A DNA stretch of 64,000 nucleotides, from positions 9,326,789 to 9,390,788 of the forward strand of contig OY987242.1 of assembly GCA_963920765.1 (NCBI GenBank), written 5' to 3'. Source of the stretch: Ulota crispa (lineage: Eukaryota; Streptophyta; Bryopsida; Orthotrichales; Orthotrichaceae). Every line of letters starts with the position of its first letter. Positions within the stretch are counted from its first letter, which is position 1. The translations under genes were made by a program, and so were the position numbers. Under the pieces are notes generated by a model. It worked only from the letters and a program-made list of their open reading frames with translations, had not been told where the DNA came from and made no database searches. This document shows positions 1 through 64,000 of the stretch, in pieces.

Positions 1-1900
1 AGATTTTGCATGCTGGAGTTTGTTCTGCACCACAGCAGATCATGCTAATTAGATCTGTTTATAGAATCTGATAGTCAGAAAAAGAAAGGAGAAGTTGATT
101 GACGTCACTCTTTCTGATATGCAGGGCAAGGGATCCTCGTGTGTGCAGGTTGGTCGTGGCCGTGCATAGACCCAAGGTCAGTAACCATCTGTTGTGTGGT
201 TGTCCACGTTGGAGGGTGTTGTGATGCAGGCTAAGATGACCAGGCAAAACGTAGTTAGTACTGTTGAGCTACATCCAGAGTCTGGAATGGCTGTGTAAGT
301 GATGCTGCTGTTCTATGTTTAGTAATGTTGTCATGTTTCTTTTATAGTAGAGAGCACTATACGCATGGCCAAGTAAGCAACAACGAGTAGAAGTTTGCGA
401 TTACCAGATAAGTATGTGGAGTTGGCAGATGTTCGAAGCACCACATGAGGCTGAAGTCACTGCACAATGCTGCGTTCTATACAAAAGATCTCCACTAAAC
501 TTTGCTCTCACAACACGGGCTATCAAGACTAAGCTACCCGTCGAAGTAAGGCGCTGTCTTCGTTAATGTATCATTTGCTCTGCTGAGCGGACATGGGCAA
601 TACAGAATCCTGCAAGTGGGGAGGTGCTTACAAAAGGGGACGGTCAGTAGCCATGGTCAGTGCCACGATGCAAAACAGGAGCGAATCCTGAATGGGCCCA
701 GGGGCTCCGGGAATCCGGGCAGGTTCGGGACGGGGTTCTGCCGAGATCCGGGGGTGGCGACCGTGATATTATCTGCAGGCGGGCAGGATTGACGTTCGCA
801 AGTCACGATTCGGTGGATTCTCAGCTTTTCATGGACCTGGCGACTGGCGTATCGCAAGCAGGGCGTCGGCGAATGAATATGGCCCCAATTTATGTCTCCG
901 TATGAATCTTGCTCCTAACTCCACGTTCATTGTTTCCGTGACACTCCAGACCCGTTATGTAGCGACGATTGGTAAGGGAACTGGGGAAGGATACTAAAAG
1001 CCGTTAGGGACCTGATTCTGTCTTCCTGCCTCTTGCTCTTGGTTGGACCGTGTAAGCATGTCTTGGCTAAGCTAAACGTCTCACTGTGGATCTTTGAATG
1101 GAAGCAAAAACACTTACAGTGATCTACAGACTGCCCCTTCGACTCTCGTGTCCAGCAATAACAGATCAGGCACAGATTAGGCACTTCCGCTTGGCTGAAT
1201 TCAATTTCCATGTCAACCTTTCTTGGGTGTTGGCCAATCAAGTGGTACCACGTGGCACGGTTGGAGTCACAAGGTATGTAGCTCTCCCGTGCCAAATTTA
1301 CTGCATACATCCCTCCAAAATCACTCTCCTGTAGGGGTTAATTGCCTAACGTGATTGCCAGTTAGAATCCTTTATCTTGCTAGAGGAATATCTGGCTCTA
1401 CCTCATGTGCAGATTCTGCTGAGTTGTGTCAAACGCAATCGCTTGACACATCCCCATTCCTCAAGGGACCACAGTCATTGGTTTGTATTAAAATGAAGTC
1501 CAGAATCTTATTTTACTCTGAAGTTTTTAGCAGGATTTGAGAGAAAAAGCAAAAATGGATTACATCCCTTCGAACTCCAAATAACAGACCCTAAATCTTC
1601 AAAGTTGAAATTATTGGTAAACTAACGACACCTGACTACTTATAATCAAACACTGTGCAAACTCGAGAAATGCTTGTACATCCATTGGGTGCCAGAGAAA
1701 AATTTGCAATTGAAAGTGTACGATGGTAACTACAAGGAAAACTGCTCAAAATGACAAAAATATGTCCAAATCAACATGGCTAAATCTACAGAAATTGTTC
1801 AATTTGATAGTTCTTTTGTCATTTTGGACACATTTAATCAATTTAGACATGTTAATTAGGACACAATTTCTTGTAGCGTAATTTGAGGGACCATGGAGTT
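1..1900. other. Spacer with no recognisable gene
   Basis: Positions about 600-1340 are clearly richer in GC than the following spacer and carry several short open frames, the longest about 127 codons on the minus strand (927-1310). None resembles a known protein. A single TTAA-family style end (TGTAGGGGTTAA) occurs near 1330-1341 without a matching left end, so part of this may be an old element. Confidence 0.4.
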
Positions 1901-1905
1901 CAAAA

Positions 1906-1997
1906 CACTACAACAAAATTAACATTTTATGACTTTATGGTTGTTGTGAGTCATTTATAATTCTAATTGACTCACAACAATCATAACTTAGAGTCAT
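1906..1997. mobile_element. CACTA-like terminus followed by a hairpin
   Basis: CACTACAACAAAA at 1906-1918 matches the usual terminal sequence of plant CACTA elements and their MITEs. It is followed by an imperfect hairpin with arms 1929-1953 and 1968-1997, of which 13 bp (TTGTTGTGAGTCA and its complement) pair perfectly. No opposite end was found nearby, so this is one end only. Confidence 0.4.
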
Positions 1998-2500
1998 ACA
2001 ATGCCCATACAATGCCCATTTTGTTGCACTTAAGTGCGAGAACCCACTGACTTGCAAAACGGCTTGTCTCGCAATTTGGTTTATCAAAACTCGAGCAAGC
2101 AGGGATGCTTGTGGCTGATGCGGCAGGGGAGGTTGTAAGCAAAAATCCACTTTCGAAATTGAAGGGGGTGGAGGAGGTCAAGTTGAGGTTTCACGTTGCT
2201 GGCTCATGACTCACGACGATCATGTCGTCACGGAGTTGGTGCCAGGACCGTGTTTTCTTCTTTGACTTCATTTCCCTGCACGTTGAAAAGTTTTCCTACC
2301 CCCTCCCTCTTCCCTTTCTCCCCTCTGTTTTCTCTCTAGACCCCACCGAGTTTGTGCTCCCTCATAGATCCAGGAAATCTGATACTCACTGTCAATATAG
2401 CAACACGTTCCTGCTCCATTACTCAGGGCCAACTTCCATGGGCAATTGAAATTGAAATAACAAACAATTGACTAAGTTGGAAGCACCCAAACATGATAAC

Positions 2501-3154
2501 TTAACCCCTAAATGCCCAAGGCCTTTCTAAACTTCTTGGCATTTTCAGGAAAGTGAACAATCAACCAACCTTTTCGTAAATCTCATCAAGTTTTTTTAAA
2601 TTGTAGCCATACAAATTTAAGTTTGACATGTTAGAGATTACATGGAAAAAGGAAACACAACAATATCACTTATAGTTTGAAAGATTACAACGTTTGAACA
2701 TGAGGGTATTAAAACTACAAAAGTGACTTGAAGTTCTCTAATCCTCATTTCACATGTCAAATCTAAAAAGTTGGTCATCAAAAAAATATGAGGTTTAAGG
2801 TCATTACATGATTAACCTCAACCAATTTACGACTTTCAAAATCTACTCTTGCATTTTTTTTAAATGGATTTCTAATGTGGATTTTTCTCCAAGCTCTAGT
2901 GTATTTGAGGCTCATTTTCAAGATCTTCCAACACTAGAAAACTCAAGATTGCAATGGACACCCTTGTACAAAATCTTGAATAGAAAGATCATGGACACTC
3001 ATTTTCAAAATCAGATTTTTGATGTTGAAAATAGACTTCAAAACAAACTTGTGTTCAAAAGAAAAATACCAAAAATAGTGATTTGATAAGATTTTATTTG
3101 TCTTCAAAGTTATGCAAACACCCAAATTGGGTGACTTGGGCATTTAGGGGTTAA
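2501..3154 (+). mobile_element. TTAA-family MITE, subfamily A (654 bp with TTAA)
   Basis: Bounded by TTAA on both sides. The ends CCCCTAAATGCCCAAG and CTTGGGCATTTAGGGG are perfect inverted repeats of 16 bp. The inside is shared with the copies at 27403, 33618 and 47876, for example the stretch near 2890-2980 (CTAGTGTATTTGAGGCTC). No transposase frame; the short ORFs are not conserved in the other copies. Confidence 0.88.
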
Positions 3155-6100
3155 GCAATTTTGCAACAAACTTCAAAGAGTTTGAGGCAAAAAAAATATT
3201 TTTCATGTAAGAAGATAAGAAATATTGGGATTGCACATTTTTCATTATTTTGTTTGGAAAACTGAACTATTTGTGAATTTTGGGAGTCAAAAAGTGCTTT
3301 GCACCCATTTTCAACCAATTTCAATAATAGCCAAATTATTTTCCGCTCATTACTTCATACTTTACTTTGGGACACATGGCATGACTTAAGTGGTCACAAT
3401 CTTTAAAAGGACAAAAGAACATATTCTAAAACACCTATCCCTATTGAGATTGGAAATAGGGCCCTGTACAAGTTGGGTAAGAGATGTTGTCAGCAATGGG
3501 TGTCTCCACCTTAAATCCTGCATGGAAGTGTGTTGGAAAATATAAATGACATTTTGACAATATAAATGTTCTGACAAGTTACTAGCAAAAAGCACACAAA
3601 TTTTGGACAAATTATGGAATTTGGCATGAATATGTGTTGAAAAATATAAATGGTGTTCTGACAAATTTCTAGCAAGAAGTACAAGAATTCTGGAGGTCTT
3701 AGTTTTCCAAAGTTGGAAAATGTTGGTCACTACGACTGATTTTAATTGACAATTAGAAGTTGGCCTTTGAAGGAGTTGAAATATCCTTGGAAAATCGTTG
3801 GACCATCCTTATATCAATCAGTGTTAGATTTCAGTTTTGCACAAAATTTTCGCAGAAATCATTTTTTTGTTTGTTTGTTTTCAGCATGTCCATAGTCCAA
3901 TATTTTAGGTTGTAATATTTTAGGTTGTCATATGACATTGGCAACAACATGATTTGTGTAAGATACATAAAAGGGCAGAACGTATAAACGGGCAGAAATT
4001 GTATAAGCTTGAAAACTCCAATTCCTATGTAAACAAATCAAGTTTGTTTGAGTCCTCTATTAGATTTTGAGGATTTTTTTTAACTATGTTGTTTCAATCG
4101 TTTTTGAAACTTGTTAAATTTTCTTCTAATCCTACATTCCTATGAACTCAGAAAAGACTCATAAAAAGTTTGATTAACGAGATTTTGGAGAATGTTGGGT
4201 TCAAAGATTGTCGCTCCATTGTACACATCCCCTTTTTGAACAATTTTCAGTCGGATTCAGTTACTTTACTTTGAGCATTGCATCATTGAAACTCATTGAG
4301 ATTTCGTAAAATGAAGCATAGTTTGAGTACTTTGAAGATTGTAAGGATAATTTCTTTATTTTTGTAGTGTATGTGGAATTTTGGATTCACTTGTAAACAA
4401 GGGATAGTCCGTTCAGCATTGAAAATAGCTAGGAACCTTGGGACAAGAAGGATTTTAAAACATTTCATTTTGCTCACAGTAAAACTAGAGATTTTACTTT
4501 GGAAGCTCATTTGTTGAAAATATAACTTCCCAAATTCCCAAGTCCCTGCGCTACATGCCTCTCCTTAGAGCAGCCTGAATGGCCACTTCATGTGGACCCT
4601 TTATCATTGAGGAGAGAAGAAAAAAAAGAGTCCAACTGAAACACTAATCAACGCATTTCGTTAGAGTGAGGAGACCCTTGATGCAGTATATTGCAACTAG
4701 TCACAATGCACTCCAAGTGAACAAAAAAGTGTAATCAACACAGTCATAATGAAAACTAACCCTATTTTAAATATATTTTGGAAGAGCAACTATCCATAAT
4801 GACCTCATCCTCATGCAAATTCTCAAAGTGAACCCCACTTTATGTTAAATAATAGCATATCAATTCTCTAACCTAAAACCCGAGGCTCTGCACACAGTTA
4901 ATGGCTATCATGATAATATCCTTATCACAACAAAAAACATCCTCCAAAGACATATGGGGTCAATATACCAAGTTTCATTGAGAACCTCAAGCTGTCAAAT
5001 GGCTTGAAACTATTGTGCCTCCAAAAATCACCCTCTACTTTTTGGTGACAGCGGCCACATGCAGGTTTGCATTGGGAATGCTCTTGCCTTTTACATAATT
5101 CAGTAATACTTGGTGATTGTCATGCACGCACAATTAAGTGCACATTTGGAAAGATGACAACTTCAAAACATCTCTATTGATCAAATAAATGAAAGTGTGA
5201 TGTCTTCTTCAACAGTACATTATTCCAAAGCTTTCTAAATGTTTTATTAAAAATCTTGTAGATATAGGGCAACTTAGGGATTCAAACATAGATGATGGAG
5301 TTTTTAGGTAGATGTAGCTTTTGTTAATGCAAGGCCTTATGTTGTGAGCCAATATATGTGTACAAGGTGACCTCTTCTATGCTTGTACTATTTACATAGG
5401 TACAAGCTTGATGACTTTGTTTTTCATCCATAAAAGGACAAGATGTATACAATTACAAAGCAAGTAATAAGTTCTATACTATGGATTCCATGCACACTTG
5501 GAAAAAATACTTAGAAATCATTTATCTTTACAAATATTCAATGCAGCTTGTATGGATTTTGATGGTGGATCTATAGGAGCTAGTTCAAATGGATGGAGAA
5601 CCAAGAAAAATTAGATCTAGAGCACAAGAAGTTTTGCTTAGTTTTCATATGATGCTTGATTGAACATAGCACCCCTTTCTCATTCAAAGAAAAGATTATG
5701 GAGATTTCTTATGAAGAAAAAAACACACCAACTTAAATACAATTGAAGGTTTGAATGTAAATTTTTTTATAGCTTTATAAAATAAAGTATGTAGTATCTT
5801 ATCATTTAATTTTATGTTTTCAAGCTCTATGTTTTTGCACAAGGTTTGTATTAGTGTGGCCTAAAACTTTAGATTCCTAGTTTTATACTATTTGGTCTCA
5901 AATAATTTGACTCTTGGTTAGATGTTGGTTAGTCTCAAGTCAAGAGACTCTATAGTCCACTTTGTGTTAAAGCCCAATTTCTAAACCACCAACATGAATC
6001 ACTAAGATTATTTAGAGCCTAGAATTGGTCAACAATTGAGTCTTAAGGTTTTATATTGATTGGTAGCCCAGTATGGTTTGTTACCAGCATGGCTGTTCAT

Positions 6101-6282
6101 GTAGCAAATTTTGAAAGAAATAATTGGATCATCACAATAGGAAACCTAATTTGAAGAATTTGAGCCAGTTTGTTAGTTTTAAAATTAGGCCATCAATAGG
6201 GTGCAAGGGCATTAAATTGAATTTAGTTTTGAATCCAACATAAAATAAACTTTGATATGATGGATGGTCTAATTGATGGCTA
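3155..6282. other. AT-rich spacer, nothing recognised
   Basis: No open frame with family resemblance and no clear inverted-repeat element. Short frames at 3386-3730 and 4283-4510 on the minus strand have random-like composition. Confidence 0.5.
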
Positions 6283-7040
6283 AAGGCCCATTCTCACTGA
6301 AACATTGAATGCATTTGAGTGAGAAGGATTTTTTCTTCTTCTCTAATGCTGGTCCACCAACATGGTTTTAAAAAATGTCCCACAAACAAGTGGGGGAATG
6401 CATTTGGAAAGCATGTTCTCTCAAATGACGCAGTCCCTTACTTCAAGCAACCAATGGGATGGTTCCATATGACCTCAAGAGATTGGAATAATCATGCAAG
6501 ACTTGTAGGTGGTGGGGTTTCATGTGCTTTTACGTTTTATTTATGTTTTTTCATTCATAATCATTCCTTTGATGTTGCTTGCTACCAAGAATGAAATTTT
6601 TGGTGACTTATTTAAAACAAGGAAAAGTTTCATGGATTCCCTATGAAGTTTGCAATATTTGAATAGATATCCTTGCTTTTTCAGAAACTACACAAATACC
6701 TTGAGACCAAACCCTAAGACCAAAATTTCTAGACGTCTATTTTATTGTGCATGCCACTTCCCTTCTTCCTTTGTGCACACATTGCTTCTTTTTTGTCTCA
6801 TTACATTCCCTTCTTCAACATTGGTCATGAAGGAAGTACGAGCACAACAAATGAATGCCTAAATTTTTTTGATCCAAGAGTGTTTGTGTGATTTATGAAA
6901 AATAGAGATATCTATGCAAATATAGCAAACTTTAGGGGTATCCATGAAACTTTCCCTTAAAACAATACTCATGGCTGATAGAACAGCCAATGAACGTGCC
7001 AAAGAAAATGGGGGCATGAATGGATTGTGAATGGGGCCAA
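6283..7040. mobile_element. Possible MITE with GGCCC(C)ATTC ends, interrupted by another MITE
   Basis: AGGCCCATTCTCAC near 6285 faces GTGAATGGGGCC near 7024-7035, and each is followed inward by a GAATG motif, as in divergent inverted ends. A smaller element (6621-6956) lies inside. The ends are imperfect and no target duplication is clear. Confidence 0.35.
6621..6956 (+). mobile_element. Mutator-type MITE, 336 bp, with 9-bp target duplication
   Basis: Flanked by TTAAAACAA at 6612-6620 and 6957-6965, an exact 9-bp duplication typical of Mutator-like elements. The ends GGAAAAGTTTCATGG and CCATGAAACTTTCC are inverted repeats. The inside (GTGCATGCCACTTCCC) is shared with 13467-13758 and, inverted, with the fragment at 34440-34596. 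No coding capacity. Confidence 0.85.
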
Positions 7041-8212
7041 CCTCCAGTTAGAGGCCTGGTCTTTCATATAAAGTCGCCCTTACTTCATGCTATTCTCAGA
7101 CCAATGAATTCTTTGATTGCATTCTGGTTGAGGTCAAACCAAAACAGAGTCTTGGTTCCACGTTGGTTGGACTGAAACCGACGATCTCTCGGCGTGCATG
7201 CTGATTTTAAAAGGTCCTTTTTTCTTGGGCAAGCAACCCTTGATCGGTTTCCATAAAAAGAAAAAGAAAAAATTACAAAATAACTTGAGAAATGGGACTG
7301 TACCGTATGGTGGCCATGAGAATACTGGAACTGAAGAACCGGAGCTTTGGTAGAAACAGGCAAAGCCAAGTGTCAGAAGATGGGCCAATCTCGATCCAAC
7401 TGAAAATATCAAACAATCCTGCAGACCTGCACCCGCCTCTCTTCCCTTCTTGATTCTCGTTATGCCAATCATTGTCCCCCAATAGGCCAGTAGCCCAGCC
7501 CCAGTACCCCTCCCCCCTTCTCCCCTCCTCCTCATCCATACGGATGAATGAGAAATCGGTTCCCCAGTGAAAATGTTTTGTGCTAATTATAGATTTTTTG
7601 CTACACCACCAAAATTGGTGTGGTAAAATGGAAAATATTTAGCCAACTTTTATACATGAGTTTGGGAGTAGGAGCCTAGTTTTCTGGGCTCCAGTTGATG
7701 TCGTCTCACCTTATTTGTGCAATATTTTAATTCCTCACAAAATCATCATGAAATTTAACTTTGACAAAAGGTTGAAAGCATCCAATTTTACATCTGTAAA
7801 GAATATATATATAGCCATACTTGCTACTCAACCATTTTTTGGTTAGAAAAGGAGCTAATGCCACTTCATCCAAAATATTTTACACTATTCCCCACTGCCT
7901 TGTCCACTGGGCTCTGTCAGAAGTCTGGGCTTCGTCTTTGCGACTTCGCCTTCGGTCATCTGCTGAGAAGTTGCTCCTAATGCCAATCACTCTCACGAAT
8001 TTCCCCAAAATAGAAATCCTTTGTCTTGGATGGCAGTCTATTATAGTAACTCACTAAACATACCTGTCTTGCCCAATAATGTAGTGTAGTTCTCCGATGT
8101 TTCTCCCTCAATTTTTTCCTACCGCTATGGTGTACTAAATGATTCTTTTCAACCAAGGAATGTTTTTTTGGTTTTTTCATCAATTGAATGACACTCACTC
8201 TACAGTAGGAAA
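7041..8212. other. Spacer, nothing recognised
   Basis: Composition is mixed, with a somewhat GC-richer part at 7100-7560. Several overlapping minus-strand open frames (7085-7539) have no family resemblance and are probably chance. Confidence 0.4.
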
Positions 8213-9127
8213 TTAACCCTTTAAAGACCACACACATTTTCTCAAAATCCACTAAAAACATAGGCAATAAAATTAGATGCGTATATGAATCAAATATGGA
8301 CCCAATTTGAATAATCCAACCGTACAAATGTAAAGGACACCTTGTTTGTTTTAATGTGACAAATTTTCTGTTAGATTTACCGTTGGAGGTGAAATATTCT
8401 AATGATTGAGTGAGCTGTATATGGAAAATCTCTAGTAGGTCATGCTTGTGTGGTTTTGGGTGTTAACACTTCATGCAAGCTTTGGTTGAGAAGAGCCTTA
8501 CATTTCTAAAAAGCAAGGTTTTCCACCTCTCCAATAAGACTAGTTTCACACAAAATAAACAAAAATAGCAATTATAAGGTGTAGCTAAGTGGACAAAAAG
8601 GGTCAAAAATCCTATTTTCTTTGCTACCCTAAAACAATTCTACAAGAAATTTGATGATTGTTATTGAAAATCTGATCGGTGAAAGCAATCAAGAATTGGC
8701 CTTAGATGTAGGATGAAATTTTTAAAAAATAAAATGATAGTATCATTTCAATGGATTCTCAAATACTACAATTGTACTATTGCTATATAGAGAAACAATA
8801 CAAGCTTATTCCTTAAGCAATTTAATTTTTTTTAAGATTGCACAACTGAAATGTGGCATTCTTCTTGGATGTTTGATGTATTGTGTTGTTGCTTTGATCC
8901 ATCTTTGACCAAATATGGATACGTATTTTGAGGCCATGATGTATAAGCACCATTACTTATCAATTCATTTATCTGATTCCATTGTTGTTTTTTGGGTTGG
9001 ATGCAAAATTCTCTTGATCACAAGCGTTCTTCAAGATCATTTTCCAAATTGTTGAGCAATTTTACTGTATAGGTCAAAAACTACTCTCCCGAACCAAAAT
9101 GTGGTTCGGTGGTCTCTAAAGGGTTAA
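8213..9127. mobile_element. TTAA-family MITE, separate subfamily (915 bp)
   Basis: TTAA at 8213-8216 and 9124-9127. Left end CCCTTTAAAGACCAC, right end GTGGTCTCTAAAGGG (written with a one-base offset): inverted and of the same CCCYTnAA type as the other TTAA copies. Its inside does not match subfamilies A or B by eye. Confidence 0.7.
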
Positions 9128-9269
9128 CTGGATAGATTCATCCGTTTGTGCATGTTCATATTATAAAATCATCTAATGTTAGTTACATTCATTCAAATGA
9201 TGACATACTTAATGTTTCTTTGAGAGGGATTTAGAGATTTTGTCCATTTTTCCACCTAATTGTGTTGGT

Positions 9270-10208
9270 TTAACCCCTAAAGGTCCAGCTATCCCTCGGG
9301 GGACAATTGAGATTTCGGGCATGTACCTATAGCTAATCTAGTTTTTGTGATTTTTTTAAACTTTTATTGAAGGTGGGAAATTCCAAGACCTATCCAAGAA
9401 TCTAATTTTTTTGTCATTTTGACATTTGACAAAGAAGTTATGCAAGAATTTTTGTTGCCCGGGGGAAGGAGGGCAATCTGGGCAACCCAAAAACTTCTTA
9501 AAATTTTGTATTTTCTAAAAAATAGAAATTTGAAACTGGTTCTTTAGATTTTTTCATATGTGGGAAGTTTTGAATCATTCAACTTCATTCAATGAGATGA
9601 AAGTTATGAGATGTTTTAGTTTGTGGGCAATTATGGATTCTCTACTCTAAAATAAACTTTGAAGTCCTTTATTTTCCACAATTTATAATATTTTGGAAAA
9701 AAAACTAAACCTAAGGAAGTAGATTGTTTATCACAACATTTTGACCTGTAGGATTTGCAATTTTCATTTTAATAATGAAATTCTTAACAATTTAGTGATT
9801 TGACTCATTCTCTACTTCTTTTTACTTACTGATTTCCCCCATGTGTTGTATAGTTCCAATTGATTTGAAAATTCTCCCGCACATACCTAACTTGGTCTGC
9901 TACATGAAAAAAATAAACCTCAACTTTGTGTAGAGTAATTTATTTCATGTAAGTGTGGACAAAGGCTTGTGAAATTTTTTGGACAGCACAAAAAGAAGCA
10001 TTTTTTTCACTTTAGATGTAAATATCTCCCTCCTCTCCATCTAAAATGATCTGATTTTTTCTCAAAAGTACCTCTTCTAATATAAGGCAAGATCCTACGA
10101 TTGGATTTGCAAAACAAACTTTATTTCTTACTTTTCCACTCACTCCCCCAAAGTGGCAGTTAACAATAACTTTCACTGGAGAAGACTGCTTGAGCGTTTA
10201 GGGGTTAA
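9270..10208 (+). mobile_element. TTAA-family MITE, subfamily B (939 bp)
   Basis: TTAA at both ends with CCCCTAAAGGTCC and GAGCGTTTAGGGG just inside. The copy at 52008-52946 is the same length, lies in the opposite orientation and looks close to 90 per cent identical where compared; copies at 14108 and 31163 are more distant. The inside includes the phrase GGGCATGTACCTATAGC, which is well kept between copies. No protein is encoded. Confidence 0.88.
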
Positions 10209-11294
10209 AAGGTAGCGTAAGATTGTGGCAAAATTTTGCCTTCAAAAAAATTCACTGTTTTCAACCGTGGGGGCTATCTTTGACCATTCACGCCTTCACG
10301 CTCTCAGTGTTTGGCATCAACAAAAATTCTCCGACAATGGAAATTAATCTTAGTAAATTTTTAGACATGATTTTGCCATTACAGAACATCTACGTCAGCC
10401 AATTTCTTTTGGGCAAAGTTTTATGCAAGAATTGTACCTCATTCTAACTCTAGCTTATCTTCAACTTCAGAAACTTAGACGAAAAGTGGAATATATCCTC
10501 AAATCTCCCTCAAAGAAACACTAGGGAAACCAAATTGGGTAAACGTTACTAATATTAGCTGATTTCATGGGTGAACATTCACACATGATGATTATATCCA
10601 TTATTTGTTCTGTACCTGCACTCTTTTTGGGTGCATGTTGTTGCACCTAGTGTCCGGGGAGATTTTGAGCTTCCTTGGTCACATATAGTTCTCATTTTCA
10701 ACCAGTTGTTTTTGTAGTGTGTGCACCGGGTATTGCCTACATTATTCTATTATGATTACTGTAGGTTAAGAGCAGATTCAACAGGTCTCTGCGGAGTTAA
10801 TTATTTTTTGAGAAAAAAATCAATTTGGCATCAGATTTTATAATTAAACAAGATTAGATACTTTCAAAAAAAGTTGTTATTATTTGGCATTCAACTAAAA
10901 AAATTAGTAGAATTAAGTCTTTTTTAAAGCATTTTTCACTTTCTAAAAGTAGCCATTAGTATAAAATTTGCAGTAGATTGAGCCCTCTTGGAATCAACCT
11001 TAACCTTCCATTGTTAGTTAAGCTTAATGACTTTTAAAATATTTGGCATTTCAATTTTTTGATTTGTTTGACATTGGGCATTTTTGGAGAATAATTTATA
11101 GAATAATTGGGCAAAAATATGGGGAATTATTTTATGCCAAACTTGCTCTCAACCTACAGGTAGACCTTTCCCATTTAGATATATATAAAAAGAATAATAA
11201 ATCTTTTTCAAATCTCCACACTCATTGCTCAACCCCTAGTAAAAACAATAAATAATTCCTTGTTCCAAAGTATGGACACAATGAGGGTGAGGTA
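10209..11294. other. AT-rich spacer
   Basis: No gene seen. A single TTAAGAGCAGATTCAACAG near 10768-10786 resembles the GAGCATCTCCA end of the element at 57602, but no partner end was found. Confidence 0.4.
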
Positions 11295-11564
11295 CATAAC
11301 ATTCAGTAGCCTGAAGAGAGGTTGCCTTTCCCTCTCTTCAGGTATCATCCATGAACTTCATCTTGACAAAAAAATTAAATGAAATTAAATTTTTCTGACA
11401 TGGCTAGCCCCCACATTGACACATGTGCACTAAACTAAGCCTCTCTTTCATAAACTCTCTGACAAATTCAGCCAATTATCCTCTTAAATACTAATGGATG
11501 TGAAATATTCCACACTCTTCAGTTGGAAGGAGGGCAGGCCTGCTGAGCGCTACTGAATGTTATG
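11295..11564. mobile_element. Small inverted-repeat element (270 bp)
   Basis: CATAACATTCAGTAGC at 11295-11310 is the exact reverse complement of GCTACTGAATGTTATG at 11549-11564. Just inside the left end is a hairpin with arms CCTGAAGAGAGG (11310-11321) and CCTCTCTTCAGG (11331-11342). No target duplication is certain, and no other copy was seen in the window. Confidence 0.55.
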
Positions 11565-13457
11565 AAGCTGTGTTGAATGGCCCATGAGAACAGGCATTTG
11601 TGAGAAAACTCAGAATGACAAGATCTATGGGCTAGGCCGTGCCTTGATGGTTTCATGTGGATATGCTGCAAAGGCAGTAACTTAGTACAACAGTACAAAT
11701 GAGCTACGAACTGTCAGGCCCCTGACTTCATCCTGAGAGCCCGGGCCATGGCTCGGGGAGTCAGGTGTCGTTAGTCCAAGGCCATGGATGATGGATGGCC
11801 TGCCAATCACTTACCAGTCCAACTTCCAAAATAACAAATTCCCCTCTCCATGATTTTCCTTGTAGTTGCTCTCACCAAACTGGCCAAGTCAACCAGTTTG
11901 AAAAATTAAATCCACTAACCATTTGGAGGAGGTTTTGAAGCTTCCTTGGTAGTTTTTAATATGCATGCCTTCAAACTGAAAACCTGCACCATAAATAACT
12001 TTCTTGCATCTTGAAAATTTTATGCTTGAAATCTCAACTACTCATTCTTATTGCATCCTTAGCAAGAATTGAGCTAAGAACCCCATATTCGATCAATATG
12101 GAGTTGTTAGCTACATATGGAGTTGTCAGCTACATATGGAGTGTATTTGGACATTGCGTTAGTCCAGATACTCCATATATAACTGACCACTCAAATATGG
12201 GGTTTAAGACATCCTCTAGCGTCCCAACAAAGGCAAGGGTATATACATATTCTTAAACCCTAAGTCACTACAAGGGAGCAGTGTCAATTTGAACATTTTT
12301 TGTCAATTAGGTCATTTTGATTCAAACACTTTTTTGTCAATTTAGACATTTTAGTCAATTTGGACGTGTCACCGGGGATAGTTTTACAAGCACTAGTGCT
12401 TGTATTCTATATAAATTTTTACAGTCTATTACAATAAATTGTTAATATCTTAATTTTTGATACAATGTTAATATCCAAATTTATTAAAGAAGGACCGACA
12501 AAAATCTACCAAGTATAAAACTGGGGGGCTAACATATGTACCAACTCAACCAATTTCAACCAAATTCTTTGTTGGTTCCAGATCATTGTAAAATCAAACC
12601 AATTATTTGGTTATTTCTGTTAGCTAGCTTTCTGATGAATGGCAATTATTTACGGACATTGAATTTCACCCATTGCACTGCTGATTTAGCCTAACAATGC
12701 CCAACTGATCCCCCTTTTTGAGGAGAGGGGCGACGGGGGATTTTAGACAAAGTACTGAGGTGCTTCACTATTAGATAAAATGTTGACACATTGCAAATTG
12801 GTGGGGCAATTTGGCAAATGGTACAGTGGGCTAAGTAACTGCCATGACTACACCAGTTATACACCAAATGCAAACATGGAGTTACTTGTGAGCTTGAGTT
12901 ACAGGTGCAGGGTTTCTTTCCTTTCCTGTTTGGTAACAGACCAAGCTGAAGCAGTTATGTTTCTCTAGGTCCACAACTTCGTTGTTGGTGGTGTTTGTTG
13001 TTGCTGGTTGAACTCTTCCATTGACCTGTTTAGTTGCACACTGACTGACAAAGAAAAATAAACCCTTGACACCACCCTTCCACCCACTGGGCTCTGAGTT
13101 TGACATGGCTACCCTACACCCCCAGAAGAGTAAAGTAAATTAACTGTTTTCATAACAATACCAGAACTGAGAGATGGGGTATTGGGGTGTGTGTTCATAA
13201 TGGGCCAAATCATCACAGCCGCAAACCCTATTTGGCTACGGGAAGATGGGACCACACTGAACTGGAAGACAGCCATGTCACAGACATTGGCATCATGGCT
13301 CATGAGTGTGACATGGTTATGTGAGAGAAATGGAAATCTGGACTGGAAGATCAAAATATCAGTAAAACTAAATAATGAAAAAATGAAAAGAACAAGAAGG
13401 AAATATGCCACTCTGCTGCCCTAATCAAGAGCAACAACCTCTGCCATTTGTTCCCAT
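11565..13457. other. Spacer, nothing recognised
   Basis: No coding frame with family resemblance. Around 12280-12380 a TTTTGTCAATTTAGACATTTT-like phrase recurs a few times in degenerate form, and a similar phrase occurs at 1745-1850. Confidence 0.4.
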
Positions 13458-13466
13458 TTATTTCTA

Positions 13467-13758
13467 GGGAAAATTTCATGGATAACCCTGTTTTTCAGAA
13501 ATTGCATAAATATCCTTGGACCCAAAATCGTCAGGCATTTGTTTTATTGTGCACGTCATTTCCCTTCTTTTTTTGTGCGCATGTTGATTCTTTTCTGTTT
13601 CATTACATTCCCTTCTTCAACATTGATCATGCAGGAAGTTCAAGCACAAATAATAAATGTCTAAAATTTATGATCTAAGGGTATTTGAGTAATTTCTAAA
13701 GAAACAGAAATATCTATATAAATATTGCAAACTTCAAAGGTATCCATAAAATTTTCCC
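13467..13758 (+). mobile_element. Mutator-type MITE, 292 bp, with 9-bp target duplication
   Basis: TTATTTCTA occurs at 13458-13466 and 13759-13767. Ends GGGAAAATTTCATGG and CCATAAAATTTTCCC. It shares its inside with the element at 6621-6956, in the same orientation. No coding capacity. Confidence 0.87.
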
Positions 13759-13823
13759 TTATTTCTAATGGCACAACTGTAATTGAACTACTCCTAGTAC
13801 AAGACAAGAAGGACACGCAGCAC

Positions 13824-14107
13824 TTAACCCCTAAATGCCGGGCCTATGACCACTTAGCAATAGCTGGGCCATTGGGCGAGTCTTTCTTTTTGTGCTTGAT
13901 TTGGAGGGGTCTTCCAGTTTTTGGAAGCTAGCAAACATTTCATGAAACGTATCTAAATCAACTAAAGTTCAAACCCAAATCTTCTTGTGTTTTCACAATA
14001 AAATTTTGAATGCCTTTCAAAAATTTAATATATTTTAATTTTCTAATTTGTTGTTCGTGAAAAGTAGCCAAACTTAGTATGTGTTTTGGGCCCACTTATC
14101 AAATGCA
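13824..14107 (+). mobile_element. TTAA-family fragment, left end only
   Basis: Starts TTAACCCCTAAATGCCGGGCC. No matching right end was found before or after the complete copy at 14108, so this looks like a truncated element into or next to which the second copy inserted. Confidence 0.6.
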
Positions 14108-15040
14108 TTAACCCCTAAAGCACTAAGCTCAATTTCTCACCAGAACCGCTCCAAAACTGCCATTTCTAGTACAAGTACCAAATTTTAGGAAAAAAAAACT
14201 TTTTTTGACAAATGTAGCCTAAATCTTGTACTATACTAGTACCAAAAGATGTGAAAAAAATTCAAGAGTTTTCACCATGTAGATTGTTAGATATTTAAGT
14301 TTGAATTGACAAAAAGTCATTTTTTGTCTCTGCAAAGTCCAGGCAGCTACACTTCACAAGGTCATATCTATATGAAAAAAACTCCAAAATTGTTGTTATT
14401 TTTTGGATTTTTTCTTCAAAGCAAGTTGGATACACACTTGAAAAACTTCAAATCATTTGGAATTGTAAAACACATGGAAAAGAAACAGTAAGTAAAAATT
14501 AGTAGAGAATGATTCAAACCACTAAATTGAGAAGAACTTAATCATGGAAATGAAAAATTCCAATCCCAATAGTTATAATTTTGTGATAAACAATCTACAT
14601 CTTTTGGTTTTCTTTCTTTTCTACAATATTGAAAATTGAGTAAATTAATGAACTTCAAAGTTTACTTTAGGGTAGACAATTCATAATTGCCCGCAAACAA
14701 AATCTCCTTATAACTTTCATCTCATTGATCAAAATGGAATGACTCAAAGCTCCCCAAGTATATACAAATCTAAAGAAGCAATTTTGAAAACAAAATTCAA
14801 AAAAATGTAATCTTTAAAAAAAAAATTTGGCTGCTTGCCAAGCAAAGGAAACTACATATCATGCAATAACTTTTGAACCACCAAGTCAAAAGTAATGAAA
14901 ATTGTTGGGTTTTAAAACTACTCCTTGGACACATCATGTGCAAAGATTTCAAAGAAAAAAAATAGAAACTCCATTGGTAGTGAGCTGCCCAAAATTGCTA
15001 TGTTGCCAAAAAAAAGGGTGTTCAATGCTTTAGGAGTTAA
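14108..15040 (-). mobile_element. TTAA-family MITE, subfamily B (933 bp)
   Basis: TTAA at 14108-14111 and 15037-15040 with CCCCTAAAGCA and TGCTTTAGGAG inside. The inside (for example AACTTTCATCTCATTGATC near 14710) matches the copy at 52008 in the same orientation, and the copies at 9270 and 31163 inverted. No protein is encoded. Confidence 0.83.
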
Positions 15041-16192
15041 GGATAATCTTAGTTCTATATCAAATATTTTACATTTGTAAGCCCTTGTTTAGCCATTACA
15101 TGTGAATCTGATTTTCATTTTTTATTTTTCAAAAACACAATCACCTTCCTTCAATAAGTTTTTGATTTTTCCCATTTTTTCTAAAATCTCAAACTATCAT
15201 GGAATTTTGAAGAAAAAGTGAAAAAATTCATATCCCACACAACATAAGCTAAAGTTTGTTAGTAGGCTAAACATTTAAAAAATGATTTTTATGGATTGGT
15301 TTTAGATCAAGAGTAAGGAGCTACGAGTGGCAAGATACATAAACAAGGTTGTTTCTTGCAAACTGTTTATAAAGAGTATTTTTGTGTAGATAAATCATAA
15401 TTACTTCAAGGAAGCCATTTTCAACATCTAGGAAAGTAACCCCATTCAAGCTATTTCAAAAACAAAGACTGGATGAAAAGTGGTGTGTTATCATAAGTGA
15501 GCTCTATTAAAAAGTCATACGCATGTCCCTAAATGGCGTTGCCTATGTGTTGAACCCACTCTAGGACCAATAAGGGGTACTCCAAATTTTCAAAAATGTG
15601 AAAACATGGCATATAAATTTGCGAAGACATAGCATAAAATGTCTAGAATAAAAGTCTTGATGATGAGAAAATAAGAGTTTGACAATGAACTTCAGACAAA
15701 AATTTGGATTATGACTCATAGATCATATCCATGCAATTGGAATTACCATTGTGCTCATCACATTTATCATCATTAGAATTTGAAACAAATAGTTCAAAAT
15801 TCTTTTTACAAACACATCGTGGATTTAAAATCGAATAATTTAAAGCATTTTTTTCCCTTTTACAGCTTATAAAATTCAATTCTATCTGCCTTGATCATAC
15901 AAAGGTTCTTCTCTCTTTCTCATGCTTATTTTTCAGTGTCATGATTGAAGGCACCTTTATTGAGTTGAAAAAGTTAGCTCTTGAGGTGAAACAAACCTCT
16001 AGTTTTTGAGCTACAACATAGATGCAAAGAAAAACTCTAGAGATATATAGCACACTAAGGTTACAAACAAACACAAAAATCTAATAACACAGTGGTTAAT
16101 GAAATAACTCAAAATCCCTCTTAAAGACAATGTCATAGTGTTGAGAAGTAATTGCAAAATTTTTAGTAATTTTTTTTCAAGGTGAAATAAAC
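15041..16192. other. AT-rich spacer, nothing recognised
   Basis: No gene, hairpin or tandem repeat stood out. Confidence 0.4.
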
Positions 16193-16196
16193 TTGT

Positions 16197-16932
16197 GAGT
16201 AGTTGCAAGAATGACCAGCCAATTTTGTCTCAAACACCCTTAAAACTGGTAGTACTAGGTAGTACTATGAGCTTTTGAAATATATATTTTTAAAATAAAA
16301 TAAAATATGGAAAGTTTGTAAAGCATTTAAAATAGCATACTCGTGAAAAATCAGACTTAGAAAAAATTATCTTAAAAGTTATGCACAAAAAAGAGGGACA
16401 TAAATTATCAACAAAAAGACAATTTCCTTTTTGCTTTTTAGAAAATAATAAAATAATTCAAAAAAGTAAAATAAAAAATGACCATTTCTCATCTCTCTCA
16501 TTAGCTTGAACTGATGCAAGTGCTTTTTGGAGGAAGGTTTTTGTCTTTCACCAATGGAGCAAAAGGATGCCCACTTTGAGACAATGTGCAGGGCACATTT
16601 TTTTGAGTTTAGTAAAATTAGTCAACAAATTTGTGTAATGATGCCTCCTAAACCACTTCCCTAATTTTTGGCTTTGGACTCACTTTTCTGAACCCAAAAT
16701 AGTACTAAACACCACCAACACCACAAAGGTAGACATGCAATTGGGGTCCACTTAAACATATTAAAATAACTTTAAAAAACCAAAAAAATCATTGAATGTC
16801 AATAACTTTCATGTTCACCTTACTTTAAAATTTCAAGTCAAAATGACTAAAACCACAGAAGATAGGACCCAAAAACCACCCGCAAGAGGTGAAGGGGGTA
16901 GAAAGCAGGACTGGTCATTCTTGCAATCACCC
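16197..16932 (-). mobile_element. GGGTGATTGCAAG-family MITE (736 bp) with 4-bp target duplication
   Basis: TTGT lies on both sides (16193-16196 and 16933-16936). Ends GAGTAGTTGCAAGAATGACC and GGTCATTCTTGCAATCACCC are inverted repeats. It is related, in opposite orientation, to the copies at 35947 and 56659; all share a short AAAATAGTACTAAA phrase and a GAGGGAGATAAG/CAAAGTGGGCATCC-type segment. No transposase frame. Confidence 0.82.
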
Positions 16933-17123
16933 TTGTACTATTTCAATTATAGAACAACTTAAGGAAGGAACCATTGGAGACCTATATAATGAAAAAAATG
17001 TTAAAAAGCAAACATCCAAGCTTTAATAATAAATGGACAGACACAAAACTGAGTGTCACTATGCACAAAACTTGCTTACATATAGTTAGGAAATGCTATA
17101 TTATGAGCAAGCTTAGATTTGTG

Positions 17124-17328
17124 GGCCATGAGTCATGAGCCTAGATTTTTTGTTAGAATACTAAAGTTCACTTACAACCATGTACATAGGGCTTTATGAT
17201 TGTGCATTTTAAACTTTCATCTCTTGAAAAACTTATCAATTTTTTTAATTTTTTTTAGTTTTTCCGTTGATTTTGAACTTAAAATTGGTTCCCCTCATAG
17301 AAAACTTGGCTCACTGTTCATGGCTCGC
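17124..17328. mobile_element. Small repeat with CATGAGCC / GGCTCA...CATGGC ends
   Basis: GGCCATGAGTCATGAGCC at the left faces GGCTCACTGTTCATGGC at the right, an imperfect inverted pair. The inside (CATTTTAAACTTTCATCTC) recurs near 61566-61590. Probably a two-copy MITE family in this window. Confidence 0.5.
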
Positions 17329-17559
17329 CATTTTACACTCACAAAACAGAATTGTCCACTTACAATAATTGTTGAAAACATGAATTGCCATACCATATCA
17401 TAAGGATCCCAACATTACCAATCACCATACCCCTTAAAAAAAGGCAAGTCCCAACACTCTTACCAAAATATAGAACCCAATTTTTTATAGCAAAACTTAT
17501 AATGCGTGACATGGGTTCAAACATCATGAAACCACAAGAATGAGTACCACTCTTGCTTA

Positions 17560-19046
17560 TTATGTGACGTCCAGAAATTGGGGCTAGGAAAGAGGGTGAG
17601 TGAGAGTCCAACCCAATGCTATGGGGAGATTGGAATGATTGATGGTGGGGGGAGAAGTGACAAGAAACGCATTGCCCGGCATGTGAGGAATGAGGAGTGA
17701 GGTTGGGCCAATTCAAGCAAGGGTGGATAATAAGTGCGGAGGGCAGCAGCTTTGCCTTTGCTATTGGAGCCATGGCACCAGAAGCATGAACATGGCGTTT
17801 CTAGTGAAACACTCAGTCAATGGGTCAGTAGTGCAACCACTCCCCCCCTTCACCAATCATGACATCTATCCAGGAACCAATATTAAACTAGATTGTCAAT
17901 GGGGCCCAATGGGGCCCAATAGGGGGCCAATGGGTACTAACGGGGGCCAATGCAAGCCTGCCAGCACGATCCCCTTGGGGTGGGTGGGTGGGTGCAAAAA
18001 AAGATTGAAGAATAGTAATAATGATAAGAGTAGTAGTAACAAAAACCAAAACCAAATGAAAACTAATGCCAACAACGATAGTAAACTCAGAGTTTGGTCA
18101 AAGCAGGCAAACTCCAAGGCCACAGAAGTGGACTAGGAGCTCACCTAGAGTGAGCTCAAGGTTGAGCGACTTTGCCACTGTGACTGAGAGAAAGCGTCCC
18201 TCCCCCATTTAGTCTCAAAACGAGACACCTGTCCAGTTGCCGCATCTGGGCCAGAGTCTCTTTTCGCCAGGTATTGGAGGGGGGCAGTTGAGAGCACACT
18301 AAAGTATTCTTCACGTGGCCAAGCTGGATACACTGACACACCAGTGTACACTGGGGTTTGGTCACGCGGTTAACAACAACACACTCACCTCCGCACCCCC
18401 ACCCACACCCCCCACACAGCAAAGAAGTAAAGATTTCCCAAAGAAAAAAGAGTAGTGACATGGAAAGTATGCGTTTAAAAAAATTGTTTGTACACGTGGA
18501 AACCAGAAAAGAGGGAAAAAGAAAGAAAGCACAAGCCAGTAGGATGTGCTGCAGTGGGGGGGCCGTGGCTTGAAAGTAGAGAGAGCCCAGTGTGAACTAA
18601 AAAAGCATAAATGCGACTGGGAGGGTCGTTTCAACAACGGAACTAAAGCATCATCCTTTGGGGCATCCCAGAGTATTTCCTACTTCGTCTATGAACTAGA
18701 ATTCTGCCCTTTCAGTGTTGGCTATTCTTTCTGTGTGATAGAGCTTTTCGGTATTTTTTTTTTAATTTTTATAACCTGTGTAGTAATTGAGAGCACCCAG
18801 TGATTGGGCTCGTCGCCGTATACAATACAATGACGGAGTGAGATGGGAGGGGAAGATTGAAAAAAGAAAACCAGCAAATTTGACGGGCAAGGAATGAAGG
18901 AAATGTCGCACGATCCGCTTGCAAAACTGTGCTTGAAATTTGATGACGAGGGTGAAAAGGCGAGCCGCTTCAAGTCGGGAAGCTTTCGATTGAATGATTC
19001 CACAGGGCTCACGAGAACCATGCTAGCTGTTTGGGCGTCGTCGTCG
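17560..19046 (-). other. 3' flank and probable 3' untranslated region of the zinc-finger gene
   Basis: The composition stays mixed and moderately GC-rich for about 1.4 kb past the stop, then drops to spacer level. It holds an imperfect tandem of a GGGGCCCAAT-like unit (17897-17955) and a small perfect hairpin (arms GAGCTCAC at 18137-18144 and GTGAGCTC at 18150-18157). No frame here resembles a known protein. The poly(A) site cannot be fixed. Confidence 0.4.
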
Positions 19047-22000
19047 TCACGCCGATGTCGGAGTAAGTCCGGGCACCAGCGCCATGCTGGCCACATGAGG
19101 CTTCGGGTGGATGGTCAAGGAGTCGAGAGGACCGGCGTGGTAGGCGCGTTCAAAGTTGGAGAATTGGTTGTTGATGGGCTCCCCGGGGTTGTTGCTGTTG
19201 TTGATGTTGTTGTTGCTGGAGCTGGGCTCGGATTCGCACACCGGCGGCGCTGCTTGCTCTGCTGGGGAGTCCGCGTACGAGTTCCGGGAGTTGGTCATGA
19301 TGTTGAAGAAGCTCAGGCTGGCTCCGGGCATGTAATTCGACATCCCCGCGGCCTCCATGCCCTGTTGTTGCGCCATCTCCTCGAGACACTCGGGAGCGGG
19401 CAGATTCAAATCCAGCTGCACGCCCTCCTTGAGTGGCCTGCTCTGTTGCCCTGTTTGCACCGGCTTGCTTGCGCTCGTCACCTCCGGGGTGCCGCTTCCC
19501 CCGCCCCAGTGACACCTCTTGTGCCCGCCCAGCGCTTGGCCCGAGGTGAAGACGCGGTGACAGATGGAGCACTCGTGCGCCTTGGCCTTGCGGTTGAGCA
19601 TCTCCTCGTTGTCGTCCTTGGCGGTGGTCAAGAAGGCGCACGGCTTGTTGCTCTCGTCCTCGGTGCTGTTGTGCGACGTCTCCGGCACCAGCAGCAGCTC
19701 ACTGGGCGGCAGCAGCTGCTCCTCCGACTTGAGGTTGAGCTCCTCGTCGTCTGCGTCCATGGATTCCTGGCTCTGCTCGTGCGCCCCGCCGTCGTTCACA
19801 TTGGTCCGTGCAAAGCACCCCTTCACCTTCTTGTGGCTTGCCCGGTGTCCCCCCAGCGCTTGATGCGACTTGAACTGCCGCTTGCACGTCGTGCACTCGT
19901 ACTTGGACCTCGTGCCGGTGCTCTGATCCCCTGGATTAAAAGAAAACAAGAGCCAAAGAGAGTGAGACGACCTGGCGGAGATCGACATACTCAGCATGCA
20001 GTGCTCAAATCTGAATAGAAAATCACAACATTCAGCTTCGGAATAATTAACAAAGGGAACCCACCTGCGTCAAAGTCGTCACCACCATCGTCGGCGTCGC
20101 CGCTGGGACTGGCATCATCCTCATCAGCTTCCATTTTGACATTCCTGTCCCTTTGGGGGAGCTCATCAACCTCCGCGTCCAGGCCAAACTCCGGCGTCCG
20201 AGACTTGCTCCGAGACTTTCTGCCATGCGAGTCCGGCGTCAGCACGAGAGTGAGATTCTCCTTGTCGGCGGACTGGAGAAGCATGAGAGCCTCGATCATA
20301 TCATTCGATTCGGTCTTGGCGCTGTTGACAGCGTCCAGCGAGCGGTGCGTCTGCCGCGACCTCTTCGACCGCTTCATCCATCCCATGACCGCGTGTCGGT
20401 CGCCGTTCGACATGTACGCAGCCTCAATGCTCTCGGTGTCACTCTCGTTGTCCGAGGCCTTGCCAGCTCGCCGCGAATCCAAGGACGCCGACTTGTCGTT
20501 GTCCTCGGTGACCGATGGCGGGGGTGGCGGAGGCAGCTGAGCCGGTTGCTGCTGATGCTGCTGCTGCTGCAGTTGCTGTTTCTTCCGCCTGAGATTGCCA
20601 CCTGCATGTGGGCCGCTGCCCTGGGGGTGGTTGCTCTTCTCAGTCGGCGGCTGAATCCCTCGCCACTCGCGCTCCGGGTGGCACCTCATGTGTCCAAACA
20701 ACGCTTTCCAAGACGGGAACTCTTTACCACACTCGGTGCACGGCTTCGGGAACTCCTCGGACATCGAACTCGTCTTCTTCGCTGTTGGTGCCGACCCTGG
20801 CACCGGTGTCGCCACTCCTCCCTCTATCGTGTACTCCTGGTCGATCAGCTTCCTGCTTCGCTTGGGGTTCCGGCGCAGTGTGTACTGCGGATGGTACTTC
20901 TTATGCAAGCTCAAGCTTTTGGCACTCTCGAAATCCTCGTTGCAAATTCCACACCGGTACCCTGTGCCGTCCACCTCGTCTCCATCCCCCTCGAGCTCCT
21001 CCGAGCTTGACGTCTGCCTCAACTCCTCTCCGTCTTCACCCCTCTTCCTGGAGCCCTTGGACTCCGGAGTGGCTCCATCCTGAAACTTGGCTGACCTCTG
21101 AGAGTTCGTGAGCGAGCTCGACCGCGTCTTTGCCGTGGTCAGCTTCCGAAGTCCAGGGCGTGATGAGTCGCTCCTGCGGGGTCGGGACACCGGCGAGCTC
21201 TCGTTCGCGGGAGAGTCGGGGTTGGCGATGTTGTTCACGGCCACTCCGTCTCCTCCCCTAGAACTGCTGACCTCCGCCTTATGACCGTAATCGTCGGTGT
21301 GGTCGGACTTTCTCTCAATTTCGACCTTCGTTGCTGCCGTGCTGTTCTCGCGCGCTGCACTTTGCTTTTCCACCTCCCCTTGCTCAATGTCCATACCTGC
21401 ATGCATAAAACGGAGCATTAATACAAAGCTTGAACAAGGATTAACACTAAGTTGTATCAGCTTATCTCAAGTTGACCTCAGCTGATATTACAGCAACAGG
21501 AGTTTAATTGAAAATGCATGCATAGTTAACCGTACACATGCATGTAGCTACCTCACACACCAAACATATCTAACAAAAAATTTAATTAAATATGCACGGT
21601 ACCCACGTCAGTAGCTATGGTAGCAACCCTTGCTCAGGATCTCGCTACAGGCGGTGGCCAAAAGTCACTCTGACATAAACGCTGCAAAGATGGAGGTCCT
21701 TATGAAGCCGAAGTACAGAGAAAGCCAGCTCAGACTGCATATGCATTGCCCATATAACGCAGCTCACGAAACCCCACATACTCTCAGAAACTGAGAGTGA
21801 CCTCAGTCTGTTACTCCTCTGTACCAACGAGGGCATGTATGGGGAGGACAACTGAAGGACTAAGTGACACAGTGAGCTGGGGAAGGAGTGAGTACGCCTA
21901 CTCATGGAGCTAAACTACCACTTCACTGGTGGTTCCAAGCTAAAACTACCATTTCACTAGTACTTTTTTGCTATCAATAGAGTGGGCACTAAGTTACTCC

Positions 22001-23146
22001 AAAGATCTTTAAAAAGAAAGTAAGAAGCTGAAGAGGCTCTTCAGAGACGAAGGGCTTGCAAGCTGGCTAAGCGAGCTTGTAGGATCAGAGCGCCAAGGTA
22101 TGGACATGGTGGAATCGTCCGTTACAGAGGAAGCTCACTCACCCTACCTATCACTAATAAACATTGGTGCCAACCCCGCCAGAGTCGCTCACAGAACCTC
22201 ACCACACGAGCTCCGAATTGTGCTCACTCTCAACTGCAGAAACTCTCGACTGACAAATCTAAGTCAAACCCATTCATCCTTGCGGGCCTCCACTGTTCAG
22301 CTGGGCGTACTCTCAGAAGCCCCTCCCAAAGCGTAAGTCACTGCAATCGGTGACCCACAGACAGACAGACAGACAAACACTGTGGAAGAGCAAAAGACGG
22401 GGAGCTAAGAGCGGAGCTTCCCGAAGCTGCGGACCACGCGATGAATCCCACGAGAACACGAACCGACTAAGCTGGTCAACCAACCTCAGTCGGAAAGAAA
22501 GCGCACGTTGCGCGAAATCTCGAGCTTGAGCTTAAGCTTAAGCCGACTAACACGACAATCGCGACGACGACGACGACGAAGAAGCTGCTGATGACGTACT
22601 TGACCCCAGAGAATCCCCGGTCAGCTCACGAGAGTGAAGCGATCACAGCGCCACGAGGTGGTGTCAAAGCAAGAAGAGACGGCGAGAGCACGGCAATTGA
22701 CGCGCATCCCGGCGCGAACCGGGAGCTCTGCCCTCGACAAAGGGATATTAAGCTGAAGAGAAGAGCTGAAGAGAGAGCATGCGCGCGAGCTCCTCCGAGC
22801 TCAGCGGAAGCTAGCCACGATATGCGATCCAACCCCGCTCCAAAAATACCCATCCCCTCCCCAGTCTTGGAGTTGCCGAAATTCCGCGAAAGACAGAGTG
22901 GACTGTGAGAGCGAGCTCACCTTCGATGGCAGGAGCTCGGAAATTCGGCTCCCCCGCGATGCCGTTCGTCCTCAGGGGGCCACTGCTGGCGCACGCATTG
23001 TCGGCGAGGAGTGAAATTGGTGCGCGCTCGTCGTCCGCGGGGTCAAGATCCATCGCGGCGCGCGTCTGATCCGTGGTCTGATCCGGCGCCACCCTGTCTA
23101 GCTCCCTGTCTTCCTTGCTGCTGTCCACGGCGTCGGTCAAGGTCAT
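19047..23146 (-). CDS. Four-finger plant C2H2 zinc-finger transcription factor (ZAT-like, QALGGH class), three coding exons
   Basis: Predicted nuclear DNA-binding protein, probably a repressor. Coding exons are 23146-22921, 21396-20065 and 19930-19047; both junctions have GT/AG sites and keep the frame in phase 1, giving 813 residues. Four fingers are visible: residues 222-244 (C224, C227, H240, H244), 293-315 (C295, C298, H311, H315), 530-552 (C532, C535, H548, H552) and 638-660 (C640, C643, H656, H660). Fingers 3 and 4 carry QALGGH, the plant-specific recognition helix; finger 2 has KALFGHMRCHPEREWRG and finger 3 is followed by KKVKGCFA, as in four-finger ZAT4-like proteins. LDLNLP at 692-697 fits an EAR repression motif (LxLxL and DLNxxP). 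Basic clusters at 249-258, 415-424 and 468-475 could be nuclear signals. Gln/Pro-rich (349-369) and Asn-rich (759-774) stretches are probably disordered. The start is the first ATG in the exon 1 frame. Family is firm; the target genes and the exact start are inferred. Confidence 0.9.
19931..20064 (-). other. Intron 2 of the zinc-finger gene (134 bp, phase 1)
   Basis: Donor GCAG|GTGGGT and acceptor TTTTAATCCAG|GGGATC on the minus strand. It separates fingers 1-2 (exon 2) from fingers 3-4 and the EAR motif (exon 3). If retained, translation runs 20-25 codons into it and stops, which would leave a two-finger protein with neither QALGGH finger. Confidence 0.85.
21397..22920 (-). other. Intron 1 of the zinc-finger gene (1524 bp, phase 1)
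   Basis: On the minus strand the donor reads GAAG|GTGAGC and the acceptor TGCATGCAG|GTATGG. Joining them gives ...RAPAIE-G-MDIEQG... in frame. The intron is less GC-rich in its middle and carries simple repeats, (CAGA)n near 22360 and (CGA)n near 22562. Exon 2 also has an open frame for a few codons upstream of the acceptor with its own ATG, so a shorter protein starting near 21418 is possible if transcription begins inside the intron. Confidence 0.8.
22352..22582. repeat. Simple repeats (CAGA)n and (CGA)n in intron 1
   Basis: About five CAGA units lie near 22360-22380 and about six CGA units near 22560-22580. Both are inside intron 1, so length changes would not alter the protein. Confidence 0.8.
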
Positions 23147-25540
23147 AGCTCGCAAAAAGCGACCTACGACCGAGCTCACTGAGTCCCTACGAACTCCTCG
23201 GAGACAACGTCCCAGAGCTGCTGCACGACAACAACAGTAGTCGACGACCACACTAAGCTGACGACGAGGGGCAGAGGACGCAAATAAGGCAAGTGGCCAC
23301 TCATCAGGGGGCACTTCGCCGGAGCATAGTGGTGGTGTGTGGTGGCGTCACTAATTGGGCATGATCATGGTTGGAGTGTTCCTGTGATGAATAAGGGGAA
23401 AAAAGAAGTAGTGCAACAGGGGTAGGGGGCACCGCAGCAGCAGCAGTGCCTGTTTGCGAGCCAGCGAGCAGACTGGGTGGGCGAGAATTGTGGCGATCTT
23501 TCTGTCGCGGTGGGTCCCAAACGCCTCCCGGGCTTGCGGTTGGTCTCGTCGTCTTTCCTGTCGTACAACACAACACACCAATGCCACAATGAGAACCGTC
23601 ACTCGAGGCTCTTCCTCTTCCTCCTCCCTCTCCGCCTCCTCCCGCCCCCGCCGCGGATGCTTCTTCTTCTTCTTTCACGGATGACTCACTCCCTCACGCA
23701 TCTTCTCCGTCACTCTTTCACAGACACGCTCGCCCCCCATGACCGACAGCACACCACTCCCACTCTCAACAGCCTACGACACCCCTCCCCTTCTCTCACG
23801 ATTCCGATCCCCTGCAAGCTTCCTGCGCCGCCGATTTGTCGGTACAACTACTCGCCCTCAGCTCAGATTCCCACTCTGAGCTCCCCATCAGACGCCACTG
23901 CAGTGCCAATTATCATCAACGGAATTGTAACTACTACGAGTGTGTTTCTTCAGCAACTTACACGAGGTGTCGTGTGCGTGACGACCCTTCTTGGCCACTC
24001 TCGCTCTCTTCCTCCACCCTCACTACCCGTGTCGGCGCCGCAAAGCAATCAACCCCCCGCTGTAAGCTACGAGCTCAATTCGGCTCGCGTACCGCCGTCA
24101 AAGCTACCAATCCGAAGGGCCTCTCCTCGAAATTAGCAAGCTGAATTGCTGCAGCAGCAGCAGCAGCAGTCGTGGCGGAAAGAAACGCCGCTTTCTGACG
24201 CCTCTACTTACTTAGCTGCTATCCTGAAGAACCGTGACCCCAACAACCAAGCGCACGAGGCGACGTTACTTAAGCAAAGGGTGCGGGCGACCTCTGTCGA
24301 CGGCGCTGGCCACACAACCAGAAAAGAATTGACTCTCAAGTACTACGCGTCACGATGCCGTAGTCGTTTACTTTACGGTGTTTACGGTAATCATGCGCTT
24401 CACTTACGAAATGACCCCTGTCATTACGCGAATCACGCACCAAGCAAGCTGACCCACCTCTTCCCAATTCCCGCAAAGATGCCCCCAAACCTACGCCGGC
24501 TACACATTCAGGATCTCTCTCTCTCTTATTCTCTGTCGCTGCTTGTCTCTCTGTCGCTGCCTCTCTCTGTCTCACACTGCACCTCGCATTCCAATCCAGC
24601 ACCCGCCAATTACGCTGTCCCACAAAGCGATCCGGTGATTCACATACCATCTGCGCATGCCATGATTCATTCCCCTGTTAACTGAAATCCCGCACCCCTG
24701 CCCACCATGGATCGCCTAAGCGCCCCAAGCTCGAACAAACCCCCGCACATGCCCCAAATGCATCCCGAATCATCCGCTCACTTACCTCATAGCTTCCCCC
24801 GAGTCCACCTCCACACCCCACACATCCAATTTCGCATTCAACCAACCCAATTGAGATCAATTGCAAACAACAGCGACGTCACACGAGCACATCGACTAAA
24901 CCAAGACGACGAGGGCGACGACGATGACGGCGACGGCGACGACACTCGCAGCAATGCGTGCTGCCCCGTGGCTGGATGGAGCGAGCATCACGAGAGAGAT
25001 CATGAGTGTTTTTTGGACTTCAATTCAGGATCGGGAATGAGTGAGTGGCAAGCTGGAATCGGTCGCCCGAGCAGGCAGAGCAGGAGTAGGAAGAGGGCGA
25101 GGAGCTGCTGACCTGCGAAGGGGAGCTCGGAATTGCGACGATGGGGGCGGGGATTGCAAGCTTGCAGCAGCGATAGCGAGGACGGGGGTTGGGAGAGAGC
25201 AGGTTGCTCAAAACAACTGACAGTAACTGCAGTGCAGCAGCTCTTGGGGCTTTCACACGGCGCAGGCACGCTGTGGGGGCTACTGCCTCCCTCCCTCCTC
25301 CCCCTTCCCGAGACAGAACAGAACTCCTTCTACTCTTTACTGTCCTACACTCCCCGGCCCATGGACTCTCCTCACTCCCCCCCCCACTCCCCCTCTCGTC
25401 CTCACTTCCTCTCTCTAGAGTTCTCCCACTCCTCCCTTTCGCTGCTTTTACCTTTCACCTCAGCTTTGTGCCACTTTACTTCCTCTCCTCCGTGACTCCT
25501 TTCCTGGTTTCTACAGTTAGGTGTCACTGCACCCACCCCC
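23147..25540 (-). promoter_or_regulatory. Probable promoter and 5' leader region of the zinc-finger gene
   Basis: GC- and CpG-rich, unlike the spacer around it, with CT-rich and CAG/CTG runs (for example GCAGCAG repeats near 24150 and CT repeats near 24515). No other convincing coding frame is seen. On the minus strand ATGAG|GTAAGTGAG at 24790-24781 is a good donor match, so a 5' leader intron is possible. The transcription start cannot be placed from sequence alone. Confidence 0.45.
23176..23304 (-). promoter_or_regulatory. Candidate upstream ORF in the 5' leader (42 codons)
   Basis: An ATG at 23304 opens a 42-codon frame (MSGHLPYLRP...) that closes with TGA at 23178-23176, 29 bases before the proposed main start at 23146 and in another frame. 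If the mRNA leader reaches this far it could dampen translation of the zinc-finger protein. No function of the peptide is suggested. Confidence 0.4.
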
Positions 25541-25554
25541 TCCCTTGGATGGAT

Positions 25555-26402
25555 GACACTCCCCTCATCCTCATCCATCATCCCTCATCCATCATCCCTC
25601 ATCCCTCATCCATCATCCACCATCCACTATCCATCATCCATCATCCATCATCCCTCATCCACCAGCCTCATCCACCATCCACCAGCCTCATCCACCATCC
25701 ACCAGCCTCATCCACCATCCTCATCCACCAGCCTCATCCACCATCCTCATCCACCATCCCTCATCCACCATCCTCATCCATTATCCTCATCCACCATCCC
25801 TCATCCCTTATCCACCATCCCTCATCCCTCATCCACCATCCCTCATCCCTCATCCACCATCCCTCATCCACCATCCTCATCCACCATCCCTCATCCACCA
25901 TCCCTCATCCACCATCCCTCATCCACCATCCCTCATCCACCATCCCTCATCCACCATCCCTCATCCACCATCCCTCATCCACCATCCCTCATCCACCATC
26001 CCTCATCCACCATCCCTCATCCACCATCCCTCATCCACCATCCCTCATCCACCATCCCTCATCCACCATCCCTCATCCACCATCCCTCATCCACCATCCC
26101 TCATCCACCATCCTCATCCACCATCCTCATCCACCATCCCTCGTCCACCATCCTCATCCACCATCCCTCATCCATCATCCTTCATCCCTCATCCCTCATC
26201 CACCATCCTCATCCACCATCGCTCATCTCTCATCCACCATCCCTCATCTCTCATCCACCATCCCTCATCTCTCATCCACCATCCCTCATCCATCATCCCT
26301 CATCCTTCATCCCTCATCCCTCATCCACTATTTCTCATCCACCATCCCTCATCCACCACCCCTCATCCACCATCCACCATCCTCATTCACCACCCTCATC
26401 CA
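25555..26402. repeat. C-rich minisatellite, 14-bp unit CATCCCTCATCCAC
   Basis: About 850 bp of related units. The centre (about 25884-26110) is roughly 16 near-identical 14-bp units; both flanks mix shorter CATC, CATCCCT and CATCCACCAG variants. The strands are strongly asymmetric, with almost all G on the minus strand. It lies about 2.4 kb upstream of the zinc-finger start codon, at the edge of the GC-rich island. Because the unit lacks stop triplets in some frames it makes long spurious reading frames. Confidence 0.97.
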
Positions 26403-26561
26403 TCCGTTCACTTCGTTGTAATGAATATAGCAAGCTCGAAGGTTTGGACATGGCCCATGCTCTAGTAGTTATGGACGTTGGACAACTCAACTCTCCAAAT
26501 TTCTTGAAACCATTTTGACATCGTAATGATTGTAATACAAGTGTGGCATGTGTATTGGAAC

Positions 26562-26809
26562 TTAACCCTTGAATGACCAAGCTACTGTAATACATACAAT
26601 ATACAATGTATGTTGATATATAACTGGCATTTGCTACCAACAAAAAGTTTTGATTTGGGATCTTGACTACCTCACTAGAACAGCATTAATTTATATTCTA
26701 ACTTCTTTATTGATCTCAAAAATAATAAAGGTGTGGATGCACTCCAAATACAAAAGAATACTCCATATTGTATTGGCTGCAAAGGGTTGCTAGATCATTC
26801 AAGGGTTAA
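26562..26809 (+). mobile_element. TTAA-family MITE, subfamily C (248 bp)
   Basis: TTAA at both ends, CCCTTGAATGACC left and GATCATTCAAGGG right. Its inside (GGCATTTGCTACCAACAA, CACTCCAAATACAA) matches 37567-37800 and the interrupted copy at 56317. Confidence 0.85.
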
Positions 26810-27402
26810 TCCTTTCATCCATCCAAACATCTATTATTATTCAAACATTTATCATTTTCTTGTCTCTAGTTTTGTTTTCTAGCACTTCCACAATATAGGT
26901 TTTGCAAAATTCCTATAGTTCAAGGAATACTACTATTAGTATAAACACCAATTTTCTAATTTAAATCATCTATATCTATCTATCTATATATATAACAAAA
27001 TACAATTTATCCATTTGGCAATCCTTTTACCACTATCCTTTTACTTATTACTACCTGGTAATTGTCTCATTGGAGAGTAAAAGGCACCCAAAGCGGGGGT
27101 GAAACGTCACAAAGAGAGAGGAAAGAGCATATGGATGGTGAAATGTCATTGGAATTGTGAAAGGTCATTGGAATAAATTGCCAAAAGTTATTGGGATTTT
27201 TCAAATTTGGTATTTTAAAGTATTATAAATTTGAGGCTCTCTATACCTCTACGTTTCTCAAATTTTGAAATTAATGAAGGAGGAGGAAGAAGAAAAGGTA
27301 GGGAAAAGACATAGGTTGTGTGCACATTCATTTTTTAAAACTGCATTTACGCACTCCGTCAAAACGACGGGTCTCATTACAAGTGGAACTATAAAAATGA
27401 CT
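26810..27402. other. Spacer, nothing recognised
   Basis: AT-rich, with a short (TATC)n stretch near 26970. No gene. Confidence 0.4.
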
Positions 27403-28055
27403 TTAACCCCTAAATGCCCAAGGCACCACATTTTGGTGCCAACAATATTTTGAAGTTCAATAAAACCAAACTAAGTAGCAATTTTTAGTATTTAGTATTT
27501 TAGAATTATTCTTTTCAAAGTCTAGTTTCAGATCAAAAACTCGATCTTTAAAATTATTGATTGTGAATTTTCTATACAAGATTTTGTGCAAGGGTGTCCA
27601 TTGCAATCTTGACTTTTTTAGTGTTGAGAGCTCATGAAAATGAGCCTCAAATACACTAGATCTTGGAGAAAATTTCACACTAGAAATTCATTTTAAAAAT
27701 TTGTAAAATAGATTTTGAAAAGTTGTAAATGGATTGGAGTTATGTTTGTTATGTCCTTTAACCTCATCTTTTTTTGGTGACCAACATTTTAGATTTGACA
27801 TGTGAAAAGAGGATTGAAAGGCTTGAAGTTAATTTTGCAATTTTGACACCCTCTTGATTAAACATTACAATCTTTCTATCCATAAGTGGTGTTATTGTGT
27901 TTTCTTTTTCTATATGATGTCTAACATATCTAGTTTGAATTTGTACGATTACAATTTTAAAAAAATTGATATAACTTATCAAAATGTTGACTTTTTGTGC
28001 TTTTTAGAGCAAAATTCCAAAAGCTCAAAAAAGGCCTTGAGCATTTAGGGGTTAA
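27403..28055 (-). mobile_element. TTAA-family MITE, subfamily A (653 bp)
   Basis: TTAA at both ends with CCCCTAAATGCCCAAGG left and GAGCATTTAGGGG right. The inside is the reverse complement of the copy at 2501 (compare GTGTCCATTGCAATCTTGAC near 27594), and the lengths differ by one base. No protein is encoded. Confidence 0.88.
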
Positions 28056-28800
28056 AAACAACTAGATGAACAATTTCACAAAACCACCGCAACAAAAGGC
28101 ATACTGTAAAATGAAAAATCTAAAAAGAAAATATGACTTTGAAAATTACACATTTTTATATCATAATCCGCTATAGAAGATATGTTCTATTTTTTCATTC
28201 AAATTTTACTAAATAAAGGTGAATATGAAAAGTAAAATTCGTAAAAAAAGAAAAAAGAAAAAAAATGTGTTTCTTCTTTGAAAATATGCCACCGTATTTA
28301 AATCATCTTGTCTGTTTTATGCTCTATTTTTTGTTAAATCACATATTTGGCTACACCGAAATTAGACTAACTTTTTCTCACAAGGGGTTTGGATTGTATT
28401 GTATTTATCCACATAACGAATTAAAAATAAATAAATAACTCTTTATTGATATGTATTTTGCACAATAATTCTAGCCGTAATAAAGATAAGTTAACCCATT
28501 ATTGTGAGAAGCCTTTTGGCTATCTTGACCTTCATTAATAGTAATTACACAAGTATAGCAAGCATTCTTTTGACAATTATGATAAGTATTTTATTTTCCT
28601 TGCTATCTAAATTTCATTTTTAATATTGAAAATGATTATTTTGTTACCATTCGATCTATATAAAATAAAATAAAACTTTTAAGTGAAGAATTCTCTTACC
28701 TCGAAGGTCAAATCTTATAAGAAATTTAGCTTCCAAACATCTTTAGTGATTTATCAAAATCCCTTGTATTGGTTATGAATCAAATCATTATTATAAAAAA
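28056..28800. other. AT-rich spacer, nothing recognised
   Basis: No open frame or repeat of note. Confidence 0.4.
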
Positions 28801-28805
28801 TTAGA

Positions 28806-28809
28806 AGAA

Positions 28810-28882
<73 letters not shown>
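28806..28882. repeat. Poly(A) tract of about 77 bp
   Basis: Almost unbroken A with a single internal G. It directly abuts the left end of the MITE that starts at 28883. It could be an A-tailed retrotransposition scar or a simple-repeat expansion; no LINE or SINE body was recognised next to it. Confidence 0.9.
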
Positions 28883-28884
<2 letters not shown>

Positions 28885-29578
28885 AAAAATATCAAAAACA
28901 CCAAAACCTTGCAATAAACGACTTGTTTATGACAACTGCAAATGTCCTAAACAACTGTAACTGAGTTATTATATAGTTATTTAGGACATTTGCAATCATC
29001 ATAGACCAGTCGTTTAGGACACATTTTTCTACTAGTGATTCTTTCAAAATATCAAATATACCCCTATATTATTTGAAACATCAAAAGTACCATTGGCTTT
29101 ACATAGAAATATCAATTATACCCCTAGTTCTTTGGGACCCTCAATTATAATGAAATATTAAATATACCATTGTATTATTTGAATTATAAAAAATTCCCTA
29201 ACTCTCTTGTGCCTCTTTTTGCAAATTTTTGTAAATGCTTGGATGATAATGAAAAGTACAAAAACTAGATGTAAGTTGAATGCAAGCCAAATTTTGGAAG
29301 CAAGTTCTTTAAGCTCTATACAAGGTGTGTACATGTAGGTCTATTGTGGTTAACGCCATTGCAGTGATTACATAGTAAGTTTTGTTGTCATTTTAATGTC
29401 TTAAAAAAATTGTAGTAAAGGTGCACAAAAAACTAGGAATATTAATGATATTCTCAATGATAACTAGCGGTATAATTGATATTCCTACACAAAGCCAAGG
29501 GTATTTTTGATATTTCAAATAATATCATGGTATATTTGATATTTTGAAAGAATTGAGGGGTTTATTTGATATTTTCCC
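28883..29578 (+). mobile_element. AAATATCAAAAA-family MITE interrupted by a hairpin element
   Basis: The left end GGAAAAATATCAAAAAC and right end TTTGATATTTTCCC are inverted. The inside (TTTCAAAATATCAAATATAC, ATCAATTATACCCCTAGTT) matches the complete copy at 32310-32824. About 140 bp near the left end (28899-29037) is foreign hairpin sequence. Confidence 0.72.
28899..29037. mobile_element. CACTA-like hairpin MITE inside another MITE
   Basis: Long arms at 28913-28951 and 28980-29018 pair with few mismatches (for example AAATGTCCTAAA against TTTAGGACATTT). The right end reads TTTTTCTACTAGTG, the complement of CACTAGTAGAAAAA, a plant CACTA-type terminus. The left end is degraded (CACCAAAACC). 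Confidence 0.55.
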
Positions 29579-30920
29579 TAAAATTCAATACAAAATATCA
29601 TATGCTTCATAAATTGAAATCATGGATTTTAGTTTGCACATCTTATTTATATTCTTTAGTAAATAAACAAGTCTTGTAAACCCATTTACCAAGGTAAATG
29701 AATAGTGGTGAGATTTTAACATGCCTTTTCATTTACCTCCTTATTGTTTGAATTTGAATCTCAAGTTCAACTCAAGAATTATCTAATGGGCTCATTAATT
29801 AAATATGTCTTTTTATGTCAATCTATACCTCTTCTAGTTTTAAATTTCAAATTTAAATTTAAATTTTTTTTAAAGAGGTTCATTTCAATTGTCTTTTTGT
29901 CTCCCTCCCAATCCCTTTGTATTCAACTTGAAATACAAATTAAGAGCTATCTAATAAGGTTCATTGAGAATGTCCTCTCATTTTCCATTTTCCAAATATC
30001 AAGTAACCGGTCACAAACAATTGACAAATCGCCAAAGTGAGTTTTTTCATTAATTGTAGATGTAAACAATCAATGAAATATTGTAGCTTGGTAACAAAGG
30101 TTTGCTAACCTAACAAATTCAATAAATTCACACTAAATGTATTTATACTTAAAGCTTATGTATGCAATCAATGAAGAGTTCATATACACCCTAAAATGAG
30201 TGAGAATCGCTTAAGTTCAATGTTATATGGTCCAAGATACACTTGGATATAGGCTATTGTGGAGAAACTAAGCATTGATACAATTTTTGAGGATCTTTAA
30301 ACATCTCATAATAAATTAACCATTATTTTGAATTTATTGTATAGTTTTTATATTAACTCATATTTTTCAAAAAAATCCAATAGCAATGTTCCTTATCATC
30401 AGCAATTTTTTCTCAATAAACCTGTGAAATAAATATTGGTTATAACTTGATAAAAATTAATGCTTTTTAGAAATACACCAAGGTTTTGCAAACAGAAAGG
30501 TTAATACCAAATACATAAACGTATAGTAAGAATTGAATTTCCTCAAAGAACAATTTCCAATATGAGGTTTATTAGATTGTAGAGCCTAGCGTGTAAAATA
30601 TTATCAAAAGTATCCAATACAAATATGGACATTGAAGTGGTTTTAGATGATTGAAACCAAACGCTTAAAATGGTTAAATAACAAAAGAATGTGTTATTCA
30701 AAAATAAAACTACAAAACTTCCATAAGATACTTGTGGCACTAAATGCACCATAGAAAAACAATCAATATATTTGATGTAATATCGGCATACCAATGACAC
30801 CAATTAACACTTTGTCATTCAAGTTCCAAGTCCCATCTGAGTCTCAAAATCTCATAGTGGAGAGGCCCAAAATCAAGAACTATAACATCACACTTTGTTC
30901 CAAATGGAAAACTTCCTTCG
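29579..30920. other. AT-rich spacer, nothing recognised
   Basis: Open frames such as 29744-30040 are Phe/Leu/Ile-rich, as chance frames in AT-rich DNA are, and resemble no family. Confidence 0.4.
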
Positions 30921-32104
30921 AACACCATATTTGTTAAATTGGGAAAAACATTGGTCTCACTTTGTACTTCACCTTGGTCCAAGATAGTCACCTCAAACCA
31001 GATTTGAAGGTATCAGATTCAATTTGAGCCATTAAGATTTTTTTCCTTGCAAATTCCTCTTCTTAGGAGAGGACACGTGTACCCAAAAAAAATGCTGCTA
31101 GCTCAATTGTACATGATCATGTACAACCTGTAAAAGTCCCAAAATGTACCCTTTTTCCCAATTTAACCTCTAAAGGACCAAGTGTTTGTTCAATGGACAA
31201 ATGGGATTTCAGGCATGTACCTATGGCCAAACTACTTTGTATGATTTTTTGAAACTTTTATTGAAAATGGGGAATTCAATGATCTACATGGGCATCTAAT
31301 TTTTATTCCAATTGATGCCACGGAGCAAAAGTTATGCTCAAATAAGCACAAATTTGGGAACTCTGGGCAGCAAAAAAAATTCTTATAAAAACTTGAAAAA
31401 ACAAATTAATTAATTTTTCTCATAGATTATATCTTTGTCTACATCTGAAGCTTTGATTCATTCCATTTGGACTAGTTATGAGAAAGTTATGGACAATCTT
31501 GTTTTTTGGGCAATTCAAGTATCCTCTTGAAAAAATAACTTCTAAACTTCAATTTTGAATGCAATTTTAACATTTTTTCAAAAAAATTGTTGGTGAGGGT
31601 GAAGTTTGCTTTCTAGAACAATCTCACCATTGGGATCATTGCATTTCAATTCCATTGCAAGGTTATTAGCAATTTAATTTTTTGTTCAATCTCATACCTT
31701 CTTTTGCCTAATGTTTTTTTAAAGGATGATTTTTTTTTTTTTTTGTTATTTCATTTTTCCCAAGATTACCAACTCAACTTCCCACCATACAAAAATAGAA
31801 TTCCAAACTATGTGATGCAAAAGTTTTAAGTTAAAAAAGTTTGAAGTTAAATAATCTAGTCATGCAAGGTGCAAAAAAGCTGTTTTTTACTTTGTAAATG
31901 CAAATATCTTCCAACCTGTACAATCAAAGTTCTTGAGTTTTGTATGACACATTCTTATAGTATTCTAGTACAAGATCGTACGGTTAGATATGCAAAAAGA
32001 CTGATTTTCAAACTTTTTTACTCTTTGCCATAAAGGTGGCAGTTTTGAGTTTCTTTTGACATAATAAAAGCCATGGTCCTTTAGGGGTTAACAAATATGG
32101 TGTT
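30921..32104. mobile_element. AACACCATATTTG-family MITE (about 260 bp) split by a TTAA element
   Basis: The left end AACACCATATTTGTTAAATT at 30921 is the complement of AATTTAACAAATATGGTGTT once the element at 31163-32091 is set aside. The body up to 31162 matches the uninterrupted copy at 51645-51888. Confidence 0.82.
31163..32091 (+). mobile_element. TTAA-family MITE, subfamily B (929 bp), inserted in another MITE
   Basis: TTAA at 31163-31166 and 32088-32091 with CCTCTAAAGGACC and GGTCCTTTAGGGG inside. It matches the copy at 9270 in the same orientation (TTTCAGGCATGTACCTATGG). The host MITE at 51645-51888 has one TTAA (51872-51875) at the matching site and nothing else, so the insertion duplicated TTAA exactly. 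Confidence 0.9.
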
Positions 32105-32309
32105 TTCTAAGAATGCACCAAGTTTAACAAGAACTAAAATCCAAATAAAAAGCTAATCCCAACAATTCTTTTTGTTCAGAATCTCTAAATGTTTTAATAA
32201 AATTACTCATGATCCCCTTTCCATTTCATTAAAGTCAGAAGCTGCCCTTTATCTCAAAAAATGGAATCAGGGTTTGGGACATACTGTGAATTATGCCTCA
32301 AATTTTGAA

Positions 32310-32824
32310 GGGAAAATATCAAAAATGTCCCTCAATTCTTTCAAAATATCAAATATACCCTTATATTATCTAAAATATCAAAAATACCCTTGGTTTTATA
32401 TCAAAATATCAATTATACCCCTAGTTATCTTTGAAAACATCTAATATTCTTAATTTTTTTGTTCCTTTTTACTGAAATTTTTGTACGTCACATTTGCACC
32501 AAAAATAAAGACAAATATTAGTCAATACATGGCCACAATAAACTTAAATGCAAAAACCCTATATAAAACTTGAGGAACTTGCTTCCAAGATTTTACTTAC
32601 ATTCAACTTGCATCTAGGTTTGTAATTTTCATTGGCATCCCAATATTTACAAAGATTTGTACTAACAAAATTCAAAAAAACTAAAAATATTAGATGTTTT
32701 CAAAGATAATTAAGAGTATAATTGATATCTTGACACAATACCAAAGGTGTTTTTTAAATTTCAGATAATACAGGAGTATATTTGATATTTTGAAAGAACT
32801 GAGGGGCATTTTTGATATTTTTCC
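32310..32824 (+). mobile_element. AAATATCAAAAA-family MITE (515 bp), Mutator-type
   Basis: Ends GGGAAAATATCAAAAATG and ATTTTTGATATTTTTCC are inverted; the pairing runs on for about 50 bp through CAATTCTTTCAAAATATC. Flanks AATTTTGAA (32301-32309) and AATTTTAAA (32825-32833) agree in 8 of 9 bases, fitting a 9-bp duplication. Second copy at 28883-29578. Confidence 0.82.
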
Positions 32825-32833
32825 AATTTTAAA

Positions 32834-33617
32834 CTATATTATTACACCCTTGTTGACATTTCGGTCAACTAAATCTTACATTCGAGATTATAATATACAA
32901 ACTTTAAGTGAAAACTTCTTTTTTTTAATAGGCTAATTATGGTATTTGAGTGTGACTTAGTTCAACTTCAGATCCATGCTGGACTGCCTGATGCTTTGTC
33001 ACTGGTACTATAGTTCAATACCCTTGGGAGTTGGGAGTATTATGAACCCCCACAAACCTAGATTTCAGAAAGTTTACGTAGATGTAGGAGCCAAATATGG
33101 GTGTGGCCAGGTAAGCAGGAGTGAATTCGAAGTCAGTTTTAAGAAGAGAAAGGGCTCCTCATGGCATGATTGTGTTGCACTGAAGCCAAATATCATTTCT
33201 TTTCTTATTTTTGTCTCTTTTTCTCCATTTCCCCTGTTTTTTCAACCCCACGCTGCCATAAAGTTACTTGGCAATCAAAAGGGCTCCTCTCATAAAACAA
33301 ATAAAAGCTAATGGGCGGAATATTCAGGAGGGTTTCATTGGCTTAGATTTATCAATAAAAAATAAGGCAGATCAAAAATGATACTCCGGCATCATGAATT
33401 GTACCAGTGTCTCATGTATTTTACTAACAGTTTGAGCACGAAAAAATTCAAACAAACTCATGGCCAATTCTTTTGAAAAGTATTGAGATGATCTGCGTAA
33501 TAGGTGGAAACTTCTGCAAATAAACAATGAATGTTGTGGATTTTTAATCTTTTGAAAGCCCAACCAACTTGTTTTGGATTGATGAGTGGTTTCAAACCTT
33601 TTTTTTACTAGCATTTG
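32834..33617. other. Spacer, nothing recognised
   Basis: A 111-codon plus frame at 32976-33311 has no family resemblance and no supporting context. Confidence 0.4.
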
Positions 33618-34261
33618 TTCACCCTAGACCGCCCAAGGGGACGGAATGTGGCCGCTGTGCATTTTAATTTAAATTTTTTTAATTTTCTTGAAGATTAATT
33701 TTAGTGATTATTATTTTAAATTTATTCTTATTGAAGTCTTGTTTTAGTATCAAAAATCTAATTTTGAAAATAGTGATTATGATTGCCTTTTCAAGATTTT
33801 GTGCGAGGGTGTCCATTGCAAATCTTCACTTTCTAGTGTTGAGAGCTCTTGGAGATGAGCCTCAAGTACACTAGAACTTGGAGAAACAATCCCATTAGAA
33901 ATTTAATTTAAAAAGTTGTAGAGTAGATTTTAAGAAGCCGTAAATTGATTAGGGTTACACATGCTGTACTTTACATACTCATTTCTTTTTTCTATCCTTA
34001 ATTTTAAATTTGAGTTGTGAAAAGAGGATTGAAATCACGTTTATAGTTTTAACACCCTCTTCATCAAATGTTATAATTTTTCAATCCATAAGTGATATTG
34101 TTGTGTTTTATTTTCCTATGTGATCTCTAACATATCTGGTTTGAATTTGTATTGTTACAATTTATAAAAAAATGATGTAACTTATCAAAATGTTGCCATT
34201 TTGTTCATCCAAGAGCACATTATGAGATATTGGAGAACGTCCGTGGGCGGTCTAGAGTTAA
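33618..34261 (-). mobile_element. TTAA-family MITE, subfamily A, diverged ends (644 bp)
   Basis: The left boundary is TTCA followed by CCCTAGACCGCCCAAG, the right CGTGGGCGGTCTAGAG followed by TTAA. The inside matches the copies at 27403 (same orientation) and 2501 (inverted). Its ends are nearer CCCTAGA than CCCCTAAA. Confidence 0.78.
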
Positions 34262-34439
34262 GGTAGGAGGCTCATGAATGGAGCACCTAAGGGCTGAAAC
34301 TAAATTTTGGGTAGGTGACACTTCTTGAAGTATTTTTTCAGTAAATTTTTCTTGAAAGATAAGAAGAATTGGCATCTAACCCAAGTTGTTTCATATTTTT
34401 TAAAACTTTGTGGAATTAGTTATGAAATTTTGAAATGGA

Positions 34440-34596
34440 AAGAAAGTAATGTGCACACAAAGGAAGAAGGGAAGTGGCATGCACAACAAAAAAAACGCTT
34501 GAAAATTTTGGTCCAAGGGTATCCGTGAAATTTTTGAAAAATTAGGGGTATCTATGAAATTATTGCAAACCTCAGGGGTACCCATGAAATTTCCCC
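34440..34596 (-). mobile_element. Fragment of the 6621/13467 Mutator-type MITE family
   Basis: The right end CCCATGAAATTTCCCC and the inner GGGAAGTGGCATGCAC are the reverse complement of the element at 6621-6956. The other terminus is missing. Confidence 0.7.
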
Positions 34597-35119
34597 TAGA
34601 TTTAATAGTTCACATATTTGATTTTTAACTCAAACAAATCCTTGAAAAAATGAATTTGTAGACTAAAGTAACCAAAAAAAAAAACCACAAATGAGGTTAT
34701 CAAGTTTGAGATATATTTTAAAAAGTTTCACTTCATTACGGTTACTAGTATATTGTTTGTCATGGGATTTCAGAAAGAACTTTGACATTTGATTTCATAC
34801 CTTTCATGGTATTTTAAGAATAATGTGTGTAATTTCAACTAGGTCAAAAAAAACAAACTTTGAAATCCACAAATTATTTACAAAATCAATCTCGAACAAT
34901 CTTGCATGTTACAATTTATTAATTTTTAAAGGATCTCTACATATCTTCCACGAATAAAGTGGACTTTTAGGGATTACAGTGGTCCTAAAATGACCTTTTT
35001 ATATAATATGCATAGAAAGAATTGGTCAAGGAAGTAAAAACTAGTTAGTTTTTAAATTTCTTCCGCGCGCAAAACATGTTGCAAATGTAACTTGAACAAT
35101 TGTGCAACAAAAATCATGC
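34597..35119. other. AT-rich spacer, nothing recognised
   Basis: No gene or repeat of note. Confidence 0.4.
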
Positions 35120-35211
35120 TTAACCCCTACAGGACTAAAGGGACGCTTTTTTGTCCTTGATCATACACGGTGGCTTGTCTAGGCACAGTGACCCCAGCAT
35201 TTAAGGGTTAA
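35120..35211. mobile_element. Very short TTAA-family element (92 bp)
   Basis: TTAA at both ends, CCCCTACAGGACT left, AGCATTTAAGGG right. The core is GC-richer than the flanks and matches no other copy by eye. It is the smallest member seen. Confidence 0.65.
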
Positions 35212-35942
35212 CCTATTTATTTCACTTTAAATTAAATTTACGACGAAGGGATGCTAGTGAAGATGCTCAAATAGCCTCATTTAGCCTTCTATAAGAACTC
35301 TCATAAGTTTGTAAAAAGAAGTAGGAAATGCACCTCATAAACATGTCTTGGAATCATTCACCTTAAAGTAGAATTCTAAAGGAAAATTGTTCATCACTAT
35401 TGCAAAAAAAAATAAAAAGTGATGCAAAATCTATCTCCTAATTGGGCCATTTTAAGGTGGCCATGTAGCTTGAAAAAATGCGCATATGTACCGTCTTTAT
35501 ATGAACCTTGAAAGATACCTTGTTGTTATTGAGTAAGTTTGAACATTATCAATCACCTTTTCTAGGGGTATAACAAGTATTTTGAAAAAAATGATTAGGA
35601 TAATTTAAGTGATTTTCATATTAAAAAGACCTTAAAGTCATGATTGTTATAAACATCAGCAAATGACTAGTATCATGCAATCAACTTGCAAAAATTGTCT
35701 CTACATTGGAGACACACTTGCTGGGTTCTAAAAACATAGTGGGAGTTGTGGAACAACATATGCAATTTCAGAAGATTTCAATTTAAGTATCATTTATTCT
35801 TAAGTATAGTAAAAAATTATACGGTTTTAATCAAAGATTTTATTGTTCACATCTTTCAAACTTTTTCATGTTTATTGACATTTATCTTTCATCTTTTTTT
35901 TTTGTAAAGCATGTGTACTACATCTAGTTTTTTGTAATTTAC
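35212..35942. other. AT-rich spacer, nothing recognised
   Basis: No gene or repeat of note. Confidence 0.4.
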
Positions 35943-35946
35943 ATAT

Positions 35947-36676
35947 GGGTGATTGCAAGAATGACCTGTATTACATTCTATCCCCCTCACCTTGTGCGGC
36001 TTGTAATTTTGCTTGTAACTTTTGCAAAAGAAATCAGATTGACTTGTCCTTTTAAAGGAATATGAACATGCAAGTTATTGACGTTCAATGAATTTTTGGT
36101 GTTTTTTAAAATTATTTTGCTATTTTTAAGCAGCCCCCAAATGGGTGTCTACCTTGGCCATTTTGGGGGTTTTTAGTACTATTTTGGGTCCAAAAAAGCT
36201 TTTCTAGGGCTATAAATTAGGGATGTTGTTTACGGAGCATGCTTACATGCACTTATAAAAGGGTTTTGCAAAATTATAAATTTCATGGCATTTACATTGT
36301 CTCAAAGTGGGCATCCTATCTCCCTTCATTGGCAAAATACAAAGAAATTCCTCAGCAAAGCAATTGTACCATGTGAATGTGTTTAATGGGTTCTCAAATG
36401 GCTAGTTTTCATTTTATTTTTTTGAATTATTTTACTATTTTCTAAAAAGCAAGAAAGAAATTAGCTTTTTAAGGTCATTTTGTTTTGCGCATAACTTTTA
36501 GAATAAAATTTTTCTAAGTCTGAATTTTCACTAGTATGTTATTTTAAGTGATTTACAAATTTTTTTATTTCATTTTTATTTTTAAAAATTATTCCAAAAG
36601 TTCAATAGTACTATTTAGTACTACCAGTACTAAAGGTGTTTGAGACAAAACAAAAAGATCATTCTTGCAACCACCC
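35947..36676 (+). mobile_element. GGGTGATTGCAAG-family MITE (730 bp) with 4-bp target duplication
   Basis: ATAT on both sides (35943-35946 and 36677-36680). The ends GGGTGATTGCAAGAATGACC and GGTCATTCTTGCAACCACCC are nearly perfect inverted repeats of 20 bp. Related to the copies at 16197 (inverted) and 56659. No coding capacity. Confidence 0.87.
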
Positions 36677-36680
36677 ATAT

Positions 36681-37566
36681 ACATGTCACTTCTTTAAGCT
36701 TTACAAGAGAATGACGTTCTTAAACATGATAACAATGTTTTACCATCCATCACCAAATTTTATCTCTTGTGGCTTGTCCAAAAATGATGTTTATCAATAA
36801 AATACGATAAAAATTAAGAGCTTGTGTTAATTTTAAGGCCCATTTGATTTCGTTGCTTGTTAGTTCAAGACCTAGCAAAATTTACAAGACATTTGAAATT
36901 TATTTCCTAATTTGAAGTAAAATCTAGTTACTTTATATCATCAAATATAACATAGATATATAGTCACTTTTTTTAATTTGATATTCCATTACAATATACT
37001 TGAATCTTGAAAGAGTGATGAATTTCCATTACATTTGCGTGCAAGAGACCTGTAAATGCTAAAAAAATCATATACCATTCGATTGAAATTTCCTGTGCTT
37101 TCAATATAGCAATTTGTATATTTTAGCAACCACACCCTTCTCCATCGAATTGAACTTACACCTCATTAAATATTTCGGGGTATAGTAATTCTAATCATAC
37201 TAATTAGGTCTACTATATAAATAAAAAGTAAGCGACGCAACTAGTTTAAATTATGCTCATAAGGAAATGAAGAGTTTGAAAGAAGAACAAAAACATAAGC
37301 TAGTTCAAAAGTTACATACAAAGCTAGAGGAGGTACATTTTGTACAGCTTCAAATAATATCATATTTGGTGATTGTTGAAGAACTTAAGCTTAAATCCTT
37401 TTTCATTAAGGAGAAAATAGTTCCATTTTTGGTACTGGTCTTAATTTGTGTTCACCTTTAAAAACATATATAGAAGTGAAACTTTTTTAAAATTTTGTTT
37501 GAAAGAGCTTGACTTTAAAGATTATTAATTCCTTGAAGACAACTCATTTGAAAAAAATTGTCAACT
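36681..37566. other. AT-rich spacer, nothing recognised
   Basis: A 64-codon plus frame at 37267-37461 (Lys/Glu/Leu-rich) is not convincing as a gene. Confidence 0.4.
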
Positions 37567-37956
37567 TTAACCCTTAAACGTCCCAAGGGCATAGTAGATA
37601 CATTGCCATATATTTGGCATTTGCTACCAACAAGAAATTTTAACTTGGGATCTCAAATAGCTCACTAGAACCGCGTTTATCTATATTCCAACTTCTTTGT
37701 TAATTTCAAATATAGTAGAGGTGTGGATCCATTCCAAATACAAGAAAAACACCCTTGATTGTATTGGTCGCAAATGGCCTTTGTGACGTTTAAGGATTAA
37801 CTTGGAATCTCAAATAGCTCACTAAAATTCCATTTGTCTATATTCCAACTTCTTTGTTAATCTCAAATGTAGTAAAAGTGTGGATCCATTCCAAATACAA
37901 GAAAAATACCTCATATTGTTCTGGTAGCAAAGGGCCTTTTGGTGTTTAAGGGTCAA
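37567..37956 (+). mobile_element. TTAA-family MITE, subfamily C, with duplicated right half
   Basis: A complete element runs 37567-37800 (TTAACCCTTAAACGTCCC left, GACGTTTAAGGATTAA right). Directly after it, 37801-37956 repeats the last two thirds of the element and ends again in GGTGTTTAAGGGTCAA. This is a head-to-tail partial duplication of one element. Confidence 0.82.
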
Positions 37957-38149
37957 TCATTCTATAACTTGAGATATTTTCATTGAATCTAAATGAAACT
38001 ATGTATAGTGGTGTACAATTGAATCTTTGTCAAGATCTCCCAATCAGTATATTAAACTTCAAGTAGAATAAAATAATATTTGAATACAAGTCATTTTAAG
38101 TTATAATGCCCAACTACTTAGACATCTTGAAATTAAGTTGATTATTATA

Positions 38150-38557
38150 GGGAATTACTAAAGCCACACCCAAAATTGCTAATGCCACATCCTTATAAGC
38201 ATGTATTTTGTAAATTTAATGATTTTTTTATTTATTCAAGTGGTCCATCATTCATTCAATCAAGGCATTACCACCTTCTTGAAAGAAAGAAAAATAAATA
38301 CACTTTTTGGTTGAACTTTTATGGCACCATTGCTATTTTTTTGATGTATTTTTGCTTCAAATATTTTAAAACTCATATATTTTTAGTTTCAAATTCAAGC
38401 ACCTAAAATTTTTTTTAACATAACTTGAGAATGATAAAGGTGAAACAAATCTTTTGATCCAAATTTAAAAAATCAACATGAAATTCTCATAGTTCATGCT
38501 CAAAGCAAACTTTGGGGTGTGGCATTAGCAATTTTGGGTGTGGCTTTAGCAATTCCC
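38150..38557. mobile_element. hAT-type MITE (408 bp) with exact 8-bp target duplication
   Basis: TTATTATA at 38142-38149 and 38558-38565. The ends pair over about 40 bp, starting GGGAATTACTAAAGCCACAC and closing GTGTGGCTTTAGCAATTCCC. The 8-bp duplication points to a hAT transposase. No coding frame is conserved. Confidence 0.87.
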
Positions 38558-38565
38558 TTATTATA

Positions 38566-39796
38566 TTGATAAAAAACTCATTGCCAAAACACATTCAATT
38601 GTGTAATATCAGTCTAACATTTTTAGTTGAATATTATTAAATATTTGAAAACTAAAATCCCATTTATAATACAATGTAATTGTGTTATTTTATCACAAAT
38701 TTACTGGACAAACTTCACAAAGATTGCAAATTTTATAATTGGAGTCTTTTGTGGTGATAACTTTTTTGTATTTGAGTTTGAAATATTGAATTCTCTAAAC
38801 AATTATATGTTTGCTTATTTATTGGTAGAAAGAATGATAATAGAGTCTTTGGTAGTTTTTGAAATAAACAAACAATTAATTATCTAATTTTGGAAGGCAC
38901 TACATTGTTGTTTTCTGTTATGGCTAAATACACTTTGTAATGGAATTCCTATTAAAAATAAATGTCATCTTTGAAAAACGTTTAAAGTTTTCCTTTTATT
39001 CCCTCACCTTACAATGATTTTGCTTTTGTTTCGTATACATGATTTTTTTATTTATAAACACAACGAATCAAACACCAAATTAATTTAAACAAAACTTAAA
39101 TATCTTTTTATAATGAAAAATTAAGATGGGATTTAGTAACTTGAACGTGGTGGATTCAAGGGTTGTTAGCATATTTGATTTTTTTAATACGTGTTCAAAT
39201 TTTGTTGTATCTTTTTTGTATTGTGTATTTGATTGATAATCATTTCTTGTAACTAATATATATTATAAAAAAAACATGATTGCTAATAATTGTTTCACTT
39301 ACATACACACACAATATACAAGTATACCTTGCATGTCCTTTGAACACCATACTCCCTTTGTCCCACTATAAAGCTCCAAAAACTTTTTCATGAGGGATTA
39401 ACTGTATTTTTAGTCATTATGCTTGTGATAAATGCATTTTAGAATCAAAATACCACCTATTAAATATTTGCAAAATTTCAAATTTTTATGTTGTCATTTG
39501 GACACCAAAATTCCAAGCAAAAAGTACCATATTTGTGTAAGGTTTTTGAAGGCTGCCGGCTCCTCATTATTTGAGTCTTTGTACTAATGACACATGCATT
39601 TTAGAATCAATATACCGTCTACCAAACGTGTGCAAAATCTCCAACTTTGATGTTGCCGTTTAGGCACCCAAATTCCATGCAAAAAGTACCATATTTGTAC
39701 ATGTTGCTAGCTCCTCATTATTGATGATTTAAAGATTAGTAGCAACAATGGTACCTCATATGGGCAAGGCCAACCTTATTAGCAAAGGAATGCTCT
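38566..39796. other. AT-rich spacer, nothing recognised
   Basis: A phrase around 39420-39545 (CACATGCATTTTAGAATCAA type, then CAAAAAGTACCATATTTGT) recurs about 180 bp later (39590-39700), an old imperfect tandem duplication. No gene. Confidence 0.45.
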
Positions 39797-40206
39797 TTAA
39801 CCCCTAAACAACACAGTTTGCCGCTGCGACCAAAATAGGGTGTTTTTCCAGTATTCAAAGGTGTTGTTGTTTTGGGTTTTGATTGAATTTTTGAGGGTTG
39901 TGTATTGCTATCCTTCTCCACCTTTTGAGATGTTTGGCATGTTTCTATGATCATTTTCCGACTTTGCAAAGTGTTTGTACTAGAGGTGGGCTACAAATAC
40001 GTAGTTGGAGCGTATCTGCGTCTTACGGAACCCTGCGGTGGATCCTCTAAATGAACACACTACCAAAGCGCCAGGAGCAAGCGTTGTCGTCTAGCCACTC
40101 CAATTCACAACCCACGTCAAGAAATGAACAAAAACCAGATCTGAGTCACCGTAGAATTACGATACAGCCAGGAATCTACAATTCTCTGTGCTCGTTTAGG
40201 AGTTAA
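39797..40206. mobile_element. TTAA-family MITE with GC-rich core (410 bp)
   Basis: TTAA at both ends, CCCCTAAACAACACAG left and GCTCGTTTAGGAG right. The part at about 39985-40190 is much richer in GC than other copies and matches none of them by eye, so the element may carry captured sequence. Confidence 0.72.
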
Positions 40207-40289
40207 TTGCTTAACTTATCCCCATGAGATCATTGGACATGACAAACGCTTTCTCAACAATTGAAATTAGCAAAAAGGAGCTTTTTAGT

Positions 40290-40590
40290 GGGACAATAAC
40301 TATGCCTAATTTGGAGATTTATATTGGGAGAGAGGGAGTATTTTTTATAATGAGAGTTTTCCAGAGAATTGAGAGTAATTTAAAGGAAATACAACCTAAA
40401 ATGAAAAAGTTTTAAGGCAATTCAAGACATGATTTTAGGTCAATTGAGTTGAATTGACATAAAAGCTTTCAAATTTGACTTGAAATTGAAAGGTTTTATG
40501 TTAATTCAGCTCAAAAAAGCTCTCATTTCAATGTTTATTTTGAGAGGTCCCCATTCTCTCATTATAACAAATATGGAGTTTTTGTTGCAT
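40290..40590. mobile_element. Diverged relative of the 45809 MITE
   Basis: It shares GTCAATTGAGTTGAATTGAC and GAAAGGTTTTATGTTAATTC with the element at 45809-46083, in the same order. The outer ends are not clear here. Confidence 0.5.
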
Positions 40591-42264
40591 GTTTCTCTTT
40601 ATAGGTGACATTTCACCATCATTTTCCTACCTTTTCATCTCCCTTTGCTTCTCAAATTTTCTTCAATGCCTTTTCTTCTCCCTCCTCCTTCCTTGAATTT
40701 CGAACTTTGGGTGATTGAGAGACACGTAATGCTTGACACCTAATACTTTATGACAAAGAATTTCAAACTCATAAAAAGAGAATTTAGGAAAATAATCTAA
40801 GGATTTTCAGCTTCCCATTGGTTGCTTTTATCTCTCCCTTCCCCTCTCTAACTGAACTTGGGATGTTAACAGAGAATTATATCATGAGATATACAACCCA
40901 TTCATTATAATACAGATATTAAAAAAAAGAATGTAAAAGCAAAGTGACTGCAAATTTCATGTAGTGGAAAATTTGATAAATTTTGAAGTAAGAAAATCAT
41001 GTTGTGCTTTTTAAAATAACATTTCTTTTAAAGATTATTATAGTCAAATTTTAAATTCTAGTAGGGATTTTGTTTTAGATTGAAAAGGTTTTTTTTTTTG
41101 GCAGTCATATAACTTGGTCTAATAATGACGAACTTGTGGGCACAGAATGTGTTGGTGGTTTATAGTTGAAATAATGTTGCCAATTTGGTTGGTTGATTCT
41201 ATGCCCAATATAAGCAAAGGAGAAATTTCTAATTAGAAGAAGTATGGGATACAGTATGAATAGTGACGTGGAGAATTGATTTGGAGAGCTAAGATGTGAA
41301 TACAACAGTTAGTATGGCACCACAATTATGATTTGGGGTACTTCAATCCAATTTGGTTGTTTTTTTTATTGTTCTTTCTAATTAGTACTCATATGATTAG
41401 TGTGCACAAGTTGAGTTATCCCAAGTCTATTATGTGTATTAGATTGTTTGATCTTGAAATAAATGCTACATAGTATTACATGTGTGTTGATTTGAGTGTT
41501 GGATTTAATCGGAGTTCATGTGGATGAAGCCAGTGTTGTGTACGTATCAACTTGAGTAAGTCCAAATCAAATTGGTGAATTTTTGTGATAATATATGTAC
41601 CAAGTCGATGAAATGAATTACTTTGGAATGTTGAAGTTGTAATGGAACTCCCAAAAATAACCTCATGAGTGATTTGTTAATCCTACTCCGTATTTGGTAG
41701 GAGCTATCAAAGACATTGATAAGATGTTGTCTTAATCTTGCAAGACTAGAGTAAAAAAAATCAATATCTTGAATGGAAGTTTTAAAGACTCAAAAATCAA
41801 TTTCTGAATATATATTTTCAATTAATGAGATGAGATTCAAACAAAAAAAAAAGAAATAAAAGCATGATGAAGAAAAAGAAGATTAACCTCAAAGAAAATT
41901 GGAAAAGTTCAAGATGCAGAATGTAGAGAAGTTGGAATTATTAACAAAAAATATACATCAAACGGGTTAAACTTTTAAAAGTAGAAAATTTGAAAAGCTT
42001 AGCCTTACCCTTGCATTGTAACTTGAAAGATAAAAGCGTATGAAGCCTTTAGTTGAAAGACTCATACAAGTGGAAATACATTAGCATTTGGTGAAATACA
42101 ATTATTTGGAATGTAGTTTTTTTTGTTTGAACCTAAAATACTAAACTGAGAATTGTAGATTGACTTATTCCTTGTTCAAAAAATGATTTCATTCTCAAAT
42201 GTGTGCATAACTTGTAAACATATATTATTGCAAAAAACAAAAGAAAATGCATAAGCATATAATC
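40591..42264. other. AT-rich spacer, nothing recognised
   Basis: No gene or repeat of note. Confidence 0.4.
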
Positions 42265-42809
42265 TTAACCCCTAAACGCCCAATCAATCATTTCTTGGTT
42301 GCTGCCCTTTTTCATGCTGCCCAAGATGAAAAAAAATGTTTTTTGAAAAAATAAAACATATTTTCATCAAAGGCACCAAGTCTACTTTCCAACCCAATTT
42401 GAATCATGTCAATCCAAGTTAAACTCAACCAAGGAGAATTTTTCAAAAACAAACATTTCAATATTTACCAATGTTATAAAATCTACCATTTTGGGAAATT
42501 GATGATGTTCTCTTCTTCAAAAATATTACTTTTTTTAGTTTTAGAAGAGAATGTCTATTTTTAACTAGTCATGCCTAATTTAAAATTCTATGGACAAAAT
42601 TTGTAATTTTGATGGATATTAAATGGTACATGCTTCTAAATTCATTAAATTAGAGTCCAAACTTTTTTGAAATGTTTGACCATGTGAATAATTACTAAAC
42701 ATCATAGTTCTTGTTTTCTCTTTTGAAGCAAACTTCATTGAAATTACAAAAGTATAATTTTATAACGCATTTATGTTTTGCCCTTACCCCTTGGGCTTTT
42801 AGGGGTTAA
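42265..42809. mobile_element. TTAA-family MITE (545 bp)
   Basis: TTAA at both ends, CCCCTAAACGCCCAA left and TTGGGCTTTTAGGGG right. The inside differs from subfamilies A, B and C. No protein is encoded. Confidence 0.83.
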
Positions 42810-43380
42810 AATTAGAATGTGGGAAAACTCCAAGACAATATTCTTTAAGAAATTTTAGCATAAGCTATTATCCAAGTATTTCTCATTTTCCATTAGTTTT
42901 TCACATCCTTGCAAAAGTTTTTTAGAATAAATTCCCTATGTGTAAACAATAATATACCAAAATCAGTTTCTTATATTTATAAATCGACAAACATTTTATC
43001 CAATAGTTTCAAGTTTTAACTGGTTCTTCTGCAATTTCAATCCATTCTTTTGCAATTTCATCCCGTTCTTTTGCAATTTCAACTTGTTTTTTTTTTAAAA
43101 TGGTCGGCATGAAATATTGGTATACTCTGTTACCTTGGATACAAAAATGAGGTGACAACTAGTCTTTTTACAAACTTTAACCGCTGACAAAACACTAAAT
43201 GCTGGCTCTCCTTGGAACCCTACTCTGAATAAGAACACACCCTTCATGTCATAAGGGTATGCTCACACTTGATGTTAGGAGGGGTATTAGGAATATGAAT
43301 GCTTTCAAAAAGTGTATCCAAATGCATTTGATTTTTCTTTGCTACTACCACTCTTAACACCAACTGTGAACGTTCCTTTA
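42810..43380. other. Spacer, nothing recognised
   Basis: GCAATTTCAA recurs three times near 43030-43083 in an irregular tandem. No gene. Confidence 0.4.
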
Positions 43381-43880
43381 GAGGGTTGAAGTAGAGGGTT
43401 GAAGAAGGGGCAGCAGGTGGGTGGCTCGGGGCATGGGCCCATGAAAGACTGATGATGCGATGCAACCTAATCACACCCATGGTGCGGCTCTCCCCCACCC
43501 CCACCACCCCCACTGATCCACTCCTTCATTTTCCGTGTTGGCCCTGAGCAAGTGGGTTTCCACAAAGGAGAGTGGGTGTTGAGGTTTTGGCCCCTTGTCC
43601 CAAACTTGCCTCCCCCTCCTCCCAGTGGGTGAGAGTCCATCTCTCCATTTCTGCAAATGCGGTGGCCATCTCAGCCAGCAAGGTGAGATGTTGTTTACTC
43701 TAACGTCTACAGCCCAGCCATGTCCTACCCCACCCCACTCTACCCGGCCATGGGGGACATGGGGGCCATGGCAGCCCTCCATCACACCACACCACACCAA
43801 GGCAGCCGTACACATGCTGGGGGCCCTTCAGCCATAGCCATAGCCGCCCATTGCATTGCAGTGCATGCAACTTCAGCTTG
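43381..43880. other. GC-rich island of unknown origin
   Basis: It stands out from the AT-rich surroundings, with C-rich runs (CCCCACCCCCACCACCCCC near 43494) and ACACC repeats near 43790. Overlapping frames on both strands (for example 43471-43815 minus and 43595-43837 plus) are compositionally biased and resemble no protein family. Confidence 0.45.
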
Positions 43881-45048
43881 AGTTATGGAAGTTTATCACT
43901 TAGCCCACATGAGAGCCCAGCATCCACTGGGCAGACCATGAGTGTTTTCAAACACTTACAGAAGCGAATGAAGTATATCCAAGTGTGTATAGAAAGCAAT
44001 TTTGTGAATTTTTATGAGAGGATGAATTACATCCACGTTTGTTTAGAAAGGGATTTTGTTTGTTATTCGATAATTTAACTCACTTGATCATTGAGTGCTT
44101 CACAAGTTTTGTGTGCAAGGCTTTGAATCCATTCATGTAGAGATGGAAGAAGAAAACAACTAAAAACTTGTGAAAATGATAATCGTATGTTTGAAACCTT
44201 TTTATACCATAATTAGTTTAGGCTCAAATGCCCTAGACTAATATTCTTCATCCTAGTATGTCCTCTTAAGGATTGAGTTACAACAAAAAATCACTTCTTG
44301 ATAGAGTAAAAAAAGATTGTGATTATTGCATTTGTTCTAAATTCATTATTGATTATGGATAGACGGGGGGGAGATTTTGTAGCAATTAAAGCTCTATTTG
44401 CATTAAATGTGCAAGATAATTCAATACAAATAGAGCTTATCAATAGGGATAGAATTTGTTATGGCACACTTGCTTGTTCCTATTGACGCACACTTAAGCA
44501 AGTTTTTTTTTTTGAAACTAGACCAATTTTGGTCCCTATTTATGTTTTCTTGGTCAATTTGAAAGTACAATATTCGTGATACAAGAATCAAGGTTGATTG
44601 TGGTAATGCGCCACTTATTGAGATACAAATGAGGGATGTATATTGAATAAACTTTAGTTGGACAACTTGTCCTCTCCCTTTGAAGATTGTTATGACAAGA
44701 TGTCTTGAACACCAAGCTATGGTGTCCAGGTTTGGTCCTATAGGCACATTTGAACATTAAGCTAGTGCCAAATGGGTATGTGGTACTTATCTTCAATACC
44801 ATAGCTTGGTTCCCAAGATGAATTTTTCTTGTCAAGGCAAGATGACAATAAGATTTGCATTATCATACAAAATCAAATCTTGTAGGTGGAGTTGACCACC
44901 TTCATTATGTTTTGTCAAATTGACCATTTACCTAATGTGGATAACTTTAAACAATGATCTTGGATAGACAAAAGTTCTTGTTCTAATTTGCGTGCTATTT
45001 CAATTAAAGGAGAAGAGACAAATATCAAATCAAGTGTTCATGATTGTG
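43881..45048. other. Spacer with an imperfect inverted pair
   Basis: AACACCAAGCTATGG near 44708 faces CCATAGCTTGG near 44800, possibly an old MITE. At 43970-44050 an imperfect tandem of a GTATATCCAAGTGTGTATAGAAAG-like unit appears twice. No gene. Confidence 0.4.
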
Positions 45049-45356
45049 ACATTACAAGGGATTTGGACCCCCAAAGAGGCCCCTTCTCCCAAATCCATGG
45101 GAGCTTTGGGAACACCTTCCACATGGGCAATGTGCTGCAAACCAGGTTGGCATTACGTCAACCATGTCAACTTGTATTATTTTGTTATTTTTTATTTTTT
45201 GAAAAAAAAATTTCAAAAAATTTCTTATTTTTTTCTAAAACTTTTTTTTTTGAATTTTTTTTAATTAATTTTTTTGACAACAAGCAAGCGTTGATTCCCA
45301 ACATTGGGAACAGAAAAACTCACAGCTCCTTTAGGGGTCCAAATCCCTTGTAATGT
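45049..45356. mobile_element. MITE with ACATTACAAGGGATTTGGAC ends (308 bp)
   Basis: The first 23 bp and the last 23 bp are inverted repeats with few mismatches (right end GTCCAAATCCCTTGTAATGT). A second pairing (TTGGGAACACC and TTCCCAACATTGGGAA) lies further in. The core is an A/T homopolymer-rich stretch (45190-45270). The target duplication is not clear; TA is possible. Confidence 0.75.
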
Positions 45357-45800
45357 TTACAGTTGTAGACTATATATGTACTTCACTATTGTCCTGCTAC
45401 ATGGAGTAGTAGTTGATAATCAACCACCAAACATTTATTTTTATTTTTTTCATGCATGACTAGGTTGTTTGTGTGTGGTTAGGTGCCAAAGAAAGATCAT
45501 TCCAATCATAAATCTTTCTATACACAATCAATAAAAATATGCAATATCCATTATAAAGTTAACATCGAAAAAGTCATTGTCACACAAATTTGACAGGTTT
45601 TTTACCATCATTTATCTCCACGCATTGATAAAGGAATACAAAGTACCACATACCAAATTCAAAAACAAGTAATAACATTAAAGACCAAAGAGTGAAGAAA
45701 ATGTGAAGTTTCAAAGATACATGCTACTAAGTAGCTTTTGACAAATTGATTTACCGAAGATTGACCAAGCAATTATCTCCTTGTCATCATTTCCATTGTT
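45357..45800. other. AT-rich spacer, nothing recognised
   Basis: No gene or repeat of note. Confidence 0.4.
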
Positions 45801-45808
45801 TGATACAA

Positions 45809-46083
45809 CCTCATATTCAGTAAAATGGGAGAATTGGACACCTCCCAAAATAATCAAGGGAGACATAAAAAATTTCAATTTTAGGATAATTTTGAAAGGT
45901 TTTATTGCAATTTAGGTTGGGTCGACCTAAATTGCAATAAAACCTTCTCATTTTAAGTAAAATCTGAAAGGTTTTATGTCAATTTAGCTCAAATTGAGTT
46001 GAATTGACATAAAATCTTTTGTTAACTTTCCTTTACATTTTCTCTCATTTCAATGGAAAACTCCCATTTTACTAAATATGAGG
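45809..46083. mobile_element. hAT-like MITE made of stacked hairpins (275 bp)
   Basis: Ends CCTCATATTCAGTAAAATGG and CCATTTTACTAAATATGAGG are inverted. Flanks TGATACAA and TTATACAA agree in 7 of 8 bases. Inside are two more hairpins: AAGGTTTTATTGCAATTTAG (from about 45897) against its complement around GTCGAC, and TTTTATGTCAATTTAGCTCA against TTGACATAAAA. Confidence 0.75.
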
Positions 46084-46091
46084 TTATACAA

Positions 46092-47086
46092 TATTTAAGT
46101 ACTATTTTATAGTACTTTTTTTCTTTCTTTCTATATTCCAAAATTTCCTTGTAATGGTAGATATGAACTTGGAATGAATGCTCCAAATTCATTCCAAATT
46201 TGGACTATTCATTTCATGTTGAGAATCCACACCAATCAAGGTAAAATAGGATATCCAAGTGCTTATTGAATTGTTTCCATAAACAAATTGGGTGGGATAA
46301 CCAATTGTTATTCAAATTAACACTTATTGAACATTTCAATAGTAGGATCATATTATTTATATCACAACAAAATATGGCGCATAAGTGATTGAAATATTAA
46401 GATGTTGAACTACTTTCCACTTTGATTGGAGTGTATGAATGCAAAATGTTGCAATGTAGTGTTTGAAAGTGTAGGGTAATGGCTTAACACAAGGGCATTC
46501 TCACCTTTAAGTCATTAGGAATAAGGACATCCTGAGTAGCCAATGACGTAAACACAAGATTGCTCATGTGTGAGACCCTTTGCTTGTTTAAAAAAAGGAA
46601 TTTACCTCATATGTGGTTTGTTAGCAATAGTGAATCTATGCAACATAACACCACTCCGCAATTTTTGTTGTTACGTTCATGGGCAACCAAAAATGCAAAG
46701 AATTTTGTTCAAGCAATGTCTACCGAGTGGGTGTAGAGCCTACAAACTGGATACAATGGGGCGGTAAAAAATAAAAAGTTACATGAGTTATTTTTATTTT
46801 TTGTGAAGGGGTATTCTCTGTGACATGAAGTTGAGCCCAAGCTATGGTGAATTATTTGGGGCTCAGTCACACGGGGTAGGCGGTGGATCCAGGCTGCAAT
46901 AGAAACAACCTAAATAATGGCCACCAGGAATGTGTCCAAGCCCACCAAGCTCCTCTTCTCAGCCTTTAGTTTTGAATGGCCAACCCCTTAGATGGCTTCA
47001 TTCAGTCCTTCGCACATGGCAAGTTCCATGAACTCTTTTCCAATCCATTTGGTAAAGAGGGGATTCCAGGGATCAAACTTGGTTTA
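46092..47086. other. Spacer, nothing recognised
   Basis: No gene or repeat of note. Confidence 0.4.
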
Positions 47087-47089
47087 TAA

Positions 47090-47442
47090 GGGGCGGTTCA
47101 CACTACATCCGATGTCTCAATCGGTTTAAAGCCCAAATTAGGGACTTGGCACTTCATACTACATCCCAAGTTCTAGGCCCTAATTCATTTGCATTTTGTT
47201 TACATGGCAACACTTTCAAGAAGTTTTGGTGCTAAAAGAAGATGGAACTCACTCAAAGTTTGGGTTGATCATTTTGCTAGACTTGAGTTTTAGCCTAAGT
47301 CCCACCAATATTTTGTGCATATAATATTCATGACTTCTTTTTAGTACACCTTGTTTGCCCTTAATAACCCAACAACACTGAGATCTCACGTTGAGATGGA
47401 ACTTGCAAAGATGGGGGCATGGGATATAGTGTGAAGTTCCCG
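47090..47442. mobile_element. Harbinger/Tourist-like MITE (353 bp), TAA duplication
   Basis: TAA at 47087-47089 and 47443-47445. Ends GGGGCGGTTCACACTACATC and GATATAGTGTGAAGTTCCCG are inverted repeats. It shares the TTCACACTA end type with 59434-59820. The TAA duplication is typical of PIF/Harbinger. Confidence 0.8.
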
Positions 47443-47875
47443 TAAGATTAAATCTTCAAATTAAAAACTTGTTAGCACATTCCTCTTGGTTTTGCCCCAT
47501 TTGGTTTTCTGGACCCTCGGGGGTTTGTTCACTTCCATGTCCCCTAGTCCCATTAAATTTTCAGAATATAATTGGTTGTGAATTTAAAATTGGGGGATTC
47601 CCACGACATGGTGCTCTTTGAACTGCCTCTATAATAACAATTTTTGGAAGCATTGGGGTCAAAAACCAAAGTATGACTTTGTTCCAAGAATTAGATCCAA
47701 CAAAACAAAAGAACCTTTTTGGAAAATCAAATTTAAAAATAAAATAAAAAATCTATTTCCTGCCTTCCTTTCCTTCATTTTTTACCTTTTGGTTTCACAT
47801 CCCTTTACAATGCCTCTTATAATGCTATACAACTAAGAGAGATGCTAAAGAGTAGGAAACAGTTTATGGGAACGT

Positions 47876-48475
47876 TTAACCCCTCAAGGCCCATGCACTT
47901 TCCTGAGTATCTCAGAATATGTTCTTGGATGAACAAAATGTCAACATTTGATAAGTTGCATCATCTGTTTATAAATTGTAACCATACAAATTCAAACTAG
48001 ATATGTTAGAGATCACATAGGAAAAGAAAACACAACAATATCACTTATGGATTGAATGATTATAACATTTGATCAAGAGGGCGTTAAATCTGTGAAAGTG
48101 ATTTGAAGTAGTTCAATCCTCTTTTCACAACTCAAAATTAAAATTGAGGATACCAAAAAAATATGAGTATGTATAGTACAGCATGTATAACTCTAATCAA
48201 TTTGTAGATTCTTAAAATCTACTCTACAACTTTTTAAATGAAGTTTCTAATGTGATTGTTTCTCCAAGTTCTAGTGTACTTTAGGCTCATTTCCAAGAGC
48301 TCTCAACTCTAAAAAGTGAAGATTTGCAATGGCCACCCTTGCACAAAGTCTTAAATAGAAAAATCATAATCAGTAATTTTCAAAATCAGACTTTTGATAC
48401 TAAAAAGGACTTCAACAAGAACTCTAAAAAAAATATCATTATAATTAATCATGAAGAAAATTTAAACATCCCAAA
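47876..48475 (+). mobile_element. TTAA-family MITE, subfamily A, right end lost
   Basis: Starts TTAACCCCTCAAGGCCCATG and follows the copy at 2501 and the complement of 33618 through GGACTTCAACAAGAACTC and on to about 48475. No AGGGGTTAA end follows, so the right terminus is deleted. Confidence 0.75.
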
Positions 48476-50320
48476 TTACAAACAAGGAAGAACAATTTTG
48501 GTTCTGGTATTTTTATTTGTCATAACATACATACCTTATAATATTGGTGTATCTCAATTATTTGGAGGTTTTCATTTTTGCTCCAAAGATTGTCCCACTA
48601 ACTCCAACACCTATCAGTCTTCACTTATTTTCTTACGGTTTGGATGGGTGCACATTGTTTATTCCTTTGAACTTATTTGTGCCACTTTTGTATGGGAATT
48701 TTTCCTCTTCAACTTCTTTTTAAGTTCGATTTTGTTGTAGTGTTAATAGTTATCAAGGAGAATCAATTTTTTCATATGGCAAAGATTTGAAAAGAAAACA
48801 TGTATTTTGCAAATTCACAAGCATTACAAAAATGAAAGAGTATATTGTCTTGTGGCTTTATTAGGATCTGTACCTTCAACTCTAAATTTATAAAAAAATT
48901 AAACGTTTTTTTATTCGTGATTTGCAATGAAATAAGGAGCCATAACACAAAATCACAATACAAATTAGATTACTGTAATTCTAGTAATGACATATGTCAT
49001 GTTTGTCTAGCTCAAATAAAGTCCTCAAAATGATTTGTTTCTTTTACATTTTCTTTATGTTAATCAATACGTGAATGATCAGATATCTATCTAAGCTTCA
49101 AAAAAGAATCCTACAAAGGATTTTTAGTTTTTCCTACTTAAAGTGGAAGTTAGAAGGATGTCAAAACACATGTGAATCCAAATGGATCAATGTGATATTT
49201 GTAGTAGATACATCTCAAGTTTGTGATTGTTGTAGGTTTCCAAAAAAAAGAAAAATGTATGATTCATTAAAATGTACAATGATTAAAACATAATTTATAC
49301 ATACTTATGTAATGATCACATTATGTAGGAAGTTCCATATGTTTTTATTTATTGGAGCAATGTTAGTTTCAAATAAGGTTGTCTTTTCTTAACATTGGCA
49401 CCAATTAATCTTGAATCCATGTAACCTTTCAAGTAAAAGATGGATTTTACACACCTAAGATGGCCAATTTTTTTACTACGGTGGTATTGGCCTCTCATAA
49501 TTGCCTTGTCAATGTTTATGGTCTTATTATGAAGCTTAGTTCGATGTCCAATCCAAGTTCTAAAATAATGAACTCTTTTTAAAACTCAAAATTACTCTAA
49601 ATATAGCACAATATATATAGTAATTATAGATAATTTGGGGATACATTAATTAATTGATTGATAATGACACACAAATTCTACAACTTACTGGATATGACCA
49701 TGGTAGGCAATTTTTTTTGAAGTTGAGCATGCCATGTAACAAATTTGGAGTGATGTAATCACTGTTTTACACAATGATTTGTATCACATTTAAACTTTTT
49801 TGGTGAGAATTTGACAAATTTAGTAAAAGGATTTTTTTATAAACATGGACTTATTCATTTGGTATTAAATTTATCCAGTATGTGTTTTGGTATTGAATAT
49901 GTTTGTATTTTTGGTTTCAACTACCCTGGTTTTCTAACATCCAGGTTGTTTTAAAATCTATAGTATGTGGTTTATTAGAAAAACAAAAATTAAAGATGTG
50001 TATGAGATTTTATAACAAATTACCTTGAACTATAATTTTAGGATCTTTAAAAATTGTGAATGCAACAGAATTCAAAATAAAATCGGCACGTTACAGTTGA
50101 GTCAAACATTTCAATACTTAATAGCAAATAAATTTGCAATGTTTATTTGTATATACATGTATTAAACTTGAAATGGGTTGGAATAGTTTTAACATATTAG
50201 CATCCTTCACTACTAAAAGGGGTCTTTGAAGCATGCATAAGCATATCTATATTATAAGCTGAGGCTCATGGCAATATTCAGCAAGTCAAATTATAGCACA
50301 ATTTTGACAAATCCTCTTTA
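48476..50320. other. AT-rich spacer
   Basis: TTTTGTTGTAGTG at 48729-48741 looks like a lone right end of a CACTA-type element; no left partner was found. Nothing else recognised. Confidence 0.4.
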
Positions 50321-51159
50321 GAGGATTGCAAGAAAGACTTCATATTTATGTCTCAAAGTGTCTCTTTTTGGGTGTAGTACTAGCACTGCTACCAATACTG
50401 CAAGTATTACACATCATCCTTGCACTAAAAATCTGCATTGTCCCTCCCATCCCAAATCTATTGGGAATGAGGCACGTGGCATGTCATTTAGGAAGGCCAA
50501 TTATCAATAATGGCAGATTCAATGAATGGATGAAAAAAAAATTCACATCCTCAGATGATGTCAATGGTCAGCGGTATTACGTAGTGCCAATTAATAATAG
50601 GGAGTACTACGCAGGCATGTGGAGTAGAAATTACCAAAATTTCTAAGTTATAATGTTTTCAATTTCAGTAATTACAAAAAAAACCCAAAAAATAAAACAA
50701 AATTTATCCATTTTTGCTCTATTGAGATGCCTAAATTGATGAAATTGATTTTTTGGGGAAGTTTGTTTTCTTTCTCCAATGCTTAACCAAAGGATGCCCA
50801 CTTTTAGTGCATGTGGAAGGCAGAGAATTCACAATTTCCTAGAACCTTTCTATATATCCATGTAAAGCTCTATGATAAACAACTTCCCTGATTTGTGGCA
50901 TGAGATCCGCTTTTTTGGACCCAAAATAGTACTAAAAACCCCCATAATGGCCAAGGTAGACACCTATTTGGAGCTAATCAAAAACAGTAAAATAAATTTA
51001 AAAAAACCATAAAAATTATGGAATATTTGTAATTATGATATGTACCTTCTTTTGAAATTTTAACTCAAAATGACTTGGTACCCAAAAGATAGGAGTCAAA
51101 AACCATGTATAAGAGGTGAAGGGGGTAGAAAATAGTACAAATGTTTCTTGCAATCACCC
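50321..51159 (-). mobile_element. Diverged GGGTGATTGCAAG-family copy with extra sequence (about 840 bp)
   Basis: GAGGATTGCAAGAAAGAC at the left faces TTTCTTGCAATCACCCC at the right. The right two thirds (AAAGGATGCCCACTTTTAG, CCAAAATAGTACTAAAAACC) follow the family in the orientation of 16197. About 240 bp around 50400-50640 has no counterpart there and may be a further insertion. Confidence 0.65.
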
Positions 51160-51644
51160 CTAATAGCACTTTAGTATTGTTAAATTTCTTGTACAATTTT
51201 CAAAGGCCTTGTTTAAACATAACTTAACTTAGATTCAATTAGTTACATTTGACTAAAACTTGACCTTGCAAACAGTCAACTATTATTACAACTACAAAAA
51301 CTTGCTTGACTAAAGGATATCTCACGTCATTGTTAGCACTTTGGATATCCTAATGGTGCAAGGAAGCTTTATCAACACCAATATTATAGTTATGATGTTG
51401 CATTTTGTGGGTGTGTCAAATGCAGACTCTGCTCATGAAATCCAATTCATAGTAACAACTTATAGACAACAAGAAATCCAACTTCTTTCACACTAAAGCA
51501 TAAGAACAAGTCATTTTTATTCCAACAAACTTGTGAATTGATTAAGAGAAAGTAATTTGAACAAGGAACTGTCTACCCTTCCAACAATTACTTAGGGGCG
51601 CTTTGCACAATCTCCCCCGTCCCATATGTGCAAGTCCTACCTCA
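51160..51644. other. AT-rich spacer, nothing recognised
   Basis: No gene or repeat of note. Confidence 0.4.
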
Positions 51645-51888
51645 AACACCATATTCGTTAAATTGGGAAAAATGGAGATACCATTTTGTACTCCACCTTA
51701 AACTCAAAAAGTTACCTTAAATCATATTTGAAAGTATCAGATTTAGTTTGAGCCACTAAGTTTTTTTCCCTCGCAAATTCCTTCTCTAAGGTGAAGGCAC
51801 GTGTACCAAAAAAAATGTCGCGAGCTAAGGTTAAAACCTCAAAAGCCCCAAAATGTATTGTTTTTCCTACTTTAACAAATATGATTTT
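51645..51888. mobile_element. AACACCATATTCG-family MITE, uninterrupted copy (244 bp)
   Basis: Left end AACACCATATTCGTTAAATT, right end TTTAACAAATATGATTTT. It matches the split copy at 30921-32104 through TATCAGATTTAGTTTGAGCC and GCACGTGTACC. It keeps a single TTAA (51872-51875) where the other copy holds a 929-bp insertion. Confidence 0.8.
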
Positions 51889-52007
51889 CTCAATGCAAAA
51901 TCCCACTTACATTGGTTATTAACCTTTTAAGAATAGCATTAAGGAGCAATTAAATTTGAACTAAGAGTATTGCAAGTTTGCAATAACCCAATTTGAGTTA
52001 CTTGTCC

Positions 52008-52946
52008 TTAACCCCTAAAGGTCCAAGCAGTTTTCTCTAATGAAAGTAACTGTTAAACGCCACTTTGGGGGGAATGAGTAGAAAAGTAGGAAATAAAGTT
52101 TGTTTTGCAAATCCAATCATAGGATCTTGTCTTAGACTAGAAAAGGTACTTGTGGGAAAAAATCAGGTCATTCTATATGGAGAGGAGGGAGATATTTACA
52201 TCTGAAGTGAAAAAATGGTTTCTTTTTGTGATATCCAAAAAATTTCACAAGCCTTTGTCCACACTTACATGAAAAAAATTGCTCTACACAAAGTTGAGGT
52301 TTATTTTTTTCATGTAGCAGACCAAGTTAGGTATGTGTGGGAGAATTTTCAAATCAATTGGAATTATACAACACATGGGGGAAATCAGTAAGTAAAAAGA
52401 AGTAGAGAATGAGTCAAATCACTAAATTGTTAAGAATTTCATTATTAAAATGAAAAAATGAAAATCCCAACGGTTATAATGTTGTGATAAACAATCTACT
52501 TCCTTAGGTTTAGTGTTTTTCCCAAAATATTATAAATTGTGGAAAATAAAGGACTTCAAAGTTTATTTTAGAGTAGAGAATCCATAACTGCCCACAAACT
52601 AAAACATCTCATAACTTCCATCTCATTGATTGAAGTTGAATGATTCAAAGCTTCCCACATATGAAAAAATCTAAAGGACCAATTTCAGATTTCCATTTTT
52701 AGAAAATACAAAATTTTAAGAAGTTTTTGGGCTGCCTGGATTGCCCTCCCTCCCCAGGCAGCAAAAATTCTTGCATAACTTCTTTGTCAAATGTCAGAAT
52801 GACAAAAAAAGTAAATTCTTGGATAGGTCTTGGAATTTCCCACCTTCAATAAAAGTTTTAAAAAATCACAAAAACTAAATTAGCTATAGGTAAATGCCCA
52901 AAATCTCAACTGTCTCCCTTGGGACAGTTGGGCTTTTAGGAGTTAA
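52008..52946 (-). mobile_element. TTAA-family MITE, subfamily B (939 bp)
   Basis: TTAA at both ends with CCCCTAAAGGTCCAAGC and TTGGGCTTTTAGGAG inside. Equal in length to the copy at 9270-10208 and its reverse complement at roughly 90 per cent identity where compared. Flanks beyond TTAA (TTGTCC and AGAGTT) share nothing, so TTAA is the whole duplication. Confidence 0.88.
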
Positions 52947-53660
52947 AGAGTTACAAAAAAAAGGAACACTAAAGAAAACCATGAATGTTTTAAGCAAAAA
53001 CATTGATAAGACTTATGCTAAAAGTTAGGACAATCAAAATGATTGACCCAAATGTTGACTGAAGTCCCACCATCTCATCCCAAAACTTCCATTTTAAGAG
53101 CAAAATGTGGGACTTTAGACATAATGTGCAGCGTCCATTATTTGAAAAGGTATAAGCTAATTTATAGTGGATACAAACATTAATGCACACATCAGTTTCA
53201 CGCCTTTTCTTTTTTTCTTCTTTTTATCCATACTTCGAAGGTGGCTGCATTTTTGGTGCACTGCTACGTATATTATCAGGATAACAAACCCTTGCTTCTA
53301 GAACAAGCAGAGCAACAGGCTGAATAACCATGTCTGCGAAGCACTGCCACTCTTTACAAGCAAAGTCCTACTCAAACGTCCTCTCAGATAGCTTTTGTCG
53401 ATGCAAAGCCTCATCCTCTCCGGGCCTCCTTGGGGCCCTCGGGCCCTGGCCAACAAAGGTTTCCAAGTGGCGTTTTCAAACCGCGAGTCCTAATCCCTTG
53501 CGTCGCGGACACGAGCCAGGTGTGAAATACCGTAGTACTGCAGAAAATTTACTGTACACCGAATAGTGCATTTAGGTTGCCTTAGCAATTAGGTTGCTTT
53601 AGGGCGATGGTACAATCAGGGTAGCTTGAAAATGGCTTGCCGGACCTTTGGAAAGGACTA
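52947..53660. other. Spacer with a GC-richer patch
   Basis: 53330-53560 is richer in GC than its flanks and carries a 78-codon plus frame with no family resemblance. Confidence 0.4.
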
Positions 53661-53663
53661 ATA

Positions 53664-53903
53664 TTTGACATGCACTACTAAGTCCTGATTCATTTTGTTT
53701 AATGAAAAAATTGAACTTGCAAGTGATGAGACATTTTTTTAAAGTTTTCCTTGCGTTAAGACATTCATTTAGAAAGTGTTCCTTTTGACATGCACTACTA
53801 AGTCTTGATTCATTTTGTTTAATGAAAAAATTGAACTTGCAAGTGATGAGACATTTTTCTTAAGTTTTCCTTGCATTAAGACATTCATTTAGAAAGTGTT
53901 CCT
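53664..53903 (+). repeat. Direct tandem duplication, two 120-bp units
   Basis: 53664-53783 and 53784-53903 are nearly identical (TTGACATGCACTACTAAGTC... AGAAAGTGTTCC); only a few bases differ. The high identity implies a recent duplication. Confidence 0.95.
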
Positions 53904-54780
53904 TCCATCAAAAGGACTTTCTTGATCTTTTTCCATACCATAAAAGTGATTAGAACCCAAATGTCTTGATCTAGATGTTTTTTGACTTGTAATTTGTAAT
54001 GGCTCCCTAAAATGAATTATTAACATTTTAATAATTTTGACCATATGTGCACCTAGAAACAAGTATATGTGTATGCTTTTGCCACTTTAAAAAAAAATTA
54101 CAAATTTTTAGTGTTCTTTATTGGACATGGAAAAACTCACATGAAATTGTCCCTAAAAGAATTCGTAATAACCAATTTTAATAATGTATGGACTAATGCA
54201 CTTTAAATTCATGAACCATAGAAGCTTGCACAACTATAAATGCATTAACCTAATTCCTACTAACCAAATTTGTTGTCTGGATGAGTCCTTTACTTCATTT
54301 TGATGAAATGCAACAGTTCCGGAACTTCTCACAAAATTGCTCATTTGGACATGATAACATTCATCATTTGAAAAAGTGTCTTTTTTTTCTACTAATCTAC
54401 AAGTATAAGCAACTTCTCGCCAAAAAATAAACAACAAAGCACTCTCTAATAAGACATAATAAATAGCAAAAGTATCATGGGTATGACCAAATCCGAGTTA
54501 AACAGTCCTTTTTGGTTACCTTGATTGTGCCATCACTCCTTACCTTGGCAAACATCATGACTCACCCTTGATCAAGACCATTTGGAGAGAATGGAGATGC
54601 ATGCAACTCTATCTGGTTTTGTATGAAGTTCTAGCTTCCTTGCTCCTTGATTTTGGTGCTTATTGCTATGCCTAACCTTGGCTTGCTTCTTCTATTGTTT
54701 ATCACAATAATTATTCACAAAAGTTACTATAATCTTAGTAAGTATTTAAATAGTGTAAAATATAGAGAAATTATTATGGG
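53904..54780. other. AT-rich spacer, nothing recognised
   Basis: No gene or repeat of note. Confidence 0.4.
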
Positions 54781-56316
54781 GCAACCTAAAGTGCACTATT
54801 TGGTGTTGGGGGATGGAGGCCAATTTTGGAAATGGGACTTCCAAAGGTGCGTGGAACCAGTGAGGCCACTTGTCCAGTGCAAACCCCATGTCGCAATGCG
54901 AGAGGCACAACCCCACTAGCCCGGTTCATACTAGCGTCTGGCCAAAAATTTCTCAAACATGATTGGTTGAAATTTGGCTTTTCTCCATTGTCGGGTTCAG
55001 ATTGCAATTTTGTTCGACACTTTTACATCCATTTTCACCACCGTGGGGACCACCCTATATAGCCATTTCAGCAACCAAGATAGTGAAGATTTGGGGCTTA
55101 CTCCAAAGGTGATACCAAACTTGTCCGACAAAGATGCACTCTTGAATAACACGTGATTACACGGAAAAGTTTCTATCGCACAAAACACGAAATGGGGTGG
55201 CGATTTTCGTGTCTTGGCCAGTCGATAGTCTGACCCGGGCCTTAGGCTGCTGGCAGGGCCGCAAGCGTTCCGTAATCTGGCATGGAAAAGTGCTCTAAAT
55301 GGCGCCCTCTCATATCCCTTCCGTCATTTGGCGCCACGCGGGACGACGGGTGACATGGAATTGTACACTTCAGCTGTCGAGGAGGCCCAGTTCTCGAGGC
55401 GTCCAACTGAAGTCCAACTGAAGCCAAGGAGCTCCGCTGACCCAACGAGCTCAACAGGGCTGTATAGATTTGCATAGTTTCACATCGATTACAGTACTTT
55501 GTGATGAGGTTTCTAGTTTTGTAGTAAGGTAACCTTACCCATACCTGAGCATTTAAGGGTTTAGGGTACTTCAAGGTCTTAGAAAATTTAGGAAAAAAAT
55601 CTGTAGGGTTAGTCTTTCAACAAGCTATCATGGAGCATAATTTTTGTGGAAAAAAATATTGTAGATTATTTTATATTAAAGGGCAAAGTTGCAGCTCAGA
55701 GGGTCCCTATTAGCAGCGCTAGACTACCCTTGAAATTGTTTGGATGTGTTCTTATACGTGTACTTGACTTTTCCAATTCCGATTCTCCCAAACTAGCTCC
55801 TAAGATGACATGTAGTAAGATTTACTTGTGCAAATGACATTCATTACTCCATTTTAAATTCAAGAGTGTGTGGAGAACACCCCAAATGTAGAGTGCAACA
55901 TTGGGACGGCTCCGGTATGGGGTAAGTTACCTTAGTGGAGATTCGCAACTTCTGTTATGCATTAACTGATACTTTTGACGGTTCTCAGAGACAGTCGACA
56001 TGGGCGGAGTGTCCGGAATCGTTGTCAATGAATATCGTACGGGAGGCAACTTGGCTCGACTGAGTCGCGTCTCGCAGTTGAGACTCGAGGGCCCGGTGGA
56101 CGGCAGTTGGGAATCTGAGTGATCTCTCCGTCGCTGCTGCTGCAGCGTTGCAACTTGGACGCCACGACGAGGGCGTGGTCCCGAGTCGCAACTGCGGCGT
56201 TGGGAATTCCCCGAAGCGCGGGTTGCCAAAGACACTGCTGTAAAGGCACGTTCGCACATGGCGTTCACAAAGAGTGAGTGAAAGCGCTCTGCAAGTACTC
56301 GTGTTTCCATCCCTGC
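54781..56316. other. GC-richer region of unknown origin
   Basis: Two patches, 54781-55560 and 55900-56310, have composition closer to coding DNA than the spacer. The second includes a GCTGCTGCTGCAGC run near 56136. Short overlapping frames occur on both strands but none resembles a known family. A lone GCATTTAAGGGTTTA near 55549 recalls a TTAA-family right end. Confidence 0.4.
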
Positions 56317-56412
56317 TTAATTGGCCCTCAAAGGACGATAGGGCATAGTATATATGCTGCTGTATAATTAGTATTTGCTATCAATAAGAAGTTTTAATTT
56401 GGGATCTCACTA

Positions 56413-56550
56413 AGGTAATCGACTCTAATGCCAACCATGCTTCTAATCCCGCATAAATTTACACCCTCAATAGATTCTATATCTAAGATCTACTGAAGGT
56501 GTAGATTTGTGCGAGATTAGAAGCATGGTCGGCATTAGAGCCGATTACCT
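56413..56550. mobile_element. Foldback MITE at a TA site (138 bp)
   Basis: Arms of about 55 bp (starting AGGTAATCGACTCTAATGCC, closing GGCATTAGAGCCGATTACCT) pair almost completely around a short loop. TA stands on both sides; the related empty sites at 37567 and 26562 read CTCACTAGAAC with one TA. This fits a mariner/Stowaway-type insertion. Confidence 0.87.
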
Positions 56551-56658
56551 TAGAACTACTTTGATCTATTCTCCAATTTTCTTGTTGATCTCAAACGCAA
56601 TGAAGGTGTGAATTTATTCCAAATACAAGAAAAACACCTTGTATTCTATTGGTTGCAG

Positions 56659-57398
56659 GGTGATTGCAAGAAACATTTGTACTACATTATGTCCCCTCCC
56701 TCCTAGGCGGGAGGTAATAGGCTCGTACCTTTTGCATAACAAGTTTTTTTGACCTGAAATTTCAAAGTAAGGTGAACATCAAAGTTATTGACGTTTAGAA
56801 ATTTTTTGGTGTTTTTCAAAATTATTTTTCTATTTATAAATGGGCCCCAATTGCATGTCTACTATTGTGGTTTTGGAGGTTTTTACTACTCTACATTGGG
56901 TCTGAAAAAGCAAATTTGCTGCCAAAAATCAGGGTAGTGGTTTGGGAAGTATCATTACACAAATCTGTAGACTTGTTTTACAAAACTCAAAAATCTCTAC
57001 TTTGCGCATTGTCTCAAAGTGGGCATCCTTTCTCCCTCCATTGGTGAAAGACAAAAACCTTCCTCCAAAAAGTACTTGCATTAGTTCAAGCTAATGAGGG
57101 GAATCAAAAATAGTCCCTTTTGTTTTATATTTTTGAATTTTTTTACTATTTTTTAAAAAGCAAAAAGGAAATTATCTTTTGTTGGTAATTTTTGTCCCTC
57201 TATTTTTGTGCATGACTTTTAGGACAAATTTTTTCTAGGATTGAATTTTCACAAGTATGCTATTTTAAGTGCTTCACAAATTTTCCATATTTTGTTTTGT
57301 TTAAAAGAAATTATTTCAAAAGCTCATAGTACTACTTTGTACTACCAGTTTTAAGGGTGTTTGAGACAAAATTGTGAAATGTTTCTTGCAACTACCCC
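56659..57398 (+). mobile_element. GGGTGATTGCAAG-family MITE nested in a TTAA element (740 bp)
   Basis: Begins GGTGATTGCAAGAAAC and ends GTTTCTTGCAACTACCCC. GCAG stands on both sides (56655-56658 and 57399-57402), a 4-bp duplication. Inside it matches 35947 in the same orientation (TCTCAAAGTGGGCATCCT, AGTACTACTTTGTACTACC). Confidence 0.85.
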
Positions 57399-57601
57399 GC
57401 AGCGTCACTCTCCATCCTTTAGGGATTAACTCCACTCTTAACATCAACCAACAACATTCCATAACCCCCCAAAACCCTTGTGTCTGCTTTGGCTTTGGAT
57501 AATTTACCACAACTCTAGCATCCTGAGCTTTTATAGTACTTTGAGCATCTCTAGCCACCCTGTACTTTTTCATCTTGGCAAATTGCAGTGTTTCTTGTTT
57601 A

Positions 57602-58827
57602 GAGCATCTCCACCACACTGGTGGCATCCTCAAGGAGATCACTTAGAGGGTCCATTAAAAACCACGCGCGTTAAGATTTTGGACCCTCTATCCTATGTTC
57701 TAAAACTTAAATAGAAAAAATAGAAAAAAGTATGAGTAGATTCTCCTACTTTGGAAGTTTCCTTTTTGAATTAACCATAAATTTTTTGTAATTTATAATT
57801 AGTTACAAATTTTTGAAGTAAAATAATACACTATTGAGCTAAAAATAACCTTCACACCCCTATCTTATATAAGGAAAAATTGTTTAAGAATACAAAAAAG
57901 AAAATCTCAAAAATGAGGTTCTATTGAAAGTTTATATTTCTTGAATACCAATGCAACGGTCATCTAAATGTGTTCCCTAAACATATTTTAGTTAAAAAAC
58001 ATGCCATTTTAGTTCATTTTTCAACCTAAGTAACTAGAAATAATTTAATAAATTATTTGAATTGAAGGTTTTGGCAATAGAATCTTACAATAATGATTAA
58101 ACATAGCTCAAAATTATAAATTGAGATCATAGTTCATTTAGAAATAAATAGGGGGACAAAAAATTGCTTAACTCACATGGTTAGCTATAGACACACTAAG
58201 TGATCTCCCCAAGGTGGTATCTCATCTTAGGAAAAATGCAATGGCTTTACTTCAGCATGTTGATTTGTGATTCCCCCCATCCTTCCAATTAGGCAAAATA
58301 GTGCTCAACCAATAACAAGCCTCTTTGCTTGAAAAGGTAAATAGAATCTTCATCATTCCATGCTCAACCTATTAATTGACCCCAAAAAAGTGGTGTCTAG
58401 AGAAGTTGTTGTGCACTAGTAAATTACAAATTTTGCAATGCAAGGAGGAATCTTTTGACACGGTTGATTGAGCATCAAGGGCATCCTTTTCATCCAAAAG
58501 CATATTTGAAATAGTGTTTCCCTGTACATGTGGAGATGCTCTTACATATTTGAACATTAATTTCTCCACCCGTTCAACTAGGTATACTAGCATTCAAGTT
58601 CAACCAACACCAAATCTCCTTGTTTAAAAAAATAGATAAGTTCCTTGTCATTGCTTACTTGTCCTATTAATTAATCAAAGAAAAGTAGTGTTTGAAGGAG
58701 TTGCTATGTATTGGAAGATTGCAAGTTTTGCACTGCAAGGGAGAATGGTAGGTCCAAGCATTCATGCTTCCTTTTCATCCAAAAAGTATTCCTAATCTAG
58801 TGTTTTGCAAGACGGCTGGAGATGCTC
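57602..58827. mobile_element. GAGCATCTCCA-type Harbinger-like element with duplicated right part
   Basis: GAGCATCTCCACC follows TTA at 57599-57601; TGGAGATGCTC followed by TTA closes it at 58541, giving 940 bp. A second right end (TGGAGATGCTC, then TTA) occurs at 58827, and the stretch between repeats the last 290 bp in diverged form (AGTGGTGTCTAGAGAAGTTG against AGTAGTGTTTGAAGGAGTTG). The TTA duplication fits PIF/Harbinger. Confidence 0.75.
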
Positions 58828-58830
58828 TTA

Positions 58831-59430
58831 CAAAAACATATCTAGCATTTAAACCTATTAGAGACAAATTTGCAACTTCAAGTTTTTTTTTTCACTTTTG
58901 GTCAAACACTACACTAGAAATTTAATAATAATATTTAGTATTATGTTACTAATAGTGTTCCCTAAACTTTTACTATGGCCATTTTGAATTTCAAGTAGTT
59001 TACATTTTGAGTTATGTTCACCAAATCCTATCACCTCCTTTCTCTTACTGCTTGCTCTTTGTGGGCTTTTGTTGATTCCGCCCCCTTGCCTCTACCTTCC
59101 TATGCCTCGCTTGCGCATTGCCTCACCCAACGCCATTGCTTCACCTCCACTTCCGCTTGGTTCTTGACCCAATTTGACAACATTGCTATGCCCCCTCATA
59201 GTCTTTGCTTCTACCACAATTGTGCCGCTTGCCATTCATGTAATCCCTTCAAATGCTGCTAGCCTACTACAACTACACTAATTTGGTGAGTTACTCTTGC
59301 ACATGTTTTCTACAAAAAAAATTGAGGAATAGGTTTTGTATTGAATCCCACATTTCCTTACTTAGGGCCCTCCACAATTTATATGGGTTTCTACCTTTGC
59401 AATCATTGCTTGTTTTTTTCTTTGCTAACC
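58831..59430. other. Spacer, nothing recognised
   Basis: An 82-codon plus frame at 59014-59262 is rich in Cys, His and Ser, but with no regular spacing of metal ligands; not called. Confidence 0.4.
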
Positions 59431-59433
59431 TAA

Positions 59434-59820
59434 AGGCAGCTTCACACTATGGCCGAAGGTCAAGAGGCCATTGGTTTACACCAATCAGATTGCACGAAAC
59501 CGAGAGTCTGGACACTCAACCCTTCACACTAGAGGCCAAACTCCAAAGGCCGTCATCCCCCATTTGCCTACATGGCAGTATTTTATCATTCAAGGTTGAT
59601 GGTTTCTCAAAAGGAAGTTTGGGTTCAGCAAAAATGGAAACCCAAACTATGGGCAAGAGGCCATTAGTTTCAGCATTTAATGTTGTCAGTTTTAGCATTT
59701 ATTGTTATCAGTTTCAGCATTTATTGTCTATTTTCAGTAGATTTTCTTGACTTCTCAACAAAATTTGACCACTCAGATTGATGGCCTCTCGATTTGGCCG
59801 GTCATAATGTGAAGCCGCCT
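59434..59820. mobile_element. Harbinger/Tourist-like MITE (387 bp), TAA duplication
   Basis: TAA at 59431-59433 and 59821-59823. Ends AGGCAGCTTCACACTATGGC and ATAATGTGAAGCCGCCT are inverted. A GAGGCCATTGGTTT-like phrase recurs inside. Related by its ends to 47090-47442. Confidence 0.82.
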
Positions 59821-59823
59821 TAA

Positions 59824-60518
59824 GTACCTAACCTTATGTGCCTCACCTCTTCATTCCTTCCCCTTGCTCTTTTATTTCCTTTCACATCTTTTGTTCCCTA
59901 CTTTTGCTTTGCACATTCCTTGCTCTAAAGCAAAATATTGTCAGTTTTTTTTGTAAAGGTCATCAACTATTCTAAACCTATTTCAAGTAAAAATAAGAAA
60001 CAGTTTTTTTATATTTAAATCTTATATTAAGTTTTCCAAGCATCAATTATGACAAACGCATTTACACATCAATGTACATGTCGCCTGTCGGTCCTGTCCT
60101 TAGTAACTAAAATAATTTCTTTTAAAGTGAAGACTTAATGCCTTAATCCAGTTTATCTGCTCTTACTAGTTGCTAATAAATTGATATATCAATTTTGTTT
60201 TCTAATTTAATGTCATTTTTTTTTCGAAACCAAGTTTATTGCTCATATAATACAAATGGTAATTTATACAACAACAATGATTTACTTTTAATCTACGTTG
60301 ATTTCAAAAACAAAATTACTTGATCCTTTTCAATCATTGAACTGTCTTTTCTACGGCATTTAGAATTAATTATGAAATACATAGTTAAATTTTTATGTTT
60401 CTGGCTATCTACTTCATTTTGACTAATTTTGATTATACATGTGAACTTCATTTATATATGGAATTTTGAATTAATCATAAAATACTTAACTACATTATTA
60501 TATAATTATAAGTTGCAT
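59824..60518. other. AT-rich spacer, nothing recognised
   Basis: No gene or repeat of note up to the assembly gap. Confidence 0.4.
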
Positions 60519-60718
60519 NNNNNNNNNNNNNNNNNNNNNNNNNNNNNNNNNNNNNNNNNNNNNNNNNNNNNNNNNNNNNNNNNNNNNNNNNNNNNNNNNN
60601 NNNNNNNNNNNNNNNNNNNNNNNNNNNNNNNNNNNNNNNNNNNNNNNNNNNNNNNNNNNNNNNNNNNNNNNNNNNNNNNNNNNNNNNNNNNNNNNNNNNN
60701 NNNNNNNNNNNNNNNNNN
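60519..60718. other. Assembly gap, exactly 200 N
   Basis: A run of exactly 200 N, probably a placeholder for a gap of unknown true size. Sequence order across it is not guaranteed by the window. Confidence 1.
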
Positions 60719-61450
60719 ATAGCATCACAATGGTGAAAATTGTGTATGAATATTTTTACTAACAGTCATAGATTCCAATTTGACACTTCTATAAAGTAAA
60801 ACACTCTTAAATGTAAAAGCAAATGCGTACAAAGGCTAAGACATAGCCACAAACACTCTAATTGAGGCAATGACTTTACATTAAGTCATTTGGCGCTTTA
60901 AACAATTCAAGAAAATAGAGTTAAATCTTCTTTAGGTTTGCTAATTGAATTAGCACTTAGCCTATTATTAGCTCTAGACTTCACTTATACAAACTAGTCT
61001 AGGGATTGTAAAAATAACGTATTGCTCATATAAAAAATAGTTCCATAATCAAATCAACAACTCATAAATGTTTGCAATATTGTTTTATTATCTTTACAAG
61101 GTAGATTGACATTTAATGTAGAGAGAAGAATTAATAGAAATGCAAACAATATACCATGTGGATTTGTTGCAAAGGGGATTTCAATCTAACTTATTAAATG
61201 AAAGCTTCATAGACAACAGTGATAAAATTCATTTAGTACTTAATATTGACAATGATTTTACTTTAGAGAGGAGATATTCTTGTGCTAAAATAGTTTCAGG
61301 TAGAGATTTCATGACAATGGTTGTGAGAATTCTAGGAAAACATTAGGCCATAATGAAAACTTCTATGCTAATATTCATTAATGTAAATAATAATTATTCA
61401 TTAGGTGCCTTGACAATGACAAGGAAGGCTATATATTTCAGGAGTGGGGA
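60719..61450. other. AT-rich spacer, nothing recognised
   Basis: A 68-codon plus frame at 61140-61346 resembles no family. Confidence 0.4.
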
Positions 61451-61451
61451 T

Positions 61452-61684
61452 TCGTGAGCGGGGATCCGTTAGCCGTGAGTCGTGAGCCGTGAGCCATGAG
61501 CAAGAACTTTTAGTCAAAATAATATATTCCACCTATAACTGTGTACGTATGGCCCTATAATTATGCATTTTAAACTATCATCTCTTGAAAAACTTGCCAT
61601 TTTTTTTTTGTTATTTCAATGATTTTGAGTTGAGAATCTATTTTTGCTCACAAAATCTTGAATCCTTGCTCATGGCTCATTGTT
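61452..61684. mobile_element. Second copy of the CATGAGCC repeat with amplified left end
   Basis: The left end carries several GTGAGC/CCGTGAG units in tandem (about 61454-61500); the right end reads GCTCATGGCTCAT. The inside (TTTTAAACTATCATCTCTTG) matches 17124-17328. Confidence 0.5.
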
Positions 61685-64000
61685 ATACGTTCACCAAAGA
61701 CCATTGTCCTAACTATGATATTCATAATACAATTTATAAAACTAGACCAAAAGATTAGATGAATCAAAGTCTATTTTTTCAATATTTTAAAAAAACTTTA
61801 AAAGTATAAAGTTGATAAGCAACAACAAACTTACAATAATTAAAATGACAATTGTGCTAGTCATATTATCACTTCAAGATTGAGAAACATATTAGAAAAA
61901 TAAAACAATTTGTTTTGAAGTATATGCCTCTTTGCTCAACTTGCATTTGTCACTTTGCTAGTATTTTTATTATTTTAAGGATTAAAGATGCTTGGATCAA
62001 GTGATGGAAGAAAAAAAATTAATTATTAATTGAAGCCAATGCTTAACAAATACTTGCTTAAAGTGATGGTCAATGTTTTGGTAAGCTTACCAATCTTGGC
62101 AAAAACAAAATCTTCAATTGGCTATTGACGTATGATAGGTTTGAAAATGTCATCAAACAAGTAGATTGCAATCATTTATTATATGCTAGAAAGAATATAT
62201 ATGATTTAGTTGTGGAATGACATTAAAAACTGATAACTCTTAGAATTTGAATCATTGATTTTCAAAATTTTAACAAACGGTTGTAAAGCATATACCATGT
62301 TTTGATGAGCAAAATGTAGTTCAACATGCTAGGCCAGCTTAGATATGAGTTTTGTTCTTTTTGCCTTATATATAAATATGAAGTTTAGTACTTTGTTTTT
62401 TTCCATTCACAAGATTTTGTGATACATTTTGTAATATAAATTTTGTATTTTTCATATTTGATTTTCTTAATGAATACTTCAATTCAAAGTCTTTGTAAAT
62501 TTGATAAAATAATGTTTTTGTTTTTCATTATTATCATATAAAAGCAAAAAAATTGATTTTTATTGTTTCTACTTTGAGAAAATAAAATGCCAATTTGCAG
62601 AGGGTCATATTATCTATTTAATAAAGTTTTTTTTTTTTTTTTTTTTTTCATTTGTCATCATTAAGAAACACACTTCGTTCTATTTTTTTTTTTCTATTTT
62701 GAAAAAATTACAAATTCAGTTTGCATAGAATTGCTTCTTTTATTTTATAAATATTACGTTTGTATTTATTTATTGATCCAACATTAATTTATAAATTTAA
62801 GTCTACAAATTTTAGCATAATCAAATGTACTAAAACCTAACACTAAATGTAAACTTTGACAAATAGTGTATATATTAACACATGGTGTTGGTAACATTAA
62901 TCAGATTGTTGACATTTTGTGTTGGGGGTTTGTAATTAGTGTTGGCAACACTAAATATTACAATCCCCATAGTAGATACAATGATTTTTGTGAAATTTGA
63001 ATCAAAGATGTGTTTCATTGTTTCAATACTAGTTTTGAGCCTAGAGATTTTAAAGCACTCTAATTTGTGATTCAAAACATATCCCTAGCATATAGAAAAA
63101 TAACTTATTTGGATTTGTGCATGACAAGCAACTAATTTATCTCTTGGGCCAAAAAAAATTATGTCCATTGCAATAGTGCAACTATGTAGAAAGTCAAAGA
63201 GGCTAATATCCAATCAAATGGGTGAGCAACATACATCCTCCAAAATATATCTTTTAGACGATGTCAATGGTGCCCATTGTGCACCCTCCAATGTCTACCT
63301 TTTCATTTTTGAACCACCTTGTCTAAATGAACATTTTTGTCTTATCAAATTTGTCCAATTTGCTTGAATTTTCTCACGCACTTACTAGCACTCATGCAAC
63401 ATGATTCCAAGAGTTTTTGTCAATGGTAAGCATATCTAAAGTATTACATAATTCATGACAATACCAAATAAGTCAACATTGAAATTTTGCAATCAAGCTT
63501 ACGATACAAAACACTGTTTACAAAATTTGAGTACAAGAGTGGTTTTCTAAGAGCAGAAGTTTTTAGCATTTTTGGACAATGGAAACCAATCCAAAAACAA
63601 CCTTAGACATTACTTGTCAGACTCAACATCATAAATGTTGCTTCATTTCAATTCCAACAATGATTGCAAACTTTCTTATATTACTTTCATAGTAAAATAA
63701 TTGCATCGCGAGGTGAGAACCCATCTTTTTTCCATTTTTAGTATATGGTTTTGATTTCCACATTGTTATACCTCATTAATCCAAAATCCTAAAGGGCAAT
63801 GGTCAATTTGTGTCTTAAGTATTTCATCAATATTTATTTGAGTTTTAAATTGATGAGTTTTTGGATATTTATTGTTTCTTTTACCAAATCCCCAATCTAC
63901 ACTAAATATTGCATTTAAGTTCTCCTATATTAATTTTTTGACATTTTACACTATATTAATATTGATTGGTACTATGATATTTTTCATCAATAACTATTGC
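61685..64000. other. AT-rich spacer to the window end
   Basis: It contains a T run of about 23 bp near 62627-62649. Small frames at 62875-63075 and 63161-63367 are not convincing as genes. Confidence 0.4.

Follow-up and report, generated by a model that had tools for sequence, protein, structure and literature searches.

The short TTAA-flanked elements found in the window, a 64,000-nt stretch within a 41-Mb contig of the 275-Mb genome of the moss Ulota crispa, are best explained as MITE-like, non-autonomous elements that belong to several piggyBac lineages inhabiting this genome, a reading to which we assign a probability of about 93%. Plastid psaA likewise indicates a moss. The first-pass annotation had inferred a TTAA-targeting transposase somewhere in the genome; the analyses described here supported this, with piggyBac as the candidate that fits. 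The superfamily and its mechanism are already known; the host and the scale are unusual. Counts are genome-wide unless stated otherwise.

Analysis of the end motif indicated that it is highly over-represented. TTAACCCCTAAA occurred 30,972 times, compared with 77 occurrences for the reversed control. The end CCCCTAAANGNCCAAG was found 10,023 times, directly preceded by TTAA in 8,413 cases (83.9%) and without TTAA in 16%, a count that provides a less biased test than the number of elements in the window. A general lack of TTAA in genome copies, which would have counted against the inference of the first-pass annotation, was thus not found. When up to 2 mismatches were allowed and TTAA was required, the window contained 15 left and 15 right ends; shuffled controls gave a mean of 5.1 ends (left and right combined, 20 shuffles) and the reversed motif gave 4 and 6. 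The plant telomere unit is CCCTAAA, and common ends of this type could in principle be telomere-like or due to chance instead of belonging to transposons. The excess over the reversed motif, the fixed limits and differing flanks of homologous copies and the existence of empty sites already refute this idea, the probability of which is negligible.

Fourteen two-ended elements were delimited in the window, and the CCC(C/T)T start expected of piggyBac ends was seen among them. TTAA was present on either side in 13 of the 14, a proportion that is biased because the ends were sought partly via their TTAA. All 14 main coordinates proposed in the first-pass annotation had TTAA at the start, followed by its end motif exactly in 11 cases and with one base off at 31163, 35120 and 47876. 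Features lie on the forward strand unless indicated. Family A was represented by two MITEs with TTAA on either side, one of 654 bp (2501..3154) with perfect 16-bp inverted ends CCCCTAAATGCCCAAG and one of 653 bp (27403..28055) with 39 further scored copies at 89-91% identity, by an element with a decayed right end (47876..48502, right limit approximate) and by a relative with diverged ends (33618..34261). The latter is the exception among the 14, with TTCA at its 5' side and TTAA at 34258-34261. Family B comprised a 939-bp MITE (9270..10208), another 939-bp MITE on the reverse strand (52008..52946) that is 92% identical to the first one reversed, a diverged element of 933 bp (14108..15040) and a diverged MITE of 929 bp (31163..32091), all with TTAA on either side. 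Family C contained MITEs of 248 bp (26562..26809) and 234 bp (37567..37800), and part of a diverged interval with an inverted repeat of 5/16 (56317..57429) was related to them; TTAA was found on either side of all three. The ends at 33618 and 56317 had been described as diverged, in line with these results. A fourth family, D, was defined by a 915-bp element (8213..9127) flanked by TTAA, with an 87% copy at L036 629-1537 that also has TTAA at both its sides; the right limit of this interval was corrected to 9127 from the L036 copy. Two elements of 410 bp (39797..40206) and 545 bp (42265..42809), each with TTAA on either side, remained ungrouped, and the flanks of the second overlap solely in TTAA. 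The 92-bp interval between TTAA ends at 35120..35211 has a poor inverted repeat (7/16) and may be a chance interval or a remnant. Motif search also detected a left end alone at 13824..13843 (TTAACCCCTAAATGCC), for which no right-hand partner was found in the window.

We then considered the target site. Among 20 copies of the ~650-bp family A, TTAA was present at the 5' side in 20 and at the 3' side in 19, and the bases outside TTAA agreed in 4/20 and 5/20, which corresponds to chance level and bears out the earlier observation that bases beyond TTAA are not duplicated. Empty sites for two insertions hold a single TTAA. One lies in the window, in a repeat on the reverse strand (10757..11158) with TTAA at 10913-10916; it is the empty equivalent of the site that a family A element fills at C3:13137301-13137953, L030/L038 being filled and the window site empty as read from homology. 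The other was revealed by the joined flanks of the 2501 element, since 38/38 other paralogous places span the junction without the insertion. These empty sites are paralogues without insertion, not proven excisions. No paralogue was found for the joined flanks of the 42265 element, and an automatic empty-site search across sampled loci returned 0 for 22 end pairs. Outside family A, one copy of nine (L100) has TTAG at both sides, a 4-bp direct repeat. Of nine family B copies, one (L094) reads TTAT/ATAA and one shows neither this nor TTAA. A mariner-like duplication of TA alone, with T-TA-A as the preferred context, predicts the same sequence as a TTAA duplication wherever the flanks are TTAA, and L094 would agree with it; it is nevertheless extremely unlikely given the direct repeat of L100, the conservation of TTAA in family A while adjoining bases are mixed, and an enzyme that is piggyBac and not mariner. 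Because the empty sites hold a single TTAA and L100 shows TTAG at both sides, the target duplication is shown to be 4 bp, normally TTAA.

A search with the piggyBac transposase domain PF13843 (DDE_Tnp_1_7) gave 120 genome matches, the best at 1.3e-73. Stops were present in 110 of the 120 match rows and the remaining 10 were mostly partial or short frames, so that no intact transposase was found among these matches. Delimitation combined with the domain search identified five elements of 5.0-5.7 kb, listed without strand (L030, L031, C2:15046195-15051296, S2 and S3), that hold PF13843 between TTAA/CCC(C/T)T inverted ends; in S3 and L031, one target side is mutated. The association of a piggyBac domain with these ends and TTAA, proposed as a check in the first-pass annotation, was therefore observed, and the transposase-bearing elements found encode piggyBac (PF13843), not the Harbinger, mariner or hAT enzyme that would have contradicted it. 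Two of the five carry the ends CCCCTAAATGCC, the same as those of the window's ~650-bp MITEs. Searching less than 1,500 bp from the transposase domain at 20 loci recovered just one left end with two mismatches (L020), because the elements are longer; wider stretches gave ends. S1 (C7:11814404-11822436) resembles an element of 8.0 kb into which a MITE is nested and is left out of the five because a second end pair inside makes its 5' limit uncertain. C1:1180709 and C8:19570986 were considered as domesticated genes and dropped, L104/L105 containing one long frame each (309 and 472 aa) and no clear gene.

The catalytic aspartates of the DDD triad align with solved piggyBac structures, bat piggyBat (PDB 9c0f) and the 6x67 transposase of Trichoplusia ni piggyBac. 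The columns corresponding to D268, D346, D447 and D450 of 6x67 are kept: D occupies columns 268 and 346 in both L012 and L011, and columns 447 and 450 in L011. By eye, the second frame of L012 reads GVDVADQ. Cys-rich tails are visible in the L011 and L012 frames, where PF13843 was the only Pfam domain reported.

Comparison of the cores revealed more kinship than first described. The cores had been called unrelated, sharing only about 12 bp at the ends; instead, 11 of the 16 compared intervals group into families A, B and C, and families A and B have longer terminal sequence in common with transposase-bearing elements. The 3' 359-422 bp of family B, including the 3' part of the 9270 MITE, match the 3' end of the piggyBac elements L032/L033 at 69-74% identity, the match ending at TTAA. 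Family A and S2/S3 have identical 16-bp ends followed by about 90-140 bp of weak similarity; at 62-69% over about 100 bp, S2/S3 are distant from family A and not close parents. Kolobok also duplicates TTAA, through a different transposase, often with THAP, and with other ends. It is very unlikely that Kolobok or another TTAA-targeting enzyme drives the MITEs while piggyBac merely coexists, since families A and B have not only their ends but also longer terminal sequence in common with piggyBac elements. The THAP domain PF05485, used as a Kolobok proxy, had 0 matches here and likewise 0 in control genomes, and hence provides no test of absence. CCCT-type ends are also usual in piggyBac, CCCT being the most prevalent end in beetle elements (PMC12732532).

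The moss elements resemble the piggyBac superfamily in TTAA duplication, CCC(C/T)T ends and PF13843, and differ in having a land plant as host and a diverse, mostly broken set of copies. Like animal piggyBac-derived MITEs, the short copies are non-autonomous with piggyBac ends and TTAA; unlike them, they occur in a moss, where they form several families and number in the thousands. The plant MITEs Stowaway and Tourist are also short and high-copy with inverted ends, but target TA and use mariner enzymes in the case of Stowaway, and target TWA with Harbinger enzymes in the case of Tourist (PMC10004981). piggyBac is documented mainly from animals, fungi and protists. A 2025 paper describes it as occasional in plant genomes, with red algae as an example, and reports that intact elements of beetles measure 2.1-3.5 kb (PMC12732532), compared with 5.0-5.7 kb for the delimited elements in the moss. 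No report of piggyBac elements in moss appeared in titles or abstract openings of the open-licence papers retrieved, and the sole match in a moss genome paper (PMC10619864) was the word "piggybacking"; repeat tables in moss-genome supplements may mention them.

We propose that a piggyBac transposase would recognise the ends (TTAA followed by CCC(C/T)T), excise the element and insert it into another TTAA, leaving TTAA at both sides. Families A and B probably derived from piggyBac elements via internal deletion or end capture, and the MITEs would have been moved in trans by cut and paste. This activity appears to have waned, because most transposase matches contain stops. As copies diverge from one another, the sequences suggest long residence rather than a single recent transfer. 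We would give even odds that the moss lineage harbours a long-resident, multi-lineage piggyBac population that became a chief source of its MITEs and accounts for well over ten thousand insertions at TTAA. It would then parallel, in a land plant, the piggyBac expansions of animals, and has so far not been described in these terms. The end sequences let annotators classify MITEs that would go down as unknown, and the insect tool in use in plants can be compared with piggyBac sequences natural to a plant. piggyBac is little documented in land plants, and here there are thousands of short TTAA-inserted copies; together with the transposase-bearing elements, these MITEs would show that land plants, too, can be hosts in which the superfamily thrives.

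The window (G000:C1:9326789-9390788) belongs to an assembly of 275 Mb in 157 contigs, and the sizes of contigs C1-C10 (41, 37, 34, 26, 26, 23, 22, 21, 19 and 16 Mb) would be compatible with a moss having ten larger chromosomes. Full-length psaA and psaB genes without stops were found on contig C157. The top match of the psaA protein was PDB 8htu (1733 bits, 9 differences over the 750 positions counted), followed by 6l35, 7ksq, 7kux and 7xqp, above the remaining chains among the matches listed; we take these five entries to be chains of the moss Physcomitrium. Most psaA/psaB match rows (46/48) lay off the plastid contig C157 (e.g. C1:39701403-39702104), as nucleus-inserted plastid DNA would.

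The first-pass annotation described MITE-like intervals starting with TTAA and CCC(C/T)T(A/T/G)AA, and rechecking the window sequence confirmed 14/14 of its main start coordinates. The 14 delimited intervals total 9,250 bp, or 14% of the window, a share that may be atypical for the genome. With up to 2 mismatches, 15 left and 15 right ends were detected, against a mean of 5.1 in 20 shuffles and 4 + 6 with the reversed motif. Genome-wide, TTAACCCCTAAA occurred 15,477 + 15,495 times and its letters reversed 41 + 36 times.

Comparison of 16 window intervals by blastn defined family A (2501, 27403, 33618 and 47876; ~650 bp), family B (9270, 14108, 31163 and 52008; ~935 bp) and family C (26562, 37567 and part of 56317), leaving 13824, 35120, 39797 and 42265 without a group; family D (8213-9127) has an 87% copy in locus L036. 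Genome searches returned 5,348 (A) and 8,981 (B) first-look candidates, totals that are not copy numbers, and 40 were scored for each family. Besides the query's own place, the 39 family A copies were 89-91% identical, nearly all end to end, and the 39 family B copies 88-92%, 29 of them spanning 1 to 939.

Other window features included C2H2 zinc fingers (PF13912) in two frames and inverted repeats at 32310-32824 (173-nt arms, 83% complementary, 169 nt between) and, similarly, 29038-29553 (92-nt arms). MITE-like inverted repeats at 38149-38558 (44-nt arms, 95%) and 45049-45356 (28-nt arms, 96%) have ends different from those of the TTAA families. Overlapping long open frames around ~25500-26450 encode a repetitive His/Pro/Ser-rich peptide, as a minisatellite would give.

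The families duplicate a 4-bp TTAA target. CCCCTAAANGNCCAAG occurred 4,991 + 5,032 times (control 1 + 0), directly preceded by TTAA in 4,206 + 4,207 cases (83.9%); the remaining 16% of these ends may reflect decay or other sites. Flanks were read in high-scoring copies only, samples biased towards well-kept ends. Among 20 family A copies (scored rows 2-22 minus row 16, already read), TTAA was present 5' in 20/20 and 3' in 19/20, the single exception being a row whose alignment begins at base 3; bases outside TTAA were mixed, agreeing across the element in 4/20 and 5/20. For family B, nine copies were read (scored rows 2 and 4-11, leaving out row 3, the window's own 52008): six had TTAA on both sides, L094 was flanked by TTAT and ATAA, and L102 had TTAA on neither side. 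At L100 the match stops one base short (the sequence reads GGGG TTAG) and TTAG stands on both sides, which is not explained by a 2-bp TA duplication.

Empty sites were also found. Loci L030 and L038 contain a 653-bp family A copy (C3:13137301-13137953) within a repeat; window positions 10757-11158 hold the same repeat (85% over 402 bp) with a single TTAA and no family A copy. A search with the joined flanks of element 2501 returned 897 candidates, of which 40 were scored as matches. Its own flanks, overlapping only at TTAA, account for two of them, and the remaining 38/38 (83-88%) crossed the junction. The joined flanks of element 42265 matched only its own two flanks, with TTAA their sole overlap, and an automatic search with 22 end pairs among sampled genome loci found no empty site.

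A genome search with the piggyBac transposase profile PF13843 (116 of 528 candidates scored) gave at least 120 match rows on C1 to C11 (best 1.3e-73), 10 of the 120 counted being stop-free, and no match in any of 14 control genomes. The L012 frame matched piggyBat 9c0f at 1.7e-16 and the 6x67 transposase at 3e-13; the L011 frame did so at 1.2e-11 and 1.8e-17. Both have D at 6x67 columns 268 and 346, and L011 also at 447 and 450. Searching with the L012 frame returned 113 rows with 30-78% identity, itself excluded, a spread that reads as several old transposase lineages. Two remnants with equal score, identity and stops lie ~15 kb apart on opposite strands (C2:36764767-36765849, +; 36779829-36780911, -), the arrangement expected of a recent inverted duplication, and a similar pair lies at C7:18203k and C7:18223k.

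Such enzyme remains lie between conserved ends. L030 (C3) and L031 (C10) share 90% identity along 5,029 bp and have unrelated flanks, the homology being limited on one side by CCCCTCATYGCC, preceded by TTAA (L030) or TTCA (L031), and on the other by TTAA + CCCTTCATTGCC. A third element (C2:15046195-15051296, 5,102 bp) ends in TTAA + CCCTTGACCGCC and TTAA + CCCTTCACCGCC. S2 (C5:10867266-10873011, 5,746 bp) has TTAA + CCCCTAAATGCC at both ends, and its relative S3 (C4:14100870-14106325, 5,456 bp) has CCCCTAAATGCCCAAG at both; one of its target sides is TTAA, and the other differs from TTAA by a single base. S2-S3 homology (66-70% in the main pieces) stops at the limits of both elements. Their ends are those of family A, whose terminal sequence matched them weakly (~90-140 bp, 62-69%, E 2e-8 to 4e-4). 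Family B matched the 3' end of L032 (359 bp, 74%) and L033 (422 bp, 69%), in both cases reaching TTAA; the 5' ends of these two loci were looked for and not found. The 3' end of S1 (C7) is B-like and its 5' limit uncertain. By these alignments, family B is linked to piggyBac elements more firmly than family A. A fold-back repeat of ~440 bp, matching in both orientations (72-83%), is nested in piggyBac elements (L032 954-1393 and 2433-2876, with inner ends TCAACCCCCGGTGTGC; L042+L012+L043 ~2949-3406) and is possibly another MITE family.

We propose that the MITEs were mobilised in trans by piggyBac transposases and that families A and B derived from larger elements. This activity would be mainly past, because no intact transposase gene was found among the candidates scored and because scored MITE copies are ~10% off the query; as those candidates were part of the total, intact copies may still exist.

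A survey table includes piggyBac among the superfamilies present in every group studied, land plants included (PMC4438587), a fern repeat table records 1,230 PiggyBac fragments (PMC6890710), and a review names PiggyBac as one of seven angiosperm MITE superfamilies (PMC10004981); piggyBac is therefore not unheard of in plants. The literature searched on piggyBac/TTAA MITEs in plants yielded no report of piggyBac in a moss and no moss MITE expansion tied to transposase-bearing elements. The elements thus belong to a known superfamily, here in an unusual host, a moss, and at an unusual scale.
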